A program made the position numbers and the translations under genes. Positions 1 through 64,000 of a DNA stretch of 64,000 bases are shown here, piece by piece. Source of the DNA: an uncultured Aquimarina sp. (GTDB lineage Bacteria > Bacteroidota > Bacteroidia > Flavobacteriales > Flavobacteriaceae); the NCBI GenBank assembly GCA_947497175.1, contig CANMFM010000008.1, positions 62,001-126,000 on the forward strand. Reading direction: 5' to 3'. The notes below the pieces were generated by a model, which worked only from the letters and a program-made list of their open reading frames with translations, was not told where the DNA came from and did no database searches. Numbering within the stretch: the first letter of the stretch is position 1; each line of letters starts with the position of its first letter.

Positions 1-2303
1 GAACATGGACCAATCAATTTCCACACGTTTTCTCTATTGGTTACCGGGTCATTATTTTGTGTCCACCATTTTGCTTCATATTCATTTCCTTGATACGATA
101 CTCTATCTCCTCCCGTATATACTTGTCCATCAACATACGCCGGTGCAGTACAAGAACCACCACTTCCTGTTACTGTAATAGAAACAGATGCCGAAGCTTC
201 CCCGTTTTCATTATCAGTCGCTTTTACTATTATTGAATGGCTTCCTGCCGAAGCATTACTCCAATCATAGCTATATGGTGCACTTGTGTCTTGTCCCAGA
301 AAGGTATCGCCATCATAAAATTCTACTTTACTAATTGTACCATCGGGATCTGAGGCATTTGCCGTAATATTGATTGTAGTACCTGTTGTAAAAGAAGCTC
401 CGTTATCCGGAGAAGTTATAGACACTGTAGGCAATTCATTATTTCCTATACCCGTAACCGATATCGAAATTGATGAAGTCGAACTTGCGCCTTCATTATC
501 GTATGCTTTGGCTATAATTGAATAACTTCCTGCTGATACGTTATTCCAAGTATATGAGTAAGGTGCTGTCGTGTCTTGCCCTAATAAAGTAGCTCCATTA
601 TAAAATTCAACACGAGTTATATTGCCGTTACTATCACTGGCATTTGTTGTAATATTGATAGTATCTCCGGCATTAAAAGTTGCTCCTTGAGATGGCGAAG
701 TAATTGAAACTGTTGGTGCTGGATTTCCTGTACTTCCGGCTGCAAAGACTTCATTCATTTTATTGATTAAAGGAGATTTTACATTGGACCACCTTTTTAG
801 TTTTGTACCAAAGGATTGTGCCGAACCACTAAATTCTAAATCTCCAAACACTGTCCATACGATAGTTCCTGCCAGGTTATTATCATTTATAAATTGAGCT
901 TTGATTGCTATTGATTCTTCATCATCATAACTTAAAAAGAAATTTCCTTTTACCATATATGGAACTTTGGCTTGATCATCCCACTTTCTGGTCCAGCCAC
1001 TACCTGCTCCTGTTTTTTGCTTAATAAAAAAGTGATTTGGCGTACCGTCATACACTTCTAAAGGCCAATTTGTATAATCGGCGGCTGTACTTACCGGGCC
1101 ATCAGGCTGTATCGTAACATTTCGTTTAACCGTGGGGGTATTTAAGTCTGCAGTCCCGTCGGTAACGACACCTCTACCATAAAACGGAGCTCCAAAATTT
1201 ATTTTATATGATGGCACACCCATTGCTTTCATTTTATCTAATAGGGTTTGCCAGTTAAAATCTGGTGCTTCAGCTCCATCATAAGGATATACTGGTGCAT
1301 TATGTCCTGCGATGTTTGACCAACCTCCATTAAAATCATAGGTCATCATATTAAAATAATCCATCGTATTAGACAGCTTTGACCAATTGAATCCCTGTAT
1401 TTTTTTATAATCTGCAGCCATAGCCGCAGTGATTAGTTTATCTGGGCCTATGGCATCTCTAATTTCTTGTACTAAATTTTCGAAGTTAGCATAATCCGCA
1501 TTCGTTCCTGTAAAATTCATCCCAGGAAAAGGCCCAGGGTACTCCCAATCCAGATCGATACCATCGAACCCCATCTCAATAAGAGTTTTACAATCTTCAA
1601 TAAAGCGTGCTCTTTTAACGGGATCGGCAGCCATTTCAGGAAAATGTTTACACATACTCCATCCCCCTAAAGAAGCCATTATCTTCACTCCATTTCGGTG
1701 AGCCAGTTCAATTACACCCGGCGCACCGCCTTCTTTAGGCAAAGGAAGCGGAGCATTACCAGATCCGCTATTATTACTTATTCTCCATTTAGGATGTGAC
1801 CATTGATCACCATTAATGATATAGCCAAAGGCTTCGGCTCGTGCTTTTGTAACTGGACTTATATAGCTAAAAGCTTCAATTTCTCCAAGCAGCAAATGTA
1901 AATCCCAGCTATCATAAACGTTTCCATGAATAAGCTCGTCTGGTTGCTGTACTGCTCCCGACTGATAAATATTTTTATTTCTATGATCTCCACTATGAAG
2001 TGATCCATCTACTGCAACTCCAAAAAAAGAATAATTTAAAATGGTATACTTCGAGTAGTCAATATTTAAATGATTTAAAGCTCCTTGTGCTGGTACGCCA
2101 GCATTTGCTGCCTTCCAGGCATCCCAATTGGTAATGTAGCCAATAACTTGCTTATTGTGATTAGAAGTAGTCGCACTCCCTCCTGTATTTACCTGGGCGT
2201 TGCTTATTGCTATGCCAAATAAGGTAAATACCAGAAAAAATAAGGTAACCAGCATTGATGTACTGTCAAGCCACCTTTCAAAAGTAAATTTTGGGTGTTT
2301 CAT
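1..2303 (-). CDS. GH18 chitinase with two Ig-like domains and C-terminal CBM5/12 (3' end outside window)
   Basis: Secreted endo-acting chitinase that would cut chitin outside the cell. Reading down from ATG at 2303-2301, a hydrophobic signal segment (about residues 16-36) ends near SNAQ. The GH18 barrel follows, with chitin-binding-type KIMASLGGWSMC and the catalytic DGIDLDWEYP motif; the acid is E254. Two similar Ig-like domains (around residues 525-615 and 620-710) come next, each with the pattern VEFY-G-T-LGQDT-APYSY. A CBM5/12 module with KWWT ends in WKLIGPC, so probably only a few codons are missing at the window edge. No type IX C-terminal sorting domain is seen in the visible part. 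It is divergent from the LytS kinase at 2587, and a LytTR-like repeat pair lies between them. Confidence 0.93.
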   Translation of the reverse strand, partial: MKHPKFTFERWLDSTSMLVTLFFLVFTLFGIAISNAQVNTGGSATTSNHNKQVIGYITNWDAWKAANAGVPAQGALNHLNIDYSKYTILNYSFFGVAVDGSLHSGDHRNKNIYQSGAVQQPDELIHGNVYDSWDLHLLLGEIEAFSYISPVTKARAEAFGYIINGDQWSHPKWRISNNSGSGNAPLPLPKEGGAPGVIELAHRNGVKIMASLGGWSMCKHFPEMAADPVKRARFIEDCKTLIEMGFDGIDLDWEYPGPFPGMNFTGTNADYANFENLVQEIRDAIGPDKLITAAMAADYKKIQGFNWSKLSNTMDYFNMMTYDFNGGWSNIAGHNAPVYPYDGAEAPDFNWQTLLDKMKAMGVPSYKINFGAPFYGRGVVTDGTADLNTPTVKRNVTIQPDGPVSTAADYTNWPLEVYDGTPNHFFIKQKTGAGSGWTRKWDDQAKVPYMVKGNFFLSYDDEESIAIKAQFINDNNLAGTIVWTVFGDLEFSGSAQSFGTKLKRWSNVKSPLINKMNEVFAAGSTGNPAPTVSITSPSQGATFNAGDTINITTNASDSNGNITRVEFYNGATLLGQDTTAPYSYTWNNVSAGSYSIIAKAYDNEGASSTSSISISVTGIGNNELPTVSITSPDNGASFTTGTTINITANASDPDGTISKVEFYDGDTFLGQDTSAPYSYDWSNASAGSHSIIVKATDNENGEASASVSITVTGSGGSCTAPAYVDGQVYTGGDRVSYQGNEYEAKWWTQNNDPVTNRENVWKLIGPC

Positions 2304-2420
2304 AATAGTTTGTGTTAAGTTTTAAAAAGAATCTATTTGTATAAATCGGAAAAGAGAATATGCTACTTTTCGCTTCATTTTGAAAAGTATAAAGAAGTGT
2401 TAAGTTCAGAAAACTAATTA

Positions 2421-2450
2421 GCTGAATGACTCGAAAATGTAGCTGTTTAG
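2421..2450 (+). promoter_or_regulatory. Candidate LytTR operator, site A
   Basis: Two direct repeats, GCTGAATGA (2421) and GCTGTTTAG (2442), have starts exactly 21 bp apart. The longer context TAGCTG also repeats at 2419 and 2440. The right half continues as GCTGTTTAGAGTATAA, matching site B (12950) in 15 of 16 bases. LytTR regulators typically bind two 9-bp direct repeats with 12 bp between them. The site lies between chitinase (minus) and the LytS kinase (plus). Assignment to a LytTR regulator is inference. Confidence 0.55.
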
Positions 2451-2586
2451 AGTATAATATATAATAAGGTGATATGTATTTCTTTTTTGTGCTTAATGCC
2501 AGAAAGACTGTTGTTTAGCTAAAAAACAGAAAGGTTTAACAAAAAAGAGGTACTTTCATTGCTGAAATCTAACCTTTTTAACACTT

Positions 2587-3624
2587 TTGATTATCAAAAT
2601 TCATAAAAGCATACTACGTCACAGCTTATTTTGGGGTGTTTACTTTACTTTAAATACGCTTAGATGGGGTAGTTACTTTGATGATTATCTGTATTCTTTT
2701 CAATCAAATCTCGTAGAATTTTTTGTCCATATTGTTCTGGTATATTTCAACCTTTATTTTTTATTGCCTCGATTGATACCTAACAAATATTTAGAATATA
2801 TAAGCATACTTTTAATATCCATCTTGACAATGACATTAGTAAGAATTATGTTTACTTACGAATTTGTCACTACCAATGTTTTTCCCGAATCTCAACAATC
2901 CAAAGGCTCGATCTTTGATCTCAATTATATTGTTGCAGCATTTATTGGAGAGATATATGTGATTGGCTTTACCACTGCTATCAAAATCACTATTGATTAT
3001 GTTAAAAATTTGCGTAAAACTGAAGAGTTAGAAAAACAAGGGTTGAAAAATGAGCTTTCTTTACTCAAATCTCAGCTTCAGCCCCATTTTTTTTTCAATA
3101 CCCTTAATAATTTATATTCTCTCACCTTAGAAAAATCAGATCAGGCTCCAGAAACTGTGGTTAAGCTATCAGAATTTATGAGTTATGTTATTTATCAAGG
3201 AAATAAAAAGAAAGTTTCCTTAACAAATGAAATTAAATATATTCAAAACTATATAGACCTGGAGTGTTTACGATACGGCGATCGAGTTAACGTTGAATTC
3301 TCTATATCCGGAACTATTCTGGGGCATACTATTCCGCCTCTTTTATTATTACAATTTATCGAAAACGCTTTCAAACATGGCACAGACCACGAGTTGGGAG
3401 CAGTTACAATATCTATAGAAATTGTGGTGAAAGATTCTTGGTTACATTTTAAAACAAAGAACAGAAAAAAGAATACTTATTCTGACAAAGTAAAGCATGA
3501 AGGAATTGGGTTAAAAAATACACGGAGAAGATTAAGCTTATTATTTGAAAACCAATATGATTTAATACTAAACGATACTACGACAAATTATACCGTTGAT
3601 TTAAAAATACCTCTTGTATCATAG
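2587..3624 (+). CDS. LytS-type membrane sensor histidine kinase
   Basis: Inner-membrane kinase of the His_kinase (PF06580) family, 345 aa, expected to phosphorylate a LytTR regulator. About four hydrophobic segments fill residues 10-140. The phosphoacceptor motif is QLQPHFFFNTLNNLYSL with H167, followed by N-box FIENAFKHG and G-box GIGLKNTRRRL. The start is TTG: an in-frame stop lies at 2563-2565, no ATG lies between it and 2587, and the next Met is near residue 82. The N-terminus also aligns with the paralogue at 23466 (RWGSYF-DY-YS). Its likely partner, the LytTR protein at 7921, is separated from it by the hybrid regulator, unlike the second pair. Confidence 0.9.
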   Translation: MIIKIHKSILRHSLFWGVYFTLNTLRWGSYFDDYLYSFQSNLVEFFVHIVLVYFNLYFLLPRLIPNKYLEYISILLISILTMTLVRIMFTYEFVTTNVFPESQQSKGSIFDLNYIVAAFIGEIYVIGFTTAIKITIDYVKNLRKTEELEKQGLKNELSLLKSQLQPHFFFNTLNNLYSLTLEKSDQAPETVVKLSEFMSYVIYQGNKKKVSLTNEIKYIQNYIDLECLRYGDRVNVEFSISGTILGHTIPPLLLLQFIENAFKHGTDHELGAVTISIEIVVKDSWLHFKTKNRKKNTYSDKVKHEGIGLKNTRRRLSLLFENQYDLILNDTTTNYTVDLKIPLVS

Positions 3625-3680
3625 AGAGTATGTTGTTTTTTACACTGATTTCGTTACTAAATATTTTTCTTTGGTGTACG

Positions 3681-3688
3681 TAAATTTG
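3681..3688 (+). promoter_or_regulatory. Candidate -7 promoter element of the hybrid regulator gene
   Basis: TAAATTTG is an exact match to the Bacteroidota -7 consensus TAnnTTTG and lies 55 bp before the ATG at 3736. No TTG at the usual 17-21 bp spacing was found, so only half the promoter is supported. Confidence 0.35.
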
Positions 3689-3735
3689 TTGATTATCGTT
3701 TTATTAAAACTTACTAATACATTCGTCTATAAAAT

Positions 3736-6700
3736 ATGCTAAACGCAAAGGTATTCATATCGACTTTATTATTTTTTGCATGCTTTCAGACCAGCAGATC
3801 ACAAGAAAATGAAATAAATTACATTACTACTCATTTTGGAAGCAGACAAGGATTATCAAATAATTATGTAACTACTATAGTTAGTGATCAACAAAATACA
3901 AAGTGGATTGGCACTGAAAACGCCATTACCAAATACAACGGTTACGAATTTGATTATATAAGAATCTCTAAAAAATATCCAGAACTTAAAAATGAAAATA
4001 TTGAAACCCTTTTTGTGGACAGTAGTAATAGACTTTGGATTGGGACTAAAGGAGGAGGCGTTTCTGTTTTAGATATTGAAAAAAATACGATTAAAAACTT
4101 CAACCACCTTATCGATCCTAATAACAAAAGTGATCAGCGAGTACTTAGTATTGCCGAGGATACTCAAGAAAATATCTGGATTGGAACCTGGGGCAATGGT
4201 ATTTTTGTAATTAATACTACAACAAATACACTCGTACGTCATTTTAGTACAACCTGCCTGGTGTACACGATTCTAAAAGATACCTATGGACATATGTGGT
4301 TTGGTAATTACAATATCTTAACAAGATTTAACCCTTTAACTAATACGATTACCGAGTTTCCTATCGAAAGTGAGATTACAGATTTAATCAATGATACCTA
4401 TAGGAATAAGATTTGGGTGGGTACCGCTGGGAATACAAATACAAATATTTATGGTTTTAATCACAACAACCAAAAAATAGATAGTATCAAAACAGGAATA
4501 GAAACAAATTTTGCCAGATACCTGGCCATAGATCAGGAGAATAAATTATGGATAGGAACCTGGAGTAATGGATTGTATATAAGCGATCCTAACCTTAAAA
4601 AGTTTACCAAACTGAATCTGCAAAATATAGATATACGAAAAGAGAATATTAACTATGAAACTATTCTGGATATTCATATCGATAAAAATAATATTATCTG
4701 GTTGTCTTTGGCATTTGGTGGAGGCGTTATACAGATAATCCCTAAAAGAGGATTTAAAAATGCATACAAAGAGATTAATAACACGATGATTCGAAAAGAT
4801 TGCAATATTCAATCTCTATATAAAAATTCAGAAAAATTATGGGTAGGAACTCTAGAAAGTGGATTGTTTGTTGGCGATGATTTTTCTAGTTTAGAAATGA
4901 TAGAGTCCAAAGATCATAAAAAAGCTATTTATCGATACAAGGATAAATTATTTGTTGGTTTTGAAGAAGGATATATTATTTATGATGCTACAACCCAAAA
5001 AGAACTATTTAGATACCCGGCCATAGAGCGGGTGACTTCATTTTTAATAGATAAAAAAGAACGCTTATGGATTGGAACCGAGCATGATGGTATTGCAATG
5101 GTGGCTTTAAAAGATAGTAAAAGATCTGATCAATACACTTATTTTCATGATGGCGGGACAGGAAATTTTAAGCTTAATAATACAGATGTTATTACCGAAA
5201 TAAAATCTGATGATGAAAATAATATTTGGGTGGGTACACAAAATGGATTTCATCTATTTGAAGAAAAAACACAATCCTTTTTACATCATACATCGCTATT
5301 TGATGAAAAATTACCCAGTACTATTGTGAATAGTATTCACTTTAATGATGGTATTATATGGATAGGAACTGCAAACGGATTATTGAAATTAAAGTTTGTA
5401 GAAAATCAATTAATTTTGAATAAGATATATACTACAACGGACGGACTTAACAATAACTTTATTAATGCAATAACAAGTGACAATGACGGCAACTTGTGGT
5501 TAAGTACAACTACTGAAATAGTTAAATTTATAAGAGCACAGAATGTTTTTATTAATTATGGAGAAGCAGATGGGGTAAAAACATCTTCCTTTAATCAAAA
5601 ATGTGTTTTTAATGATCAGGGAAATCAAATATTCTTTGGAGGTATTGATAATGTTACCTATTTCAATCCAAAAGAAATTACCACCACCCAAATCAAACCA
5701 GAAGTTATCATTTCAAAAGTCATAATAGATAATCAACATGTCACTCCCGGATCTAGTATAAACGATAGAGTCATCTTGCATCAAAACATAAACTCTGTAG
5801 ATCAAGTTGTACTAACGCATCAAGAAAAATCAATTTTGATAAGTTTTGGTTTAAATGATTATTTAGGAGAACTTAATTCGAATTACAAATACCGATTAGA
5901 AGGATTTCAAGAAGATTGGATTGATTTGAAAAGTAGAAATCAAATAAATTTCACAGGATTACCAAGTGGTAAATATAGGTTACACATTATTGGATCCAGA
6001 GATAATCGGACATGGAGCGCCGCAAAAACTCTAAAATTAGTAATAAAACCTTCTCCATTTCTAAGCGGTTGGGCATATGCAGCCTATGCATCATTATTCT
6101 TGTGCCTTACAGGCTTACTTTACATGATAAAGGTTAGACAAGACCAATTAAAACATACGCTTAAAATAGCTAAAATAGAGAAAGAAAAAGAGACGAAGCT
6201 TACTGAAGCCAAACTTAGATTTTTTACTAATATTTCTCATGAGTTCAGAACCCCCCTTACACTTATCGTAAGCCCTTTGACAGAATTGTTAGACAATAAA
6301 AATTTACCAGAATCTGTCGTAGAAAAATTAATTATAGTTCAAAAAAACGCAGATCGATTATTAAACTTAGTAACTCAATTGCTCGATTTTAGAAGAGTAG
6401 ATCATGACCTCTTTACCCTAAATACCCGTACCGATAATTTTGCCGACTTCGCATACGAGGTATTTCTTTATTTCAAAGAGCTTGCTGTATCACAGAGGAT
6501 CGCTTACACTTTTCATTCAGATGATGAAGATATTTCTTTTCCTTTTGATAAAAATAATATGGAAATCGTATTGTGTAATATTCTTTTTAATGCCTTTAAA
6601 AATACTACTGAAGGTGATCATATTTCACTAACTGTAACCAAGGATGAAGGGTGTTGTATGATTACCATAAAAGATTCTGGAAAAGGTATTGAAAAAAAAG

Positions 6701-7767
6701 AGTTAGACAAAATATTCGATCGCTTCTATCAAATAAAAGCCAGCGAATCTGCAAAAATTATTGGTAGCGGAATTGGACTAGCTTTTTCTAAAAAAATTGT
6801 GGAGCTTCATCAGGGAACTATAACCGTTAACAGTGTTCCTAAAACCGGATCAGAATTTATAGTAACAATGACTTTATCACCAGCATATTCTGAAAGGATA
6901 ACTCAAAACGATAACATTATACTAAAACCAGAACCGGGAAATAAACGTTATGATCTAGAAAAAAATGATAATATTCCTGAAAAAACTGATGCTACAAAAA
7001 GCTCTATTCTTATCATTGATGATAATGAAGATATTAGAAAATATTTGCGTAGTCTACTATCGGATACTTATAAAATTGACGAAGCTAAAAATGGTAGTAT
7101 TGGATTTGAGAAAGCCATTACACTTCATCCTGATGTAATTATTTGCGATGTGATGATGCCAGTTAAAGATGGACTATCGGTATGCAATGATCTCAAAAAA
7201 CAGATTGCAACTTCGCACATTCCTATTATTTTATTAACAGCACGAAGCTCAGCCTTTTTTGAACTTGAAGGGCTTGAAACCGGAGCCGATGATTACATTA
7301 CTAAACCATTTAATCCCACCATTATAAAAGCTAAGATAGCTTCAATATTATCCAACAGAAAAAAGCTAAAAGTATATCTGCAAAATAAAGTAAGATTTGA
7401 ACCTAATGATGAAGACATGCAATATTATGATGAAGAGGAAAGATTCATACAACAAGCTATCGAACTCATTGAGGATAATTTGCAAAATAACGAGTTTGGT
7501 ATAGAACATCTAGTTGATAAATTACACATGAGTCAATCCTCTTTATATAGAAAGATAAAATCATTAACAGGTCTGTCACTTACTGCATTTATACGTTCTG
7601 TGCGATTAAAAGCAGCAGGGAAAATAATCCTCACCAGTAATGCAAAACTTAGTCATGTGGCCTATGAGGTAGGTTTTAATGATTATAACTATTTTAAAAA
7701 ATCATTTAAAAACCATTTTGATTGCCTTCCTTCAGAATACAGAAACAAAAAGAAGTTAACTAATTAA
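3736..7767 (+). CDS. Hybrid two-component system sensor/regulator (HTCS)
   Basis: Single-chain sensor, kinase, receiver and DNA-binding protein (1343 aa) that typically senses a glycan fragment in the periplasm and activates its utilisation genes. A signal peptide (about 1-22) is followed by two seven-blade-type Reg_prop propellers with repeated IWIGT/LWIGT strands (about 25-640) and a Y_Y_Y domain (about 690-765). A membrane helix is near 775-797. HisKA has H835 in ISHEFRTPLTL; HATPase has DSGKGIEKKELDKIFDRF and GSGIGLAFSKK. The receiver has ILIIDDNEDIRKYL, phospho-Asp D1138 in ICDVMMP and the KPF lysine. An AraC-type HTH ends the protein. It sits between a LytS kinase and a LytTR regulator in a chitin locus, so a chitin oligosaccharide is the likely signal (inference). 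Confidence 0.95.
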   Translation: MLNAKVFISTLLFFACFQTSRSQENEINYITTHFGSRQGLSNNYVTTIVSDQQNTKWIGTENAITKYNGYEFDYIRISKKYPELKNENIETLFVDSSNRLWIGTKGGGVSVLDIEKNTIKNFNHLIDPNNKSDQRVLSIAEDTQENIWIGTWGNGIFVINTTTNTLVRHFSTTCLVYTILKDTYGHMWFGNYNILTRFNPLTNTITEFPIESEITDLINDTYRNKIWVGTAGNTNTNIYGFNHNNQKIDSIKTGIETNFARYLAIDQENKLWIGTWSNGLYISDPNLKKFTKLNLQNIDIRKENINYETILDIHIDKNNIIWLSLAFGGGVIQIIPKRGFKNAYKEINNTMIRKDCNIQSLYKNSEKLWVGTLESGLFVGDDFSSLEMIESKDHKKAIYRYKDKLFVGFEEGYIIYDATTQKELFRYPAIERVTSFLIDKKERLWIGTEHDGIAMVALKDSKRSDQYTYFHDGGTGNFKLNNTDVITEIKSDDENNIWVGTQNGFHLFEEKTQSFLHHTSLFDEKLPSTIVNSIHFNDGIIWIGTANGLLKLKFVENQLILNKIYTTTDGLNNNFINAITSDNDGNLWLSTTTEIVKFIRAQNVFINYGEADGVKTSSFNQKCVFNDQGNQIFFGGIDNVTYFNPKEITTTQIKPEVIISKVIIDNQHVTPGSSINDRVILHQNINSVDQVVLTHQEKSILISFGLNDYLGELNSNYKYRLEGFQEDWIDLKSRNQINFTGLPSGKYRLHIIGSRDNRTWSAAKTLKLVIKPSPFLSGWAYAAYASLFLCLTGLLYMIKVRQDQLKHTLKIAKIEKEKETKLTEAKLRFFTNISHEFRTPLTLIVSPLTELLDNKNLPESVVEKLIIVQKNADRLLNLVTQLLDFRRVDHDLFTLNTRTDNFADFAYEVFLYFKELAVSQRIAYTFHSDDEDISFPFDKNNMEIVLCNILFNAFKNTTEGDHISLTVTKDEGCCMITIKDSGKGIEKKELDKIFDRFYQIKASESAKIIGSGIGLAFSKKIVELHQGTITVNSVPKTGSEFIVTMTLSPAYSERITQNDNIILKPEPGNKRYDLEKNDNIPEKTDATKSSILIIDDNEDIRKYLRSLLSDTYKIDEAKNGSIGFEKAITLHPDVIICDVMMPVKDGLSVCNDLKKQIATSHIPIILLTARSSAFFELEGLETGADDYITKPFNPTIIKAKIASILSNRKKLKVYLQNKVRFEPNDEDMQYYDEEERFIQQAIELIEDNLQNNEFGIEHLVDKLHMSQSSLYRKIKSLTGLSLTAFIRSVRLKAAGKIILTSNAKLSHVAYEVGFNDYNYFKKSFKNHFDCLPSEYRNKKKLTN

Positions 7768-7920
7768 AAATCAGTATCTTAAATTCAATTACAATATATC
7801 TAGAAAACCTTGCATGCACTATTTGCCCTGTGTTTTGAACGATTTGACATACGTATATTATCATCAAAAGAATACTTTAGTTTCAACTTAACGTATACAA
7901 ACTTAAAACCCCACCTTAGC

Positions 7921-8655
7921 ATGAAAATAAAATGCTTAATTCTTGATGACGAACCATTAGCTATAAAAATTATTCAAAAACATTTAGAAAGTTTTAAAAA
8001 TTTTGAAGTTGTACATACCTGTACTAATCCCGTCGAGGCTTTTAATCTATTATCCATAGAAACTGTGGATTTAATTTTTTTGGATATTAATATGCCAAGG
8101 TTAAATGGCATAGAGTTTATTCAAAATCTTGATAGTCCTCCTTTTATAATTATAACTACAGCTTACAGAGAGTATGCTGTAGAGAGTTTCGAATTAGATG
8201 TAGTTGATTATTTGGTTAAGCCCATATCACTTACAAGATTTATGAAAGCCTTAAATAAGGTTTCAAAATTAGTTCATTTACAAACAAATTCTTTACAGTA
8301 TAATACTGATCGAACTCTTGATCATCTCAAAAAACAAAATCACTTTTTTGTAAAAGTCAACAAAAAAATGGTCAAAATTTATTTTGATGATATCCAATAT
8401 ATCGAGAGTTTAAAGGATTATGTTTCTATTAAAACTCCAGATAAAGACTACATTACTCATTATAACCTTTCGGCAATTACCAAATTAGTTCCAAAACAAA
8501 AATTTATGAGAGTTCACAGATCCTTTACCATTGCTTTAAATAAAGTTACTGCAATTGAAGGAAATTGTATACAGATTCATGATAAAATGGTTCCTATAGG
8601 TCGTAATTATGTTAAAGAAGTAAAAGGCAAAATTCTAAGTGGGTTTGCCGTATAA
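7921..8655 (+). CDS. LytTR-family response regulator
   Basis: 244-aa regulator with an N-terminal receiver (LILDDEPLAIKII, phospho-Asp D55 in FLDINMP, and the LVKP lysine) and a C-terminal LytTR DNA-binding domain (FVKVNKKMVKI, YIESLKDYV, FMRVHRSFTI, IPIGRNYVK-type ending). The reading frame stays open upstream to a TTG at 7810. The ATG at 7921 is preferred because it begins directly at the receiver (MKIKCLILDDEP), matching the paralogue at 24512. The LytS kinase at 2587 is its probable partner, with the hybrid regulator gene between them. It converges on the GH20 gene with only 9 bp between the stop codons. Confidence 0.93.
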   Translation: MKIKCLILDDEPLAIKIIQKHLESFKNFEVVHTCTNPVEAFNLLSIETVDLIFLDINMPRLNGIEFIQNLDSPPFIIITTAYREYAVESFELDVVDYLVKPISLTRFMKALNKVSKLVHLQTNSLQYNTDRTLDHLKKQNHFFVKVNKKMVKIYFDDIQYIESLKDYVSIKTPDKDYITHYNLSAITKLVPKQKFMRVHRSFTIALNKVTAIEGNCIQIHDKMVPIGRNYVKEVKGKILSGFAV

Positions 8656-8664
8656 TATGATATA

Positions 8665-10728
8665 TTATTTATTACTGCCTTTTTCATAATTATGCAAGTG
8701 ATTAGTTAACTTTTCTAAAGAATCAATAATCATTAATTCTACATCAACGATTGGTATTTTTGCTATTTCTAAATACTCTTTAAGCCGTTGTTTTTGATCA
8801 GAATTTATTTTGTTATTGTTGAGATAGTACGATACGATGTTTGAGAGACCTGACAAATTTTTTGCAATAGGTTTAATTTCATTAATTATAGGATTGTCAA
8901 AATGCTCTAAATGATCATACAATAAACTCCAATTTTTCAAGTATTGATTGATCTTAACTTTTAGTGTTTTATTGTTTGGCTGAAGTATTAATTGTTGCAC
9001 TAATGTATTAAATCTTTTAGCATCTATAGCATCGCTTGTACATGCATCTGCAAATAATGTAAATGGAGTATAGGTTTGATACTCTATTCCATCTTTGTTT
9101 CTGGTATACTTTTTTAAAGGTTCGCATATGTTAGATAACTGTTTGATAGCATCAATATCATCAGACTTCGTTATATTACGCAAAATGACATCTTTATTTT
9201 TGATATGAGTTATACCCAGCTTTTCCAGTTGTAAGCTTACATTTCTGAGGCGAAGCTTCATATCATCAAGTTTTACAACATCGTTAGCCGACCAAAATCT
9301 TTCTGCAATGGCTGCCGTTCTTGGCCAGATTCGAGAATCTATGGTCAACGGAGTCACTAATTCGCTCCACATGGTAACTTCTCCTCCTAAAATCATATTT
9401 TCCTGCTCGGTAGTTAGTTTAGAATCAACAGGAACGGGATCTACTAAATAATGCTCTTCTACCGGATGCATGCGATCGATATAGTACCCATTAGACAAAA
9501 TTGTTTTATATCCTAATTTTACTGCATTAATTAGCGATTGGCCATCAGGTAGGCCCTCGTGTGCGCCCCTCCATGAATGTAATACTGCAGTCTTTTCTAA
9601 GTCGGGACTCATTATTTCTTCCCATCCTACTACTTTTTTGTTATATTTTTTAAGGATTTTTTGTATCCTAAGATTGAAATATGTTTGTAGTTCATGGTTT
9701 GTCTTTATATTATTCTCCTTTTTAAAGTGACTAATTTTTTCATTTTCATCCCAATGTTTTCCTTCGTTTTCGTCCCCTCCAATATGAAAATATTCATCAG
9801 GAAACAGAGATGCCATTTCCTCAAAAAGAATGGCCAGCATTTCATAGGTTTTCTCATTTGTAGGATCTAATGTTGGATGAAAAACTCCTGCGTTTCTCTC
9901 GATTTCATAGATGGTATCTTTGCTACCGATCTCTGGATATGCCGTCAAAATAGCCGTTGCATGCCCGGGGACATCAAATTCTGGCAGTACTCGAATACCA
10001 CGATCAGATGCATATTGTACAATTTCTTTTATTTGTTCATGGGTATAGTATAGGCCATCAGAGCCTAGCTCATGAAGCTTTGGATACACCTTAGACTCTA
10101 CTCTAAACCCCTGATCATCTGTTAAATGCCAATGAAAAACATTTAGTTTTACGGCAGCCATCGCATCCAAATTACGTTTTATAACATCTAAGGGTTGAAA
10201 ATGCCTTGCCACGTCGATCATCAATCCCCGCCAGGGAAATCTTGGTGAGTCGATAATCCTAAGTGCTGGGATATAAAAATAATCGGATCCCGAATGTATT
10301 AATTGCAAAAGAGTTTCTAAACCTCTAAGTATACCAATATCGGTTGTAGCTTCGAGCACAATATTCTTAGGTGTGACCGAAAGGTTGTATGATTCATCTT
10401 CAAATAGTTTTAATGCTCCTTCTCTTTTAAAAGATATCTTTAATGAAGATTCTTCTTTTAGTTTATCTATCGGAAAACCGTATTGAACAAATACACCAGT
10501 TTCATCACTAAGACGTCTAATAAATCTAGTCGCCGCTTTACGGATACGTATGTTTGAAGTATCTTCAATACATACCGTAAAATTTTTCTTTATTAAGAAC
10601 TCGCCAATATCCTTTGTAATTGAGTTAGGTATTGGCATTAGAGCATTCAAATCTTGACTTTTGTATTGACCGTAGTTTAATTGAATGATCAATACACCGA
10701 ATAATAGAATTAAAAAGTATCTGTTCAT
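8665..10728 (-). CDS. Beta-N-acetylhexosaminidase, GH20
   Basis: Exo-enzyme releasing GlcNAc from the non-reducing end of chitooligosaccharides, probably in the periplasm. 687 aa with signal peptide (1-20, ending NYGQ). A GH20b-type N-terminal domain (about 30-150) is followed by the catalytic barrel, with GLMIDVARHFQP, NVFHWHLTDDQGFR and the HIGGDEN motif, whose Asp-Glu pair is D319-E320. WSELVTP and WPRTAAIAERFW close the barrel. The C-terminal roughly 170 residues are helical and of unknown role. It starts 9 bp after the nagB stop on the same strand, so the two are probably cotranscribed. Confidence 0.95.
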   Translation of the reverse strand: MNRYFLILLFGVLIIQLNYGQYKSQDLNALMPIPNSITKDIGEFLIKKNFTVCIEDTSNIRIRKAATRFIRRLSDETGVFVQYGFPIDKLKEESSLKISFKREGALKLFEDESYNLSVTPKNIVLEATTDIGILRGLETLLQLIHSGSDYFYIPALRIIDSPRFPWRGLMIDVARHFQPLDVIKRNLDAMAAVKLNVFHWHLTDDQGFRVESKVYPKLHELGSDGLYYTHEQIKEIVQYASDRGIRVLPEFDVPGHATAILTAYPEIGSKDTIYEIERNAGVFHPTLDPTNEKTYEMLAILFEEMASLFPDEYFHIGGDENEGKHWDENEKISHFKKENNIKTNHELQTYFNLRIQKILKKYNKKVVGWEEIMSPDLEKTAVLHSWRGAHEGLPDGQSLINAVKLGYKTILSNGYYIDRMHPVEEHYLVDPVPVDSKLTTEQENMILGGEVTMWSELVTPLTIDSRIWPRTAAIAERFWSANDVVKLDDMKLRLRNVSLQLEKLGITHIKNKDVILRNITKSDDIDAIKQLSNICEPLKKYTRNKDGIEYQTYTPFTLFADACTSDAIDAKRFNTLVQQLILQPNNKTLKVKINQYLKNWSLLYDHLEHFDNPIINEIKPIAKNLSGLSNIVSYYLNNNKINSDQKQRLKEYLEIAKIPIVDVELMIIDSLEKLTNHLHNYEKGSNK

Positions 10729-10737
10729 TAATTTTTT

Positions 10738-12711
10738 TTAAAAATGATATTTCTTAAAAGCTTCAATTGCTGCATAATTTGCAAGCCCTAATTGATGATA
10801 TTTTTTTGCTGTTAACTGGTTGCGCTCTTCTGCTCTAACCCAAAACTCTCGAGAATCATCACCTTGAAACATTACTCCATCCTTTTGTGATTGATGATAA
10901 AAAATTGCTTTCCTTTTCTTCAATACTTCATCAGGACTTAAAGGAACGGCCATTTCTATATCATGAATATCCCATTCTTGCCAGGCACCACGGTATAACC
11001 AAACCCAACAATCTTTCATGAAATCTTCATGCTTTAGTTCTTTTAAAGCTTCAAAAAGCACATCGAGACAAACTTTATGAGTTCCATGAGGGTCTGCTAA
11101 ATCACCAGCCGCAAATATTTGATGTGGTTTTATTTCTTTAATTAACTTTACTGTAATTGAAACATCTTCTTTTGAAAAAGGTTTCTTTTTTACGGTTCCC
11201 GTTTCATAAAAAGGCAAGTCCAAAAATCGTACATAAGCATCTGGCAATCCAAAAAAGCGTGTAGCTCCAAGTGACTCTCCTCTTCTAATCAATCCCTTCA
11301 GATTACGAACATCCAAAGAGTCAATCGTGTCTTTTTGCTTAGCTCGTAAGTCTTTTAATATTGTATCTGCGGTACAATCGTTTTTAGTATCAGCGTTTAC
11401 ATTTTTAATGACTTCTGCAAATTTTATGGCTTCTTCATCAGATACCGCAATATTACCAGAGGTTTGATAAGCAATATGAACAGTATGTTGTTGTTCTACT
11501 AAACGTAAAAATGTTCCTCCCATAGAGATTACATCGTCATCTGGATGTGGGCTTAGAATCAATACTCTTTTTTTGTGTGGAGTATTTCTTTCTGGTCTAT
11601 TGGTATCATCTGCATTTGGTTTTCCTCCGGGCCATCCCGTTATGGTATGCTGTAAAGTATTAAACATTTTGATGTTTAAATCATACGAAGAGCCTTCATC
11701 TGCTAAAAGACTGGACATACCATGATCATTATAATCTTTTTCGGTTAATTTCAGAATCGGTTTTTGAACCTCATGACTTAACCATATTATTGCTTTACTT
11801 TTTAGCTTATCATTCCATCGGCAAGGTCCAACAAGCCAAGGAGTTTTTATGCGAGTTAATTCTTCTGACGCCTCCTGATCTAAAACAAATGTAGTATTAG
11901 TATGCCCCTGAAGGTATGTAGCAGGAATATTGGCAGATATCGGTCCTTCTATAGTTTGCTTTACTATTTCTGCCTTTTTATGCCCCCAGGCCATAATTAC
12001 GATTCGAGTAGCTTTCTTAATGGTTCCTATCCCCATGGTTATTGCTCTTTTAGGAACATTATCTATCCCGAAAAAAGAAGGAGCCGCATCTGAACGTGTT
12101 AAATGATCCAGGGTGATACTTCTGGTCACAGAATTATAATGAGATCCGGGCTCGTTAAAACCAATATGGCCCGTTCTTCCAATTCCTAACAATTGAAAAT
12201 CTAATCCTCCGAATGAATTTATTTTTAGTTCATAATCGATACAGTATTGATGCAAATCTTCTTGAGACACCATTCCATTTGGAATATGAACATTTTCAGG
12301 TAAAATATCAATATGATCAAAAAGATGTTGATGCATAAAATAGTGATAACTTTGTACGTTACCCTTGCTCATTGGATAATATTCGTCTAAATTAAAAGTG
12401 ACCACATTAGCAAAGCTTAGCCCTTCTTCTTTATGCATTCTCACCAATTCTTCGTATACTTTAATAGGTGATGAACCTGTAGCTAATCCCAAAACACAAA
12501 CCTCTTGTTTAGACTGCTTGTCTTTAATCAAATGAGCGATTTCCTGTGCTACAATAACTGAAGCGTAGTCAGAACTCTTGAAGATCACATTATGAATTCT
12601 CTCAAAACGTGTTTCTTCAAACTTACCAGCTTCACGATAACTAATATCTTTATAATAAGGAAGAGAATTATTTTGATTCAACATCCTGTCATATTGCGGT
12701 TCTAAATTCAT
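10738..12711 (-). CDS. nagB: Glucosamine-6-phosphate deaminase fused to a PIG-L/LmbE domain
   Basis: Converts glucosamine-6-phosphate to fructose-6-phosphate and ammonia, the last step of chitin sugar catabolism. The N-terminal half (about 30-320) is the deaminase: LGLATGSSPIKVYEEL, TFNLDEYYPM and GHIGFNEPGS. The C-terminal half (about 385-657) is a PIG-L/LmbE domain with zinc-binding HPDDD and DPHGTHK. This two-domain layout (657 aa) occurs in Bacteroidota; single-domain NagB is about 265 aa. The residue aligned with the catalytic-triad Asp of short NagB enzymes (before GHI) is Thr here (GRTGHI). PIG-L proteins are often N-deacetylases, so deacetylation of GlcNAc-6-phosphate by the same chain is possible, but this is inference. 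It leads GH20 in a probable two-gene operon. Confidence 0.93.
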   Translation of the reverse strand: MNLEPQYDRMLNQNNSLPYYKDISYREAGKFEETRFERIHNVIFKSSDYASVIVAQEIAHLIKDKQSKQEVCVLGLATGSSPIKVYEELVRMHKEEGLSFANVVTFNLDEYYPMSKGNVQSYHYFMHQHLFDHIDILPENVHIPNGMVSQEDLHQYCIDYELKINSFGGLDFQLLGIGRTGHIGFNEPGSHYNSVTRSITLDHLTRSDAAPSFFGIDNVPKRAITMGIGTIKKATRIVIMAWGHKKAEIVKQTIEGPISANIPATYLQGHTNTTFVLDQEASEELTRIKTPWLVGPCRWNDKLKSKAIIWLSHEVQKPILKLTEKDYNDHGMSSLLADEGSSYDLNIKMFNTLQHTITGWPGGKPNADDTNRPERNTPHKKRVLILSPHPDDDVISMGGTFLRLVEQQHTVHIAYQTSGNIAVSDEEAIKFAEVIKNVNADTKNDCTADTILKDLRAKQKDTIDSLDVRNLKGLIRRGESLGATRFFGLPDAYVRFLDLPFYETGTVKKKPFSKEDVSITVKLIKEIKPHQIFAAGDLADPHGTHKVCLDVLFEALKELKHEDFMKDCWVWLYRGAWQEWDIHDIEMAVPLSPDEVLKKRKAIFYHQSQKDGVMFQGDDSREFWVRAEERNQLTAKKYHQLGLANYAAIEAFKKYHF

Positions 12712-13055
12712 TTTTTAACTTTCATTACATTGTTTAATAGCATATAAAAATTGAAGCTATCACCTATATCATTTTTATGAAAAGTTTTTCGACAGATGAC
12801 ACAAAAGGAATTATAAATGACTTAAAAAAATAAGTAGATGGATGTATAACTATGTTCAAAAGATCCTTTTAGCTCACGCGAATGATTCGTATTTCTAAAA
12901 GATACACTAACTCTATACATAAAATCAAGTTGTTAGTCGATAAAACGGTGCTGTTTAGAGCATAAAGTAAAGATAGTTTCAAATCTTTTTTATTTTAAGA
13001 ACCATATCAGGAAAAAATCAATTCTGATTATAAAAATTCACAGAAACTCTTACTA
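12712..13055. other. Divergent intergenic region between nagB and the VCBS lipoprotein gene
   Basis: 344 bp with no gene. It must hold promoters for nagB-GH20 (minus) and the VCBS gene (plus). It contains the repeat pair described as site B. A weak -7-like TAGTTTCA lies at 12974, 24 bp after the start of the right repeat. Nothing else was recognised. Confidence 0.6.
12929..12958 (+). promoter_or_regulatory. Candidate LytTR operator, site B
   Basis: GTTGTTAGT (12929) and GCTGTTTAG (12950) are direct repeats with starts exactly 21 bp apart. The right half extends as GCTGTTTAGAGCATAA, 15 of 16 identical to site A. The pair points toward the VCBS gene whose ATG is about 98 bp further on. Its orientation and spacing suit an activator bound over the -33 region, but this is inference. 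Confidence 0.55.
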
Positions 13056-16000
13056 ATGTTAAAAAAACTATACGTAGCACTATTAATTATAACGAGTTGT
13101 ACTTCACACGACAATGATGATCACAAGACTACTGGCTCTAAATCATCTGTTTTGTTTGAAGAATTACCCAAAACTCACACTAATATTGATTTTAAAAATA
13201 CGATTACTGAAACACTTCAATTTAATTTTCTAAATTATTCGTACATCTATAATGGCGGTGGAGTGGCCGTTGGAGACATCGACAATGACGGGTTAGAAGA
13301 TCTCTATTTTGGATCTAACCAAGAAAGTAATGCTCTGTATCGTAATAAAGGTAATTTTGTTTTCGAAGATATAACCCAAAAAGCAATGGTAGCCGATGAC
13401 GATGGCTGGACCACAGGAGTCTCAATGATTGACATAAATGCAGATGGTTGGCTGGATATTTATGTATGCAAATCTGGGATGCTTCAAAATCATCAGGCAA
13501 GAAAAAATAAATTGTTTATCAACCAAAGAGATGGTACGTTTCAAGAACAGGCAAACACATATGGATTAGATTCTGAAGCTTTTTCTACTCAGGCCTATTA
13601 TCTGGATTTTGATAAAGATGGAGATTTAGATGTATATCTCGTAAATCATCGCCCAGATTTTAATAATAACGTTACCGTAGATCCAAAAGTACAATTAGAT
13701 CTTCGACCAGAAAGCACAGATCAACTGTTTGAAAATAAAAATGGAACATTTAAAGATATCACTATCACTTCTGGTATCCTTAATAAAGCTTGGGGGCTAA
13801 GTGCATCTATTGGCGATTTTAATGATGATGACTGGCCGGATATTTATGTTGCTAACGACTTTCTTGAACCTGATTTTCTTTATATCAATAACCAGGATGG
13901 TACTTTTTCAAACCAAATTCTTGACACATTTGATCACATCTCTGCCAATAGCATGGGGTCGGATTATGCCGATATAAATAATGATCTAAAACCTGATCTC
14001 ATCGTTCTTGATATGTTGGCAGAAGATCATCAAAGAAGCAAAGAAAACATGGCTACAATGAGTACCGAAAACTTTAATTATTTGGTCGCTTTAGGGTATC
14101 ACCATCAATACATGTCTAATATGTTGCACATTAATCAAGGGCAAGGAGTTTATAGTGAAATTGGACAACTTGCGGGAATTGCTAAAACAGATTGGAGTTG
14201 GGCTCCTCTTCTGGCAGATTTCAATAATGATGGCTTAAACGACCTCTTTGTTACCAATGGAATACAACATGATTTATCGAATCAGGATTTTAGGAATCAA
14301 ATGAAAAAAAACATCCGAAATCGGAAAAAAGTAACATTAGACCAAGCTATTGGCATGATGCCATCGATCAAACTTCAAAATAAAATATTTGAAAATAAAG
14401 GAAATTTCGTTTTTCAGCCAAGATCTTCAGCATGGGGGTTAGATCAAAAAACAAACTCGAATGGCGTGGTATATTCAGATCTGGATAATGATGGTGATCT
14501 CGATCTTATACTCAATAATCAATCTGAAACTGCAAGTATCTATAAAAATAACCAATCAAATCATTTTATTACACTTTCTTTAAAAGGACATGAAACGAAC
14601 CCTAATGCCATAGGATCACGTGTAACGATATATACCCAAGATCAAAAACAGTCGAAAGAATTATATACTTGCAGAGGGTTTCAATCCTCTGTGACCAATA
14701 AGCTACATTTCGGAGTACAGAAAGTGAACCTTATTGATAGTATTAAAATACACTGGTCAGCACATACATATAGTATTTTAAGAAATATTCCAAGCAATCA
14801 AAATCTTGTTGTAGCATATCCTGAAAAAAATAAACTTCATGAAAACAACAACCCAACAAAGACCAAACCTATCAACATTATAGATGCGCAGGTATTTAAT
14901 ATTACTTATCAAAACAACGAGCAACCTTTTGATGATTATGCCTTACAACTATTACTGCCTCAAAAACAATCTGAAAAAGGATCTCCGCTAGCGGTTGCCG
15001 ATGTTAATAATGACGGAAGAGATGATTTTTTTGTAGGTAATGCCAAAGGAGCTTCTGCTGCACTTTATATTCAGGATACTCGAGGTTTTTTTGAATCTTC
15101 AAGTAAGACCACTTTTGAAAAAGACAGTTATTTTGAGGATACAAAAGCACTGTTTTTTGATTGGGACACCGATGGTGATCTTGATCTTTACGTCGCCTCT
15201 GGAAGCTACGAAGATACTGCAAACAGTCCGTGGCTACAAGACAGGATTTACGAAAATGATGGGAAAGGAAATTTTATTAAAAAAAATATTCTGCCTCAAA
15301 TGTATTCTACAAGTAATGCGATTGCTACAGCCGATTATGATGGTGATGGTGATCTGGACCTTTTTATTGGTGGAAACGTAATTCCGGGTAAGTATCCTTT
15401 ATCTTACCCTTCACGATTGCTAAAGAATGAAAACAATACATTTATAGATGTTACCAATGAAATCTCTTCGGGTTTTAATAAACTTCGCCTGGTTAATGAT
15501 GCCATATTTTCGGATTATGATCAGGATGGTGATAAAGACCTTATTATCGTTGGTGAGTGGATGCCTATTTGTATTTATAAAAACGTTGATGGAAAATTTA
15601 TAAAAGCCGAGACAGAAAAATTAACAAGCTATACTGGATGGTATTTTAAGATTAAAGCTTTAGATATTGATCACGATGGAGACATGGATTACCTGATAGG
15701 AAATTTAGGTCAAAATAATAAATTTCATCCCTCTCAAAAGAAACCTTTACACATCTACGCTAAAGACTTTGATCAGAATGGAAAAATAGATATTATACTT
15801 AGTACAGTATCTAAAGATGGAATTTTAGTACCGGTTCGTGGCAAACAATGTTCTTCTGAACAATTGCCTCCGCTTACGCAAAAATTTAAAACGTACAAAG
15901 AATTTGCATCGGCGTCACTAATTGATATTTACGGCAATCAAGATCTAAATGATGCAACGCATTATATAAGCACTAATTTTAGTAGTTTACTCATGCTCAA

Positions 16001-16361
16001 TACAGGGGATGGAAATTTTGATATCCAAGAATTACCAAAAGTGGCACAATTTGGCCCTACTATGGATTTTTTAGTTGCCGATTTTGATCTTGATGGATCT
16101 ACTGATGTTTTCGGTATGGGATCTTTATATGAAACCGAAGTAGAAACCATACGTTATGATGCATCCAAAGGGTATTTTCTTTTTAGCGCTATTGAAAAAG
16201 AGAAATTAACATTGTCAGCTAAGTTCACTAACGTTCTGAATGGTATGCAAACAAGAGAAGTGGCATTTATCAATGTTTCGGGGAAAAAATATATCCTTCT
16301 TCTGGATAAAAACAATCAACTAAAATTTATTGGTTTTGAAGAACTTAATGCGATGCAATAA
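13056..16361 (+). CDS. VCBS/FG-GAP repeat lipoprotein with ASPIC/UnbV domain (CRTAC1-like)
   Basis: 1101-aa surface or periplasmic lipoprotein; lipobox IITSC with C15. It contains about fourteen calcium-loop-type motifs of the form D-x-D-x-D-G-x-x-D (for example DIDNDGLEDLYFG, DYDGDGDLDLFIGG) forming beta-propeller FG-GAP repeats. An ASPIC/UnbV segment near residues 500-585 (GSRVTIYTQDQ, RGFQSSVTNKLHFG) lies between two propeller halves. Proteins of this type often sit beside SusC/SusD genes in Bacteroidota; their biochemical role is not established and binding of glycans is only a suggestion. It has a candidate LytTR site upstream and converges on the second chitinase. Confidence 0.9.
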   Translation: MLKKLYVALLIITSCTSHDNDDHKTTGSKSSVLFEELPKTHTNIDFKNTITETLQFNFLNYSYIYNGGGVAVGDIDNDGLEDLYFGSNQESNALYRNKGNFVFEDITQKAMVADDDGWTTGVSMIDINADGWLDIYVCKSGMLQNHQARKNKLFINQRDGTFQEQANTYGLDSEAFSTQAYYLDFDKDGDLDVYLVNHRPDFNNNVTVDPKVQLDLRPESTDQLFENKNGTFKDITITSGILNKAWGLSASIGDFNDDDWPDIYVANDFLEPDFLYINNQDGTFSNQILDTFDHISANSMGSDYADINNDLKPDLIVLDMLAEDHQRSKENMATMSTENFNYLVALGYHHQYMSNMLHINQGQGVYSEIGQLAGIAKTDWSWAPLLADFNNDGLNDLFVTNGIQHDLSNQDFRNQMKKNIRNRKKVTLDQAIGMMPSIKLQNKIFENKGNFVFQPRSSAWGLDQKTNSNGVVYSDLDNDGDLDLILNNQSETASIYKNNQSNHFITLSLKGHETNPNAIGSRVTIYTQDQKQSKELYTCRGFQSSVTNKLHFGVQKVNLIDSIKIHWSAHTYSILRNIPSNQNLVVAYPEKNKLHENNNPTKTKPINIIDAQVFNITYQNNEQPFDDYALQLLLPQKQSEKGSPLAVADVNNDGRDDFFVGNAKGASAALYIQDTRGFFESSSKTTFEKDSYFEDTKALFFDWDTDGDLDLYVASGSYEDTANSPWLQDRIYENDGKGNFIKKNILPQMYSTSNAIATADYDGDGDLDLFIGGNVIPGKYPLSYPSRLLKNENNTFIDVTNEISSGFNKLRLVNDAIFSDYDQDGDKDLIIVGEWMPICIYKNVDGKFIKAETEKLTSYTGWYFKIKALDIDHDGDMDYLIGNLGQNNKFHPSQKKPLHIYAKDFDQNGKIDIILSTVSKDGILVPVRGKQCSSEQLPPLTQKFKTYKEFASASLIDIYGNQDLNDATHYISTNFSSLLMLNTGDGNFDIQELPKVAQFGPTMDFLVADFDLDGSTDVFGMGSLYETEVETIRYDASKGYFLFSAIEKEKLTLSAKFTNVLNGMQTREVAFINVSGKKYILLLDKNNQLKFIGFEELNAMQ

Positions 16362-16456
16362 GCTATGGTAATGCCGCTCAAAAATCTCTAAGACTAACAA
16401 GTAAGCTTTACCACTTATAAAGTATATAGTACTTTACAAATACTATTCAATAATGA

Positions 16457-16498
16457 AAACCCCGGTAAATAGTAGCCACTTTACTATCTCCAGGGTTT
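16457..16498 (-). terminator. Hairpin terminator between convergent VCBS and chitinase genes
   Basis: Outer arms AAACCCCGG (16457) and CCAGGGTTT (16490) pair with one mismatch; inner arms ATAGTA and TACTAT pair around a 7-nt loop. On the minus strand the stem is followed by TTTTC, which suits termination of the chitinase gene at 16535. It could also slow plus-strand transcription. Confidence 0.65.
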
Positions 16499-16534
16499 AC
16501 AACAATTAAAAACTAATCTGTATTAAAATCTTTC

Positions 16535-18379
16535 TTAATTACAAGAACCTATAGTTTTCCACCAATGTTCTCCACTACCAGGAGTTACCCAAATTGGGCC
16601 GGTTTGTGCTTCGTATAATGTGCCTTGATAAACAACTCGATCGCCTTGATTGTATATTGCAGGATAAGGTTGCCATGCAGCAACTCCGCTACAAGATCCA
16701 CCTCCTCCACCTGAAGATTGAACTGTTATCATAACTATGTCCGAGGTTTTAGTCGTTCCCAAATTGTCGGTAGCGACCGCAGTAATATTATAAGTCCCTA
16801 CAGGGGCATTAGACCAATTGTAAGAATAAGGACTTACAGTATCTTCTCCTAACTTAGTATTTCCTTGAAAAAATTCAACCTTAGCTACACTTCCGTCACT
16901 ATCAGATGCATTTACAGAAATCAAAATAGCTTGACCTGCCGTTATCGTTGCATTGTTTGATGGAGCGGTAATCGTAACCGAAGGAGCCTGATTACCGGTT
17001 CCTCCACCGCCTCCATCGCAATTTCTTACAAACTCCCAGGGATTAGGATCAGTATTCGCAGAAGGAACATCGCCATTTGTCCACCATTTTGCTTTATACA
17101 ATTTGTTTTGATACACCGCTTCTTGACCAGCAGTATACGTATTGGCAGCAGCCCATAAAGCCGAATCACAACCGGTACCTCCACCGCCTCCACCATCTCC
17201 TCCGCCTCCGGAGTATGGTGATTCTGGATAATTCTCTGCATTAGCAATTGCTTGTGATTGTGATGTCCCGCCCAGAACCTGACTTGCAATATGGAGATAT
17301 CCGTATGCCGAAGATGTACCGTCACCTAACAATAATTGCCAGATCATAATCCCATCATTATTAGAATTATTCGCAGCTATATGAGCAGAAAGATCTGCCA
17401 TAGTTTGATATGAATACGTATAGTATGGACCCCATGGCTCGTTTGGGTAATGAGTTCCTGCTGCAATCGAAAATCCGTATTGATTTGCATAATATTTATA
17501 GGCATCATACATTATTTTACGATTGCTTGCCGCACCCGTATTGTATCCTTGATATGCTATCAAATCTATTTTATCCCCAACCGCTTTCATAACAGGAATC
17601 ATATGCCCTGTTGTAGCAAATCCGAATAAACTAATGGCCTGATTAGGTGAAGTAGCATTGTATAAATTTGCATCAGATTCTCCAGTTACCGCATTCCTCT
17701 TACTATATGCGTAAGGAGAAGAAGCATCATCGTTGCTCAAGCCTCCTAGAGCACCCACACCTGCAGGTGCACAAGCTAATACATACTGGCCCTTGGGCAT
17801 AATAGCTCTTGAGTTATTAAAAAAATCGATAAATCGTTGTACATTAATTGGATCCCCGATAGTTGCAAAGCTACCATTAGGCTCAAAATCCCAATCTATA
17901 CCTTCAAAACCCATATCGTCTACCAAATCTTTTATTTGCTGATAATCAATGTCATAAGCAGCATCAGATCCCCAATAGGTTTCTCCTCCAACTGATAGAA
18001 TTACCTTAATCCCTTTAGATTTTAGTGCTGCTACAGATTCTTTTAACGTAGCGCCTCCATATGGTGTTTGAATCCCGGTATTTGTAATATCTAAAGAACC
18101 TTTTTGATATCTTAAATTAGGTTTAGCAAATGCTAAGAACACATGAGTGATATGTTTTGGAATATCCCTTAGTTTTGATCCTTGACCTGTTGTAGTCCAG
18201 CTTTCTGACCAGGACGGGAAATATCCCAGAATGATAGGTTCGGTAAGTGCAGATTTATTATCTTCTGATGATTCGGAAAGATTTTCTTCTACGACATCTC
18301 CAGAAAAATTTTCATGAGTACATGAAAATAAACAGAACTGCAACAAAATAATTGCCGTAATTTTTTTTAAAAGTTTCAT
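16535..18379 (-). CDS. GH18 chitinase lipoprotein with two CBM5/12 modules and an Ig-like domain
   Basis: 614 aa. The upstream in-frame ATG at 18418 is rejected because the ATG at 18379 starts a clean lipoprotein signal (MKLLKK, lipobox LFSC, C20). The GH18 barrel (about 45-390) has VILSVGG and the catalytic motif EGIDWDFEP; acid E166 with D162 and D164. The first Asp of the usual DGxDxDxE is Glu here. Gly-rich linkers join a CBM5/12 (about 410-460, with KAKWWT), an Ig-like domain (about 470-560, close to those of the chitinase at 1-2303) and a terminal CBM5/12 ending WKTIGSC. Surface anchoring would suit delivery of oligomers to SusCD. A strong hairpin separates it from susD, so it probably has its own promoter. 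Confidence 0.93.
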   Translation of the reverse strand: MKLLKKITAIILLQFCLFSCTHENFSGDVVEENLSESSEDNKSALTEPIILGYFPSWSESWTTTGQGSKLRDIPKHITHVFLAFAKPNLRYQKGSLDITNTGIQTPYGGATLKESVAALKSKGIKVILSVGGETYWGSDAAYDIDYQQIKDLVDDMGFEGIDWDFEPNGSFATIGDPINVQRFIDFFNNSRAIMPKGQYVLACAPAGVGALGGLSNDDASSPYAYSKRNAVTGESDANLYNATSPNQAISLFGFATTGHMIPVMKAVGDKIDLIAYQGYNTGAASNRKIMYDAYKYYANQYGFSIAAGTHYPNEPWGPYYTYSYQTMADLSAHIAANNSNNDGIMIWQLLLGDGTSSAYGYLHIASQVLGGTSQSQAIANAENYPESPYSGGGGDGGGGGGTGCDSALWAAANTYTAGQEAVYQNKLYKAKWWTNGDVPSANTDPNPWEFVRNCDGGGGGTGNQAPSVTITAPSNNATITAGQAILISVNASDSDGSVAKVEFFQGNTKLGEDTVSPYSYNWSNAPVGTYNITAVATDNLGTTKTSDIVMITVQSSGGGGGSCSGVAAWQPYPAIYNQGDRVVYQGTLYEAQTGPIWVTPGSGEHWWKTIGSCN

Positions 18380-18522
18380 AATTAAAATTGGAATTTGTGT
18401 TAGGTAATTTTTATGCATAAACCTTTTCTGCAGAACTCATTTAAACATTTTCGATCAGTAAAAAATTTTGTTTTTCTACTTTAGTTTCATTTCAATTCAA
18501 AAAGTCTATATACGTTCGTTGT

Positions 18523-18565
18523 AAAAAGAGAGAAACCTGATGTGTATTCTAGCTTCTCTCTTTTT
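18523..18565 (-). terminator. Terminator after the susCD operon
   Basis: A perfect 12-bp inverted repeat, AAAAAGAGAGAA (18523) and TTCTCTCTTTTT (18554), surrounds a 19-nt loop and ends in a T5 tract on the minus strand. It begins 20 bp past the susD stop, in the right place to end susC-susD transcription before the chitinase gene. Confidence 0.7.
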
Positions 18566-18585
18566 GAAATGTATAGCAATTCAAA

Positions 18586-20208
18586 TTAAAAATTTCCTCC
18601 GGGTACATCCCACCAAAGTCGTGTTCCTGCATTATCAGGTCCACCGAGTTTGGTCACAGCACCTGCCACTCCATCAGGATTGGTTTGTAATTCACTATCT
18701 ACAAAAGGTATCCTACGAATTTGGAGATTGGTATCGATAACTCCACCACTTTGGTTACTAACTACAGGAAATATCTTCGGATATCCAGTTCGCCTGTATT
18801 CACTCCATGCTTCCTGTCCTTCTGGGAACATAGCAATCCATTTTTGAGTAATAATGCGTTCTAGTTTTTCTTCGTTAGAAGCTCCTTCATCCCAGGCTAT
18901 AGTTATATCTGTAAGTGCCGCGATATTATTAGAAGGGGTTACCGGATCTATATAATCTTTAGGAGTTCGGGTTGTGTTTGTTATATAACTTGTACTACCA
19001 GAGGCTCCATATTGCTGAAACGAAGTGTTTATTCCTAACTCATAATTATCTTGTGCTGTTCCTGCACCAGACCAACCTCTAAGAGCTGCCTCTGCCTTTA
19101 AGAAATACACCTCTGCGGCTGTCATTAATTGAACACTAGGAGTTAATACATCGTCTGATAATAAAGAGAATGTGATATAATCTTCTTTTTGAGCAAGTTC
19201 ATCGTCATAACCGGGTAATAATGGCAGTCCGTTTCTAATTCCTTTGTGTTCTCCGTCGGTTACTTCAGATACATTGAAATAATTATTAATTCTAGGATCT
19301 TCATATCCAACTAGAATTGATTCCATAGATGCATTCATACGAATATCTCCCCACGAATTATTGATCGTTTTAATGGGATGATCCAAACTTCCATTGATAA
19401 AAAAACTATCTGCATTTGTTTCCATAAGGCCGATAGGATGATTCAAAGACTTTTCACCTTCGGTTTTAGCCTTTGCCGGCGATGCTTTAGAAATACGTAT
19501 AGCTAAGCGTAGTCGCAATGAATTTGCATATTTTATCCAATTGGTATTGGCTGCCTCTCCATTATTAGAAATATACCCTTGTGGATAAGCCAGATCAAAT
19601 TCTTCAAATCTTCCATCTTCAATATTATCAGATAGTATTTGTATAGATTCTTCCAGATCGGCAAAAAATGCGTTGTACGCTTCTTCTTGAGAATCATATT
19701 CACTACTTGTTCTCGAATCTCCAAATTTTGTATACACTATAGGTCCAAAAACATCAGAAACTCTGTGCATCGCCGTTACCTTAAGTATTTCTGATATGGC
19801 AAAAAATACAGGAAATTTATCTTTTGAAGCATCTTCAATTGCTTTTGCATTGTTCATTACGTTAGCGTAAGGAACATTCCAGATAAAGTTGTTCCAACCG
19901 CTCACCAAATTATAGGTTGTATTGTTAGCCCCGGCAACAAATGGCCTTGGGTTTGTCATGTATCCAGAAAATACATCTGCATTTAGATTCTGCTGCAATT
20001 GAAAAGACCAAGGCGGATTATATTGATATATATTCTGAAATATGGGTTGAAAGGGAGCTCCTAAATCCTGAAAATCTATTTGTAATTGCTCATCTGATAT
20101 ATTTCTTGGATTTCCATCAATGCTATCCAAATCGTCTGTACATGATGATATGAATAGTAGCAAAAGTATTGCTATACTTGGTACGTAATTATTAATTATA
20201 TTTTTCAT
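18586..20208 (-). CDS. SusD/RagB-family nutrient-binding lipoprotein
   Basis: Outer-membrane lipoprotein (540 aa) that forms the lid over the SusC channel and captures glycan. Lipobox LFISSC gives C23. The N-terminal NPRNISDEQL and the helical TPR-like body with DVFGPIVY and MTAAEVYFLKAEAALRGW near residues 360-375 are typical of the SusD-like group. The C-terminus has the common WSEYRRTGYPKIFPV segment. It follows susC by 11 bp on the same strand. The substrate is not readable from the sequence; chitin oligosaccharides are inferred from the neighbours. Confidence 0.93.
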   Translation of the reverse strand: MKNIINNYVPSIAILLLLFISSCTDDLDSIDGNPRNISDEQLQIDFQDLGAPFQPIFQNIYQYNPPWSFQLQQNLNADVFSGYMTNPRPFVAGANNTTYNLVSGWNNFIWNVPYANVMNNAKAIEDASKDKFPVFFAISEILKVTAMHRVSDVFGPIVYTKFGDSRTSSEYDSQEEAYNAFFADLEESIQILSDNIEDGRFEEFDLAYPQGYISNNGEAANTNWIKYANSLRLRLAIRISKASPAKAKTEGEKSLNHPIGLMETNADSFFINGSLDHPIKTINNSWGDIRMNASMESILVGYEDPRINNYFNVSEVTDGEHKGIRNGLPLLPGYDDELAQKEDYITFSLLSDDVLTPSVQLMTAAEVYFLKAEAALRGWSGAGTAQDNYELGINTSFQQYGASGSTSYITNTTRTPKDYIDPVTPSNNIAALTDITIAWDEGASNEEKLERIITQKWIAMFPEGQEAWSEYRRTGYPKIFPVVSNQSGGVIDTNLQIRRIPFVDSELQTNPDGVAGAVTKLGGPDNAGTRLWWDVPGGNF

Positions 20209-20219
20209 AGTACTTTTTT

Positions 20220-23200
20220 TTAGAAAGTTATATTAATGTTCATCCCAAGGCTTCTTGTTGATGGTAAACCTAAAATATCCACACCTTGTAAGGCATTACC
20301 TGTACTTAAAGAAACATTAGGATCATGCGGCGCATCTTTATAGAAAAAGAATAAATTGTTGCCAACTATAGACGCTTTAATATTTGTGAAAAACGAAGAA
20401 TCTGATAAATTAAAGCTATATCCAATTGCCAACTCTGCCAAACGAACGTTTGTCGCGCTATACACATATTCTCCAGTAAATCCGTTTCTACCGCCGGCAA
20501 GTCCATAATATTCCTGTGCGGTAAGTGTCGAAACCTGTCCAGCTTCATTGACCACCTCGACAGGAGCGTTCACTGTTTCTCTTTCTGTATTATTGCTTAA
20601 TCCTTCAACAATAGCTTCAGTCATACTAATAGTTTCGCCACCAAATCGCCCATCTACCAAAAAGTCCAGACTTATATTTTTGTACGTTATTGAATTATTC
20701 CAACCTAATGTAAAATCAGGGTTTGCATTTCCAACTTTTTCTAAGGCATCAACTACATTATCGGGATTCTGATCATTTATTACAATGGCACCATTGTCTA
20801 CCACAGGTCTTCCATTAGCATCTCGTTTTACGACTTGAGCGTAAATATCTCCATACGAACCTCCTTCAACCAGATATGATGCAAAGGTATTTACTCCTTT
20901 AGGTGATATTTGTAAAAAATTAACTTCTGTATTATCTATTGGATTACTAAGCTGCTCTACTTCATTTCTATTCCTTGCAAAATTAAAATCTGCTCTCCAT
21001 TTAAGCTTTTCAGTTTGAACAGGGATTATAAAAACTGAACCTTCAAAACCTTCATTCACAATATCCCCTGAGTTTACACCAGCAATAAGATCTCCTCCAC
21101 CAGATGATGGTACTGATATATTAAAAAATTGATCTACTGTACTGGTATTATAATATCCAATATCAAATCCAAATCTATTATTAAAGAATCGCCACTCTGT
21201 ACCGATTTCATAGGATGTCTGGGTCTCTGGCCTTAATATTCCTAGTGGTGTCACCGGGTTTTCAGGATCCAAACCTCCGCCAAACAAAATTTCTCTCTGA
21301 GGGTTCACAGTATTTGCATTTACATCATTTCCTACTTCGGCATAAGAACCTCTAATTTTTGCAAAAGAAATATGATCTCCCATATCAAACATTTCTGTTA
21401 AAATACCTGTAAGACCAACCGATGGATAAAAATAAGAGTTGTTCTCTGCAGGCAACGATGAAGACCAGTCGTTACGTGCCGTTACATCTAAGAATATCAT
21501 TTCATTATATCCAAGAGTGGTACTTGCAAATACAGAATTGATCCTTTTCTCTAATGATGATTGAGATATGGCTGCTCCCGGACTAGCATTAAAATTTTGA
21601 ATCGAAAATACATTGGCAAATTGCAATCCTCCATTTGTACCAGAATCAGCATTAAAAATTTCTGTAGTTGTTCTCGTTGTACTTGTACCGATATTGGCCG
21701 ATATAGAAAATTTATCAACCTGTTTATTTATGTTCGCAATTACATCTCCATACAGCTGTCTGACATCTTGATTGCTAAAAATATATCTACCATTTTCTGG
21801 TGCCAGAGTCGCTTCTGTAGTTGCATAAATTCTTTTATCAAAGTCTAAAAGTGTTTGGTCATAGGTTCCTCTTGTTTGTAATGACAACCAATCACTAATT
21901 TTAAAGTTTAAATTCAAATTAGCAACCAACTTTCTATTTTTATCTTCACTGGCATTTCGATTGAGAATCCAATATGGATTTTGTTCAATATCTGAAGTTC
22001 CTCTAAACCATCTTTGTTGCTGGATATTTCTATTGGGATCAAACTCTTCAAAATTCTCATAATCTACAAGACGTTCTCCGGGAGAATCAAAATTATAAGC
22101 GCCTACCAGGGGATTAAAATATAACCCTGACACAGGTCTATTATCAATAGATTGAGTAGTCGCCAACACACTGGCATTTGCAGTGACGACACCATTAAAG
22201 AATTTTGCAGTTTCTCTAATATTGAAAGTATGCTGTTTCAACTTATTTGTAGGCAAAATACCGTTTGAAAACGTATTTGAATATGAAAAATAGGTTTGTG
22301 CGTTTTCTGTCCCACCAGATGCAGAAAGCGAGGTAATCGTTGTTAATCCGGTGTTGAAAAAATCATCAATATTATCATCTGCCTTATCATTTAGATCGAT
22401 GTAATATGCTGCACTTTCGGCAAAAACATTAGACGACGCATTTACTTTGAAGTTACCGGCTCTTCCTTTCTTGGTGGTGATCAAAATTACACCATTAAGT
22501 CCGGCACTACCATATAATGCTGAAGCAGATGCTCCTTTAAGTACCGTTAAAGACTCTATATCATCTGGATTAATCAATGATAAAGCATCTCCTCCGTCAC
22601 GATTACCCCCATTAATATCTCCAAAAGTATTATCAGGTTGTCCGGCACTCGGATTGGATAAAGGAATCCCGTCAACCACATAAAGAGGTTGGTTATTTCT
22701 AAGTGAAGAGTTTCCTCTTAAGGTTACCTTAACCGACCCTCCGGCACCCGAAGAACTTCGGTTGATCACAACTCCGGATACTTTTCCAGAGAGACTATTT
22801 ATCGGGTTGGTTTGTTTTACTCTCTGTAACTCATCGGCATTAATATCCTGTGCAGCATAGGTTAATGATTTCCTGCTTTTTTGAATCCCTAATGCTGTAA
22901 CTACAACATCATCTAACTGCTCCAGACTTTCTTCCATAGCCACATCAATTGTATTTGATGCCCCTACGGTTATAGAAACAGTTGTAAACCCCAAATAACT
23001 AAATTCAAGAATCTCACCAACAGATGAATTAATTGTATAATTTCCGTCAAAATCTGTTTGTACTCCTTTTGCTGTTCCCTTTACAAGCACATTAACTCCC
23101 GGAAGTGGCATTGAGTTTTCTCCCTTTGAAGTTACCGTTCCTGTAATTGTTTTCTCTTGCGCTTCTACTTGCTGAATTATTAGAAAGGATAGAAAGGCAG

Positions 23201-23225
23201 AAAAAATCAAAATAGTTTTTTTCAT
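20220..23225 (-). CDS. SusC/RagA-family TonB-dependent outer-membrane transporter
   Basis: 1001 aa from the ATG at 23225; an upstream TTG at 23240 is in frame but would only add five residues before the signal peptide. The signal ends at VEAQEK. A carboxypeptidase-D-like domain (about 25-105: ITGTVTSKG, GVNVLVKGT, TDFDGNYTI) precedes the plug (LYVVDGIPLSNP, DIESLTVLKGASASALYG, NGVILITTKKG) and the 22-strand barrel ending in Phe (MNINITF). It would import oligosaccharide with energy from TonB. Cotranscribed with SusD and divergent from the LytS kinase at 23466; a LytTR-like repeat pair lies 75 bp before its start. Confidence 0.95.
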   Translation of the reverse strand: MKKTILIFSAFLSFLIIQQVEAQEKTITGTVTSKGENSMPLPGVNVLVKGTAKGVQTDFDGNYTINSSVGEILEFSYLGFTTVSITVGASNTIDVAMEESLEQLDDVVVTALGIQKSRKSLTYAAQDINADELQRVKQTNPINSLSGKVSGVVINRSSSGAGGSVKVTLRGNSSLRNNQPLYVVDGIPLSNPSAGQPDNTFGDINGGNRDGGDALSLINPDDIESLTVLKGASASALYGSAGLNGVILITTKKGRAGNFKVNASSNVFAESAAYYIDLNDKADDNIDDFFNTGLTTITSLSASGGTENAQTYFSYSNTFSNGILPTNKLKQHTFNIRETAKFFNGVVTANASVLATTQSIDNRPVSGLYFNPLVGAYNFDSPGERLVDYENFEEFDPNRNIQQQRWFRGTSDIEQNPYWILNRNASEDKNRKLVANLNLNFKISDWLSLQTRGTYDQTLLDFDKRIYATTEATLAPENGRYIFSNQDVRQLYGDVIANINKQVDKFSISANIGTSTTRTTTEIFNADSGTNGGLQFANVFSIQNFNASPGAAISQSSLEKRINSVFASTTLGYNEMIFLDVTARNDWSSSLPAENNSYFYPSVGLTGILTEMFDMGDHISFAKIRGSYAEVGNDVNANTVNPQREILFGGGLDPENPVTPLGILRPETQTSYEIGTEWRFFNNRFGFDIGYYNTSTVDQFFNISVPSSGGGDLIAGVNSGDIVNEGFEGSVFIIPVQTEKLKWRADFNFARNRNEVEQLSNPIDNTEVNFLQISPKGVNTFASYLVEGGSYGDIYAQVVKRDANGRPVVDNGAIVINDQNPDNVVDALEKVGNANPDFTLGWNNSITYKNISLDFLVDGRFGGETISMTEAIVEGLSNNTERETVNAPVEVVNEAGQVSTLTAQEYYGLAGGRNGFTGEYVYSATNVRLAELAIGYSFNLSDSSFFTNIKASIVGNNLFFFYKDAPHDPNVSLSTGNALQGVDILGLPSTRSLGMNINITF

Positions 23226-23300
23226 AAAATTAAGTTTCAATTTGATTGTTATTCCTTTCTAAAGGTAAATGTGAATAAAATTAAAAAGGAAATTAAATAT

Positions 23301-23330
23301 CCAAACAGCATGAAACAAACAATAAACAAC
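23301..23330 (-). promoter_or_regulatory. Candidate LytTR operator, site C
   Basis: On the minus strand GTTGTTTAT (starting 23330) and GCTGTTTGG (starting 23309) are direct repeats with starts exactly 21 bp apart, each 8 of 9 to GYTGTTTAG. The pair points toward susC. TAATTTTA, a -7-like sequence, lies about 26 bp after the start of the second repeat. Confidence 0.55.
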
Positions 23331-23465
23331 ATATTTTTGGATACTAATGTTTTTGAGTTTGACAGATTTTAAAATTATATCATAACTATTTTGTATTTAA
23401 TTAAAAAAACACATAATTTTTTCACGTTTTTTAACAATTTTTCACAAAATCACAATACAAAACAT

Positions 23466-24515
23466 ATGGTTAGCTGGATCTCTAAAACATACAGTAATCA
23501 AATCTCCTGGAAATATCATCTATTATTTTGGATAGGGTATTTTATGGTCAATTTTATTCGATGGGGAAGTTATTTTGGAGATTATACATATTCCTTGAAA
23601 TCAAATCTTGTAGAATTTCCAATACATATTTTGTTGACATATTTCAATATTTATTATTTGATACCAAAATTTATACTAAAACGAAAAATTGCACTGTATA
23701 TCATTTTTTTAATAGCGGCATTAACCACTGCTTATATAGTTAGAACCGGTTTAAATTTCTTTTTAGTTACTGAAAACATTTGGCCCGAAGCTGTTGGAAA
23801 CCAAAGAGCATTTAGCTTTAACCATATCTTAGCCGTTACCATAGGAGAGTTGTATGTTGTAGCACTGGTAACAGCTATAAAACTGACTATTGATTGGATT
23901 ACTGAGCGTAAAAAGAATGAATCTTTGAGGGAGCTTCAATTACAAACAGAGTTAAAATATTTAAAATCTCAAATCCAGCCACATTTCTTTTTCAACACGT
24001 TAAATAATTTATACTCATTAATTATTAATAAATCTGAAAAAGCATCTGATGTTGTTTTAAAATTATCAGAAATTATGCAATATGTAATCTATGATGTGAA
24101 AGAATCTAAAATAGGGCTACTTAACGAGATAAATTACATCCATAGCTATTTAGAACTTGAAGAACTCAGACACGGAGATAAGATCTCTTCAAAAATAGAA
24201 ATTAAAGGTGACATTGATGATATTTCGATTCCACCTCTTTTACTTCTTCCCTTTATTGAAAATTGTTTTAAACATGGAACCAGGAATAATGATGCCATTA
24301 TCTTGGATATTTACTTTGAAAATTCAAAAAACGCAGAACTGATTTTTAAAACTAAAAATAATTTTAATCAACATAATAAAATTATAAAAAAACATGGCAT
24401 AGGAATAGAAAATATTAGAAGACGTTTAGAGATTCTGTATAAAAACAACTATTTACTAGAAACCAAAATTATAAATAATACCTATAACGTATTATTAAAA
24501 ATCCCTATTTTATGA
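23466..24515 (+). CDS. LytS-type membrane sensor histidine kinase (second copy)
   Basis: 349 aa from the ATG at 23466. The frame extends up to a TTG at 23391, but that adds a low-complexity leader absent from the paralogue. Four hydrophobic segments are followed by His_kinase (PF06580) with QIQPHFFFNTLNNLYSL (H173), N-box FIENCFKHG and G-box HGIGIENIRRRL. It is clearly paralogous to the kinase at 2587 over the whole length. Its stop overlaps the next start by 4 bp (ATGA), so it is translationally coupled to its LytTR partner. Confidence 0.92.
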   Translation: MVSWISKTYSNQISWKYHLLFWIGYFMVNFIRWGSYFGDYTYSLKSNLVEFPIHILLTYFNIYYLIPKFILKRKIALYIIFLIAALTTAYIVRTGLNFFLVTENIWPEAVGNQRAFSFNHILAVTIGELYVVALVTAIKLTIDWITERKKNESLRELQLQTELKYLKSQIQPHFFFNTLNNLYSLIINKSEKASDVVLKLSEIMQYVIYDVKESKIGLLNEINYIHSYLELEELRHGDKISSKIEIKGDIDDISIPPLLLLPFIENCFKHGTRNNDAIILDIYFENSKNAELIFKTKNNFNQHNKIIKKHGIGIENIRRRLEILYKNNYLLETKIINNTYNVLLKIPIL

Positions 24516-25237
24516 GCATTAGATGTATAATTATAGATGATGAACCATTAGCTATTAATGTTATAGAATCGCATCTGGCAGAATTTAAGAACATAGAATT
24601 AGTCGATTCATTTAACAATCCGATAGATGCTATCCAAACTATCGATAGCGGTACTATTGATGCCGTATTTTTAGATATCAATATGCCCGGCATGAGTGGA
24701 TTAGATTTTATAAAAAACAGTAGACATGATTATCAAATCATAATTACAACTGCCTATCGCGAATATGCAGTCGAAAGCTTTGAATTAGACGTTCTTGATT
24801 ACCTGGTAAAACCCATACCTTTTAATCGATTTTTGAAAACCATAAACAAACTTAATCAAACCCTGAATCAAGATCAGTCTAAAAACAGTGAGTATATGTC
24901 CAACAAAGAGCCTTTTATTTTCTTGAAGGTAGACAAAAAGTTGGTTAAAATCATCCTGAAAGATATCTTATATATCGAAAGCCTTAAAGATTACATCAAG
25001 GTAATTACCGTTCAGGGAAACTATCTGGTTCATAAATCCCTAACCGGCATTACTGAAGAGCTTCCTTCTTCCAATTTTATACGGGTTCATCGGTCCTATA
25101 CAATAGCAATAGATAAAATAAAAGCTGTAGAAGGAAATCTAATCGAGGTAGGAACTAAAAAAATCCCTATTGGTCGTAACTATGTAAAACACGTAAAAGA
25201 CACCATTTTCAACAATAATAAAGATTTACACATTTAA
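24512..25237 (+). CDS. LytTR-family response regulator (second copy)
   Basis: 241 aa; receiver with IIIDDEPLAINVI, phospho-Asp D55 in FLDINMPGMSG and the LVKP lysine, then LytTR domain (FLKVDKKLVKI, YIESLKDYI, FIRVHRSYTI, IPIGRNYVK). Close paralogue of the regulator at 7921, with nearly the same DNA-contact region, so both could recognise the same sites. Coupled to the kinase and followed after 11 bp by the symporter gene. Confidence 0.93.
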   Translation: MSIRCIIIDDEPLAINVIESHLAEFKNIELVDSFNNPIDAIQTIDSGTIDAVFLDINMPGMSGLDFIKNSRHDYQIIITTAYREYAVESFELDVLDYLVKPIPFNRFLKTINKLNQTLNQDQSKNSEYMSNKEPFIFLKVDKKLVKIILKDILYIESLKDYIKVITVQGNYLVHKSLTGITEELPSSNFIRVHRSYTIAIDKIKAVEGNLIEVGTKKIPIGRNYVKHVKDTIFNNNKDLHI

Positions 25238-25248
25238 AAATCATCTTA

Positions 25249-27189
25249 ATGATCACATTATCTACCCTAGACCTTATTTTAATATTTTCTTTCTTTACGC
25301 TAACCTTAATTATCGGAATTGTAGTTTCTAAAAAATCCGGAAAAAATACTAGCGAATTTTTTCTTTCCGGCAGAAACATGCCGTGGTGGCTTTTAGGATT
25401 ATCCATGGTCGCAACTACCTTCTCCACAGATACCCCAAACCTTGTAACAGACATTGTTAGAAAAGGAGGAGTTTCGGGCAACTGGGCCTGGTGGGCATTT
25501 TTAATCACTGGCTTACTTACTGTATTTGTTTACGCTAAACTTTGGCGAAAATCTAACGTAAATACAGATATCGAGTTTTATGATCTACGCTATGGCGGGA
25601 AACCTGCACATTTCTTAAGAGGATTTAGAGCCTTATATTTGGGTGTAATTTTTAATGTACTTGCCATGTCTGGCGTTACCCTTGCAGCGATAAAGATCAG
25701 CCAGGTGATGCTGGGACTTGATCCACTGTACACCGTTGGTATAGCCGCTGTAATTACAGTAGTATTTAGTGCTGTTGGTGGGTTTAGAGGAGTTGTATAT
25801 ACAGATTTTGTTTTATTCTTTACAGCAATGATTGGAGCAATAGGTGCAGCCTATTATTGCATTAATCTTCCTGAAGTTAACGGAGTTACTAACCTGATCA
25901 CACACCCTCAGGTAGTTGATAAAATATCACTACTCCCTGATTTTGATAATACAGAGTTATTAATCACATTATTAATCATCCCATTAGCTGTTCAATGGTG
26001 GAGCTCCTGGTATCCTGGTGGAGAACCCGGTGGTGGTGGTTATATCGCGCAACGTATGCTTGCTGCAAAAGACGAAAATCACGCAATCGGAGCCACTTTT
26101 TTCTTCAACATTATGCATTATGCCATACGCCCATGGCCATGGATTTTGGTTGCTCTAACCTCATTAGTGTTATATCCTAAAGATGATACCAATGTTATGG
26201 AAGCAGCAAAATATAATTATATTGAGATGCAAAAGATTGAAGAAACCAGGGCGCTTACGGAAGAGGAAAAAGAACGAATGGATACATATTACTTTGCTTC
26301 TGAAGGCCTTACGGCTATACGCGAAGCATTCCCTGAAGAAAAAGTACAAAAGGACAAAATTGGTCATGACCTGGCCTATTCGGCGATGCTTACCCGATTA
26401 CCCTCAGGCTTGTTAGGTCTCGTATTAGCATCCTTGATAGCCGCATTTATGTCTACAATTTCTACACATCTCAATTGGGGTTCTTCTTACATTGTAAATG
26501 ATTTTTACATACAACAAATCAATAAAAAGGCTTCAGAAAAAGAGTTAGTGTTAGTAGGTCGAATTTCTACAGCAGTTTTAATGATTATCAGTACAGTTTT
26601 GGCCCTTATGCTAACCAATGCAAAACAAATTTTTGATTATATCATTATGTTTGGTGCCGGTACTGGCTTAATCTTTATTCTGAGATGGTTTTGGTGGCGT
26701 ATCAATGCATGGAGCGAAATTTCCGGAATGTTTGCGTCGGGAGTCGTGTCTATAATATTCAACCTGGACTCTGTAAATCTGGCCTTATTCGAGACAGGAA
26801 TGTTACCAAGTTGGTCTAAATATCTGCTTGTCGTAGGTGTTACAACTATAATATGGGTTGCAGTAACCTTTTTAACCAAACCTGAGGATGATAAAGTACT
26901 CTTCAATTTTTACAAAAAAATACAGCCTGGCGGACCCGGATGGCAATCCATTATAAAGGCTGCCGAAAAACAACAACAAACTATTAAAACTGATTACAGT
27001 CAATGGAGTGTGCCTTCTGGCATTCTAGCCATGCTGGTAGGATGTGTATTGATTTATGGTGTGCTTTTTGCGACAGGATACTGGATCTATGGCAAGTATA
27101 CATTTGCAATTATTTTAACAATAGTTGTTATTGTTGCCACCTACATTTTAAGTAAGTTGTGGAAGAAAATTAAATCTACCATCTTATAA
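25249..27189 (+). CDS. Sodium:solute symporter (SSS family)
   Basis: 646-aa inner-membrane transporter with about 13-15 hydrophobic helices. SSS-type features include FFLSGRNMPWWLLGLSMVAT near residues 37-57, TDTPN, GGYIAQRMLAAKDE near 260-275, and a long cytosolic loop rich in Glu and Lys (about 315-370). It is embedded in the run that starts with the second LytS/LytTR pair. In Bacteroidota glycan loci such symporters often carry the monosaccharide; GlcNAc is possible here, but the downstream arginase and nitrilase genes allow a nitrogenous substrate. The substrate cannot be read from the sequence. Confidence 0.9.
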   Translation: MITLSTLDLILIFSFFTLTLIIGIVVSKKSGKNTSEFFLSGRNMPWWLLGLSMVATTFSTDTPNLVTDIVRKGGVSGNWAWWAFLITGLLTVFVYAKLWRKSNVNTDIEFYDLRYGGKPAHFLRGFRALYLGVIFNVLAMSGVTLAAIKISQVMLGLDPLYTVGIAAVITVVFSAVGGFRGVVYTDFVLFFTAMIGAIGAAYYCINLPEVNGVTNLITHPQVVDKISLLPDFDNTELLITLLIIPLAVQWWSSWYPGGEPGGGGYIAQRMLAAKDENHAIGATFFFNIMHYAIRPWPWILVALTSLVLYPKDDTNVMEAAKYNYIEMQKIEETRALTEEEKERMDTYYFASEGLTAIREAFPEEKVQKDKIGHDLAYSAMLTRLPSGLLGLVLASLIAAFMSTISTHLNWGSSYIVNDFYIQQINKKASEKELVLVGRISTAVLMIISTVLALMLTNAKQIFDYIIMFGAGTGLIFILRWFWWRINAWSEISGMFASGVVSIIFNLDSVNLALFETGMLPSWSKYLLVVGVTTIIWVAVTFLTKPEDDKVLFNFYKKIQPGGPGWQSIIKAAEKQQQTIKTDYSQWSVPSGILAMLVGCVLIYGVLFATGYWIYGKYTFAIILTIVVIVATYILSKLWKKIKSTIL

Positions 27190-27205
27190 GTTTTTAAATC
27201 ATATC

Positions 27206-28831
27206 ATGAATAGCGTATCTTTTATTTTTGCTTTTGTTACCTCTATGCTTTTTGCTTTTGCACAACAACCACAGTTTACAAGGCAAGATACACTTCGTGG
27301 ATCCATTACACCCGAGCGCGAATGGTGGGATCTTACTTATTATCATCTTGATATCGCAGTAGATCCTGATACCAAATCCATCAAAGGTAAAAACACGATT
27401 CATTATAAAGTTTTAAAAAGCCATGATATACTACAAGTGGATCTGCAGCCTCCTTTAAAAATTGAAAGAGTACTTCAGAACAATAAGGAGTTAAAAGTTA
27501 TGTCTGAAGGAAATGCTCATTTTATCACACTGACAGCCCCTCAAAAAGAAAATGATGTTAATTCTATACAGGTTTTTTATAGCGGAAAACCCAGAGAAGC
27601 TGTTCGCGCACCTTGGGATGGAGGTATTTCCTGGAAAAAAGATAACAACGGGAACCATTTTATTGCTTCTTCTTGCCAGGGGCTTGGTGCAAGTGTATGG
27701 TGGCCTAACAAAGATCACATGTATGACGAGGTAGATAGTCTATTGATCAGCGTTACTGTACCAAAAAATTTGATGAATGTTTCTAACGGCCGTCTGCGCA
27801 AAGTGGAAGAACATGATAACAATACAAAAACGTTTCATTGGTTTGTTAGCAACCCCATAAACAATTATGGAGTAAATATTAATATAGGAGATTATGTTCA
27901 CTTTAAAGAGCAATACTCGGGCGAAAAAGGAACCCTGGATATGGATTATTATGTACTACGAGATAATCTTCAAAAAGCCAAAAAACAATTCGAAGATGCT
28001 CCTAAAATGATGAAAGCCTTTGAACATTGGTTTGGCCCTTACCCTTTTTATGAAGATAGCTTTAAGCTTGTCGAAGTTCCGTATTTAGGTATGGAACATC
28101 AAAGCTCTGTAACGTATGGTAATCAATATACAAACGGATACCTGGGAACCGATCTTTCGGGATCAGGATGGGGATTAAAATTTGATTTTATAATTATTCA
28201 TGAAGCGGGACACGAATGGTTTGCCAATAACATTACGTATAAAGATGCCGCAGATATGTGGATACATGAAGGTTTTACAGCCTATTCAGAAAATTTATTT
28301 TTGGATTATCATTTTGGTAAAAAAGCTGCCGAAGAATATGTAATCGGTACAAGAAGAAATATTCAAAATGATCGACCAATTATTGGTATCTATAATGTAA
28401 ATCATGAAGGATCTGGTGATATGTACTACAAAGGAGCAAATATACTACATACACTACGTCAACTTATTGAGGATGATGAAAAATGGAGGTCTGTTCTTAG
28501 AGGATTAAACTCAGAATTCTATCATCAAACTGTGACTACAAAACAAATTGAAGAATACATCAGCGCAGCGACCAAAATTGACCTGACCGAATTTTTTGAA
28601 CAATATCTGCGTACTACCAAAATCCCTACGTTAGAATATCATTTAGAAAAGGGCAAACTAAAATTTAGATACACCAATATCATCAAAAAGTTTGACATGC
28701 CAGTACGTCTTTTTGTTGATGATAACGCAAAATGGGTACAGCCAAATGCAGCATGGCAAACTCTAGACGTTACAGGAAATAAAGTAAGTATTGATCCTAA
28801 TTTTTATATAGATGTAAAACAACTAAAATAA
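27206..28831 (+). CDS. M1-family metallopeptidase
   Basis: 541 aa with signal peptide (about 1-20, FAFAQ). N-terminal beta domain (YYHLDIAVDPDTKSIKG), then zinc site HEAGHEW (H332, E333, H336) with third ligand E355 in IHEGFTAYSENLF, 19 residues after H336 as in M1 enzymes. The exopeptidase GAMEN-type motif is present as GMEHQSS (His where Asn is usual). A helical C-terminal segment is short, so this resembles the smaller bacterial M1 proteins. Likely a periplasmic aminopeptidase. It lies 16 bp after the symporter gene. Confidence 0.9.
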   Translation: MNSVSFIFAFVTSMLFAFAQQPQFTRQDTLRGSITPEREWWDLTYYHLDIAVDPDTKSIKGKNTIHYKVLKSHDILQVDLQPPLKIERVLQNNKELKVMSEGNAHFITLTAPQKENDVNSIQVFYSGKPREAVRAPWDGGISWKKDNNGNHFIASSCQGLGASVWWPNKDHMYDEVDSLLISVTVPKNLMNVSNGRLRKVEEHDNNTKTFHWFVSNPINNYGVNINIGDYVHFKEQYSGEKGTLDMDYYVLRDNLQKAKKQFEDAPKMMKAFEHWFGPYPFYEDSFKLVEVPYLGMEHQSSVTYGNQYTNGYLGTDLSGSGWGLKFDFIIIHEAGHEWFANNITYKDAADMWIHEGFTAYSENLFLDYHFGKKAAEEYVIGTRRNIQNDRPIIGIYNVNHEGSGDMYYKGANILHTLRQLIEDDEKWRSVLRGLNSEFYHQTVTTKQIEEYISAATKIDLTEFFEQYLRTTKIPTLEYHLEKGKLKFRYTNIIKKFDMPVRLFVDDNAKWVQPNAAWQTLDVTGNKVSIDPNFYIDVKQLK

Positions 28832-28838
28832 ATCCATT

Positions 28839-29204
28839 ATGTGTCCTAATTGTTTTGAAAAAGAATATGTTAGCTTTATCACATTAGAAAAATTTAATAC
28901 CTTCGAAAAAGAATTAAATAAGAAACTGGACCTAGAAAACGGATTGTTTTTTTCAAGGGTTATAACAAACCCCGAAGCCAATAGCACCTATAATATGTAT
29001 ACATGTGCCTCCTGTGACGAGAAGTGGTATTTATTACCTCATGATACCGCTAATCCCGGATTTTTTTTAGGCCAAGAAAACTACACTATCTTTTCGGATC
29101 AGGTAAATAAAATTAACAAAAAAACAAAATATCGAACCTATATTGGATGTCTTGTTATCTATATACTATTTGCAATAATAACCTATTTAATTCTTGAATA
29201 TTAA
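28839..29204 (+). CDS. Small zinc-ribbon-like membrane protein
   Basis: 121 aa, not recognised as a named family. Two Cys pairs, MCPNC at the N-terminus and CASC near residue 54, could bind one zinc. A single hydrophobic helix at the C-terminus (about residues 98-118) would anchor it. It lies 7 bp after the M1 gene and 6 bp before the arginase-family gene, so it is very probably in the operon. Confidence 0.7.
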   Translation: MCPNCFEKEYVSFITLEKFNTFEKELNKKLDLENGLFFSRVITNPEANSTYNMYTCASCDEKWYLLPHDTANPGFFLGQENYTIFSDQVNKINKKTKYRTYIGCLVIYILFAIITYLILEY

Positions 29205-29210
29205 CTACTT

Positions 29211-30017
29211 ATGAAAATCTATTTTCCGCAATGGCAAGGGTCTGGAAATGGTAGAAGTATTGAATCTGGAGCGAAAACAATTTTAAATTTCCTAAACGAT
29301 TCAGAGTATAGACAGATTCCTCTTTCTACTATAGCTGCCGGGAAAAATGGAGTACAAAAACATCAGATCAATAACTACGATGCTATTGTCGAGCAATTAA
29401 CGCATCTTAAAAAAGAGATAGAAATAACGCAACCGATGCAAATTCAAACCATTGGAGGTGACTGTGGATTAGAGATTGTTCCCGTTTCGTATCTACACCA
29501 AAAATATCCAAATCTCGGTATTATCTGGTTTGATGCACATGCCGATATCAATCGCCCCTGTGATTCGTCTAGTTGTAACTTTCACGGGATGCCTCTAAGA
29601 ACATTATTAGGTGAGGGAGAAGAAAACATGAATTCTCTTGTATCATCTACCATCCAAGCTTCTCAAATTCATTATATTGGGCTTAGAGATATAGATCCTG
29701 CAGAGCAAGAAAGAATCACTACGGGCAATATCTATGCATCAGCCAATACAGACACTAACAATTTGATTCATGTTTTAAAATCAAAAAACATATCGCATGT
29801 ATATCTACATTTTGATGTTGATTGTCTAGATCCCACAGAATATGATCAAACCTACTATAAAGTTCCTAAAGGTTTAAAAATTGAGGATGCAGAAGCGTGT
29901 ATTGTAATGTTGCAGAATAACTTTACCGTAGTTGGAACTAGTATTTTAGAATCGATAACCACAATTCCCTTAGAATTAAAACCTATAGAAAATATAATTA
30001 ATCTCTTAATGAAATAA
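29211..30017 (+). CDS. Arginase/agmatinase/formiminoglutamase-family hydrolase
   Basis: 268-aa ureohydrolase-fold enzyme expected to split a guanidino or similar C-N bond using two manganese ions. Metal motifs are IWFDAHADIN, FHGMPLRTLLG and LHFDVDCLDP. The first motif reads GGDCGLE, with Cys where GGDH places a metal ligand; some family members carry GGDC, but it weakens any assignment to classical arginase. ILESITTIPLELKPIENII closes the fold. It sits between a zinc-ribbon protein and a nitrilase in a compact run. The substrate is unknown. Confidence 0.85.
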   Translation: MKIYFPQWQGSGNGRSIESGAKTILNFLNDSEYRQIPLSTIAAGKNGVQKHQINNYDAIVEQLTHLKKEIEITQPMQIQTIGGDCGLEIVPVSYLHQKYPNLGIIWFDAHADINRPCDSSSCNFHGMPLRTLLGEGEENMNSLVSSTIQASQIHYIGLRDIDPAEQERITTGNIYASANTDTNNLIHVLKSKNISHVYLHFDVDCLDPTEYDQTYYKVPKGLKIEDAEACIVMLQNNFTVVGTSILESITTIPLELKPIENIINLLMK

Positions 30018-30024
30018 TCATCTT

Positions 30025-30951
30025 GTGAAAGTAAAAGTAGGTGTCGTTCAGGATAGTCCCGTATTTTTTAATAAAGACAAGACTATTGAAAAAATAGTAA
30101 ATATCACAAAAAAACACGCCAAGCTGGGGTGTGAACTTTTGGTATTTCCTGAATCCTTTATCCCGGGGTATCCAAGAGGGTTTTCTTTTGGTGCAAAAGT
30201 AGGAAGCAGAACCGATGAAGGCAGAAAACTGTATGCAGAATACTATAAAAACAGTATCGATCTCAAAAGCGAGGATCTTAAACTATTAGAAGAAGTATCA
30301 AAAGCAAATATGATATACCTGGTTATTGGTATCACCGAAAAACTAGATACTAACGGTAGTTTATACTGCTCAACGGTATATATTTCACCTACCGATGGAT
30401 TATTAGGGGTACACAGAAAAATAAAACCAACAGGGACAGAACGAATTATTTGGGGCGAAGCAAACGGAGAATCACTAGTTTCTTTTAAAACAAAAATTGG
30501 AAAATTAGGAGGACTTATTTGTTGGGAAAACTATATGCCTTTGGCAAGAATGTCTATGTATCAAAAAGGAGTTGAAATTTATATTGCTCCAACTGCAGAT
30601 TCTCGGGATCAATGGACAGCCACAATGCAACATATTGCGTTAGAAGGACGATGTTTTGTTTTAGGTTGCAATCAGTATTATACCAAATCGATGTATCCTG
30701 CACAATACCAACATTTAATAGATAATGAGGACGAAAATATTTGCCCAGGCGGTAGTATTATAGTTTCCCCAATGGGAAAAATAATAGCAGGACCTTTATT
30801 TGGTGAGCCCGGAGTTTTAACCGCCGAATTAGACCTGGAAGAAATCAATCAAAGCAAATTGGATTTTGATGTCATTGGCCACTATGCACGTAATGATATT
30901 TTTAATTTTACGGTTAAAGATCAACCCGAAATAAAAGCAGAAAAAAAATAA
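30025..30951 (+). CDS. Nitrilase-family carbon-nitrogen hydrolase
   Basis: 308 aa with the catalytic triad of the superfamily: E43 (VFPESFIPGYPRG), K134 (HRKIKPT) and C166 (GGLICWENYMPLAR). The CWEN motif and the IKPTGTER-WG context are those of true nitrilases (nitrile to acid and ammonia) rather than amidases. The start is GTG at 30025, giving MKVKVGVVQDSP at once. It is the last gene of a run with 7-16 bp gaps beginning at the LytS/LytTR pair. Confidence 0.9.
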   Translation: MKVKVGVVQDSPVFFNKDKTIEKIVNITKKHAKLGCELLVFPESFIPGYPRGFSFGAKVGSRTDEGRKLYAEYYKNSIDLKSEDLKLLEEVSKANMIYLVIGITEKLDTNGSLYCSTVYISPTDGLLGVHRKIKPTGTERIIWGEANGESLVSFKTKIGKLGGLICWENYMPLARMSMYQKGVEIYIAPTADSRDQWTATMQHIALEGRCFVLGCNQYYTKSMYPAQYQHLIDNEDENICPGGSIIVSPMGKIIAGPLFGEPGVLTAELDLEEINQSKLDFDVIGHYARNDIFNFTVKDQPEIKAEKK

Positions 30952-31008
30952 AGCAGCAACTACCTAAAAAAAACCTCAACACCTTCTTCTTTTCAAGAAT
31001 ATAGAACA

Positions 31009-31560
31009 ATGATAACTACTTCTCCCATCATAGAAACAAAAAGGCTGACATTACGACCTTTGGAAGATACGGATAGCGCTGCAATTCGGTTCTTGAGATC
31101 TGATCAAACGGTTAATCAATTTATTAAAAGGCCAAAGACAGATACCCTGCAAGATGCTTTAAATTTTATTGATAAAATTAAAAATGGGATACATCAAGGG
31201 GACTGGATATTCTGGGGGATCACTATAAAAAGTAATCTAAACGTAATTGGCACTATTTGTTTATGGAATTTTTCTGATGATCAAAAAATGGCAGAGATTG
31301 GATATGATTTGCATCCCAAACATCAACAAAAAGGTATAATGAGTGAAGCTTTGCAATCAATACTCAAGTACGGTTTTGAAACGTTACAGCTTGATCAGAT
31401 CGAAGCCTTTACTCATAAAGATAATCTGTCTTCAAAACATCTTTTGAAAAAAAACAATTTTAATCATATCGAAAACAGAATAGATAAAAACAATACGAAC
31501 AATATGATTTTTACTATTCATAAAAGCGATATCTCAGATAAAAAACATAATATGTTATGA
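31009..31560 (+). CDS. GNAT acetyltransferase, RimJ/RimL-like
   Basis: 183 aa. The N-terminus IETKRLTLRPLEDTDS, WGITIKSNLNVIGTICLW, AEIGYDLHPKHQQKGIMSEAL and the later EAFTHKDNLSSKHLLKKNNF are the successive motifs of the RimJ/RimL-type GNAT group, which acetylate protein N-termini or small amines with acetyl-CoA. It overlaps the next gene by 4 bp (ATGA). The target is unknown. Confidence 0.87.
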   Translation: MITTSPIIETKRLTLRPLEDTDSAAIRFLRSDQTVNQFIKRPKTDTLQDALNFIDKIKNGIHQGDWIFWGITIKSNLNVIGTICLWNFSDDQKMAEIGYDLHPKHQQKGIMSEALQSILKYGFETLQLDQIEAFTHKDNLSSKHLLKKNNFNHIENRIDKNNTNNMIFTIHKSDISDKKHNML

Positions 31561-32024
31561 AAAAAAAATTTGATATACGATACGCTATACTGGCAATCAC
31601 ACTACTATACAGCTTTCAGGATATGATTGCTCAAGACAATGAAGAACACATACTTTGGCAAAAAATCGATACATTTAATCAAGCGTTTAAAGAAGGTGAT
31701 ATTGAAGAACTTAAGTCGATGATAACAGAGAATTATCTTCATACGAATAGCACATCCAAACCTATTGATAAAAACACCTGGATCGCATATTTAGCCAAAA
31801 GAAAAAAAGACATAGCATCAGGAAATCTGGTAGTGCATCGTTATGAGATGCAAGAAAAATTTATGCGATTATACGACGATATGGCCATTATAAGTGCCAA
31901 AATAATTACCTCTAGCTCCAGAGATGGAAATTTAGTTGAAAACCAGTTTAGAGTTACAAATATTTGGGTAAAAGAAGAAAACAACTGGAAAAGAGCAGGA
32001 TTTCATGATGGCAAAATTAAATAG
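31557..32024 (+). CDS. Secreted SnoaL/NTF2-like (DUF4440-type) protein
   Basis: 155 aa with a signal peptide (about 1-24, MIAQD). The remainder fits a small NTF2-like cone: NQAFKEGDIEELKSMITENYLH, then VVHRYEMQEKFMRLYDDMAIISAKI, and RVTNIWVKEENNWKRAGFHDG at the end, which matches the DUF4440/SnoaL-like pattern. It is translationally coupled to the acetyltransferase before it. The role is unknown. Confidence 0.75.
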   Translation: MKKKFDIRYAILAITLLYSFQDMIAQDNEEHILWQKIDTFNQAFKEGDIEELKSMITENYLHTNSTSKPIDKNTWIAYLAKRKKDIASGNLVVHRYEMQEKFMRLYDDMAIISAKIITSSSRDGNLVENQFRVTNIWVKEENNWKRAGFHDGKIK

Positions 32025-32056
32025 GCCTTCTTTTACCCCTATAAATTAACATAGTC

Positions 32057-32085
32057 TTGTAGGCTTTTACTCATTGTTATATTTG
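32057..32085 (+). promoter_or_regulatory. Bacteroidota-type promoter
   Basis: TTG (32057-32059), an 18-bp spacer and TATATTTG (32078-32085) match TTG-N17-21-TAnnTTTG in full. It lies 86 bp before the acetyltransferase ATG at 32171. Confidence 0.65.
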
Positions 32086-32170
32086 AATACAATTAAAGAC
32101 ATTAGCAAGTTTCGGGTTGAAAAACCAAAACATAGTATTGATTTTTGCTCTATAATAGATACCACTCAAC

Positions 32171-32689
32171 ATGAATATTAAAAACTGTACGCCTCTTGAT
32201 ATTGACGAAATATTTCGCCTTTATAAAATAGCTTCAGACTATCAAAAAGCAAAGAAAACTGTGGTAGTCTGGCCAGAATTTGAAAGAACTCTTGTCGAAA
32301 CAGAAATTATCGAAAATCGCCAATGGAAACTAAGTATCGACAATACAATAGCATGTGTATGGGCTACCACCTTTAGCGATGAGCAAATTTGGGGAGCAAA
32401 AAACAAAGATGCCGCAGTATACATACACCGTATAGCCACCAATCCCGATTTTAGAGGTAATAATTTTATCGCTATTATCGTAGAATGGGCAAAAAAATAC
32501 GCCCAAAAACATCAGAAAGATTTTGTACGTTTAGATACACTGGGCGACAATAAGGGATTAATACAGCATTATACAAAATCAGGTTTTACTTTTCTAGGCA
32601 TGTTCGACTTAGAAAACACACAAGGACTCCCCGATCATTATCAAACTGCACCTGCCTGCTTGTTTGAGATTGACCTTACCACAGTATAA
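32171..32689 (+). CDS. GNAT-family acetyltransferase
   Basis: 172 aa. The acetyl-CoA-binding region is AVYIHRIATNPDFRGNNF, followed by IIVEWAKKYAQKHQKDFVRLDTLGDN and HYTKSGFTFLGMF, a standard GNAT order. It shares no close similarity with the RimJ-like protein at 31009. It has a full consensus promoter of its own. The acceptor is unknown. Confidence 0.83.
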   Translation: MNIKNCTPLDIDEIFRLYKIASDYQKAKKTVVVWPEFERTLVETEIIENRQWKLSIDNTIACVWATTFSDEQIWGAKNKDAAVYIHRIATNPDFRGNNFIAIIVEWAKKYAQKHQKDFVRLDTLGDNKGLIQHYTKSGFTFLGMFDLENTQGLPDHYQTAPACLFEIDLTTV

Positions 32690-32780
32690 ACGTTAAGCAT
32701 TTTTTTTAAAGAATATTTATAATACGAATACAACATCTCTTCAAAATTGCTATTTCAATCTTCTAGAGTAAACAAAACCA

Positions 32781-32980
32781 TTATTTTTCTTCCTGACGCT
32801 GTCGGGAGCCAAAAAAACCATTATTTTTCTTCCTGACACTGTCGGGAGCCAAAAAAACCATTATTTTTCTTCCTGACGCCGTCGGGAGCCAAAAAAACCA
32901 TAATTCTTCTTCCTGACGCCGTCGGGAGCCAAAAAAACCATTATTTTTCTTCCTGACGCTGTCGGGAGCCAAAACAATCA
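32781..32980. repeat. Five tandem 40-bp hairpin repeats
   Basis: Five head-to-tail units start at 32781, 32821, 32861, 32901 and 32941. Each holds a stem, TCCTGAC and GTCGGGA, around a 3-nt loop that reads GCT, ACT, GCC, GCC and GCT. T-rich sequence lies before the stem and an A tract after it. The stem bases do not change; differences fall in the loop and AT-rich spacer, and the last unit also drifts at its end. Each unit could form a terminator-like hairpin on the minus strand. An open frame on the minus strand here is an effect of the repeat. Confidence 0.9.
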
Positions 32981-33094
32981 TCAAAATCACTCCTGTACGC
33001 TACAAGAAGAAAAAAAATAGCATACTTACGGATTGCCGTAAAAATCCAATCTATCATTGTATTAGTTTAGTGGTATAACCATAAATATATTATC

Positions 33095-33790
33095 ATGATT
33101 AAAACCGTTTATTATTCGTACCTAAACCCGGAAAGCCTTATTACACTAGCTTATGAGTCTTTAAAAATTATTAAAACTAATCATCCAAAAGATATGGTAT
33201 TTGCAAAAAGCACCACTAGATTGGCAGATGCAATTAAAGAAGCAGAGTTAGCAGTAGGCAAAACTTCCAAAGAAAATTTGACAGATGAAGTATATCAGGC
33301 TGATGCTAATAGAGATACAACATTTATCGGATTTAAAAACCATATAGCCGCTGGTTTAAGAAGGCATCGTAATCCAGTATACCAAAAGGCCTGTGAAAAA
33401 ATCAATAACATCATCGAGAAATATGGCAGTAACGTATATAAATTACCTTATCCAGAGCAAAGTACAGCATTTAATTCTCTGTTAAATGAATTCAACACTC
33501 AAGAAATTAAGCCGTATCTGGAAGCCTCAAACTCAGTAGAATGGATAAATGAATTAGCCTTGGATCAGCAAGATTTTGACACCATATTTTTAAAACGTAA
33601 TACTGAAAAAGCTGCTGATAATTCAATTACCGATAAAGAAGCTCTTAAAGTACTAAAACCAGAGCTCAATAACTTTTATACACTTATTAATGCTTTTTAT
33701 ATTAATGGAAAAACTGAGTTAGAAACCACTATCAACGAGATCAATAGCACAATCGACAGAATAATGAATAGTGCAAAAAGGTCTAATTAA
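33095..33790 (+). CDS. Helical hypothetical protein (DUF6261-like)
   Basis: 231 aa, no signal peptide or membrane segment, predicted mainly helical. Features seen are YLNPESLITLAYESLKII, a central FIGFKNHIAAGLRRHRNP and repeated short helices to the C-terminus. It resembles the DUF6261 group found in Bacteroidota, but this is a memory-based call. It lies alone between the 40-bp repeat and a MITE-like element. Confidence 0.7.
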   Translation: MIKTVYYSYLNPESLITLAYESLKIIKTNHPKDMVFAKSTTRLADAIKEAELAVGKTSKENLTDEVYQADANRDTTFIGFKNHIAAGLRRHRNPVYQKACEKINNIIEKYGSNVYKLPYPEQSTAFNSLLNEFNTQEIKPYLEASNSVEWINELALDQQDFDTIFLKRNTEKAADNSITDKEALKVLKPELNNFYTLINAFYINGKTELETTINEINSTIDRIMNSAKRSN

Positions 33791-33810
33791 ATTACCTTAC
33801 ATCAAAAATA

Positions 33811-33941
33811 GGCTGCCTGAAAAGTCAATACTCTGTGTCAAACTGAGCTTGTCAACGTTCTACTGCTTTCGATTTTTAATCTGCCTTTGATAGAATGCCT
33901 TAGACTGACAGTTTTTAGTTTTTATTACTTTTCAGCCAGCC
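33811..33941. mobile_element. MITE-like non-coding element with 15-bp terminal inverted repeats
   Basis: GGCTGCCTGAAAAGT (33811-33825) and ACTTTTCAGCCAGCC (33927-33941) are inverted repeats matching at 14 of 15 positions. Inside lies a partial second layer, TGTCAAACTGAG against CTTAGACTGACA. The element is about 131 bp, has no gene and no clear target-site duplication. The inner CAAACTGAGCTTGTC resembles a sequence often scattered in bacterial genomes. It could be a decayed insertion-sequence derivative. Confidence 0.5.
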
Positions 33942-34010
33942 TTCAGTCTTTTTAATGATTTCAATACCTCATACATGAAGATTACCATAAACGTTAGAGG
34001 CTTATTTTAG

Positions 34011-34036
34011 TACTAAAAGATTCAAATCTTTTAGTA
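34011..34036. repeat. Perfect 26-bp palindrome
   Basis: TACTAAAAGATT and AATCTTTTAGTA are perfect 12-bp arms around CA. As RNA it can fold as 11 bp with a TCAA loop. It lies 165 bp before the esterase gene and could be an operator, or a terminator for the gene ending at 33790, although no clean T tract follows. Confidence 0.6.
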
Positions 34037-34201
34037 AATTATGTTTTCAGAAAAACACTTAAGATCTTATGATACTGTTGTTTAAAATCATAAATCTTTC
34101 GTTTTTTTACACTTTTCCCGTAATATTTAAGAAAATTTTCGCGGCTAATTAACAGATATACTATATTTTAGGGGCTCAAACACAATCATCAACCGCTACC
34201 A

Positions 34202-35467
34202 ATGAAACCTTATACTCTACTATGGGCCTGCTGTATAGTACTATTATCTATAACCATCAAAGCACAAACTAACTCGACCCCACTTGCTTATATAGATCAA
34301 CACACTCTTCGCTCAACGGCACTACAACAAGATGTTCCTATTCATGTTTATCTACCCGATACCTATGACAAAGCTTCAGATTTACATACTTATCCCCTGA
34401 TCATTTTATTAGAAAACGAATTCTTTTATCAGGTGACCGGTATGGTTAAGCATCTTAGTTCGGTGAGTAGTATGCCCGAAGCAATAGTGGTAAGTTTCCC
34501 CAATAATTTTGAAAAATTTTATGCTCCAAAAGTATATACGAACAAAAGTAGTTTTTGGTCTAAAAGCTGGAAACAAATGCCTTTTGATGGAGATCCTGAT
34601 GTGTTTACAACATTTTTAAAAGAAGAATTATTCGTATACCTTTCTAAGCAGTATCGCACTGCAGATTACAGAATGATAATCGGTACTTCGCTTACGGCTA
34701 CATTTGCTATGCACGCATTTTGTAAAACTCCAGATTTATTTCAGGCACATGTGGCCATTGCTGCCGGTAATATTTTAGCCATGGGGTATACGCCCGATAC
34801 AACGTTTATCGACGCTATTGCAGAACGTATAAAACAAAATCCCGATCGCAAGGCGCATTTGTATATAGCATGTGGTGATGCAGATATTATTTCTGATCCT
34901 GAAATAGGGAATAATTCAAAACTTTTGAAAGAACAACTAGCCGCGCTTCGATCAAAGAATCTAAAACTAAAAGCTGAAATATTTCCTAATGAGAGCCATT
35001 ATGGGGTTGTTTTACCAGCATTTATTTCGGCTATAGAAACTTTTTTTCCTAAAGAAAAGTGGAATCCTGATTATACTACCTTCGAGAAATCAACAGAACC
35101 TACCATAGCAACTATTGATGCATATTATCAAAATCTCTCTCAGGAGTATGGTTTTAGCGTTCTTCCTGTAGCAGAACGCTGGAACAGCGGAAACAGTCTT
35201 CAGGCAGTAGCCAATAGACTTCTTAGACAAAAACGATTTACTGAAGCTATCGAGGTGTATCGTAGACTAGCAGAATATCGCCCAAAATCACCAGAGGCGT
35301 TAAGTATTTTGGCATCAGCTCTCGAAGCTAATAATAATTTCAAAGAAGCATTAGCTACACAACAAAAAGCATTAGAAATTGCCAAGCAATACGATAGCGA
35401 CCATATGACCCATTATCAAGAGCATATGGCAGAAATAGAATCCAAGTTGGCAGCATCCAAAAAATGA
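34202..35467 (+). CDS. Secreted esterase-like alpha/beta hydrolase with C-terminal TPR-like repeats
   Basis: 421 aa with signal peptide (about 1-21, IKAQ). Residues 30-280 resemble the putative esterase family (PF00756): HVYLPDTYDKAS, YPLIILLENEFF, then IIGTSLTATFAMHAF, in which the nucleophile elbow reads GTSLT instead of GxSxG, and a late NESHYGVVLP with the probable catalytic His. Residues 335-410 form two TPR-like helix pairs (RFTEAIEVYRRLAEYRP, NFKEALATQQKALEIAK). It overlaps the next gene by 4 bp. Confidence 0.82.
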   Translation: MKPYTLLWACCIVLLSITIKAQTNSTPLAYIDQHTLRSTALQQDVPIHVYLPDTYDKASDLHTYPLIILLENEFFYQVTGMVKHLSSVSSMPEAIVVSFPNNFEKFYAPKVYTNKSSFWSKSWKQMPFDGDPDVFTTFLKEELFVYLSKQYRTADYRMIIGTSLTATFAMHAFCKTPDLFQAHVAIAAGNILAMGYTPDTTFIDAIAERIKQNPDRKAHLYIACGDADIISDPEIGNNSKLLKEQLAALRSKNLKLKAEIFPNESHYGVVLPAFISAIETFFPKEKWNPDYTTFEKSTEPTIATIDAYYQNLSQEYGFSVLPVAERWNSGNSLQAVANRLLRQKRFTEAIEVYRRLAEYRPKSPEALSILASALEANNNFKEALATQQKALEIAKQYDSDHMTHYQEHMAEIESKLAASKK

Positions 35468-36042
35468 CAAAAAAACCTGAACTTTATTTCAGAAATGATC
35501 AAGAATGGCGCACGTGGCTACATGATCATCATAAAAACGTTGACGGCGTTTATCTGATTTTTTATAAAGTAGAAAGCAAAAAGCCCAGTATGCGTTGGGA
35601 AGAAGCCGTAAAAGTTGCCCTTTGCTATGGCTGGATTGATTCTACAGTAAAAAAACTAGACGAGGAACGCCGAAGACAATATTTTTGCCCTCGCAAGCCA
35701 AAAAGTGTTTGGAGTAAGCTCAACAAATCCTATATTAAAGATCTTATCAAAAATAACCTAATGCACAAAAGCGGTTTAGCATGTATAAAAGCTGCAAAAA
35801 AGAATGGATCATGGACAGCATTAGATGATGTCGAAAAAGGAATAATCCCCGAAGACCTGAAAAAAGCATTTGATAAATACCCAAAAGCATTTCAAAACTA
35901 CCAAAACTTTGCTCCGGGATATAGAAAAAACTACTTATATTGGTTAAACCAAGCGAAACGCCAAGAAACCCGGGATAAAAGAATTACTGAGATTATTAAT
36001 TATTGCGAGGCCAATCAAAAAACACGTGGTAATTGGGGGTAG
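35464..36042 (+). CDS. YdeI/OmpD-associated-like protein
   Basis: 192 aa. It shows the order typical of the YdeI/OmdA group: LYFRNDQEWRTWLHDHH, SMRWEEAVKVALCYGWIDS, RRRQYFCPRKPKSVWSKLN near residues 70-90 and a C-terminal helical segment with FQNFAPGYRKNYLYWLNQA-type residues. No signal peptide. The biochemical role of the family is not settled. Start ATG overlaps the esterase stop (ATGA). Confidence 0.85.
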   Translation: MTKKPELYFRNDQEWRTWLHDHHKNVDGVYLIFYKVESKKPSMRWEEAVKVALCYGWIDSTVKKLDEERRRQYFCPRKPKSVWSKLNKSYIKDLIKNNLMHKSGLACIKAAKKNGSWTALDDVEKGIIPEDLKKAFDKYPKAFQNYQNFAPGYRKNYLYWLNQAKRQETRDKRITEIINYCEANQKTRGNWG

Positions 36043-36113
36043 CCTGCCTTAACATGGCTTTAAGATATTTTATCTCTGAAATTCTTATTTTCGACCCACA
36101 TAAAGTACTCATC

Positions 36114-36203
36114 ATGCACAACTATATTATTACATCTCTGCTATTATTCATATTTATTAGTAGCGCTACCCAGGCACGATTCAACAATCAAAATGCTTAT
36201 TGA
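36114..36203 (+). CDS. Possible 29-aa secreted peptide or gene remnant
   Basis: ATG at 36114 to TGA at 36201 encodes a strongly hydrophobic stretch (YIITSLLLFIFIS) followed by a signal-peptidase-like SATQA and ten residues (RFNNQNAY end). This looks like an intact signal peptide with almost no mature part. It may be the 5' remnant of a secreted protein gene, or a chance frame. It sits 32 bp before the S10 peptidase gene. Confidence 0.3.
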   Translation: MHNYIITSLLLFIFISSATQARFNNQNAY

Positions 36204-36235
36204 CAACTAATCTATGAATTCAGTATCTTATACTA

Positions 36236-37735
36236 ATGAAAAAGCACTATTCTTTACTAATAATCGTATGTACTCTTTTTTCACTTACGGCTGAAGCTCA
36301 AAAAGTAGCGATTCCTGTGGATACGACCATCGTAACAAATCATACGACGGTCATAAAAGGAAAAACGATCCCCTACAAGGCCATTGTTGGTTTTCAACCC
36401 GTTTGGAATGAAGATCGAAAACCAATAGCTTCATTATCGTACACCTATTATAAAAGAACTGACATCAAAAATGATGAAAACCGCCCTTTATTGATTTCAT
36501 TTAATGGTGGCCCAGGATCGGCATCGGTATGGATGCATATTGCATACACAGGCCCAAGGATCCTTAAAATTGATGATGAAGGTTTCCCGATACAACCTTA
36601 TGGGATAAAAACGAATCCCAACTCGGTTCTGGATGTAGCTGATATTGTCTATATTAATCCTGTAAACACTGGGTACTCCAGGATGATTGCAGGAGAAGAT
36701 GGTAAAATGCCCGAAAAAACACTTTTTTTTGGTGTGAACGAAGATGTAGCATATCTTGCTGGCTGGATCAATACGTTTATTACTCGTACTAATCGCTGGA
36801 GATCTCCCAAATATCTTATCGGTGAGAGCTACGGAACAACTCGCGTATCTGGCCTGGCTTTAGAACTTCAAAATCAACACTGGATGTATCTAAACGGAGT
36901 GATTTTGGTTTCACCAACAGAGATAGGTTTTAAATTTGCAGGACCTGTAGAAGTTGCTAACAGGCTCCCTTATTTTACGGCCGCTGCATGGTATCATAAA
37001 ATGTTACCTGCCGAACTTCAGAAAAAAGATTTATTAGATGTGCTTCCGGAAGTAGAAAACTACACGATAAACTCATTACTACCAGCGCTTATAAAAAGCG
37101 GGTATTTAGAAGCCTCAAAAAAAGAAGAAATTATTACTAAAATGGCCTATTATTCTGGGCTGTCAAAAAAGACAATTCGTCAACATAACCTCGAAGTTCC
37201 TAAATCATATTTCTGGAAAGATCTTCTGCGGGATAAAGAGGGATACACTATAGGACGATTGGATTCTCGCTATAAAGGAATGGATATCAAAGAAGCCGGA
37301 GATACTCCCGATTATAATAGTGAGTTAACATCATGGCTTCATGCATTTACACCTGCCATCAATTATTATTATAGCCAGGAACTAAAATTTAAGACCGATC
37401 TTAAGTACAATATGTTTGGGCCTGTAAAGCCATGGGATAGAAAAAAGAATAATCTAACCGGAGAAAACCTTAGAAGTGCCATGGCTATGAACGCTAATCT
37501 ACACACCATGATCCAATCTGGATATTATGATGGGGCAACTACCTATTTTAATGCCAAATATGTGATGTGGCAACTCAATGCCAATGGAAAATTAACCGAC
37601 AGGCTTAGTTTTAAGGGATATCGTAGTGGTCATATGATGTACCTAAGAAATGAGGACCTCATTCAGGCCAATGAAGACATAAGAGCGTTTATTCTAAAGT
37701 CATCTGCCAATATTAATAAAGGATCAAAATATTAA
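36236..37735 (+). CDS. S10-family serine carboxypeptidase-like protein
   Basis: 499 aa with signal peptide (about 1-21, AEAQ). The S10 oxyanion motif FNGGPGSASVW is near residues 85-95, VNTGYSRM follows, and the nucleophile is S198 in LIGESYGTTR. The Asp is probably in QSGYYDGATTYF and the His in YRSGHMMYL near the C-terminus. Bacterial members act in the periplasm or outside and release C-terminal residues from peptides. It stands alone, with a 17-bp gap to the next gene. Confidence 0.9.
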   Translation: MKKHYSLLIIVCTLFSLTAEAQKVAIPVDTTIVTNHTTVIKGKTIPYKAIVGFQPVWNEDRKPIASLSYTYYKRTDIKNDENRPLLISFNGGPGSASVWMHIAYTGPRILKIDDEGFPIQPYGIKTNPNSVLDVADIVYINPVNTGYSRMIAGEDGKMPEKTLFFGVNEDVAYLAGWINTFITRTNRWRSPKYLIGESYGTTRVSGLALELQNQHWMYLNGVILVSPTEIGFKFAGPVEVANRLPYFTAAAWYHKMLPAELQKKDLLDVLPEVENYTINSLLPALIKSGYLEASKKEEIITKMAYYSGLSKKTIRQHNLEVPKSYFWKDLLRDKEGYTIGRLDSRYKGMDIKEAGDTPDYNSELTSWLHAFTPAINYYYSQELKFKTDLKYNMFGPVKPWDRKKNNLTGENLRSAMAMNANLHTMIQSGYYDGATTYFNAKYVMWQLNANGKLTDRLSFKGYRSGHMMYLRNEDLIQANEDIRAFILKSSANINKGSKY

Positions 37736-37752
37736 TTAAATACGAAACCATT

Positions 37753-38223
37753 ATGTATCTAGCACAAATTAACATTGCCGAAATGATCGCTCCTATAAAT
37801 GATCCCATAATGGCAGATTTTGTAAGTAACCTTGACCGTATTAATGCACTTGCAGAAGAAAGCGAAGGTTTTGTATGGCGACTTAAAGGAGATGATGGCA
37901 ATGCAACGTCTATCACTGTCTTTGATAATCTTTTTTTGATTATTAACATGTCGGTATGGAAAAATATAGATACTTTATTTGATTTTACCTATAAAACAGC
38001 ACACGCCGAGATCCTTAAACGTAAAAAAGAGTGGTTCAAAAATATGCCCAGAATGCATATGGCATTGTGGTATGTAGATCAAGATCATTGTCCTACAGCT
38101 CAAGAAGCCAAAGAAAGACTATATTACTTACAAGAACATGGAGAATCTCCATATGCTTTTTCGTTCAAAAGTAAGTTCTCCATAGAAGACTTAAGGAAGT
38201 ATACAATTAAACAATCCAATTAA
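37753..38223 (+). CDS. DUF3291-family protein
   Basis: 156 aa. Opening MYLAQINIAEMIAPINDP, the central SEGFVWRLKGDD, SVWKNIDTLFDFTYKTAHAE and HMALWYVDQDHCPTAQEA match the DUF3291 pattern, a dimeric alpha-beta-barrel fold related to monooxygenase-like domains. No signal peptide. Substrate and reaction are unknown. Confidence 0.82.
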   Translation: MYLAQINIAEMIAPINDPIMADFVSNLDRINALAEESEGFVWRLKGDDGNATSITVFDNLFLIINMSVWKNIDTLFDFTYKTAHAEILKRKKEWFKNMPRMHMALWYVDQDHCPTAQEAKERLYYLQEHGESPYAFSFKSKFSIEDLRKYTIKQSN

Positions 38224-38245
38224 ATCGATTCTTATCGCATCTAAA

Positions 38246-38815
38246 ATGAAGATATTAGTTTTCTGTTTTTGCTTTTGCAACAGTTTTCTCGGGGTACTGG
38301 GTCAAGTCAAATTTGAGAGAGAATATCGTATTAAAGTAGACGAAGTACCTAAGCCAGCTATTGATTTTATGGATATTGCTTTTGATTCAAAAAGAATAAA
38401 ATGGTATGCAGAAGAAAGCCAAGATGGAAAAACAGTAGAAGGCAAAACCAGAGATAATCACCTTAAATACAGTATTGAATTTGATACCTTGGGCAACCCC
38501 ATAGACGTTGAAATGAAAGTGCCCTTTAACATGCTTAAAGAAAACTTAAAAAACGCCATAAATAATTCTCTAGATTCAATTTACATAAAACATAAAATTT
38601 TAAAAACTCAAATACAGTGGAAAGCCGATCCAAAAACATTAGTACTATTGATAAAAAATCAATATAAAAATGATTTTGATGAGCACTACGAAATTGTCAT
38701 AAAAGCAAAAAAGAAAACTATTTTTAAGCGGTATGAGTTACTTTTTGATCAAAACGGAAAGGTTATTAAAGAACTGGAAATCATACAGCGCAATACCGAT
38801 AACATAGAGTTTTAG
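38246..38815 (+). CDS. Secreted protein, possibly PepSY-like
   Basis: 189 aa with signal peptide (about 1-19, VLGQ). The mature part is two repeats of a similar pattern (KWYAEESQDGKTVEGKTR and later helices plus YEIVIKAKKKTIFKRYELLFD, then GKVIKELEI), which recalls PepSY-like secreted proteins of Bacteroidota. The family cannot be named with confidence. It is followed after 17 bp by a DUF2490 gene and may be cotranscribed with it. Confidence 0.65.
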   Translation: MKILVFCFCFCNSFLGVLGQVKFEREYRIKVDEVPKPAIDFMDIAFDSKRIKWYAEESQDGKTVEGKTRDNHLKYSIEFDTLGNPIDVEMKVPFNMLKENLKNAINNSLDSIYIKHKILKTQIQWKADPKTLVLLIKNQYKNDFDEHYEIVIKAKKKTIFKRYELLFDQNGKVIKELEIIQRNTDNIEF

Positions 38816-38832
38816 TGCATATAATTTGAATT

Positions 38833-39528
38833 ATGAGAAGGTTTTGTGTCTTTTTTATTGTTGTTATGGGTTTCCAATTAAACTGGGCACAATCTTCATT
38901 TGCTTCAGGTATACTTCCTAGAATTAGTCTATCAACCCAAATGACTGATCGAATCAAATGGGCTGGTGGATTAGAATCCAGGCAAATATTATTTGATGAC
39001 ACGAATCAAGAAGCATTTACGTATGATTATGTATTGACAGATATCTCAACAGTACTTTCAATCAAAATTGGTGCTTACGGAGTATTAAATGGTGGATACC
39101 TACTGCGTCTGGAAGGAAACCAGGTTGCACATAGAACCATTCAACGGTATAATATTGTACACCGTTACAATGCCTTACGAATTGGCCATAGATTTGCGAC
39201 GGATCAAACTTTTAGTCGATATGAATCTCCAGAGTTTCGTGCACGGTATCGAATTACAATTGAAAAACCTTTGCTTGGTGACCAAATTGATCCTGGTGAA
39301 TTTTATATAAAACTGGGTAATGAATATCTTGTTTCGTATCAAGAGAATGAAACGAATCTTGAGCTAAGAATCCTTCCTTTTTTAGGTTTTGAAATGGATC
39401 CAAAAAGCAAGATAGAATTTGGATTAGACTACCGTATAGGCAACCTGTTGAATGAAGGCACAGAAAATGATTTATGGCTAAGTTTTAGCTGGTTCTATTC
39501 ATTTGACATGAGGCCTGAATCCAAATAA
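38833..39528 (+). CDS. DUF2490 outer-membrane-like protein
   Basis: 231 aa with signal peptide (ending NWAQ). Alternating amphipathic strands (YNALRIGHRFATDQTF, FRARYRITIEKPL, IKLGNEYLVSYQEN, IEFGLDYRIGN) and a terminal aromatic strand suggest a small beta barrel, as expected for DUF2490. A second DUF2490 protein is encoded at 57971. The role is unknown. Confidence 0.8.
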   Translation: MRRFCVFFIVVMGFQLNWAQSSFASGILPRISLSTQMTDRIKWAGGLESRQILFDDTNQEAFTYDYVLTDISTVLSIKIGAYGVLNGGYLLRLEGNQVAHRTIQRYNIVHRYNALRIGHRFATDQTFSRYESPEFRARYRITIEKPLLGDQIDPGEFYIKLGNEYLVSYQENETNLELRILPFLGFEMDPKSKIEFGLDYRIGNLLNEGTENDLWLSFSWFYSFDMRPESK

Positions 39529-39609
39529 ACCATAGCAAATTATTAACCCTATTTTATGATAGCTTCTACTATAAATTATCTATTTTAGTTACTCTCTAAA
39601 GTAAAAATA

Positions 39610-40620
39610 ATGTCTGCTATTATCAAAATCAAACCCTTAGGTTTTCAGTGGGAAACGAGTGATCCGTTTCTATTTTGTGCGTACCATGAGGATCAATATC
39701 CAAAAGGAAATGAAAAGCTAGGACCCGATGCATCTTTAGAAGGTAGAAATATTGGACAAGATTTTACAATTAAAGACGGATGGCGCATGTATCACGGCAC
39801 TGAAGTTCCAGGATTTCCAGCACACCCCCACAGAGGTTTCGAAACCGTTACCATAGTACAAAAAGGCTTGGTAGACCATTCAGATTCATTAGGTGCTGCA
39901 GGAAGATTTGGTAATGGTGATGTACAATGGATGACTGCCGGTAAAGGTGTACAACATTCTGAAATGTTTCCGCTATTAGACTCGGAGAAAGAAAATTCAT
40001 TATTAATGTTTCAAATATGGCTTAATCTTCCAAAGAACAAAAAAATGGCAGAACCACATTTTAAAATGTTATGGAGCGAAGAAATTCCCAAGATAACCCT
40101 AAGAGACTCCAATAATGCTAGCATTGAAATTACATTAATTTCTGGAAATTTAAACGGCAAAACTGCACCTGCACCTGCTCCAGACTCATGGGCAGCTAAC
40201 CCAGAGAACGAAGTAGCGATATGGACTTTAAAAATGGATCCAAATGCAACTTATACTTTTCCCGTTGCTTCGCAAGGCATCAACAGGTCTATATATTTTT
40301 TTAAGGGAAAAGAAATTACCAGCGATGGGTTTGTTATCCCTGTTAATCATGAGGTCATTCTTAAAGCTGAACAAGAATTTACGATCAAAAATGGTGACGA
40401 AGAAGCCCATTTTTTATTGTTACAAGGAAAACCAATTGATGAACCCGTTGCAAAACACGGCCCTTTTGTTATGAACAGTCAAATCGAAATAAGAGAGGCC
40501 ATCCTAGAATATCAACAAACCGAATTTGGAGGTTGGCCCTGGCCTAGTTATGCTCATGTACACGATAAATCAAAAGGTAGATTTGCTCTATATCCTGACG
40601 AACTTGAAATAAACAAGTGA
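39610..40620 (+). CDS. Pirin-family bicupin protein
   Basis: 336 aa, cytosolic. The N-terminal cupin has PGFPAHPHRGFETVT and GDVQWMTAGKGVQHSEMF, giving the His/His/His/Glu metal set of pirins. The C-terminal cupin (about 190-290) lacks a clear metal site, as usual. Pirins bind iron; some act as quercetinases, others as regulators. The length is slightly above the usual 290 aa, because of a C-terminal tail GGWPWPSYAHVHDKSKGRF. Confidence 0.88.
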   Translation: MSAIIKIKPLGFQWETSDPFLFCAYHEDQYPKGNEKLGPDASLEGRNIGQDFTIKDGWRMYHGTEVPGFPAHPHRGFETVTIVQKGLVDHSDSLGAAGRFGNGDVQWMTAGKGVQHSEMFPLLDSEKENSLLMFQIWLNLPKNKKMAEPHFKMLWSEEIPKITLRDSNNASIEITLISGNLNGKTAPAPAPDSWAANPENEVAIWTLKMDPNATYTFPVASQGINRSIYFFKGKEITSDGFVIPVNHEVILKAEQEFTIKNGDEEAHFLLLQGKPIDEPVAKHGPFVMNSQIEIREAILEYQQTEFGGWPWPSYAHVHDKSKGRFALYPDELEINK

Positions 40621-40739
40621 TTTGCTTTACTATTTTTTATAACTTACTGATATCATTATCGAGTTAAAAAAAATAAGTCCCCGGTAGTGTATGATCAATA
40701 AGTCGTTTTATATCAAAAAATCAAGAAGGTTGTATTTAA

Positions 40740-42812
40740 ATGCAGTATAAAAAATTACTTCTTCAATCTTTATCATTTTTACTGTTTTCATATTTGTTTA
40801 TCTCTTGCACAAATAAAGAGGTAATAACAAATAAGGAAAGAGAATGGCTCGCCCAACAGGATAACTTAACTATTGCCTTATTTCCATATTATCCCCCGTA
40901 TGAATTTATCAATGATAATAATACTATAGAAGGTATTTTTATAGAATACATAAGATTAATTGAAAGCAAAATAAACTATAAATTTAAGAGAAAGTATTAT
41001 CTAGAATGGCCTGAATTAATAAAAGACCTGGAAAATGGAAAGATTGATATTGTCTTACAGATGCAATCCACAAAAGACAGAGAATCTTATTTAAATTTTT
41101 ATGCAGAATTATTTGAATCTCCGCATGTAATTGTTACAAAAAAAGATTCAAAATATGCTTCCATTACTAGTTTAACAAATAAAACAATTGCTATTCCGGA
41201 AGATTATGCAATTTTTGAAAAGCTAAGCCGAAAATATCCAAATCACAACTTCATCGAAGATGATAATGATTTGGTGTGTCTTCAGAAATTAAACTCCGGA
41301 ATATATGATGCACACATAGGCCCTCAAGCAGTTGTTAATTATCTGATAAAAACCGAAGGATTAAATGACTTACAAATTACCTCAACAATAGATCATGTCT
41401 ACAAACCAGGTATAGCGGTACTTAAGAAAAATAAAACCCTTAATGATATTATTCAAAAAGTAACTAAAAATATCTCAAACCGAGAAACTCAAAGTATTAT
41501 TGAAAGCTGGTTGTATATAAAGACAAAACCATTTTATAAAAAGCCTAATTTTATAATTCCAATAATAACATTATTATTACTTGTCTTTTTTATCGTTATA
41601 TTCTTGAACTTTTATTTAGGTTTTATTATAAAACAAAGAACTAAAGAACTTCGGGGAGCAAAAGATATTATCGAAAAAGATAATCAACTAAAAATAGCCT
41701 TTATTAGCAATGTATCGCAAGAAATTAAAATTCCCTTAGATGGAGTTTTAAATTTTTCGAAACTTCTTCAGAAACCAAAATTGACGGCATTAGAAAAAGC
41801 TAAGTATATCAATATAATCACCCATAGTGGTAGACAGCTAGTCGATAGTATAGATAACATTTTAGAAATATCTCAATTGCAAACCAAGCAAATAGATCTT
41901 GACGAAGAAAAAACCGATTTAAAAGAAACACTTGAAACAATTCATTCGGTTTATGAAATAAATGCTCTTAAAAATGGTATTTTACTTATCCTTAATGATA
42001 CCCTAAAAGATAACGAACGCTATGCTATTATAGATCGATCAAAATTCATTAAAACTTTAAATGGTATCATCGACAATGCTATTAAATTCACCAAAAAAGG
42101 AGCTGTCCTTATCTCTTGTATGATACAAAATCAAGCAATTATTGTTTCTGTTAGAGACTCTGGAATAGGAATAGAAGCCAGAGATACAGAGAATATATTT
42201 AAAAGTTTTGCCAAGTCAGAAAATCAAATATCCAAAAAATACGGGGGATTAGGTTTAGGGCTTTCAATTGCTAGAGAGAACATCTCATTAATGGGTGGTG
42301 AATTGTCGTTTTCTTCAATCCCAAATAAAGGGTCAACATTTAGAATTAAGCTCCCTTTTCATCCTATAGATAGTAAAACCACATCAGATATTGTATTGGA
42401 TAATCAAAAAAACCTAAAAGAGAATCAATATGTGGTTTTAATTGTAGAGGATGGTGATGTAAATTTTTTATTTCTAAAACTATTATTGAAAAAGATAAAA
42501 GAGTATGACTTTATTGTTTACCGGGCCAAAAATGGAAAAGAAGCAGTGCAATTTTGTTCAAAAAACCAAAAACTTGATGTAGTGTTTATGGATATAAAAA
42601 TGCCAGAAATGAATGGATATGATGCAACAAGAATGATCAAAAAAATAAAACCCGAATTACCAATAATTGCGCAAACAGCATATTCTACCAAAGACGATAT
42701 AAAAAAGGCTTTAGAAGCTGGTTGTAAAGGATTTATCTCGAAACCAATACAGTTTAAGGTTTTGAAAAAAGTGTTGAGTAAGTGTTTTTCGACTACTATT
42801 ATTGAAAATTAG
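40740..42812 (+). CDS. SBP_bac_3 hybrid sensor kinase lacking the phosphoacceptor His (copy 1)
   Basis: 690 aa. Lipobox-like FISC gives C23; a periplasmic SBP_bac_3 domain (about 35-270: LTIALFPYYPPYEFI, ESYLNFYAELFESPH) precedes one membrane helix (about 277-303). In the HisKA region the H-box reads VSQEIKIPLDG with Q327 where copies 2 and 3 have His. The ATPase is intact ([32 protein letters not shown]). The C-terminal receiver keeps its Asp (VFMDIKMPEMNG), Thr region and SKP lysine. It cannot autophosphorylate in the usual way, so it may accept phosphate from a partner or act by dimerising. First of a tandem triplet. Confidence 0.9.
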   Translation: MQYKKLLLQSLSFLLFSYLFISCTNKEVITNKEREWLAQQDNLTIALFPYYPPYEFINDNNTIEGIFIEYIRLIESKINYKFKRKYYLEWPELIKDLENGKIDIVLQMQSTKDRESYLNFYAELFESPHVIVTKKDSKYASITSLTNKTIAIPEDYAIFEKLSRKYPNHNFIEDDNDLVCLQKLNSGIYDAHIGPQAVVNYLIKTEGLNDLQITSTIDHVYKPGIAVLKKNKTLNDIIQKVTKNISNRETQSIIESWLYIKTKPFYKKPNFIIPIITLLLLVFFIVIFLNFYLGFIIKQRTKELRGAKDIIEKDNQLKIAFISNVSQEIKIPLDGVLNFSKLLQKPKLTALEKAKYINIITHSGRQLVDSIDNILEISQLQTKQIDLDEEKTDLKETLETIHSVYEINALKNGILLILNDTLKDNERYAIIDRSKFIKTLNGIIDNAIKFTKKGAVLISCMIQNQAIIVSVRDSGIGIEARDTENIFKSFAKSENQISKKYGGLGLGLSIARENISLMGGELSFSSIPNKGSTFRIKLPFHPIDSKTTSDIVLDNQKNLKENQYVVLIVEDGDVNFLFLKLLLKKIKEYDFIVYRAKNGKEAVQFCSKNQKLDVVFMDIKMPEMNGYDATRMIKKIKPELPIIAQTAYSTKDDIKKALEAGCKGFISKPIQFKVLKKVLSKCFSTTIIEN

Positions 42813-42909
42813 TATATCACTACCTACTAAGACGCAGATAAGGTTCTTTGGTTCTAATTCAAAAAAGAAAATAATATGGCTATTTCTTTCTAAGAATTTA
42901 TGATTATAC

Positions 42910-42917
42910 TATCTTTA
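42910..42917 (+). promoter_or_regulatory. Candidate -7 element of the second SBP kinase gene
   Basis: TATCTTTA, within TATCTTTATT, starts exactly 50 bp before the ATG at 42960. The same ten bases lie exactly 50 bp before the third paralogue. No TTG at normal spacing. Confidence 0.4.
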
Positions 42918-42959
42918 TTTTAATAGGAAGAGGAGTAAAGGGTTTTTATTAATTATACT

Positions 42960-44597
42960 ATGACTAAAAAACATATATATACTTTTCTCGTTATTTTTAT
43001 TTCTACATGCATTTATTTTTACTCATGTTCTCCTCCCGAAAATAGCAATAAAAATGAAAAAGACTGGTTAAAAAACAACCCTAACATTACAGTTGCGGTA
43101 TTCCCGTATTATGCACCATATCAATTCATTAATGATAATGAGAAAATTGATGGAATTCTAATCGATTACCTTGATTTAATAGAACAAAAAATCAATTATA
43201 AATTTAAAAAAAAGCTGTACACAAATTGGGAGCAATTAATACGTGATGCCAAGAATAACAAAATTGACATCATACTAGAAATACAACAAACTTCTGAACG
43301 GGATGATTATCTAAACTTTTACTCTAAACTTTTTGAGTCTAATTATGTCATCATTTCAAAAAAAGACGCAGTTTTCGGTAAAAAACTAAAAGATTACGAT
43401 AATAAAACGATTACCGTACCTGTAGATTATGGTATACATGAAATCTTAAAAAATCAAGAACCTCAGCTTAATATTTCTACAGAAATAGACGATTTAACCT
43501 GTTTAAAACGAGTTAGTGATGGCACATCAGATGCCTATGTAGGACCAAAAGCTGTCGCTAATTATTTAATTAAAACTAAAAACCTAAATACTCTCAAAAT
43601 AGTTTCTGAAACACAATACACCTACGACCCTAGCCTGGCAGTACAAAATGATAATATAATCCTTAATCAAATTATCAAAAGAACATCAGAGACTATTACT
43701 GATCAAGAAAAAGAAGCCATATTTAACAATTGGTTATTTACCGATGTAAAACCATTCTATAAAAAAACAATATTTTGGATATATACTACCAGCGTCATTA
43801 TCGTAATCATAATTATCATTCTTTTACTAAATCGGTATCTAAAATATCTCATTAAGAAGAAAACAAGAGAACTTGTTATAGCCAAAAAACAAGCAGAAGA
43901 AAGTAATCAACTGAAGACTGCATTTATACATAATATATCACATGAAGTAAGAACCCCTATGAACGGTATTATTGGCTTTTCCGAATTACTTAATGATCCC
44001 GAATTAACTGAAGAACAGCAAAGAGAATATACAGACATAGTAATAGAAAGCAGTAACCGGTTAAAACATATCATTGAAGATATCGTTGAGATTTCAGAAC
44101 TACATACAGAACAAAAAGGAGTATCTATAGAAAATACAGATCTTTCCGAATTACTACAAAAACTATATCTGATTTTTCAAAATAAAGCAACAAGTAAAAA
44201 TATTTACTTAAATGTTAACAGCGCATTATCCGAAAAACAGCACATCATAAGAACTGATAAGGCGAAAATTCAAAAAATCTTATATAATTTAATCGATAAT
44301 GCTATTAAATTTACAGAACACGGTGGCGTATCAGTTTATTATGAAATACAAGGTAACAACTTAGTCTTTACTATAAAAGATACTGGTATCGGAATAAAAC
44401 AAAAAGATCAGGAATTGATATTTAGAAATTTCTCACAATCAGAAAGAGAAATTGCAAAAAGATACGACGGACTTGGATTAGGATTATCTATCTCAAGAAA
44501 GAATGCCCAACTTCTTAATGGTAATGTTTCATTCACTTCAGAACTAAATCAAGGATCTACCTTTATACTTACAATACCATACCTCCCAAAAGTATAG
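42960..44597 (+). CDS. SBP_bac_3 sensor kinase without receiver (copy 2)
   Basis: 545 aa. N-terminal lipoprotein-like signal (FYSC), periplasmic SBP_bac_3 domain ([28 protein letters not shown]), membrane helix near 275-298. The kinase core is intact: [20 protein letters not shown] with H328, [21 protein letters not shown] and [17 protein letters not shown]. It ends after the ATPase domain ([13 protein letters not shown]), so it has no receiver and needs a separate one. The receivers of copies 1 and 3 are the nearest candidates. Confidence 0.92.
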
Positions 44598-44717
44598 TTA
44601 ACCAATGTCGTTTTTGGCATACAATGGCTTTTAAAATAAGGCATTTGATGTTTTTAACCAGGAGCAGCTAAGAACCACTTTTTAAGGTTTGTATTTTTAA
44701 AAGTGTTACTATTATAG

Positions 44718-44725
44718 TATCTTTA
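44718..44725 (+). promoter_or_regulatory. Candidate -7 element of the third SBP kinase gene
   Basis: TATCTTTA, within TATCTTTATT, starts exactly 50 bp before the ATG at 44768, the same sequence and distance as for the second copy. Confidence 0.4.
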
Positions 44726-44767
44726 TTAAAGAAGTGTTAAAGATCATGCCTGAAGAAAACCTATAAC

Positions 44768-46840
44768 ATGCCTACAAAATTACTTTATTTCTTACATTTT
44801 ATACTGCTCTTTGTATTATGTTCATCATGTTCAAAGGATTCATCTATATTGAGTGAGAGTCAACAAGAATGGTTACAAAAACAAGATAGCATTAAAGTAG
44901 CTATTTATCCATTTCACCCGCCATACCAAATTATAAATCAAGAAGGTAACGTAGACGGAGTTTTCACAGAATATCTTGAGTTGGTTGAAAAAAAAATCGG
45001 ATATAATTTTCACCAGAAAATTTATACTACGTGGCCCGATCTCATGAGCGATGTAAGAGACGAAAAGGTGGACATAATTGTTGAAATACACCCTACACCA
45101 GAAAGAAAAAAAAATCTGAACTTTTATGCTTTTTTATTCGAAAGCCCCCATGTGATTGTTGCCAGAAAAAAAGATCAAATCAGCGACAACATATCAGAGT
45201 ATGTAGACAAAACTGTTGTATTGCCCAAAGATTATGCTATAGCAGAAATTTTGAAAACTAAATACCAAAACCTGAATATCGAAATCGGCGGAATGGACGA
45301 TTTGGCATGTTTACAAAAGTTGAATTCTGGACAATATGATACCTATATAGGCCCGAAAGCAGTGGTTCATTATTTAATAAGAACAAAAAACCTAAATAAT
45401 TTAAGGATTGTAGGAGAAACTAACCTTACCTATAAAACGGGGATTGCTGTCTTCAAAAAAAACAAAAATCTTAACGAAATTATCTCCAGGGCAACTAAAG
45501 CCATAACTCGAAAAGAGAAGCAAATTATTCTAGACAATTGGATCTTTAATGTGGTGACCCCGTTTTATCAAAAAACAATATTTTGGGTAATTTTCTCATT
45601 TGGTATTGTGCTTCTATTATTGACTATATTATTAATTAACAGATATCTCAAGTTTAAAATAAAGCAAAAGACAAGAGAACTTCGTATCGCAAAAGAAAAT
45701 GCTGAGAATAGTAATAAGCTTAAAACAAATTTTATAAATAACATATCTCATGAAATCAGAACACCAATGAATGGTATCATGGGATTTTCTGAATTTCTTA
45801 ATGATGCTGAAATAACTCCTGAGCAAAGAAAAAATTATACCGACATTATTATCAGTAGCGGCAAACAATTAATGGATGTGATCGATGATATCATGGAAAT
45901 TTCTAAATTACAATCTAAACAATTTGAAATTATAGAAGAAGAAACCATGCTGCATGATTTGTTTCAAAAGCTTATTTCTACATTTGAAAAAACTGCCAAA
46001 GAAAAAAATATAACATTTAACTATGAAACTACACTACCTAAAGAAAACGCTCTTGTATTGATTGATAGAACTAAAGTTGAAAAAATTTTAAGTAAGCTTA
46101 TTGATAATGCCATCAAGTTTACCGCTAAGGGGTTTGTAAAAATCACCAGTGAAATAATAAAAAATCAATTAGTTATTACTGTTGAAGATACAGGGATAGG
46201 AATTAATCCTGAAGATCAAACAATCATTTTCAACAGTTTTTCTCAATCAGAAAAAGAAATCGCCAGAACTTATGGTGGTTTAGGATTAGGACTTACCATT
46301 GCCAAGGAAAATGCCGATTTAATTAAAGGGAAGATTTTGTTCACATCTACACTCGAAAAAGGCTCTTCTTTTCAACTTTTGATACCGTATCATCCAATTA
46401 TTGACTCCAATAAAAATACTATGAAATCAGATTCTGATGAAAATTTAGTTAAACCATTTAAGCATGTAATCTTAATAGCAGAAGATGGTGAGGTGAATTT
46501 CTTGTTTTTAAAAACACTTCTACAAAAAATGAAGGGTTATAAATTTGTAATTCACAGAGCAGAAAACGGCAAAAAAGCTGTTGACATCTGTGAAAACAAT
46601 GAAAATATCGATTTGGTCTTAATGGACATCAAAATGCCTATCATGGATGGATATGTAGCCACAAGAAAAATAAAGAAATTAAGACCTGGTTTACCAGTAA
46701 TCGCTCAGACAGCATATTCGACTCAAGAGGATATTAAAAGAGCATTAAATGCAGGTTGTGATGATTTTGTTTCAAAACCAGTCGATCACAAAATTCTAAA
46801 ACCAATGCTGAAAAAATATTTTACTTTCTTTCAAAGTTAA
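44768..46840 (+). CDS. SBP_bac_3 hybrid sensor kinase, complete (copy 3)
   Basis: 690 aa. Lipobox CSSC, periplasmic SBP_bac_3 domain (IKVAIYPFHPPYQII, RKKNLNFYAFLFESPH), membrane helix near 275-298. H-box NISHEIRTPMNGIMGFSEFL has H328; ATPase has DNAIKFTAKGF, DTGIGINPED and YGGLGLGLTIAKEN. The receiver has AEDGEVNFLFLKTLL, the Asp in VLMDIKMPIMDGY and the SKPV lysine. It is the only one of the three with every catalytic residue. No DNA-binding output domain is encoded nearby in the triplet. Confidence 0.93.
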   Translation: MPTKLLYFLHFILLFVLCSSCSKDSSILSESQQEWLQKQDSIKVAIYPFHPPYQIINQEGNVDGVFTEYLELVEKKIGYNFHQKIYTTWPDLMSDVRDEKVDIIVEIHPTPERKKNLNFYAFLFESPHVIVARKKDQISDNISEYVDKTVVLPKDYAIAEILKTKYQNLNIEIGGMDDLACLQKLNSGQYDTYIGPKAVVHYLIRTKNLNNLRIVGETNLTYKTGIAVFKKNKNLNEIISRATKAITRKEKQIILDNWIFNVVTPFYQKTIFWVIFSFGIVLLLLTILLINRYLKFKIKQKTRELRIAKENAENSNKLKTNFINNISHEIRTPMNGIMGFSEFLNDAEITPEQRKNYTDIIISSGKQLMDVIDDIMEISKLQSKQFEIIEEETMLHDLFQKLISTFEKTAKEKNITFNYETTLPKENALVLIDRTKVEKILSKLIDNAIKFTAKGFVKITSEIIKNQLVITVEDTGIGINPEDQTIIFNSFSQSEKEIARTYGGLGLGLTIAKENADLIKGKILFTSTLEKGSSFQLLIPYHPIIDSNKNTMKSDSDENLVKPFKHVILIAEDGEVNFLFLKTLLQKMKGYKFVIHRAENGKKAVDICENNENIDLVLMDIKMPIMDGYVATRKIKKLRPGLPVIAQTAYSTQEDIKRALNAGCDDFVSKPVDHKILKPMLKKYFTFFQS

Positions 46841-46855
46841 TACTACGTTTTGGCA

Positions 46856-47677
46856 ATGTTGAAACAACAATATGAAGGATTTTTGGGTAGTAACTCTATA
46901 AGTAACTCTGATTCTTTTTTGGGTGTATCTCTTTTTGATTGTAGAGAGCTATTCAAAAGCTCATCGCTACCTGACATCCTAAATTTGGCCCTTAACGATA
47001 ATGAAGTTTTGGGGAAACGAATCGAGTATTTTTTTGAATTCTGTATTGATACTTCTCAGAACTATAAGGTAATTGCTAAAAACATTCAGGTATTTAAACA
47101 AAAAATTACCATCGGAGAACTTGATTTTTTAATAGAAGATCTTCTTAACGGAGGACTTATGCATATTGAATTGGTCTATAAATTTTATGTCTAAGATCCC
47201 AATATCAATGAGGAAATGCATAAATGGATTGGCCCAAATCGCAGGGATTCTTTGCTTCAAAAGATTGAAAAGTTAAAGAACAAACAACTTCCACTACTTC
47301 ATACACCTGAAACCAATGATATGTTAAAAAAATTAAATATAGAAGGCAATCGTATTCTTCAATATTCTTGCTATTTGGCTAATTTATTTGTTCCACATTC
47401 TTTAAAGCATAAAAATTTCACCTATGTTAATAATGATTGCATTGTAGGATATTGGATAAAATTTGAAGCGTTTGCTTCGAAAAAATATGCGTCTGGGCAA
47501 TTTCACATCCCTATAAAACAAAATTGGGTCGTAGCCCCTAAATACTGTGATAACTGGTTTTCTTATAGTGATATTTATCAACAACTTTATCTTCAATATC
47601 TACAAAAAAAATCTCCGTTATTATGGATGAATAACGGAGATGGTTCTTATGAACGTTTTTTTGTAGTTTGGTGGTAA
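46856..47677 (+). pseudogene. DUF1853-family gene interrupted by an in-frame stop
   Basis: The stretch from ATG 46856 to TAA 47675 reads as one DUF1853-like protein of about 273 codons except for TAA at 47192-47194. Before it, RIEYFFEFCI, IGELDFLIED and HIELVYKFYV are family landmarks; right after it, in the same frame, come DPNINEEMHKWIGPNRRDSL and IEKLKNKQLPLL, which normally continue the same domain. The stop probably replaced a Tyr-type codon (TAT or TAC to TAA). No frameshift is needed. The rest of the frame shows no further damage, so the change is recent, an error in the assembly, or tolerated. An upstream TTG at 46850 is in frame but is not favoured. Confidence 0.85.
47604..47641 (-). 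terminator. Intrinsic terminator of the MoxR-VWA operon, inside the opposite gene
   Basis: ATCTCCGTTATT (47611-47622) and AATAACGGAGAT (47630-47641) form a perfect 12-bp stem with a 7-nt loop. On the minus strand it is followed by a run of seven T (complement of A at 47604-47610). This is a textbook terminator for the genes ending at 47679, but it lies within the last codons of the DUF1853 reading frame. Confidence 0.88.
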
Positions 47678-47678
47678 G

Positions 47679-49142
47679 TTATAACCCACTTATATAACTA
47701 CCATAAAGATCTTTGAAATGAAAACCTTCTGAAAGTCTATGTTTACTCAATTTTTTATATTCAACCAATCCCCATAACAAAAATTCTTTTATAAAATACG
47801 CATCCTTTTTATCAATTTCGGGTTGATATTCTTTAATTAAATCGTTTAGAGGAGTAATCGAATCTAATTTTTTCATGTACTCTTGGTCGGATATGTCATC
47901 CAATAATTCGATACCACTTTCTTCAAAAAACCAATTGATTACATCTTGATACGGGCTTTCAAAATCTTCTTTCTCTAACTTTTCTATTTTCGGAAAATAA
48001 TTTGAGAACAACGTTTTTACCGCTTCAGTAATTAAGGTTTGTGCAACAGATGCTGCTCCTTCTTGTTCTCCTTCATATACCAATTCTACTTTACCAGTTA
48101 TAGAAGGAATTACCCCGATAAAATCACTCAACCTTAATAGAGTACTTGTATCACCAGTTTTTAGTGCTCTGTATTCTGCTGTACTTAAAAGATTTTCATA
48201 AGCAGTTATGCTCATTCGTGCACTAATCCCACTTTTATGATCTATAAATTCGCTTTGGCGCGCCTGAAAACTAATTTGTTCTAAGAGATCCTTTGCGATA
48301 TCTGGAACATATACTAAATCACTCTGTCTCGAATCGAGCTTAGCCTCTTGCTGAGTTATGGTTTTCGCAATTTCTATAGTTTCGGGATAATGCGTCAGGA
48401 TTTGGGAGCCTATTCTATCTTTTAGAGGAGTAACGATACTTCCTCTGTTCGTATAATCTTCTGGATTAGCAGTAAATACAAACTGGATATCCAATGGTAA
48501 TCTTAACTTAAATCCTCTGATCTGAATATCCCCTTCTTGTAAAATATTAAATAAAGCCACCTGGATTCGAGCTTGTAAATCAGGCAATTCATTAATCACA
48601 AAAATACAACGATTTGCTCTTGGGATCATTCCAAAATGAATTACGCGATCATCTGCATAACTTAACTTTAAATTCGCAGCTTTTATAGGATCCACATCTC
48701 CAATAATATCGGCTACTGTAACATCTGGTGTTGCTAATTTTTCTGCAAACCGATCGGATCGATGTAACCAAGTGATAGGAGTATCATCTCCTTTTTCTTC
48801 TAATAGAGTAACGGCATATCTCGAAATCGGGTTGAAAGGATCATCGTTAATTTCTGAGCCATTCACTACTGGTATCCACTCATCCAGTAAATTAATCATT
48901 TGTCTTGCAAGTCGGGTTTTTGCCTGCCCTCGTAGCCCCAACAAATTAATATTATGTCTGGAAAGAATAGCTCTTTCTAATTCGGGAATCACCGTATTCT
49001 CGTATCCATGAATGCCGGTAAAAGTTTCTTGGTTAGTACTGATTTTTGTTCTTAGATTATCTCTTAATTCATCTTTAATAGATTTACTTTTATATTCAGA
49101 TGTTTTTAGTTGACCTAAAGTTTTTATAGTATCAATTTTCAT
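47679..49142 (-). CDS. MoxR/BchI-like AAA+ ATPase
   Basis: 487 aa. Walker A reads GLRGQAKTR near residue 60, with GQAKT as in the MoxR group; Walker B is CIFVINELPDL near residue 180, followed by PLDIQFVFTANPEDYTNRG (sensor 1). Such ATPases act with VWA proteins as chaperones or metal-insertion partners. The paired VWA gene lies 52 bp upstream on the same strand. The C-terminal part (about 330-487) is a helical lid plus a lineage-specific extension. Confidence 0.88.
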   Translation of the reverse strand: MKIDTIKTLGQLKTSEYKSKSIKDELRDNLRTKISTNQETFTGIHGYENTVIPELERAILSRHNINLLGLRGQAKTRLARQMINLLDEWIPVVNGSEINDDPFNPISRYAVTLLEEKGDDTPITWLHRSDRFAEKLATPDVTVADIIGDVDPIKAANLKLSYADDRVIHFGMIPRANRCIFVINELPDLQARIQVALFNILQEGDIQIRGFKLRLPLDIQFVFTANPEDYTNRGSIVTPLKDRIGSQILTHYPETIEIAKTITQQEAKLDSRQSDLVYVPDIAKDLLEQISFQARQSEFIDHKSGISARMSITAYENLLSTAEYRALKTGDTSTLLRLSDFIGVIPSITGKVELVYEGEQEGAASVAQTLITEAVKTLFSNYFPKIEKLEKEDFESPYQDVINWFFEESGIELLDDISDQEYMKKLDSITPLNDLIKEYQPEIDKKDAYFIKEFLLWGLVEYKKLSKHRLSEGFHFKDLYGSYISGL

Positions 49143-49194
49143 AGGTGTTTATATCTTTATAGCAATAAATTTTAATTCAAAGTTTGTAACTGGT

Positions 49195-50325
49195 CTAGCC
49201 TTTTATTCTTTTTCTTCTGTTGGTTTCATAGTCTTCAAAAATCATTTCTCCCAAGCCTTTAAGACCTGTATAAAACGCTTTGCCCTGATTAGCATAAGTA
49301 AACTCTCTTACAAATTGCATCAAATACGGGTCTTGAGCAATCATAAAAGTCGTAATCGGAATATGAAGTCGACGTGCTTGTTGAGCCATCATATAACATT
49401 TATTAACAATATGCCTATCTAAACCATTACTATTTTTATAGTATTGCCCATCTGGCATTCTAAGGCAGCTAGGTTTACCATCAGTGATCATAAAGATTTG
49501 TTTATTGGTATTACGCTTTCTACGTAGCATATCCATTGCTAATTGTAATCCGGCTACTGTGTTTGTATGATACGGACCTACCTGCAAATATGGAAGATCC
49601 TTAATTGCAATTGGCCAGGCATCGTTTCCAAAAACTAAAATATCAATAGTATCTTTGGGGTATCTAGTGGTGATTAATTCTGCCAGTGCCATTGCGACTT
49701 TTTTTGCGGGCGTAATACGATCTTCTCCATACAAAATCATACTGTGACTAATATCAATCATTAGTACTGTACTCATTTGTGCTTTATATTGCGTTTCCTC
49801 GACTACCAGATCATCTTCGGTAAGGTTAAGAGCTCCAATTCCATGATTGATTTGAGCATTTTTTAGGCTCTCTGTCATAGAGATACGTTCTAAAGAGTCT
49901 CCATATTGATAGTTTCTAAATTCTCCGGCATGCTCATCCCCCCGACCAGTATAATTTGTACGATGATTTCCTGCGCCACTACGCTTTAATTTACCAAAAA
50001 TCTGATCTAAGGCTCGTTTACGTATAGCTTGTTCTGTTTTTGCGGTAATAGACATTTTTCCATTTCCGTTGGGTTTTATTTCTTCTCGAATATATCCCTT
50101 TTTCTTCAGGTCTTCAACAAAATCATCCAAGGTGTAATCTTCATCGGTTAATTGATATTCTTTATCAAGTTCTTTCATCCAATCTAAGGCCTCATCAAGA
50201 TCTCCAGAAGTATGAGTAATTATTTCTTGAAAAATATCAAAGAGTTTATCGAACGGAGATTGTTCTGGGGCTTCATAAACTTTAAAGCTGAAACCTTTTC
50301 TGAAAATTTTATTTTTCTCTTTCAT
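49195..50325 (-). CDS. VWA-domain protein (partner of the MoxR-like ATPase)
   Basis: 376 aa. The VWA domain begins with MIDISHSMIL, which gives the MIDAS DxSxS; the Thr is probably in HTNTVAGLQLA and the last Asp in ITDGKPS. The N-terminal half is helical and charged, with GRGDEHAGEFRNY before the VWA core, similar to BchD/CoxE-type proteins. No signal peptide or membrane helix. It is the first gene of the pair with the AAA+ ATPase, ended by the terminator at 47604-47641. Confidence 0.88.
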   Translation of the reverse strand: MKEKNKIFRKGFSFKVYEAPEQSPFDKLFDIFQEIITHTSGDLDEALDWMKELDKEYQLTDEDYTLDDFVEDLKKKGYIREEIKPNGNGKMSITAKTEQAIRKRALDQIFGKLKRSGAGNHRTNYTGRGDEHAGEFRNYQYGDSLERISMTESLKNAQINHGIGALNLTEDDLVVEETQYKAQMSTVLMIDISHSMILYGEDRITPAKKVAMALAELITTRYPKDTIDILVFGNDAWPIAIKDLPYLQVGPYHTNTVAGLQLAMDMLRRKRNTNKQIFMITDGKPSCLRMPDGQYYKNSNGLDRHIVNKCYMMAQQARRLHIPITTFMIAQDPYLMQFVREFTYANQGKAFYTGLKGLGEMIFEDYETNRRKRIKG

Positions 50326-50462
50326 ACATTAAAGTTAGCATATTTTATAAAAGATTGGGATACCTAACGCGTTGAAGAAATCAGAATTAACATTTGTTTT
50401 GGATAATTATAGATAAAAACCAACATATAGATACAATAGGATTACTTTTTAATTACTATTGT

Positions 50463-50470
50463 TATCTTTG
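50463..50470 (+). promoter_or_regulatory. Candidate -7 promoter element of the M28 peptidase gene
   Basis: TATCTTTG matches TAnnTTTG exactly, 55 bp before the ATG at 50518. The expected TTG at 17-21 bp is absent, so it is only half a promoter. Confidence 0.4.
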
Positions 50471-50517
50471 AAAATAAAGCCAAAATAAATATCCAACAAA
50501 TATTATTTATTACAATT

Positions 50518-52014
50518 ATGGATCACACATCATACGTATTTACAAAAAGACATATGCTACTTTCTTTATTTTTTATCTTTTCGTTCTCAATTACAGCTCA
50601 GGATGAAGTTGAAAAAGTAACGTCTACAGTTTCTAAAAGTAAAATTGAAGGACATATTTATTTTCTGGCTTCAGATGAATTAAAGGGAAGACAAACAGGT
50701 TCTCAAGAAAATAAAATTGCCGCTCAATATTTAGCAAATACGTTAAGAAGCTATGGGGTAAAACCTATACCAGATACTAATCACTATTTGCAACATGTTA
50801 CACTTGAAAAGGTTTCTGCTGCAACAAAAACTACATTGAAAACAGAAGGTATTTCTCTTGATGAAATTTTTACTCTAAACAAGATAAATACGACATATAA
50901 AGGAAAAGCTGTTTTTTTAAACCATGGATTAGAAGAAGATTATAAAAATGTAGATGTTACTGGAAAGTACGTTATATGCAGTGTCGGAAGCAAAGATAAT
51001 AACGCAATAAGAGCCGCTTTTTCAAAAACCAAAGAGAAAAGAAAGCTGGCTAAAGCAAAAGGGGCATTAGGCATTATAGAGGTATGCACCCTAGACAAAC
51101 CTACTGCAGCTCAAATAGCGCATTATCTTAATGGCGAAAGTATGTCGCTTCCAAATTCTGTAAAAAAAGAAGAAGATACGTTTACACACTTATGGATCAA
51201 TGATGAAAAAGAAGAGATACATCAACTTTTTACAGATAAAAAAGATGTTAATATAGACATAACGGTCGAAGGTATTGAACGAAGTACTGTATATTCTCAA
51301 AATGTTATTGGTATTGTTGAAGGATCTGATCCAAAACTTAAAGATGAATACATCATCTATTCTGCTCATTATGACCATATAGGGATTGGTAAACCGGTTG
51401 AAAATGATTCTATTTATAACGGAGCCAGAGATAATGCTGTAGGAACTGTTACCGTACTCTCTGCGGCAGAAAATATAGCGAAATACCCAACCAAAAGGTC
51501 AGCGATCTTTATCCTTTTTACGGGAGAAGAAAAAGGATTATTAGGTAGTAAATGGTATGTAGAACATCCCGTAATTCCTTTAGAAAAAATGGTTTATTGT
51601 TTTAATAGTGATAATGGAGGATATAATGATACCTCAAAGGCAACTATTATCGGACTAGGTAGAACCACAGCAAAAAATGACATTGTAGAAGCTGTCAAAA
51701 AATTTGGTTTAGAAGCTATTGATGATCCTGCACCAGAGCAAGGGTTATTCGATCGATCAGATAACGTTAATTTTGCTGCCAAAGGTATTCCCGCGCCTAC
51801 ATTTAGCATGGGGTTTACATCATTTAATGAAGAAATCACAAAATACTATCATCAGGTAACTGATAATCCCGATTCTTTAGATTATAACTATTTGTTTACG
51901 TTTTTTCAATCCTATGTGCTGGCCTGTAGAAAAATAGCGAATAACCCTTCAACTCCTTTTTGGATTGAAGGTGATAAATATTATAAAGCAGGAACCAAAT
52001 TATATAAAAAATAA
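50518..52014 (+). CDS. M28-family zinc metallopeptidase
   Basis: 498 aa with a signal segment (about 13-28, SITAQ). A PA-type insert (about 110-255) precedes the M28 catalytic core, which has YSAHYDHIG (first zinc His), GARDNAVGT (bridging Asp), FTGEEKGLLGS (catalytic Glu pair) and a late GFTSFNEEITKYYHQVTD (last His). Secreted members act as aminopeptidases. It is followed after 14 bp by a serine hydrolase reading frame whose ATG is at 52047. Confidence 0.9.
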   Translation: MDHTSYVFTKRHMLLSLFFIFSFSITAQDEVEKVTSTVSKSKIEGHIYFLASDELKGRQTGSQENKIAAQYLANTLRSYGVKPIPDTNHYLQHVTLEKVSAATKTTLKTEGISLDEIFTLNKINTTYKGKAVFLNHGLEEDYKNVDVTGKYVICSVGSKDNNAIRAAFSKTKEKRKLAKAKGALGIIEVCTLDKPTAAQIAHYLNGESMSLPNSVKKEEDTFTHLWINDEKEEIHQLFTDKKDVNIDITVEGIERSTVYSQNVIGIVEGSDPKLKDEYIIYSAHYDHIGIGKPVENDSIYNGARDNAVGTVTVLSAAENIAKYPTKRSAIFILFTGEEKGLLGSKWYVEHPVIPLEKMVYCFNSDNGGYNDTSKATIIGLGRTTAKNDIVEAVKKFGLEAIDDPAPEQGLFDRSDNVNFAAKGIPAPTFSMGFTSFNEEITKYYHQVTDNPDSLDYNYLFTFFQSYVLACRKIANNPSTPFWIEGDKYYKAGTKLYKK

Positions 52015-52046
52015 CGTAGACCCATTGATTGTTATCTCAAAATCTT

Positions 52047-53291
52047 ATGAAAACTGTCGTAATACTATTTATATTTGCTACGTTTATCACTTCGTGCTCT
52101 GAAGAAAGTCCTTTAGAAACTGCATTAAAATCAGATTCTAAGCATATCCAAAAGGTAATGCAAAATCTTGATGAGCATGAACTTCAAATTATATATACTC
52201 AGATCGATAGGGATAAAAACGGAAAGCCTAATTTTAAAGATTTTGAGTTTAATGTTAACGATAGTCTATACTTTTACCCTGCAAGTTCTGTAAAACTCCC
52301 TGTTGCCTTAATAACTTTAGAAAAATTAAAAATATTACAAGATAAGGGAATCAATATCGATAGAAAAACCCGTTTTAAAACGCAGAATGACACGCTGTAC
52401 ACTTCTATTGAAAAGTCTATTACAGATATCTTTGCTGTAAGTTCTAATCAAGCATATAATCGTTTATTCGAGTTCTTAGGACAAGATAGTATCAATTCGA
52501 ATTTAAAATCTAAAAATCTCAAGGGTAGAATTTCTCATCGATTATCTACATTTCACTCTCATAATTTAAAAACACAACCATTAATATTCAAAGATAGAAA
52601 TCAAGATAGTATTTTGATCTACAAACAAGAAAGTATTGAAAATTTGCCTCTTCCAAAATTAGCCATGAAAAGACTTTTAAAAGGAAAAGGATACATCTAT
52701 AATGATACGTTGATCCCTCGCCCTAAAGATTTTTCTGAAAAGAACTATCTCCCGCTAAGATCATTACACGATATGATGAAGCGTATACAGTTTCCTGAAA
52801 TGTATTCAGAATCGCAACGCTTCAAAATCACCCCTGATGATTATGATTTTGTCATAAAAGCAATGAGTATGGTACCACGCGAGGCTGGATACGACAAAAA
52901 AACATATTATGATTCTTTTGGTAAGTTTTTCGTCTATGGCGATACAAAGAAAGATATTCCCAAAAACATCAAAATCTACAATAAAGTTGGAAACGCTTAT
53001 GGTTATCTTACAGATTGTTCTTACATCAAAGACACAAAAAATAATATTGAATTTATGCTCTCAGCCACAATTCATGTGAACAAAAATGGTATTTATAACG
53101 ATAATGATTATGAATATTTTGAAATTGGCATTCCTTTCTTAGCACAATTAGGAAGAGAGATCTACACGCTTCAAAAAAAGAACACTAAATCCATACGAAA
53201 ATTACGGTATTTTATCAAAAACATAATTATTAAGCCAAAAGGCCTTATTTTTAGTAAAATTTTACTCTTTTTTAACAAAATAATATCATAA
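52047..53291 (+). CDS. Beta-lactamase-like serine hydrolase lipoprotein
   Basis: 414 aa from ATG 52047, which gives a clean lipobox (FITSC, C17); an in-frame TTG at 52029 is rejected. SxxK is present as SSVK in YPASSVKLPVALITL. The SDN-type motif is SSN (AVSSNQAYNRLFEFL) and the KTG-type motif is KVG (YNKVGNAYGYLTD). These changes and the long insert argue against a true beta-lactamase and for a related secreted serine hydrolase or transpeptidase-like enzyme. The substrate is unknown. Confidence 0.8.
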   Translation: MKTVVILFIFATFITSCSEESPLETALKSDSKHIQKVMQNLDEHELQIIYTQIDRDKNGKPNFKDFEFNVNDSLYFYPASSVKLPVALITLEKLKILQDKGINIDRKTRFKTQNDTLYTSIEKSITDIFAVSSNQAYNRLFEFLGQDSINSNLKSKNLKGRISHRLSTFHSHNLKTQPLIFKDRNQDSILIYKQESIENLPLPKLAMKRLLKGKGYIYNDTLIPRPKDFSEKNYLPLRSLHDMMKRIQFPEMYSESQRFKITPDDYDFVIKAMSMVPREAGYDKKTYYDSFGKFFVYGDTKKDIPKNIKIYNKVGNAYGYLTDCSYIKDTKNNIEFMLSATIHVNKNGIYNDNDYEYFEIGIPFLAQLGREIYTLQKKNTKSIRKLRYFIKNIIIKPKGLIFSKILLFFNKIIS

Positions 53292-53432
53292 AGAGCGCTT
53301 TTATGCGTTAATTTTATAGAACCCCTATGTAGATTAATTGTTAATGCACTATTACAAATACATATGAAAAAACACGTAAAACTTAAATAATTACATACTC
53401 TATATAGCATGTAATTATCAAAACCCCAAAAT

Positions 53433-53792
53433 ATGAAAAATTACATACTACCCCTGCTGCTATTTTTGTGGATACAATCGTATCCGAACATTTTTGAATA
53501 TCAAATATCGTCATCTCCTACAGATGAAATTCAAAACCCAAGAGAACGTAAACTTTCGGCCCAGGAAGAAAAACAAAGGGGTATTGATCTTTTAGCAAAT
53601 CAAATTATTGAAAATATAGACGGCATTGATTTAAGAAAAATGGCAAGGTCAGCAATCTTTGAAACATCATACGGTTTTAGATGGAAAATGGTTAATTTAC
53701 ACACGGGTAAAAAAATTATAATTAAAGTCGATAAAAATTTTAAACTGATTTCTGCAAGAACAGGAGATAATACTAAAATCATTACACCTTAA
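53433..53792 (+). CDS. Small secreted hypothetical protein
   Basis: 119 aa, not recognised. A hydrophobic N-terminus (MKNYILPLLLFLWIQSYP) could be a signal peptide; a basic, charged middle (PRERKLSAQEEKQRG) and a beta-rich C-terminus (RWKMVNLHTGKKIIIKVDKN) follow. No neighbour suggests a role. Confidence 0.55.
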   Translation: MKNYILPLLLFLWIQSYPNIFEYQISSSPTDEIQNPRERKLSAQEEKQRGIDLLANQIIENIDGIDLRKMARSAIFETSYGFRWKMVNLHTGKKIIIKVDKNFKLISARTGDNTKIITP

Positions 53793-53902
53793 AATTATGA
53801 ATAATACTATTCTTTCGAAGGATATGTTCTATACACTTCAATTTTGATATGGTTTTATCATTCCTGAAGGCACTTCTGTTTACTTAACACCGTTTTAAGA
53901 CT

Positions 53903-53929
53903 TTGTCACTTTCATTTTATTTACTTTAG
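53903..53929 (+). promoter_or_regulatory. Bacteroidota-type promoter of the MBL-fold gene
   Basis: TTG (53903-53905), a 16-bp spacer and TACTTTAG (53922-53929), one base from TAnnTTTG. It lies 34 bp before the GTG start at 53956. Confidence 0.45.
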
Positions 53930-53955
53930 ACGTTATAAAGTAAATACATTAATTA

Positions 53956-54729
53956 GTGTTAAAAATACTTCTTTTTTTTACAATGATTACCCTTAATTTC
54001 TTTGGGTTTTCGCAGGACAATATATCACTTAGTTATATTGGTAATATGGGAGTTTATATCTCAAGCAATCAATTCTCAATCCTGATTGATGGCTTACATA
54101 CAAGATATGGAGAAGATTATCTTTTCCCTGATCAAAAACTAATTCACAAAATAAATACACTACTAAAACCTGATGCATTAGTGTTCACCCATCAGCATGG
54201 TGATCATTTTAATGAGCAATTATCACGTGATTTTCTTACGCGTAATAAAGAATCTATACTATTTGGCCCTAAACAGATTACAAATAAATTAAGTGAGTTT
54301 TCTGATCGTTTGTTTACCATATCTACTAAAGACTATTCAAAACAAACGATCAAGTACGGAGAAGCCAAAATAACCGGCTTTAAAATTAACCATGCCGGGA
54401 AAAAACACACTACCATTGAAAATGTAGGATACATAATCCATATTGGTAACAAAAACATACTTCATGTTGGGGATACAAATTGGCTTGAGGAAATCAAACT
54501 TTTTGATCAATTGAAATTAGTTGAAGAAGCTATCGATATTGTAATTCTACCGTATTGGATGCTTTTAGATAATAAGGCTTCAGAATTAATCAAAAAACAC
54601 ATACAGCCCAACCATATTGTAGCAACGCATATTTCTCCTCGAATAAAAAAAGAGGAGCTACACGCTTTGAAAAAGAAATTCCCCAACACTTTTTTTTTAA
54701 CAAAACCCGAACAACGAATTCAATTTTAA
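53956..54729 (+). CDS. Secreted MBL-fold metallohydrolase
   Basis: 257 aa from GTG 53956; this start gives a full signal peptide (LLFFTMITLNFFGFSQ), while the inner ATG at 53983 would cut it. The metallo-beta-lactamase fold shows THQHGDHFN (HxHxDH in variant form, HQHGDH), HAGKKHTT and HVGDTNW, then VATHISPRI at the end. It resembles the UlaG/RomA-type L-ascorbate-lactonase-like branch. It runs into the next gene after 4 bp, so the two are probably one operon. Confidence 0.83.
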   Translation: MLKILLFFTMITLNFFGFSQDNISLSYIGNMGVYISSNQFSILIDGLHTRYGEDYLFPDQKLIHKINTLLKPDALVFTHQHGDHFNEQLSRDFLTRNKESILFGPKQITNKLSEFSDRLFTISTKDYSKQTIKYGEAKITGFKINHAGKKHTTIENVGYIIHIGNKNILHVGDTNWLEEIKLFDQLKLVEEAIDIVILPYWMLLDNKASELIKKHIQPNHIVATHISPRIKKEELHALKKKFPNTFFLTKPEQRIQF

Positions 54730-54733
54730 CACA

Positions 54734-57700
54734 ATGAAAAGAACTATTTTTCTTCTTTTTTTAGGAATCACAAGTATCATATGTGCGCAGGATTTTTCTA
54801 TGGATCTTATTAAAGATCTTACACCTCGTAATATTGGCCCCGGCGGTATGAGCGGACGAGTAACTGCTATCGATGTAGTTACTTCAGATCCGGACGTTAT
54901 ATATGCCGGAACCGCCTCTGGGGGACTGTGGAAATCTACCTCGGGGGGAATCAAATGGGAATCCATTTTTGACAATCAAGCTACGGCATCTATAGGGGCG
55001 GTTGCCATACAGCAATCTAATCCTTCTGTTCTTTGGGTAGGTACTGGAGAAGGTAACCCGAGAAATAGCCTTAACGGAGGATACGGTATTTACAAATCTC
55101 TTGATGGTGGTAAAAGTTGGAAATTAATGGGGCTGGAAAAAACACGCCATATCCATCGAGTAATTATAGATCCCACCAACCCTGACACAGTATATGTTGC
55201 TGCCATTGGGTCTCCTTGGGGTGTACATCCGGAACGAGGTGTTTTTAAATCTACCGATGGTGGCCTGTCCTGGAAAAAAATCCTTTTTGCAAATAACAAA
55301 ACCGGAGCTGCTGATTTAATTATGGATCCAACTAATCCTAATAAATTAATTGCCGCCTTGTGGGAACATAAACGTGATCCATGGTTTTTTGAATCAGGAG
55401 GCGAAGGTTCTGCATTATATATCACTCATGATGGTGGGAAAACATGGAAACAACGTACCGAAAAAGATGGACTGCCCAAGGGCAACTTAGGACGAATAGG
55501 ATTGGCAATCGCCAAAAATAAGCCCGATATTATCTACGCTCTTGTGGAAGCAAAAAAGAATGCGCTTTACAAATCTACCGACGGTGGGTTTAACTGGAAA
55601 AAAATAAATGATAAAAATGATATCGGAAATCGTCCTTTTTATTATTCGGACATTTTTGTCGATCCTCAAAACGAAAACAGACTTTATTCTGTATTTACCT
55701 ATGTAAATGTATCCGAAGACGGAGGAAAGAATTTCTCACAGCTTATGCCTGCCTATGGTGTTGATAATGGTATACACCCCGATCATCATGCATGGTGGAT
55801 TCATCCAGATTACGGAAACTATATGATTGATGGTAATGATGGTGGATTAAACATTACTAGAGATGGAGGAAAAACATGGCGCTTTATTGGGAATCTTCCG
55901 GTAGCTCAATTCTATCACATCAATACAGATGATGAATTTCCATACAATGTCTATGGTGGTATGCAAGACAACGGTAGTTGGAGGGGCCCCGCTTATGTAT
56001 GGAAAACACAAGGAATAAGAAACTCATATTGGCAAGAAATTTCGTTTGGCGATGGTTTTGATGTCGTTCCCGATAGAGATGATTCACGATATGGTTGGTC
56101 AATGAGCCAGCAAGGATTTGTACTGAGATACGACTGGAAAACCGGTAATAATTATATCGTAAAGCCAATTCATCCAGATCCCAAAATTAAGCTTCGATTT
56201 AATTGGAATGCGGCAATTAATATTGACCCATTTGATAACAACACATTGTATTTTGGAAGCCAATTTATTCATAAAAGCACCGATAAAGGCCTAACTTGGA
56301 AAATTATATCACCAGATTTAACTACCAATGATCCCGATAAGCAAAAACAATCAGAAAGCGGAGGCTTAACTATGGATGCCACAGGTGCAGAAAATCACTG
56401 TACCGTTTTAGTGATAGAACCATCTACGATTGAGCAAAATATGCTTTGGATTGGCACAGATGATGGGCGCGTGCATATTACCAGAGATGGTGGTGATTCC
56501 TGGACAGAAGTTTCAAAAAACATAAAAGAACTCCCTCAAGGAAGTTGGATTGTACAAATTAAAGCTTCAAATAAAAATAAAGGCGAAGCGTTGCTTGTTG
56601 CTAATGATTACAGAAGGTTTAATTACACCCCATACGCGTTTAGAACGCTTGACTATGGCAAAACATGGAAACGCATTGTGGGTAAAGATGACGTACAAAG
56701 TTATGCGCTTAGTATCGTAGAAGATCCTATAGAAAAGAATCTTTTGTTTTTAGGAACTGATGATGGGCTATACATTTCACTGAATGCGGGAAATACCTGG
56801 ATAAAATGGACCAAAGGATTTCCGACAGTTCCAGTGAAGGATCTAGTGATACAACCAAGAGAACACGATTTGGTTATAGGAACTTTTGGTAGAGCGGCTT
56901 GGGTACTAGACGACATACGTCCGTTAAGGGCATTAGCAAAAAATAAGAATATTCTAAATCAAAAGCTGCAACTTTTTAACCCTCCAGTGGGGTATCAAGC
57001 TGCATATCAACAACCAACTGGTACCCGATTTGGTGGTGACGCTCTTTACAATGGTACAAATCGTGATCCAGGAGCTTTACTATCATATTATATTCAGGTA
57101 GCCAAAAAGAAAGAGGATGATACTGAAAAAGTAGATGAAGAAGAACATATTGAAGACAATGAGAGTGACGAAACTAAAGTAAAGTGGGATTCTATTCGTC
57201 TAAAGGTATATGATGGCAATCGCCTGATTAGAACATTAAAAGAAAAAACTCCTGACTCTACCGGTTTTCATAAAATCGTATGGTCAATGGATGAAAAAGG
57301 TGCTGATCAACCCTCACGAACGATTGAAAAGCAACATCAAGAACCTGCAGGTGTTTTAGTGAAACCAGGAACATACAAGCTTGTTATGGAATATGGCGAT
57401 CAAAAATCTGAAACGAGTATTGAAATTAAAAGTGATCCGCGATTGCAAGTCTCGCAAAAAAATATCGATGAAGTTTATGCTTCTTCTAAAAACTTAGAAA
57501 AAATGATGCAAACGGCTGCCGATGCAGTAAAGCAATTAGTAGAAAGCAAGGACATTGCTTCTAAATATCAAAAAGAATTACAAAAATCCGATAAGAAAAA
57601 ATATAAAGATCAAATACAATTGTCAAAAGATGTGACAAAAAAAATTGATAGTGTAATTGCTTTATTTATAGGAAAAGAAGATAAACGACAAGGAATAACC

Positions 57701-57940
57701 CGCAACCCAGAAGTTAATGTAATCCAGCGTGTACGTGCAGCAGAGAGGTATACCAAAAGTCGTCAAAATGGTATTTCTTCGACAGAAAACACCCTAATAA
57801 AACAGGCAAAAGACGCCCTGTTGGCTGCATTACAAAAGACTAATGATTTTTTTGATAATCAATGGAAATCGTATCGCTTAGAAATGGAAAAATCTAACAT
57901 TTCCCCTTTTAAAAAAATAAATACCTTTAGCCTCCAATAA
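54734..57940 (+). CDS. Large BNR/VPS10-like beta-propeller protein
   Basis: 1068 aa with signal peptide (ending CAQD). Many Asp-box/BNR units of the form S-x-DGG-x-x-W (YKSLDGGKSWK, FKSTDGGLSWKK, YITHDGGKTWK, YKSTDGGFNWKK, HITRDGGDSW) fill residues 40-720 and form sortilin-like propellers. A C-terminal region has a beta domain with YDGNRLIRTLKEKTPD and a lysine-rich coiled-coil-like tail (about 895-1040). It is annotated in many Bacteroidota as glycosyl hydrolase or VPS10-domain protein, but no catalytic residues are recognisable. Confidence 0.85.
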   Translation: MKRTIFLLFLGITSIICAQDFSMDLIKDLTPRNIGPGGMSGRVTAIDVVTSDPDVIYAGTASGGLWKSTSGGIKWESIFDNQATASIGAVAIQQSNPSVLWVGTGEGNPRNSLNGGYGIYKSLDGGKSWKLMGLEKTRHIHRVIIDPTNPDTVYVAAIGSPWGVHPERGVFKSTDGGLSWKKILFANNKTGAADLIMDPTNPNKLIAALWEHKRDPWFFESGGEGSALYITHDGGKTWKQRTEKDGLPKGNLGRIGLAIAKNKPDIIYALVEAKKNALYKSTDGGFNWKKINDKNDIGNRPFYYSDIFVDPQNENRLYSVFTYVNVSEDGGKNFSQLMPAYGVDNGIHPDHHAWWIHPDYGNYMIDGNDGGLNITRDGGKTWRFIGNLPVAQFYHINTDDEFPYNVYGGMQDNGSWRGPAYVWKTQGIRNSYWQEISFGDGFDVVPDRDDSRYGWSMSQQGFVLRYDWKTGNNYIVKPIHPDPKIKLRFNWNAAINIDPFDNNTLYFGSQFIHKSTDKGLTWKIISPDLTTNDPDKQKQSESGGLTMDATGAENHCTVLVIEPSTIEQNMLWIGTDDGRVHITRDGGDSWTEVSKNIKELPQGSWIVQIKASNKNKGEALLVANDYRRFNYTPYAFRTLDYGKTWKRIVGKDDVQSYALSIVEDPIEKNLLFLGTDDGLYISLNAGNTWIKWTKGFPTVPVKDLVIQPREHDLVIGTFGRAAWVLDDIRPLRALAKNKNILNQKLQLFNPPVGYQAAYQQPTGTRFGGDALYNGTNRDPGALLSYYIQVAKKKEDDTEKVDEEEHIEDNESDETKVKWDSIRLKVYDGNRLIRTLKEKTPDSTGFHKIVWSMDEKGADQPSRTIEKQHQEPAGVLVKPGTYKLVMEYGDQKSETSIEIKSDPRLQVSQKNIDEVYASSKNLEKMMQTAADAVKQLVESKDIASKYQKELQKSDKKKYKDQIQLSKDVTKKIDSVIALFIGKEDKRQGITRNPEVNVIQRVRAAERYTKSRQNGISSTENTLIKQAKDALLAALQKTNDFFDNQWKSYRLEMEKSNISPFKKINTFSLQ

Positions 57941-57970
57941 AATAAGCATTAAAATAACTATAGAATATAC

Positions 57971-58645
57971 ATGAAAAATGTTTTAGTATCCCTACTTGCT
58001 TTAATAACGGTATCAATTAATGCTCAAGAAACTGGAGAAGATCAATTAGGAGCCTGGTATATGTATTTTGGCACAAATCAACTAACTGACAAATTAAGCA
58101 TACACTCTGAAGCTCAATTTCGTTTTTATGAAACAGCTTCTACTTTTAATCAATTATTACTAAGAACTGGTTTGAACTATCATATCACCGATAATGCTAT
58201 AGCCACTTTTGGATATGCTTATATCAATACAGATGGTAGTTTTGAGGATATTCCTAATGAAGAAAACTCTGAAGAACATAGAATATTTCAGCAGTTTATT
58301 CTTAAAAACACGGTACACAAATTCAAGTTTGAACACCGATATCGACTGGAGCAACGATTTATACATACTCAATTTGAAGATGTAACCGAGCACAGAGCTC
58401 GATATCGACTACAGCTCACCTACCCTCTTTCTGAAAAATGGTTTTTAAACGTGTATGATGAAGTCTTTATCAATTTGCAAGAACCTATTTTTGGGCAAAA
58501 TCGTTTATATGGGGCTATTGGGTATACTGTAAAAAGTAATTTTAGTGTTCAGTTTGGATATCTCAAAAATCACTTTACAGGCATTAATTTTGATCGTCTG
58601 CAGTTAGGAATTTTCTACAATACCGACTTCAGAAAAAGCAACTAG
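57971..58645 (+). CDS. DUF2490 outer-membrane-like protein (second copy)
   Basis: 224 aa with signal peptide (SINAQ). Beta strands such as LSIHSEAQFRFYETAS, FKFEHRYRLEQRFIHTQ, HRARYRLQLTYPLSEKW and SVQFGYLKNHFTG are typical of DUF2490. It shares the family with the protein at 38833, but the two are clearly different in sequence. It lies 30 bp after the BNR gene and 6 bp before the isochorismatase-like gene. Confidence 0.82.
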   Translation: MKNVLVSLLALITVSINAQETGEDQLGAWYMYFGTNQLTDKLSIHSEAQFRFYETASTFNQLLLRTGLNYHITDNAIATFGYAYINTDGSFEDIPNEENSEEHRIFQQFILKNTVHKFKFEHRYRLEQRFIHTQFEDVTEHRARYRLQLTYPLSEKWFLNVYDEVFINLQEPIFGQNRLYGAIGYTVKSNFSVQFGYLKNHFTGINFDRLQLGIFYNTDFRKSN

Positions 58646-58651
58646 AAAATT

Positions 58652-59239
58652 ATGATTATTTCTAAAGATAATAAACCTGCATTATTACTTATCGATATCC
58701 AAAAGGGCTTTGAAGATATTCAATATTGGGGAACCGAACGTAATAATGTAGATGCAGAAACTAATGTGGAAACGCTCTTAACATTATGGAGAGCACATAA
58801 ATTACCTGTATTTCACATAAAACATTGTTCTACTACTCAAAACTCTCCTTTGAAAAAGGGAACCCCGGGCAACGATTTTCAGGATTTTATCATACCCAAA
58901 GACGAAGAACCAATTATTGAAAAAGAAGTGAACAGTGCTTTTATAGGTACAGATCTTAAAGAACAATTAGAACATAAAAATATCAACACTCTTGTCGTTG
59001 TGGGGTTAACTACCGACCATTGTGTCTCGACAACCACAAGAATGGCAGGTAATTATGGGTTTACAACATATCTCGTTGAAGATGCTATTGCTACTTTTGA
59101 CAAAATAGGAACCAACGGACAGCAGTATAGCGCACAACTAATTCATGATACGGCTATAGCCAGTCTTAAAGATGAATTTGCAACCATTTTGTCTACCAAA
59201 GCTGTGCTATCAAATCTTACATCGTTTCTTTCAAGATAG
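58652..59239 (+). CDS. Isochorismatase-like cysteine hydrolase
   Basis: 195 aa. Catalytic set: Asp in PALLLIDIQKGFED, Lys in EPIIEKEVNSAF and Cys in VVVGLTTDHCVSTTTRMA near residue 119. The FIGTDLKEQLE segment is typical of this family, which includes nicotinamidase-like amidohydrolases. The substrate is unknown. It lies 6 bp after DUF2490. Confidence 0.88.
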   Translation: MIISKDNKPALLLIDIQKGFEDIQYWGTERNNVDAETNVETLLTLWRAHKLPVFHIKHCSTTQNSPLKKGTPGNDFQDFIIPKDEEPIIEKEVNSAFIGTDLKEQLEHKNINTLVVVGLTTDHCVSTTTRMAGNYGFTTYLVEDAIATFDKIGTNGQQYSAQLIHDTAIASLKDEFATILSTKAVLSNLTSFLSR

Positions 59240-59261
59240 GAGCTTCTCGGGCGGGTGTATA

Positions 59262-59287
59262 TTTGCGATTTGTTCTTAAATCGCAAA
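59262..59287. terminator. Hairpin after the isochorismatase-like gene
   Basis: TTTGCGATTT (59262-59271) and AAATCGCAAA (59278-59287) form a perfect 10-bp stem with a 6-nt loop, 23 bp past the stop at 59239. No T tract follows on either strand, so termination is plausible but unproved. Confidence 0.45.
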
Positions 59288-59479
59288 AGCTATGATCCGA
59301 ATCATCATATCATGCCCTCATTTTATTAGTTTTGGTATTCTTATACACAACCAATTTTTGATGCACCATAAACATTCTGGTGCTAGTTTACAAGTACAGG
59401 TTCCAATCCTGTGGCGATCACAGAAATTCACTCCTAAATGTAGTTTTTGTTTCTAATTCTTATTTTTATAGGATAAATA

Positions 59480-60008
59480 ATAGCAATTGTTATTATATGG
59501 TTGTTGTGCGCAAGCTGGAAAAAATCATCTAAATTGATTAAAAGAATTGTTATAGGAAGTATTGTCGTTATTGTCGGAATTGGAATTGCCCTTTTTGCGG
59601 ATTCCTTTTTTAGAGAACAAATTCAAAACATTTTCCGTTGGTCGACTTCTAATAAAATTAAATTTACGGGAAAGAATTTTCATTTATTTAGTAGCAATTA
59701 TTACTACTTGAGTTTCGGACTTGCATTTCTTATTTTTTCACTTGGGAATTTTAACAAGAATCTTTTCGAAATAATAAAGAAAGTACTGTTAAGTACTTTC
59801 TTTATTCATTATAAGTGTTATCGGGATTTCATCAGTTGACGCTAATCTGAAAGTTATAGAATGTACAGCCTGTGATGATGGAATTAGGAGTATAAATTGG
59901 AATAGAATACAATACAGCCTGATTTTAGGAATCAGCATTTTAATTTCTGTAATACCAAGCTTGATATCGGTAATTAGAAATCGAAAAAAAGATGAACTTC
60001 CAAATTAA
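59480..60008 (+). pseudogene. Frameshifted multi-helix membrane protein gene
   Basis: No recognisable family. A frame without a standard start codon encodes hydrophobic helices (IAIVIIWLLCA, IVIGSIVVIVGIGIALF, YYLSFGLAFLIFSLG) and then ends at 59839. A second frame that opens near 59793 continues with further helices (LFIISVIGISSV, YSLILGISILISVIPSLI) to TAA at 60006. A single frameshift near 59773-59806 would join them into about 175 residues with around five helices. A perfect 15-bp hairpin sits at the switch. Confidence 0.55.
59773..59806. repeat. Perfect 15-bp inverted repeat at the frameshift
   Basis: AATAAAGAAAGTACT (59773-59787), loop GTTA, and AGTACTTTCTTTATT (59792-59806) match without a mismatch. 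The two reading frames of the membrane-protein remnant change over inside this hairpin. Confidence 0.85.
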
Positions 60009-60619
60009 TAGAGAGGACATTAAGAAATTAATGGAAAGTGCTAAAAAAGAGCGTAAGAGTTTAGGTAAAATTATATATCCAATATTGGAAAGGTATGAAC
60101 TAAAAAAAATAGAAGTCTGCCAAATAGGGAAATTTGTTCAGAAAATAGATGCAGAAATTCAGATATTTGACAAACCAAAGCCGCCAAATCTCGATTTTAT
60201 CATTGACTACAATCAACGATTAATCGGACTTGAACATACTCAAATTTTAACAGAGAGCGCTAGTGGATATTTCAAAAATAACAACATTATTCGATTACGC
60301 TGAGCAAATATTTGAGAGAAAATATCCAAATACAAATGTTCACGCCACAATTTCAATCCAAAATGGCGAACTGAACTACAAACAAAATGAAAAATCAAAA
60401 TTAGCCGAAAAATTAGCTGATATGGTTCAATGGACAAGACGTGAAATAGACGTTCAATGATCAGAATACGTAACTCGAATAAAGACTACACCGCATTCTC
60501 AAGTTTCATTCAGTTACCAAGAGAAAAACTGGCAAGCTGAATATTTAACTAAAGAAAGATTACTAGAAGAAGTTCAGAAAAAATAAAATAAAATTTCAGG
60601 CTACGAAAAAAGTGAAAAA
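59992..60619 (+). pseudogene. Decayed cytosolic hypothetical gene (one frameshift, several stops)
   Basis: No family name recognised. The first frame (from ATG 59992) encodes MNFQINREDIKKLMESAKKE and later RLIGLEHTQILTESA, then ends at 60303. From about 60260 another frame continues in the same style: ITTLFDYAEQIFERKYPN, NVHATISIQNGELNYKQNEK, WTRREIDVQ, then TGA at 60458. The same frame goes on (YVTRIKTTPHSQVSFSYQEK, NWQAEYLTKERLLEEVQKK), TAA at 60584, then KISGYEKSEK and TAA at 60620. Codon use stays coding-like across all breaks. It overlaps the end of the membrane-protein remnant. Confidence 0.75.
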
Positions 60620-60776
60620 TAATTGTATGAAAATATTGAACTTTTAAAAATAAAAGTACCTAACACTATATAACAAAACATAACTACATTTTAGGCCAGC
60701 AACGTTTTATATATTTAAAGTTGACTACAAAGTAACATTCGATGACTTGATTCGTCTTTTGAAGAAAAAACCCGTA

Positions 60777-62162
60777 ATGAAAAACCAATATATTCTTACA
60801 ATTTTTTTATTTACATTATTCTCTCTACATTCTCGAGCCCAACAATCCGAAAAAAAATTTGGGCAAAATGAAATTATAGAAGATTTAGATTATCTCTATA
60901 CTTCGTTAAAAGATGCTCACTATAACATCTACGCATATACGTCAAAAGAAGATTTTTCAAAGAATTATCAGAATGTAAAAGAATCTATTCTGAAAGATTC
61001 TGTTACTCTACTACAAGCAACTACTATTTTTCAAAAAGTGATATCAGCAGTAAATAACGGACATACAGAAATAGACTTCCCCGGAGCTTCTTACAGAGCT
61101 TATGCATATAGTGGTGGAACAATATTTCCATTAGAAATTGCTTTTGAAAATAACAAAAGTTTAATCCGAAAAAACTTTTCCAATAATTCTAAAATTACAA
61201 TTGGTTCAGAAATAATAAGTATAAATGGAGTCTTAATGAAAGATATCTTAGCCAAAATTTACCCTCAGGTATCAGCAGAAAGAACATACTTCAAAAATGC
61301 AAAAATAGAAATGTATTCGTTTCCCAGGTTATACTGGCAAGTATTCGGAAAACAAGACAACTTTCAAATTAAAATTATCTCAAATGGAACACTAAAGAAC
61401 TATTCAATAGACGCGATAAATCTAATAGAAGGTTATGAAATGAAGAGAACAGAAGTTCTTAATGCTAAGATGAAATTAGAGTTTATCGATAAATCTGCTT
61501 ATATAAATCCAGGTAACTTTTCGGGTGATGAACAAAAGTATAGGAAATTTATTGATTCAGCTTTTGTAGAAATAAAAAATAATAACAGCAAAAATCTGAT
61601 AATTGACCTTAGAAATAATGCAGGTGGTAACGACTCATTTAGTGATTACTTAGTTTCTTATTTTGCAAATAAACCTTTTAAATGGAATTCGGAATTTACT
61701 CTTAAAACAAGTCAATTTCTTAAAGAGCATACAAGGAAACACAATGATACTACAGATGCTTATTTTCAAACTATCCTCGCTCATAAAAATGGAGAGATTT
61801 ACAATTATGAGTTTGATGAATACCCGCCACAATCGAAACAAAAGAGATTTAATGGAGAAGTGTACGTTTTAGTCAATAGACAATCACACTCTCAGTCAGC
61901 TGTAACAGCTTCTCAGATTCAAGATTATAAGTTTGGGACGGTTGTAGGAGAAGAAACAGGCGATTTCCCATCACTCTTTGCTTCACAGTTTCAATACACA
62001 TTACCTAATACAAAAATTGGAGTAAAAGTATCTAAAGGACAAATTGTTCGTGTAAATGGTATTAAAAAACCAGAAGGAGTTAAACCTGACATAATAATTA
62101 AAGACTACTTATTGGATGAAGAAGATGAGATATTAAAAGGACTTTTGAAAAAACTAAATTAA
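60777..62162 (+). CDS. S41-family (C-terminal processing-like) peptidase
   Basis: 461 aa from ATG 60777, which starts directly at a signal peptide (MKNQYILTIFLFTLFSLHSRAQ); an in-frame TTG at 60747 is rejected. A PDZ-like middle (KITIGSEIISINGVLMKDIL) leads to the S41 core: NLIIDLRNNAGGNDS, VYVLVNRQSHSQSAVTA with the probable nucleophile Ser, and GTVVGEETGDFPS. GVKPDIIIKDYL follows, as in tricorn/CtpA-type enzymes. Probable periplasmic or surface protease. It is isolated after the decayed gene patch. Confidence 0.88.
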   Translation: MKNQYILTIFLFTLFSLHSRAQQSEKKFGQNEIIEDLDYLYTSLKDAHYNIYAYTSKEDFSKNYQNVKESILKDSVTLLQATTIFQKVISAVNNGHTEIDFPGASYRAYAYSGGTIFPLEIAFENNKSLIRKNFSNNSKITIGSEIISINGVLMKDILAKIYPQVSAERTYFKNAKIEMYSFPRLYWQVFGKQDNFQIKIISNGTLKNYSIDAINLIEGYEMKRTEVLNAKMKLEFIDKSAYINPGNFSGDEQKYRKFIDSAFVEIKNNNSKNLIIDLRNNAGGNDSFSDYLVSYFANKPFKWNSEFTLKTSQFLKEHTRKHNDTTDAYFQTILAHKNGEIYNYEFDEYPPQSKQKRFNGEVYVLVNRQSHSQSAVTASQIQDYKFGTVVGEETGDFPSLFASQFQYTLPNTKIGVKVSKGQIVRVNGIKKPEGVKPDIIIKDYLLDEEDEILKGLLKKLN

Positions 62163-62611
62163 AAAATACCATGCACAAAAACGATTACAAATAATTACTC
62201 TAGTTGGCTAGGAGAAAGAACTTTTCATACGTTTACTCAACTCCAATTAAAATAGAAAAACGAAAAAGCAACTATTCATATCTGAAACCGTTACCACATA
62301 TAAAAAACCTATCATTAACCACAATCGCTACTCTGCAAGGGGATTGTGCATCTCAAACGCAGAAACTCAATAGAAATATGCGCCACCGGTATCATTAAAC
62401 CACACAAGCGCCAAGTATTTGCTGGGAATACACTGCAACCCTTTGACACGATCAGAACGACACCGATTTTGGATCTAAAAAGCTATTCTCGATATCCTTA
62501 ATCAAATTGAAGACAGACTATTTTGTTTTCATTTCAGTACAACAAAACACCGTTTAAGATTCAAATTGATGCTTTCTGTAAAGTGTTTTATTTGAATGTA
62601 TTACAAGGTTA
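62163..62611. other. Gene-free stretch
   Basis: 449 bp between the S41 gene and the convergent hydrolase. A 64-codon frame at 62204-62398 has no family-like features. A startless open frame at 62479-62595 (with ILDILNQIEDRLF) may be a remnant of something lost. No terminator or repeat was recognised. Confidence 0.45.
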
Positions 62612-63430
62612 TCAAAGCATCGAAGTTATATACGCAAATACATCTTCTAGAACGATATGTTGCTCTGGTTCGTTATGTAATTCATGATACAATCCTGTAT
62701 AACTTTTAAACTGTATTAACGGACTAGTAGATGCAAATGCTTCAGAACCTTTAAAACTTGTAAGTCGGTCTTCTGTTCCGTGCATGACTAGTACTGGAAC
62801 TGTTAATCGATCTCCCTTATTCAAGGCCCATTTCCCAGCCTCAAAACAAGATAAAAAGAAGGTGGGAGTAATTTTTCCATGTACTAATGTATCGTTACGA
62901 TATGCATCGATCACAGTAGCATCTCTGCTAATGGCGGTAACATCCAAATTAGTACTATCACTAAACGCTGGATACACCATATTCATAAATTTGGCTAAAC
63001 CGACTTTAAATTTTGGAGGGTCAAAGGGTAATGTAAACCAGGGTGCAGATAGAATTGCCGCGTTAATGTCAGGGGTTCTTCTAAGCAAATAATTGACAAC
63101 TACGTTGCCCCCCATACTATGCCCATATAGAAAAATTGGTATACTTTGGTTTTCTGAACGGACAATACTAAGTATTTTTTCTACACTATCCAGTAAAAAA
63201 TCATAAGCTGGTGTATGTCCCCGTTTGCCATCAGATCGACCATGACCAATGTGATCAAATGAATATACACTAATTCCATGAGTATTAAAGAAACGAACAA
63301 CATGAGTATATCTCGAACTATGCTCTCCCATCCCATGAATCAAACATACTATAGCCATAGGGTTTTCAATTCGCCAGGATTGCGCATAAATAATCTTATT
63401 CTCTTGTTGCCAATTAAATTCATTATGCAT
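62612..63430 (-). CDS. Alpha/beta hydrolase, monoacylglycerol-lipase-like
   Basis: 272 aa, cytosolic. The fold shows CLIHGMGEHSSRYTHV (HGxGE oxyanion region), FDHIGHGRSDGKRGH, the nucleophile elbow YGHSMGGNVV, the Asp in MHGTEDRLTS and the His in TGLYHELHNEP. This order matches the monoacylglycerol lipase/lysophospholipase branch (Hydrolase_4). It is divergent from another alpha/beta hydrolase gene at 63631; the 200 bp between them hold a 17-bp palindrome (63448-63464, arms TTTAGTA and TACTAAA). Confidence 0.88.
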   Translation of the reverse strand: MHNEFNWQQENKIIYAQSWRIENPMAIVCLIHGMGEHSSRYTHVVRFFNTHGISVYSFDHIGHGRSDGKRGHTPAYDFLLDSVEKILSIVRSENQSIPIFLYGHSMGGNVVVNYLLRRTPDINAAILSAPWFTLPFDPPKFKVGLAKFMNMVYPAFSDSTNLDVTAISRDATVIDAYRNDTLVHGKITPTFFLSCFEAGKWALNKGDRLTVPVLVMHGTEDRLTSFKGSEAFASTSPLIQFKSYTGLYHELHNEPEQHIVLEDVFAYITSML

Positions 63431-63574
63431 GATTAGATGTTTATATTTTTAGTAATATACTAAATAAAACACAGCAAAGAAGAGCATACTACATTTGGCA
63501 TTCAAAAAACAACAAGTGATACATGTAGCAAAACTCATACAAAAATTGATGTAGCTATTTTGGTTTGAAAAATT

Positions 63575-63582
63575 TATCTTTA
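63575..63582 (+). promoter_or_regulatory. Candidate -7 element of the last hydrolase gene
   Basis: TATCTTTA, 56 bp before the ATG at 63631, is one base from TAnnTTTG and the same as the elements before the SBP kinases. No TTG at 17-21 bp. Confidence 0.3.
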
Positions 63583-63630
63583 TAGAAAGTATTTTGTATA
63601 CACTACGACTCTAAAAATAAACTATACACA

Positions 63631-64000
63631 ATGAGCTTATCTAAAGTAACTTTTACCAATCCCGAAGGTCAAACACTATCTGGACGCCTAGAGCTTCCTG
63701 CTGATCAGCATCCTCACAATTTTGTTTTATTTGCCCATTGCTTTACATGTAATAAAAACCTGGGAGCAGTAAGAAATATAAGTCGAGGGCTTACTTCTCA
63801 AGGTTTTGGGGTGTTACGATTTGATTTTACCGGGCTTGGCGAAAGCGAAGGTGATTTTGCCGATACTAATTTTTCTGGGAATGTAGAAGATTTAATATCT
63901 GCAGCAGATTTTCTGGCAAAAGAGTATCAAGCTCCTACCTTGCTTGTTGGTCATTCTCTGGGTGGGGCTGCATCCATATTCGCTGCCGCCGAAATTGATT
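63631..64000 (+). CDS. Alpha/beta hydrolase (3' end outside window)
   Basis: At least 123 codons. MSLSKVTFTNPEGQTLSGRL, FAHCFTCNKNL, LRFDFTGLGESEGDF and the nucleophile elbow LVGHSLGGAAS are those of the hydrolase that is often fused to an OsmC domain in Bacteroidota. Whether an OsmC part follows lies beyond the window. The FAHCFTCNK region with a Cys near the oxyanion position is typical of that bifunctional group. Confidence 0.82.
   Translation, partial: MSLSKVTFTNPEGQTLSGRLELPADQHPHNFVLFAHCFTCNKNLGAVRNISRGLTSQGFGVLRFDFTGLGESEGDFADTNFSGNVEDLISAADFLAKEYQAPTLLVGHSLGGAASIFAAAEID

Follow-up and report, generated by a model that had tools for sequence, protein, structure and literature searches.

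The chitin-use locus and its paired repeats

The window analysed here is a stretch of 64,000 nucleotides on contig C8 of the source genome, an uncultured Aquimarina sp. (G000; relatives are labelled G and fetched loci L). From left to right, the locus consists of chiA (GH18, minus strand), the LytS1 kinase, HTCS and LytTR1 regulator genes (plus), GH20 and nagB/PIG-L (minus), a VCBS/ASPIC gene (plus), GH18b, susD and susC (minus), and the LytS2 kinase, LytTR2 regulator and SSF transporter genes (plus). The main genes are the following.

3–2303 (runs past the window edge), minus strand: chiA, GH18 chitinase (PF00704)
2587–3624, plus strand: LytS1 histidine kinase (PF06580)
3736–7767, plus strand: HTCS, a hybrid two-component regulator of AraC type, within the locus
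7921–8655 (ORF opens at TTG 7810), plus strand: LytTR1 response regulator, REC and LytTR domains (PF00072, PF04397)
10738–12711, minus strand: nagB/PIG-L fusion (PF01182, PF02585)
13056–16361, plus strand: VCBS protein with FG-GAP and ASPIC/UnbV domains (PF13517, PF07593)
20220–23240, minus strand: susC, TonB-dependent receptor (PF07715, PF13715)
23391–24515 (ATG near 23466), plus strand: LytS2 histidine kinase (PF06580)
24512–25237, plus strand: LytTR2 response regulator, CusR counterpart by synteny (PF00072, PF04397)

LytTR1 and LytTR2 are 51–52% identical, have many LytTR-domain residues in common and both carry the FhRhHRS motif (as FMRVHRS and FIRVHRS). A solved-structure search with LytTR2 returned 246 matches, and the best 60 of these 246 align through the receiver domain. 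The genes found around the regulator, namely susC/susD, nagB, GH20 and a transporter, recall the chitin utilization locus of Flavobacterium johnsoniae, which in the accessible part of its description has susC/D pairs, nagB, GH20, GH18 and an inner-membrane transporter (PMC5127042). Aquimarina differs in adding LytTR1 and HTCS, and in having an SSF transporter where F. johnsoniae has an MFS transporter. By gene order alone, LytS2-LytTR2 is the counterpart of CusS-CusR (Fjoh_4563/Fjoh_4564). Deletion of cusS-cusR in F. johnsoniae abolishes growth on chitin and ChiA production, and the same part of that paper gives no operator and does not call CusR a LytTR protein (PMC5127042).

The original prediction placed three pairs of repeats in this locus, at 2421/2442 (site A), 12929/12950 (site B) and, on the minus strand, 23330/23309 (site C). 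Their letters, coordinates and 21-bp start distances proved exact. We propose two further pairs, at LytS1 and nagB, and read site A differently. In the list below, the -7-like boxes belong to predicted promoters.

2382–2389, minus strand: chiA -7-like box TACTTTTC, 32 bp past the proximal half
2414–2430, minus strand: predicted chiA operator, promoter-proximal half GTCATTCAG (2422–2430) with extension CTAATTAG (2414–2421)
2442–2450, plus strand: other half of site A, GCTGTTTAG, in opposite orientation
2489–2518, plus strand: predicted LytS1 operator, GTGCTTAAT (2489–2497) and GTTGTTTAG (2510–2518), 21 bp apart, found by eye
2551–2558, plus strand: LytS1 -7-like box TACTTTCA
12752–12759, minus strand: nagB -7-like box TAGCTTCA
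12792–12821, minus strand: candidate nagB operator, GTCATTTAT (12813–12821) and GTCATCTGT (12792–12800), 21 bp apart, found by eye
12929–12958, plus strand: site B, predicted VCBS operator, GTTGTTAGT (12929–12937) and GCTGTTTAG (12950–12958)
12991–12998, plus strand: VCBS -7-like box TATTTTAA
23260–23267, minus strand: susC -7-like box TACCTTTA, 33 bp past the proximal half
23301–23330, minus strand: site C, predicted susC operator, GTTGTTTAT (23322–23330) and GCTGTTTGG (23301–23309)

The three pairs had been taken to mark all divergent promoters of the locus. Instead, B is directed towards VCBS and C towards susC, and separate pairs precede LytS1 and nagB. A motif said to be common to two sites, GCTGTTTAGAGYATAA, does occur at A and B in G000, but the tail past GCTGTTTAG is not conserved at site A of relatives. 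The likeness to LytTR operators held up, as the sites accompany LytTR genes and consist of two 9-bp repeats with a 12-bp spacer. LytTR operators are described as two repeats of 9–11 nt with 11–13 nt between them, direct or inverse, in the part of the source at hand (PMC4847170); B, C, LytS1 and nagB have the form 9 + 12 + 9, and chiA has an opposed pair.

Conservation, spacing and promoter geometry of sites B and C

We scanned orthologous loci from Aquimarina and other genera at 31 lags (10 to 40) with a half-site matrix trained solely on the five nearest Aquimarina site-C pairs. At susC, where a start filter excluded G027, lag 21 scored best in 14 of 19 promoters, nine of them outside the training set and five constituting it. 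Site B contributed nothing to training, and lag 21 was best in seven of eight VCBS promoters, with G011 giving 27. The same matrix preferred lag 21 in 2/15 nagB and 1/12 chiA promoters. It found no clear lag-21 pair at susC in three more distant genomes (G048, G034 and G033), and the half-sites of the six nearest site-C sequences are not clearly more conserved than the spacer. A TA lies at +32, that is, 32 bp past the proximal half, in 7/7 VCBS sites. A pattern search placed further site-B-type pairs at VCBS genes in G019, G002 and G020, in all three cases with TA at +32; in G019 the VCBS site is on contig C3 and susC on C9.

We extended the scan across the family. Among 397 Flavobacteriaceae genomes, 101 had a LytTR2 match at E ≤ 1e-66, and we took the best 29 of these besides G000's own, all from other genera. 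Two had no LytS2 in the flank, which left 27 loci. In the 330 bp upstream of LytS2, read pointing away from LytS2 with the five-pair site-C matrix and the same 31 lags, lag 21 was best in 17/27 loci and no other lag in more than two, while in the reverse direction lag 21 was best in 1/27. A lag-21 score of at least 10 was reached by 20 loci from 17 genera, some of them from one genus and a few nearly identical (L171, at 9.7, fell out). In all 20, a TA lies exactly 32 bp past the second half, a position that had not been fitted. Their halves are mostly GTTGTCTRT and GTYGTTTRT. By eye, the divergent ORF has a SusC-like start in 16 and a NagB-like start in two and is unreadable in two; tblastn bears out the calls for G494 and G720. 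Seven of the 27 loci have no pair, and their flanks hold no SusC- or NagB-like start. Site C is thus found beside LytS2-LytTR2 in 20 of the 27 family loci.

The original prediction depended on conservation in orthologous promoters, which we found for C, for B and in other genera. B and C are well-supported predicted operators, with conservation as the support. Moreover, the motif appears to follow the regulator rather than susC. Site C stays beside LytS2-LytTR2 despite a distant susC paralogue in G338 and L045 (31% and 34% identity), and it is kept in genus g21 (G056, G057), where the regulators are 48–49% identical to ours and that of G057 is slightly nearer LytTR1 than LytTR2. In g21, susC, nagB and GH20 lie next to the regulator, and a pair with TA at +32 precedes susC in both genomes and nagB in G056.

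Promoter geometry is similar within the genus. Among 44 sites hand-picked by eye, TA lies at 31–33 bp in 39 and at exactly 32 in 33; the five others are the site-C rows of G012, G017 and L045 and the chiA rows of G012 and G017. The sequences are related, so neither these nor the family counts are independent events. The flavobacterial sigma A box, TAnnTTTG, is placed at -12 to -5 in the part of the source covered here (PMC9723704). If the TA belongs to such a box, the halves would lie at about -74 to -66 and -53 to -45, with the pair centred near -60. This centre would suit an activator that makes contact with RNA polymerase from a short distance upstream.

Simple consensus scans behaved differently in the window and in whole genomes. 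Within the window, GYTGTTTAG-N12-GYTGTTTAG with up to three mismatches gave two matches (B and C, with A missed) against 0.20 expected, and at least two matches arose in 2/100 shuffles. Across the whole genome there is no enrichment, with 16 matches against 25 for the reversed control. A looser consensus, at one mismatch, also gave no excess over control in 56 genomes. Because genome-wide matches do not exceed controls, the consensus scan alone shows no significance. The exact matches give a different picture. Among the matches listed for the looser consensus, 15 in 11 Aquimarina genomes had zero mismatches. Site C at susC accounts for six of these and VCBS promoters for four (G031, G019, G002 and G020), and two are VCBS-like by letters alone (G004:C6 and G029:C19). 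Two more (L199 and L200) have neither TA at +32 nor a match to locus genes, and the last, in G007, consists of a simple tandem repeat of GTTGTTC type. We discarded a two-mismatch match near another LytTR gene (G000:C4:571084), which by eye lies inside a permease-like ORF.

A sequence-only covariance model, R1, was built from 29 of 40 sites (the 44 minus four near-duplicates), omitting nine chiA minus-strand rows and two nagB rows. The four G000 sites used in training scored 36.1, 34.4, 33.7 and 33.0 bits, against 15.7 for the next match in that genome; since R1 was trained on those same sites, the gap is weak evidence against further members. The best untrained R1 matches (L130 in G017 and L132 in G022) show no clear lag-21 pair by eye.

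The chiA, LytS1 and nagB sites

The chiA, LytS1 and nagB arrangements were recognised by eye from conserved blocks. At site A, the left repeat of the original prediction, GCTGAATGAC, is the complement of GTCATTCAG. Read on the minus strand, GTCATTCAG has a TA at +32 in 10/10 chiA promoters. The plus-strand reading has no such box, and we noticed by eye no conserved box downstream of 2442. Against the half-site consensus, the distal arm of the chiA site scores 8.0/9 inverted and 5.8/9 direct (mean of 10 sites), and in seven further sites 7.0 and 4.9, whereas B, C, LytS1 and nagB score better as direct repeats. L045 (by identity) and G027 either depart from this pattern or score a tie, and the chiA sites of G012 and G017, which were taken as canonical direct pairs, have no TA at 31–33 bp. 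Considering the better inverted fit of the distal arm and the box at +32 on the minus strand only, we favour reading site A as an opposed pair that belongs to chiA. The poor consensus fit of its left repeat would then arise because that repeat is a minus-strand half-site. On the same two grounds we rejected site A as a plus-strand direct repeat, despite the site-C matrix picking that pair at lag 21, and not 2489/2510, in three of four LytS1-side promoters (shuffle p in G000 0.01 at lag 21 and 0.05 across all lags).

The LytS1 arrangement recurs in G015, G022, L044 and, by eye, G011. TA lies at 32–33 in 4/4 LytS1 pairs, and the distal half is weak, at 6.5/9 on average. The nagB pair occurs in eight genomes, diverged in L045, with TA at +32 in 8/8. 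It went unrecognised by the site-C matrix (shuffle p 0.18 in G000), and its half-sites are not clearly more conserved than the spacer. The nagB pair is a less certain candidate, perhaps bound by LytTR2. Site B had been proposed to serve nagB-GH20 as well as VCBS. We rejected B as a nagB site, as G017 and L045 have neither a VCBS gene nor B beside nagB, yet keep the nagB pair.

The chiA operator stands apart in its extension. We searched 56 relatives for LytTR1 orthologues at E ≤ 1e-82, and 13 were positive. The 17-base block GTCATTCAGCTAATTAG, allowing one mismatch, occurs in 10 of the 13 genomes with LytTR1 and in 0 of the 43 without (Fisher p 8e-9, relatedness ignored), and its reversed control matched nowhere among the 56. 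In the three remaining LytTR1 genomes the block also lies upstream of chiA, with TA at +32, and differs at 2–3 of 20 bases. By annotation the block is upstream of chiA in 9/13 (G000, G001, G011, G015, G019, G020, G022, G024 and G031), and it adjoins LytTR1 in G002, G004, G026 and G029. Three genomes without a match that is nearer LytTR1 than LytTR2 (G012, G017 and G027) have the canonical GYYGTTTAG as the proximal half at chiA. One common GYTGTTTAG direct repeat for both regulators, as originally supposed, finds no support in these patterns.

Four genomes have a second copy of the block, which has one mismatch and is again followed by TA at +32. In G001, G002 and G029 this copy lies ahead of an ORF of ~885 aa, and G026 was assigned by similar letters alone; the ORFs of G001 and G029 end in a type IX secretion tail. 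It is quite possible, and we suggest it tentatively, that in some Aquimarina LytTR1 took chiA over from the CusR regulon. The operator would have shifted from the canonical GYYGTTTAG, as in G012, G017 and G027, to opposed halves with a CTAATTAG extension, an arrangement that four genomes also have ahead of another gene, and the transport genes would have retained the original code.

Regulators proposed for the sites

We consider it likely that the repeats are LytTR operators, with LytTR2 acting on B, C, probably LytS1 and perhaps nagB, and LytTR1 governing chiA. Two phosphorylated LytTR monomers would bind next to each other, each on a 9-bp half-site (GYYRTTYRK), with two helical turns (21 bp) from one half-site to the next and the proximal half usually ending 32 bp (31–33) ahead of a TANNTT-like -7 box. 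LytTR2 would bind the direct pairs at susC, VCBS, LytS1 and perhaps nagB and activate these genes. LytTR1, the related regulator, would govern chiA through an opposed-half operator, GTCATTCAGCTAATTAG with GCTGTTTAG or GATTTTCAG. We infer this assignment of proteins to sites, as well as activation by binding, phosphorylation of the regulators and chitin-derived sugars as the signal. Cross-binding between LytTR1 and LytTR2 sites is possible, since the two LytTR domains have many residues in common.

That resemblance, together with the overall identity of the two proteins, would also suit both regulators binding one common GYTGTTTAG direct-repeat operator at three divergent promoters, and a GYY(G/A)TTYRK half-site is indeed present in all sites. 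The plus-strand pick of site A by the site-C matrix points the same way. We nevertheless regard a common operator as unlikely, because opposed halves suit the chiA site better, the CTAATTAG extension at chiA tracks LytTR1, and every gene has a separate site pointing towards it. HTCS proteins are frequent controllers of loci of this type, and an HTCS gene lies within this one. Binding of the repeats by HTCS is nonetheless very improbable, as the fetched loci of G012, G017, G031, G001 and G020 have no HTCS match yet have sites B, C or A, and in G011 no HTCS separates the neighbouring LytS1 and LytTR1 genes. An origin of the 21-bp repeats by chance, or by the phasing of A-tracts in AT-rich DNA between genes, would agree with the unenriched genome-wide scans, but is strongly disfavoured and hardly credible given the dominance of lag 21 in held-out genera, the TA at exactly +32 in 20/20 loci and the specific letters of the half-sites.

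Operators read by two related LytTR regulators, as we prefer, would be of a known kind. The published LytTR consensus is [TA][AC][CA]GTTN[AG][TG]; by eye, our half-sites fit it in the GTT core and the last two positions and partly in the first three. The AgrA half-site is ACAGTTAAG-like, and AgrA differs from the present case in half-site sequence and host promoter type. AgrA of Staphylococcus aureus is similar in binding as a dimer to two direct repeats centred near -60 and in having residues of an FhRhHRS-type motif that contact DNA, according to the part of the source covered (PMC4227749). The closest likeness in spacing is YpdB of Escherichia coli at yhjX, also a LytTR response regulator, which binds direct repeats GGCATTTCAT with an ATT core; the probe printed in the accessible part of the paper spaces them 21 bp (PMC4847170). 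The YpdB repeats differ in being 10 bp long, and YpdB responds to pyruvate (PMC4847170). RcoM1 and CoxC operators likewise have direct repeats at about two-turn spacing (18–21 bp for CoxC), but there are three 8-bp repeats there and CoxC represses, as far as the portion of that paper goes (PMC11347149). Our search of mainly open-access literature found in the parts of the sources covered no described operator for a LytTR regulator in Bacteroidetes.

Of the three original sites, two are confirmed and extended and the third receives a new reading, and we propose two more. The code, its geometry across genera and the apparent split between regulators are new predictions. For the two-component regulator of chitin-use loci they offer both a predicted binding code and a promoter geometry, seen in 17 other Flavobacteriaceae genera, from which regulon members may be proposed by sequence, such as the G019 VCBS gene on another contig. 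The locus may also offer a natural example of one set of genes split between two related regulators.

Second half-site and -7 box

In all 20 of the LytTR2 loci from other genera that have a clear direct pair (within L152-L177), a single base follows the second half-site, after which comes TA. The half-site may therefore reach GYYGTTTRTNTA. The -7 box at these loci mostly reads TA[GC]TTT[GA]G. A shortened SM5-type box, TAnnTTGY, is described for F. psychrophilum, and the box found here resembles it about as closely as it resembles TAnnTTTG (PMC9723704). An alternative sigma factor possibly acts at these promoters.

Predicted operators at other genes

VCBS genes that lie far from susC retain the predicted VCBS operator together with its -7 spacing. 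These are genes located roughly 30-50 kb from susC in relatives G020 (L201) and G002 (L198), and one in G019 (L196, contig C3), where susC is on a different contig.

A second putative LytTR1-type site, with the TA of its -7-like box 32 bp past the promoter-proximal half-site, accompanies an ORF of ~885 aa in G001, G002 and G029:

L142:1939-4593, ~885-aa ORF
L143:1556-4207, ~885-aa ORF
L144 from 1958, ~885-aa ORF

The only Pfam match in the two ORFs scanned was a type IX sorting tail. G026 has letters similar to those of this second site.

Gene arrangement in the window

10738-12711, nagB fused to a PIG-L deacetylase domain
3736-7767, HTCS gene, between LytS1 (histidine kinase) and LytTR1 (response regulator)

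Since LytS1 directly adjoins LytTR1 in G011, the HTCS gene looks like an insertion into this kinase-regulator pair.
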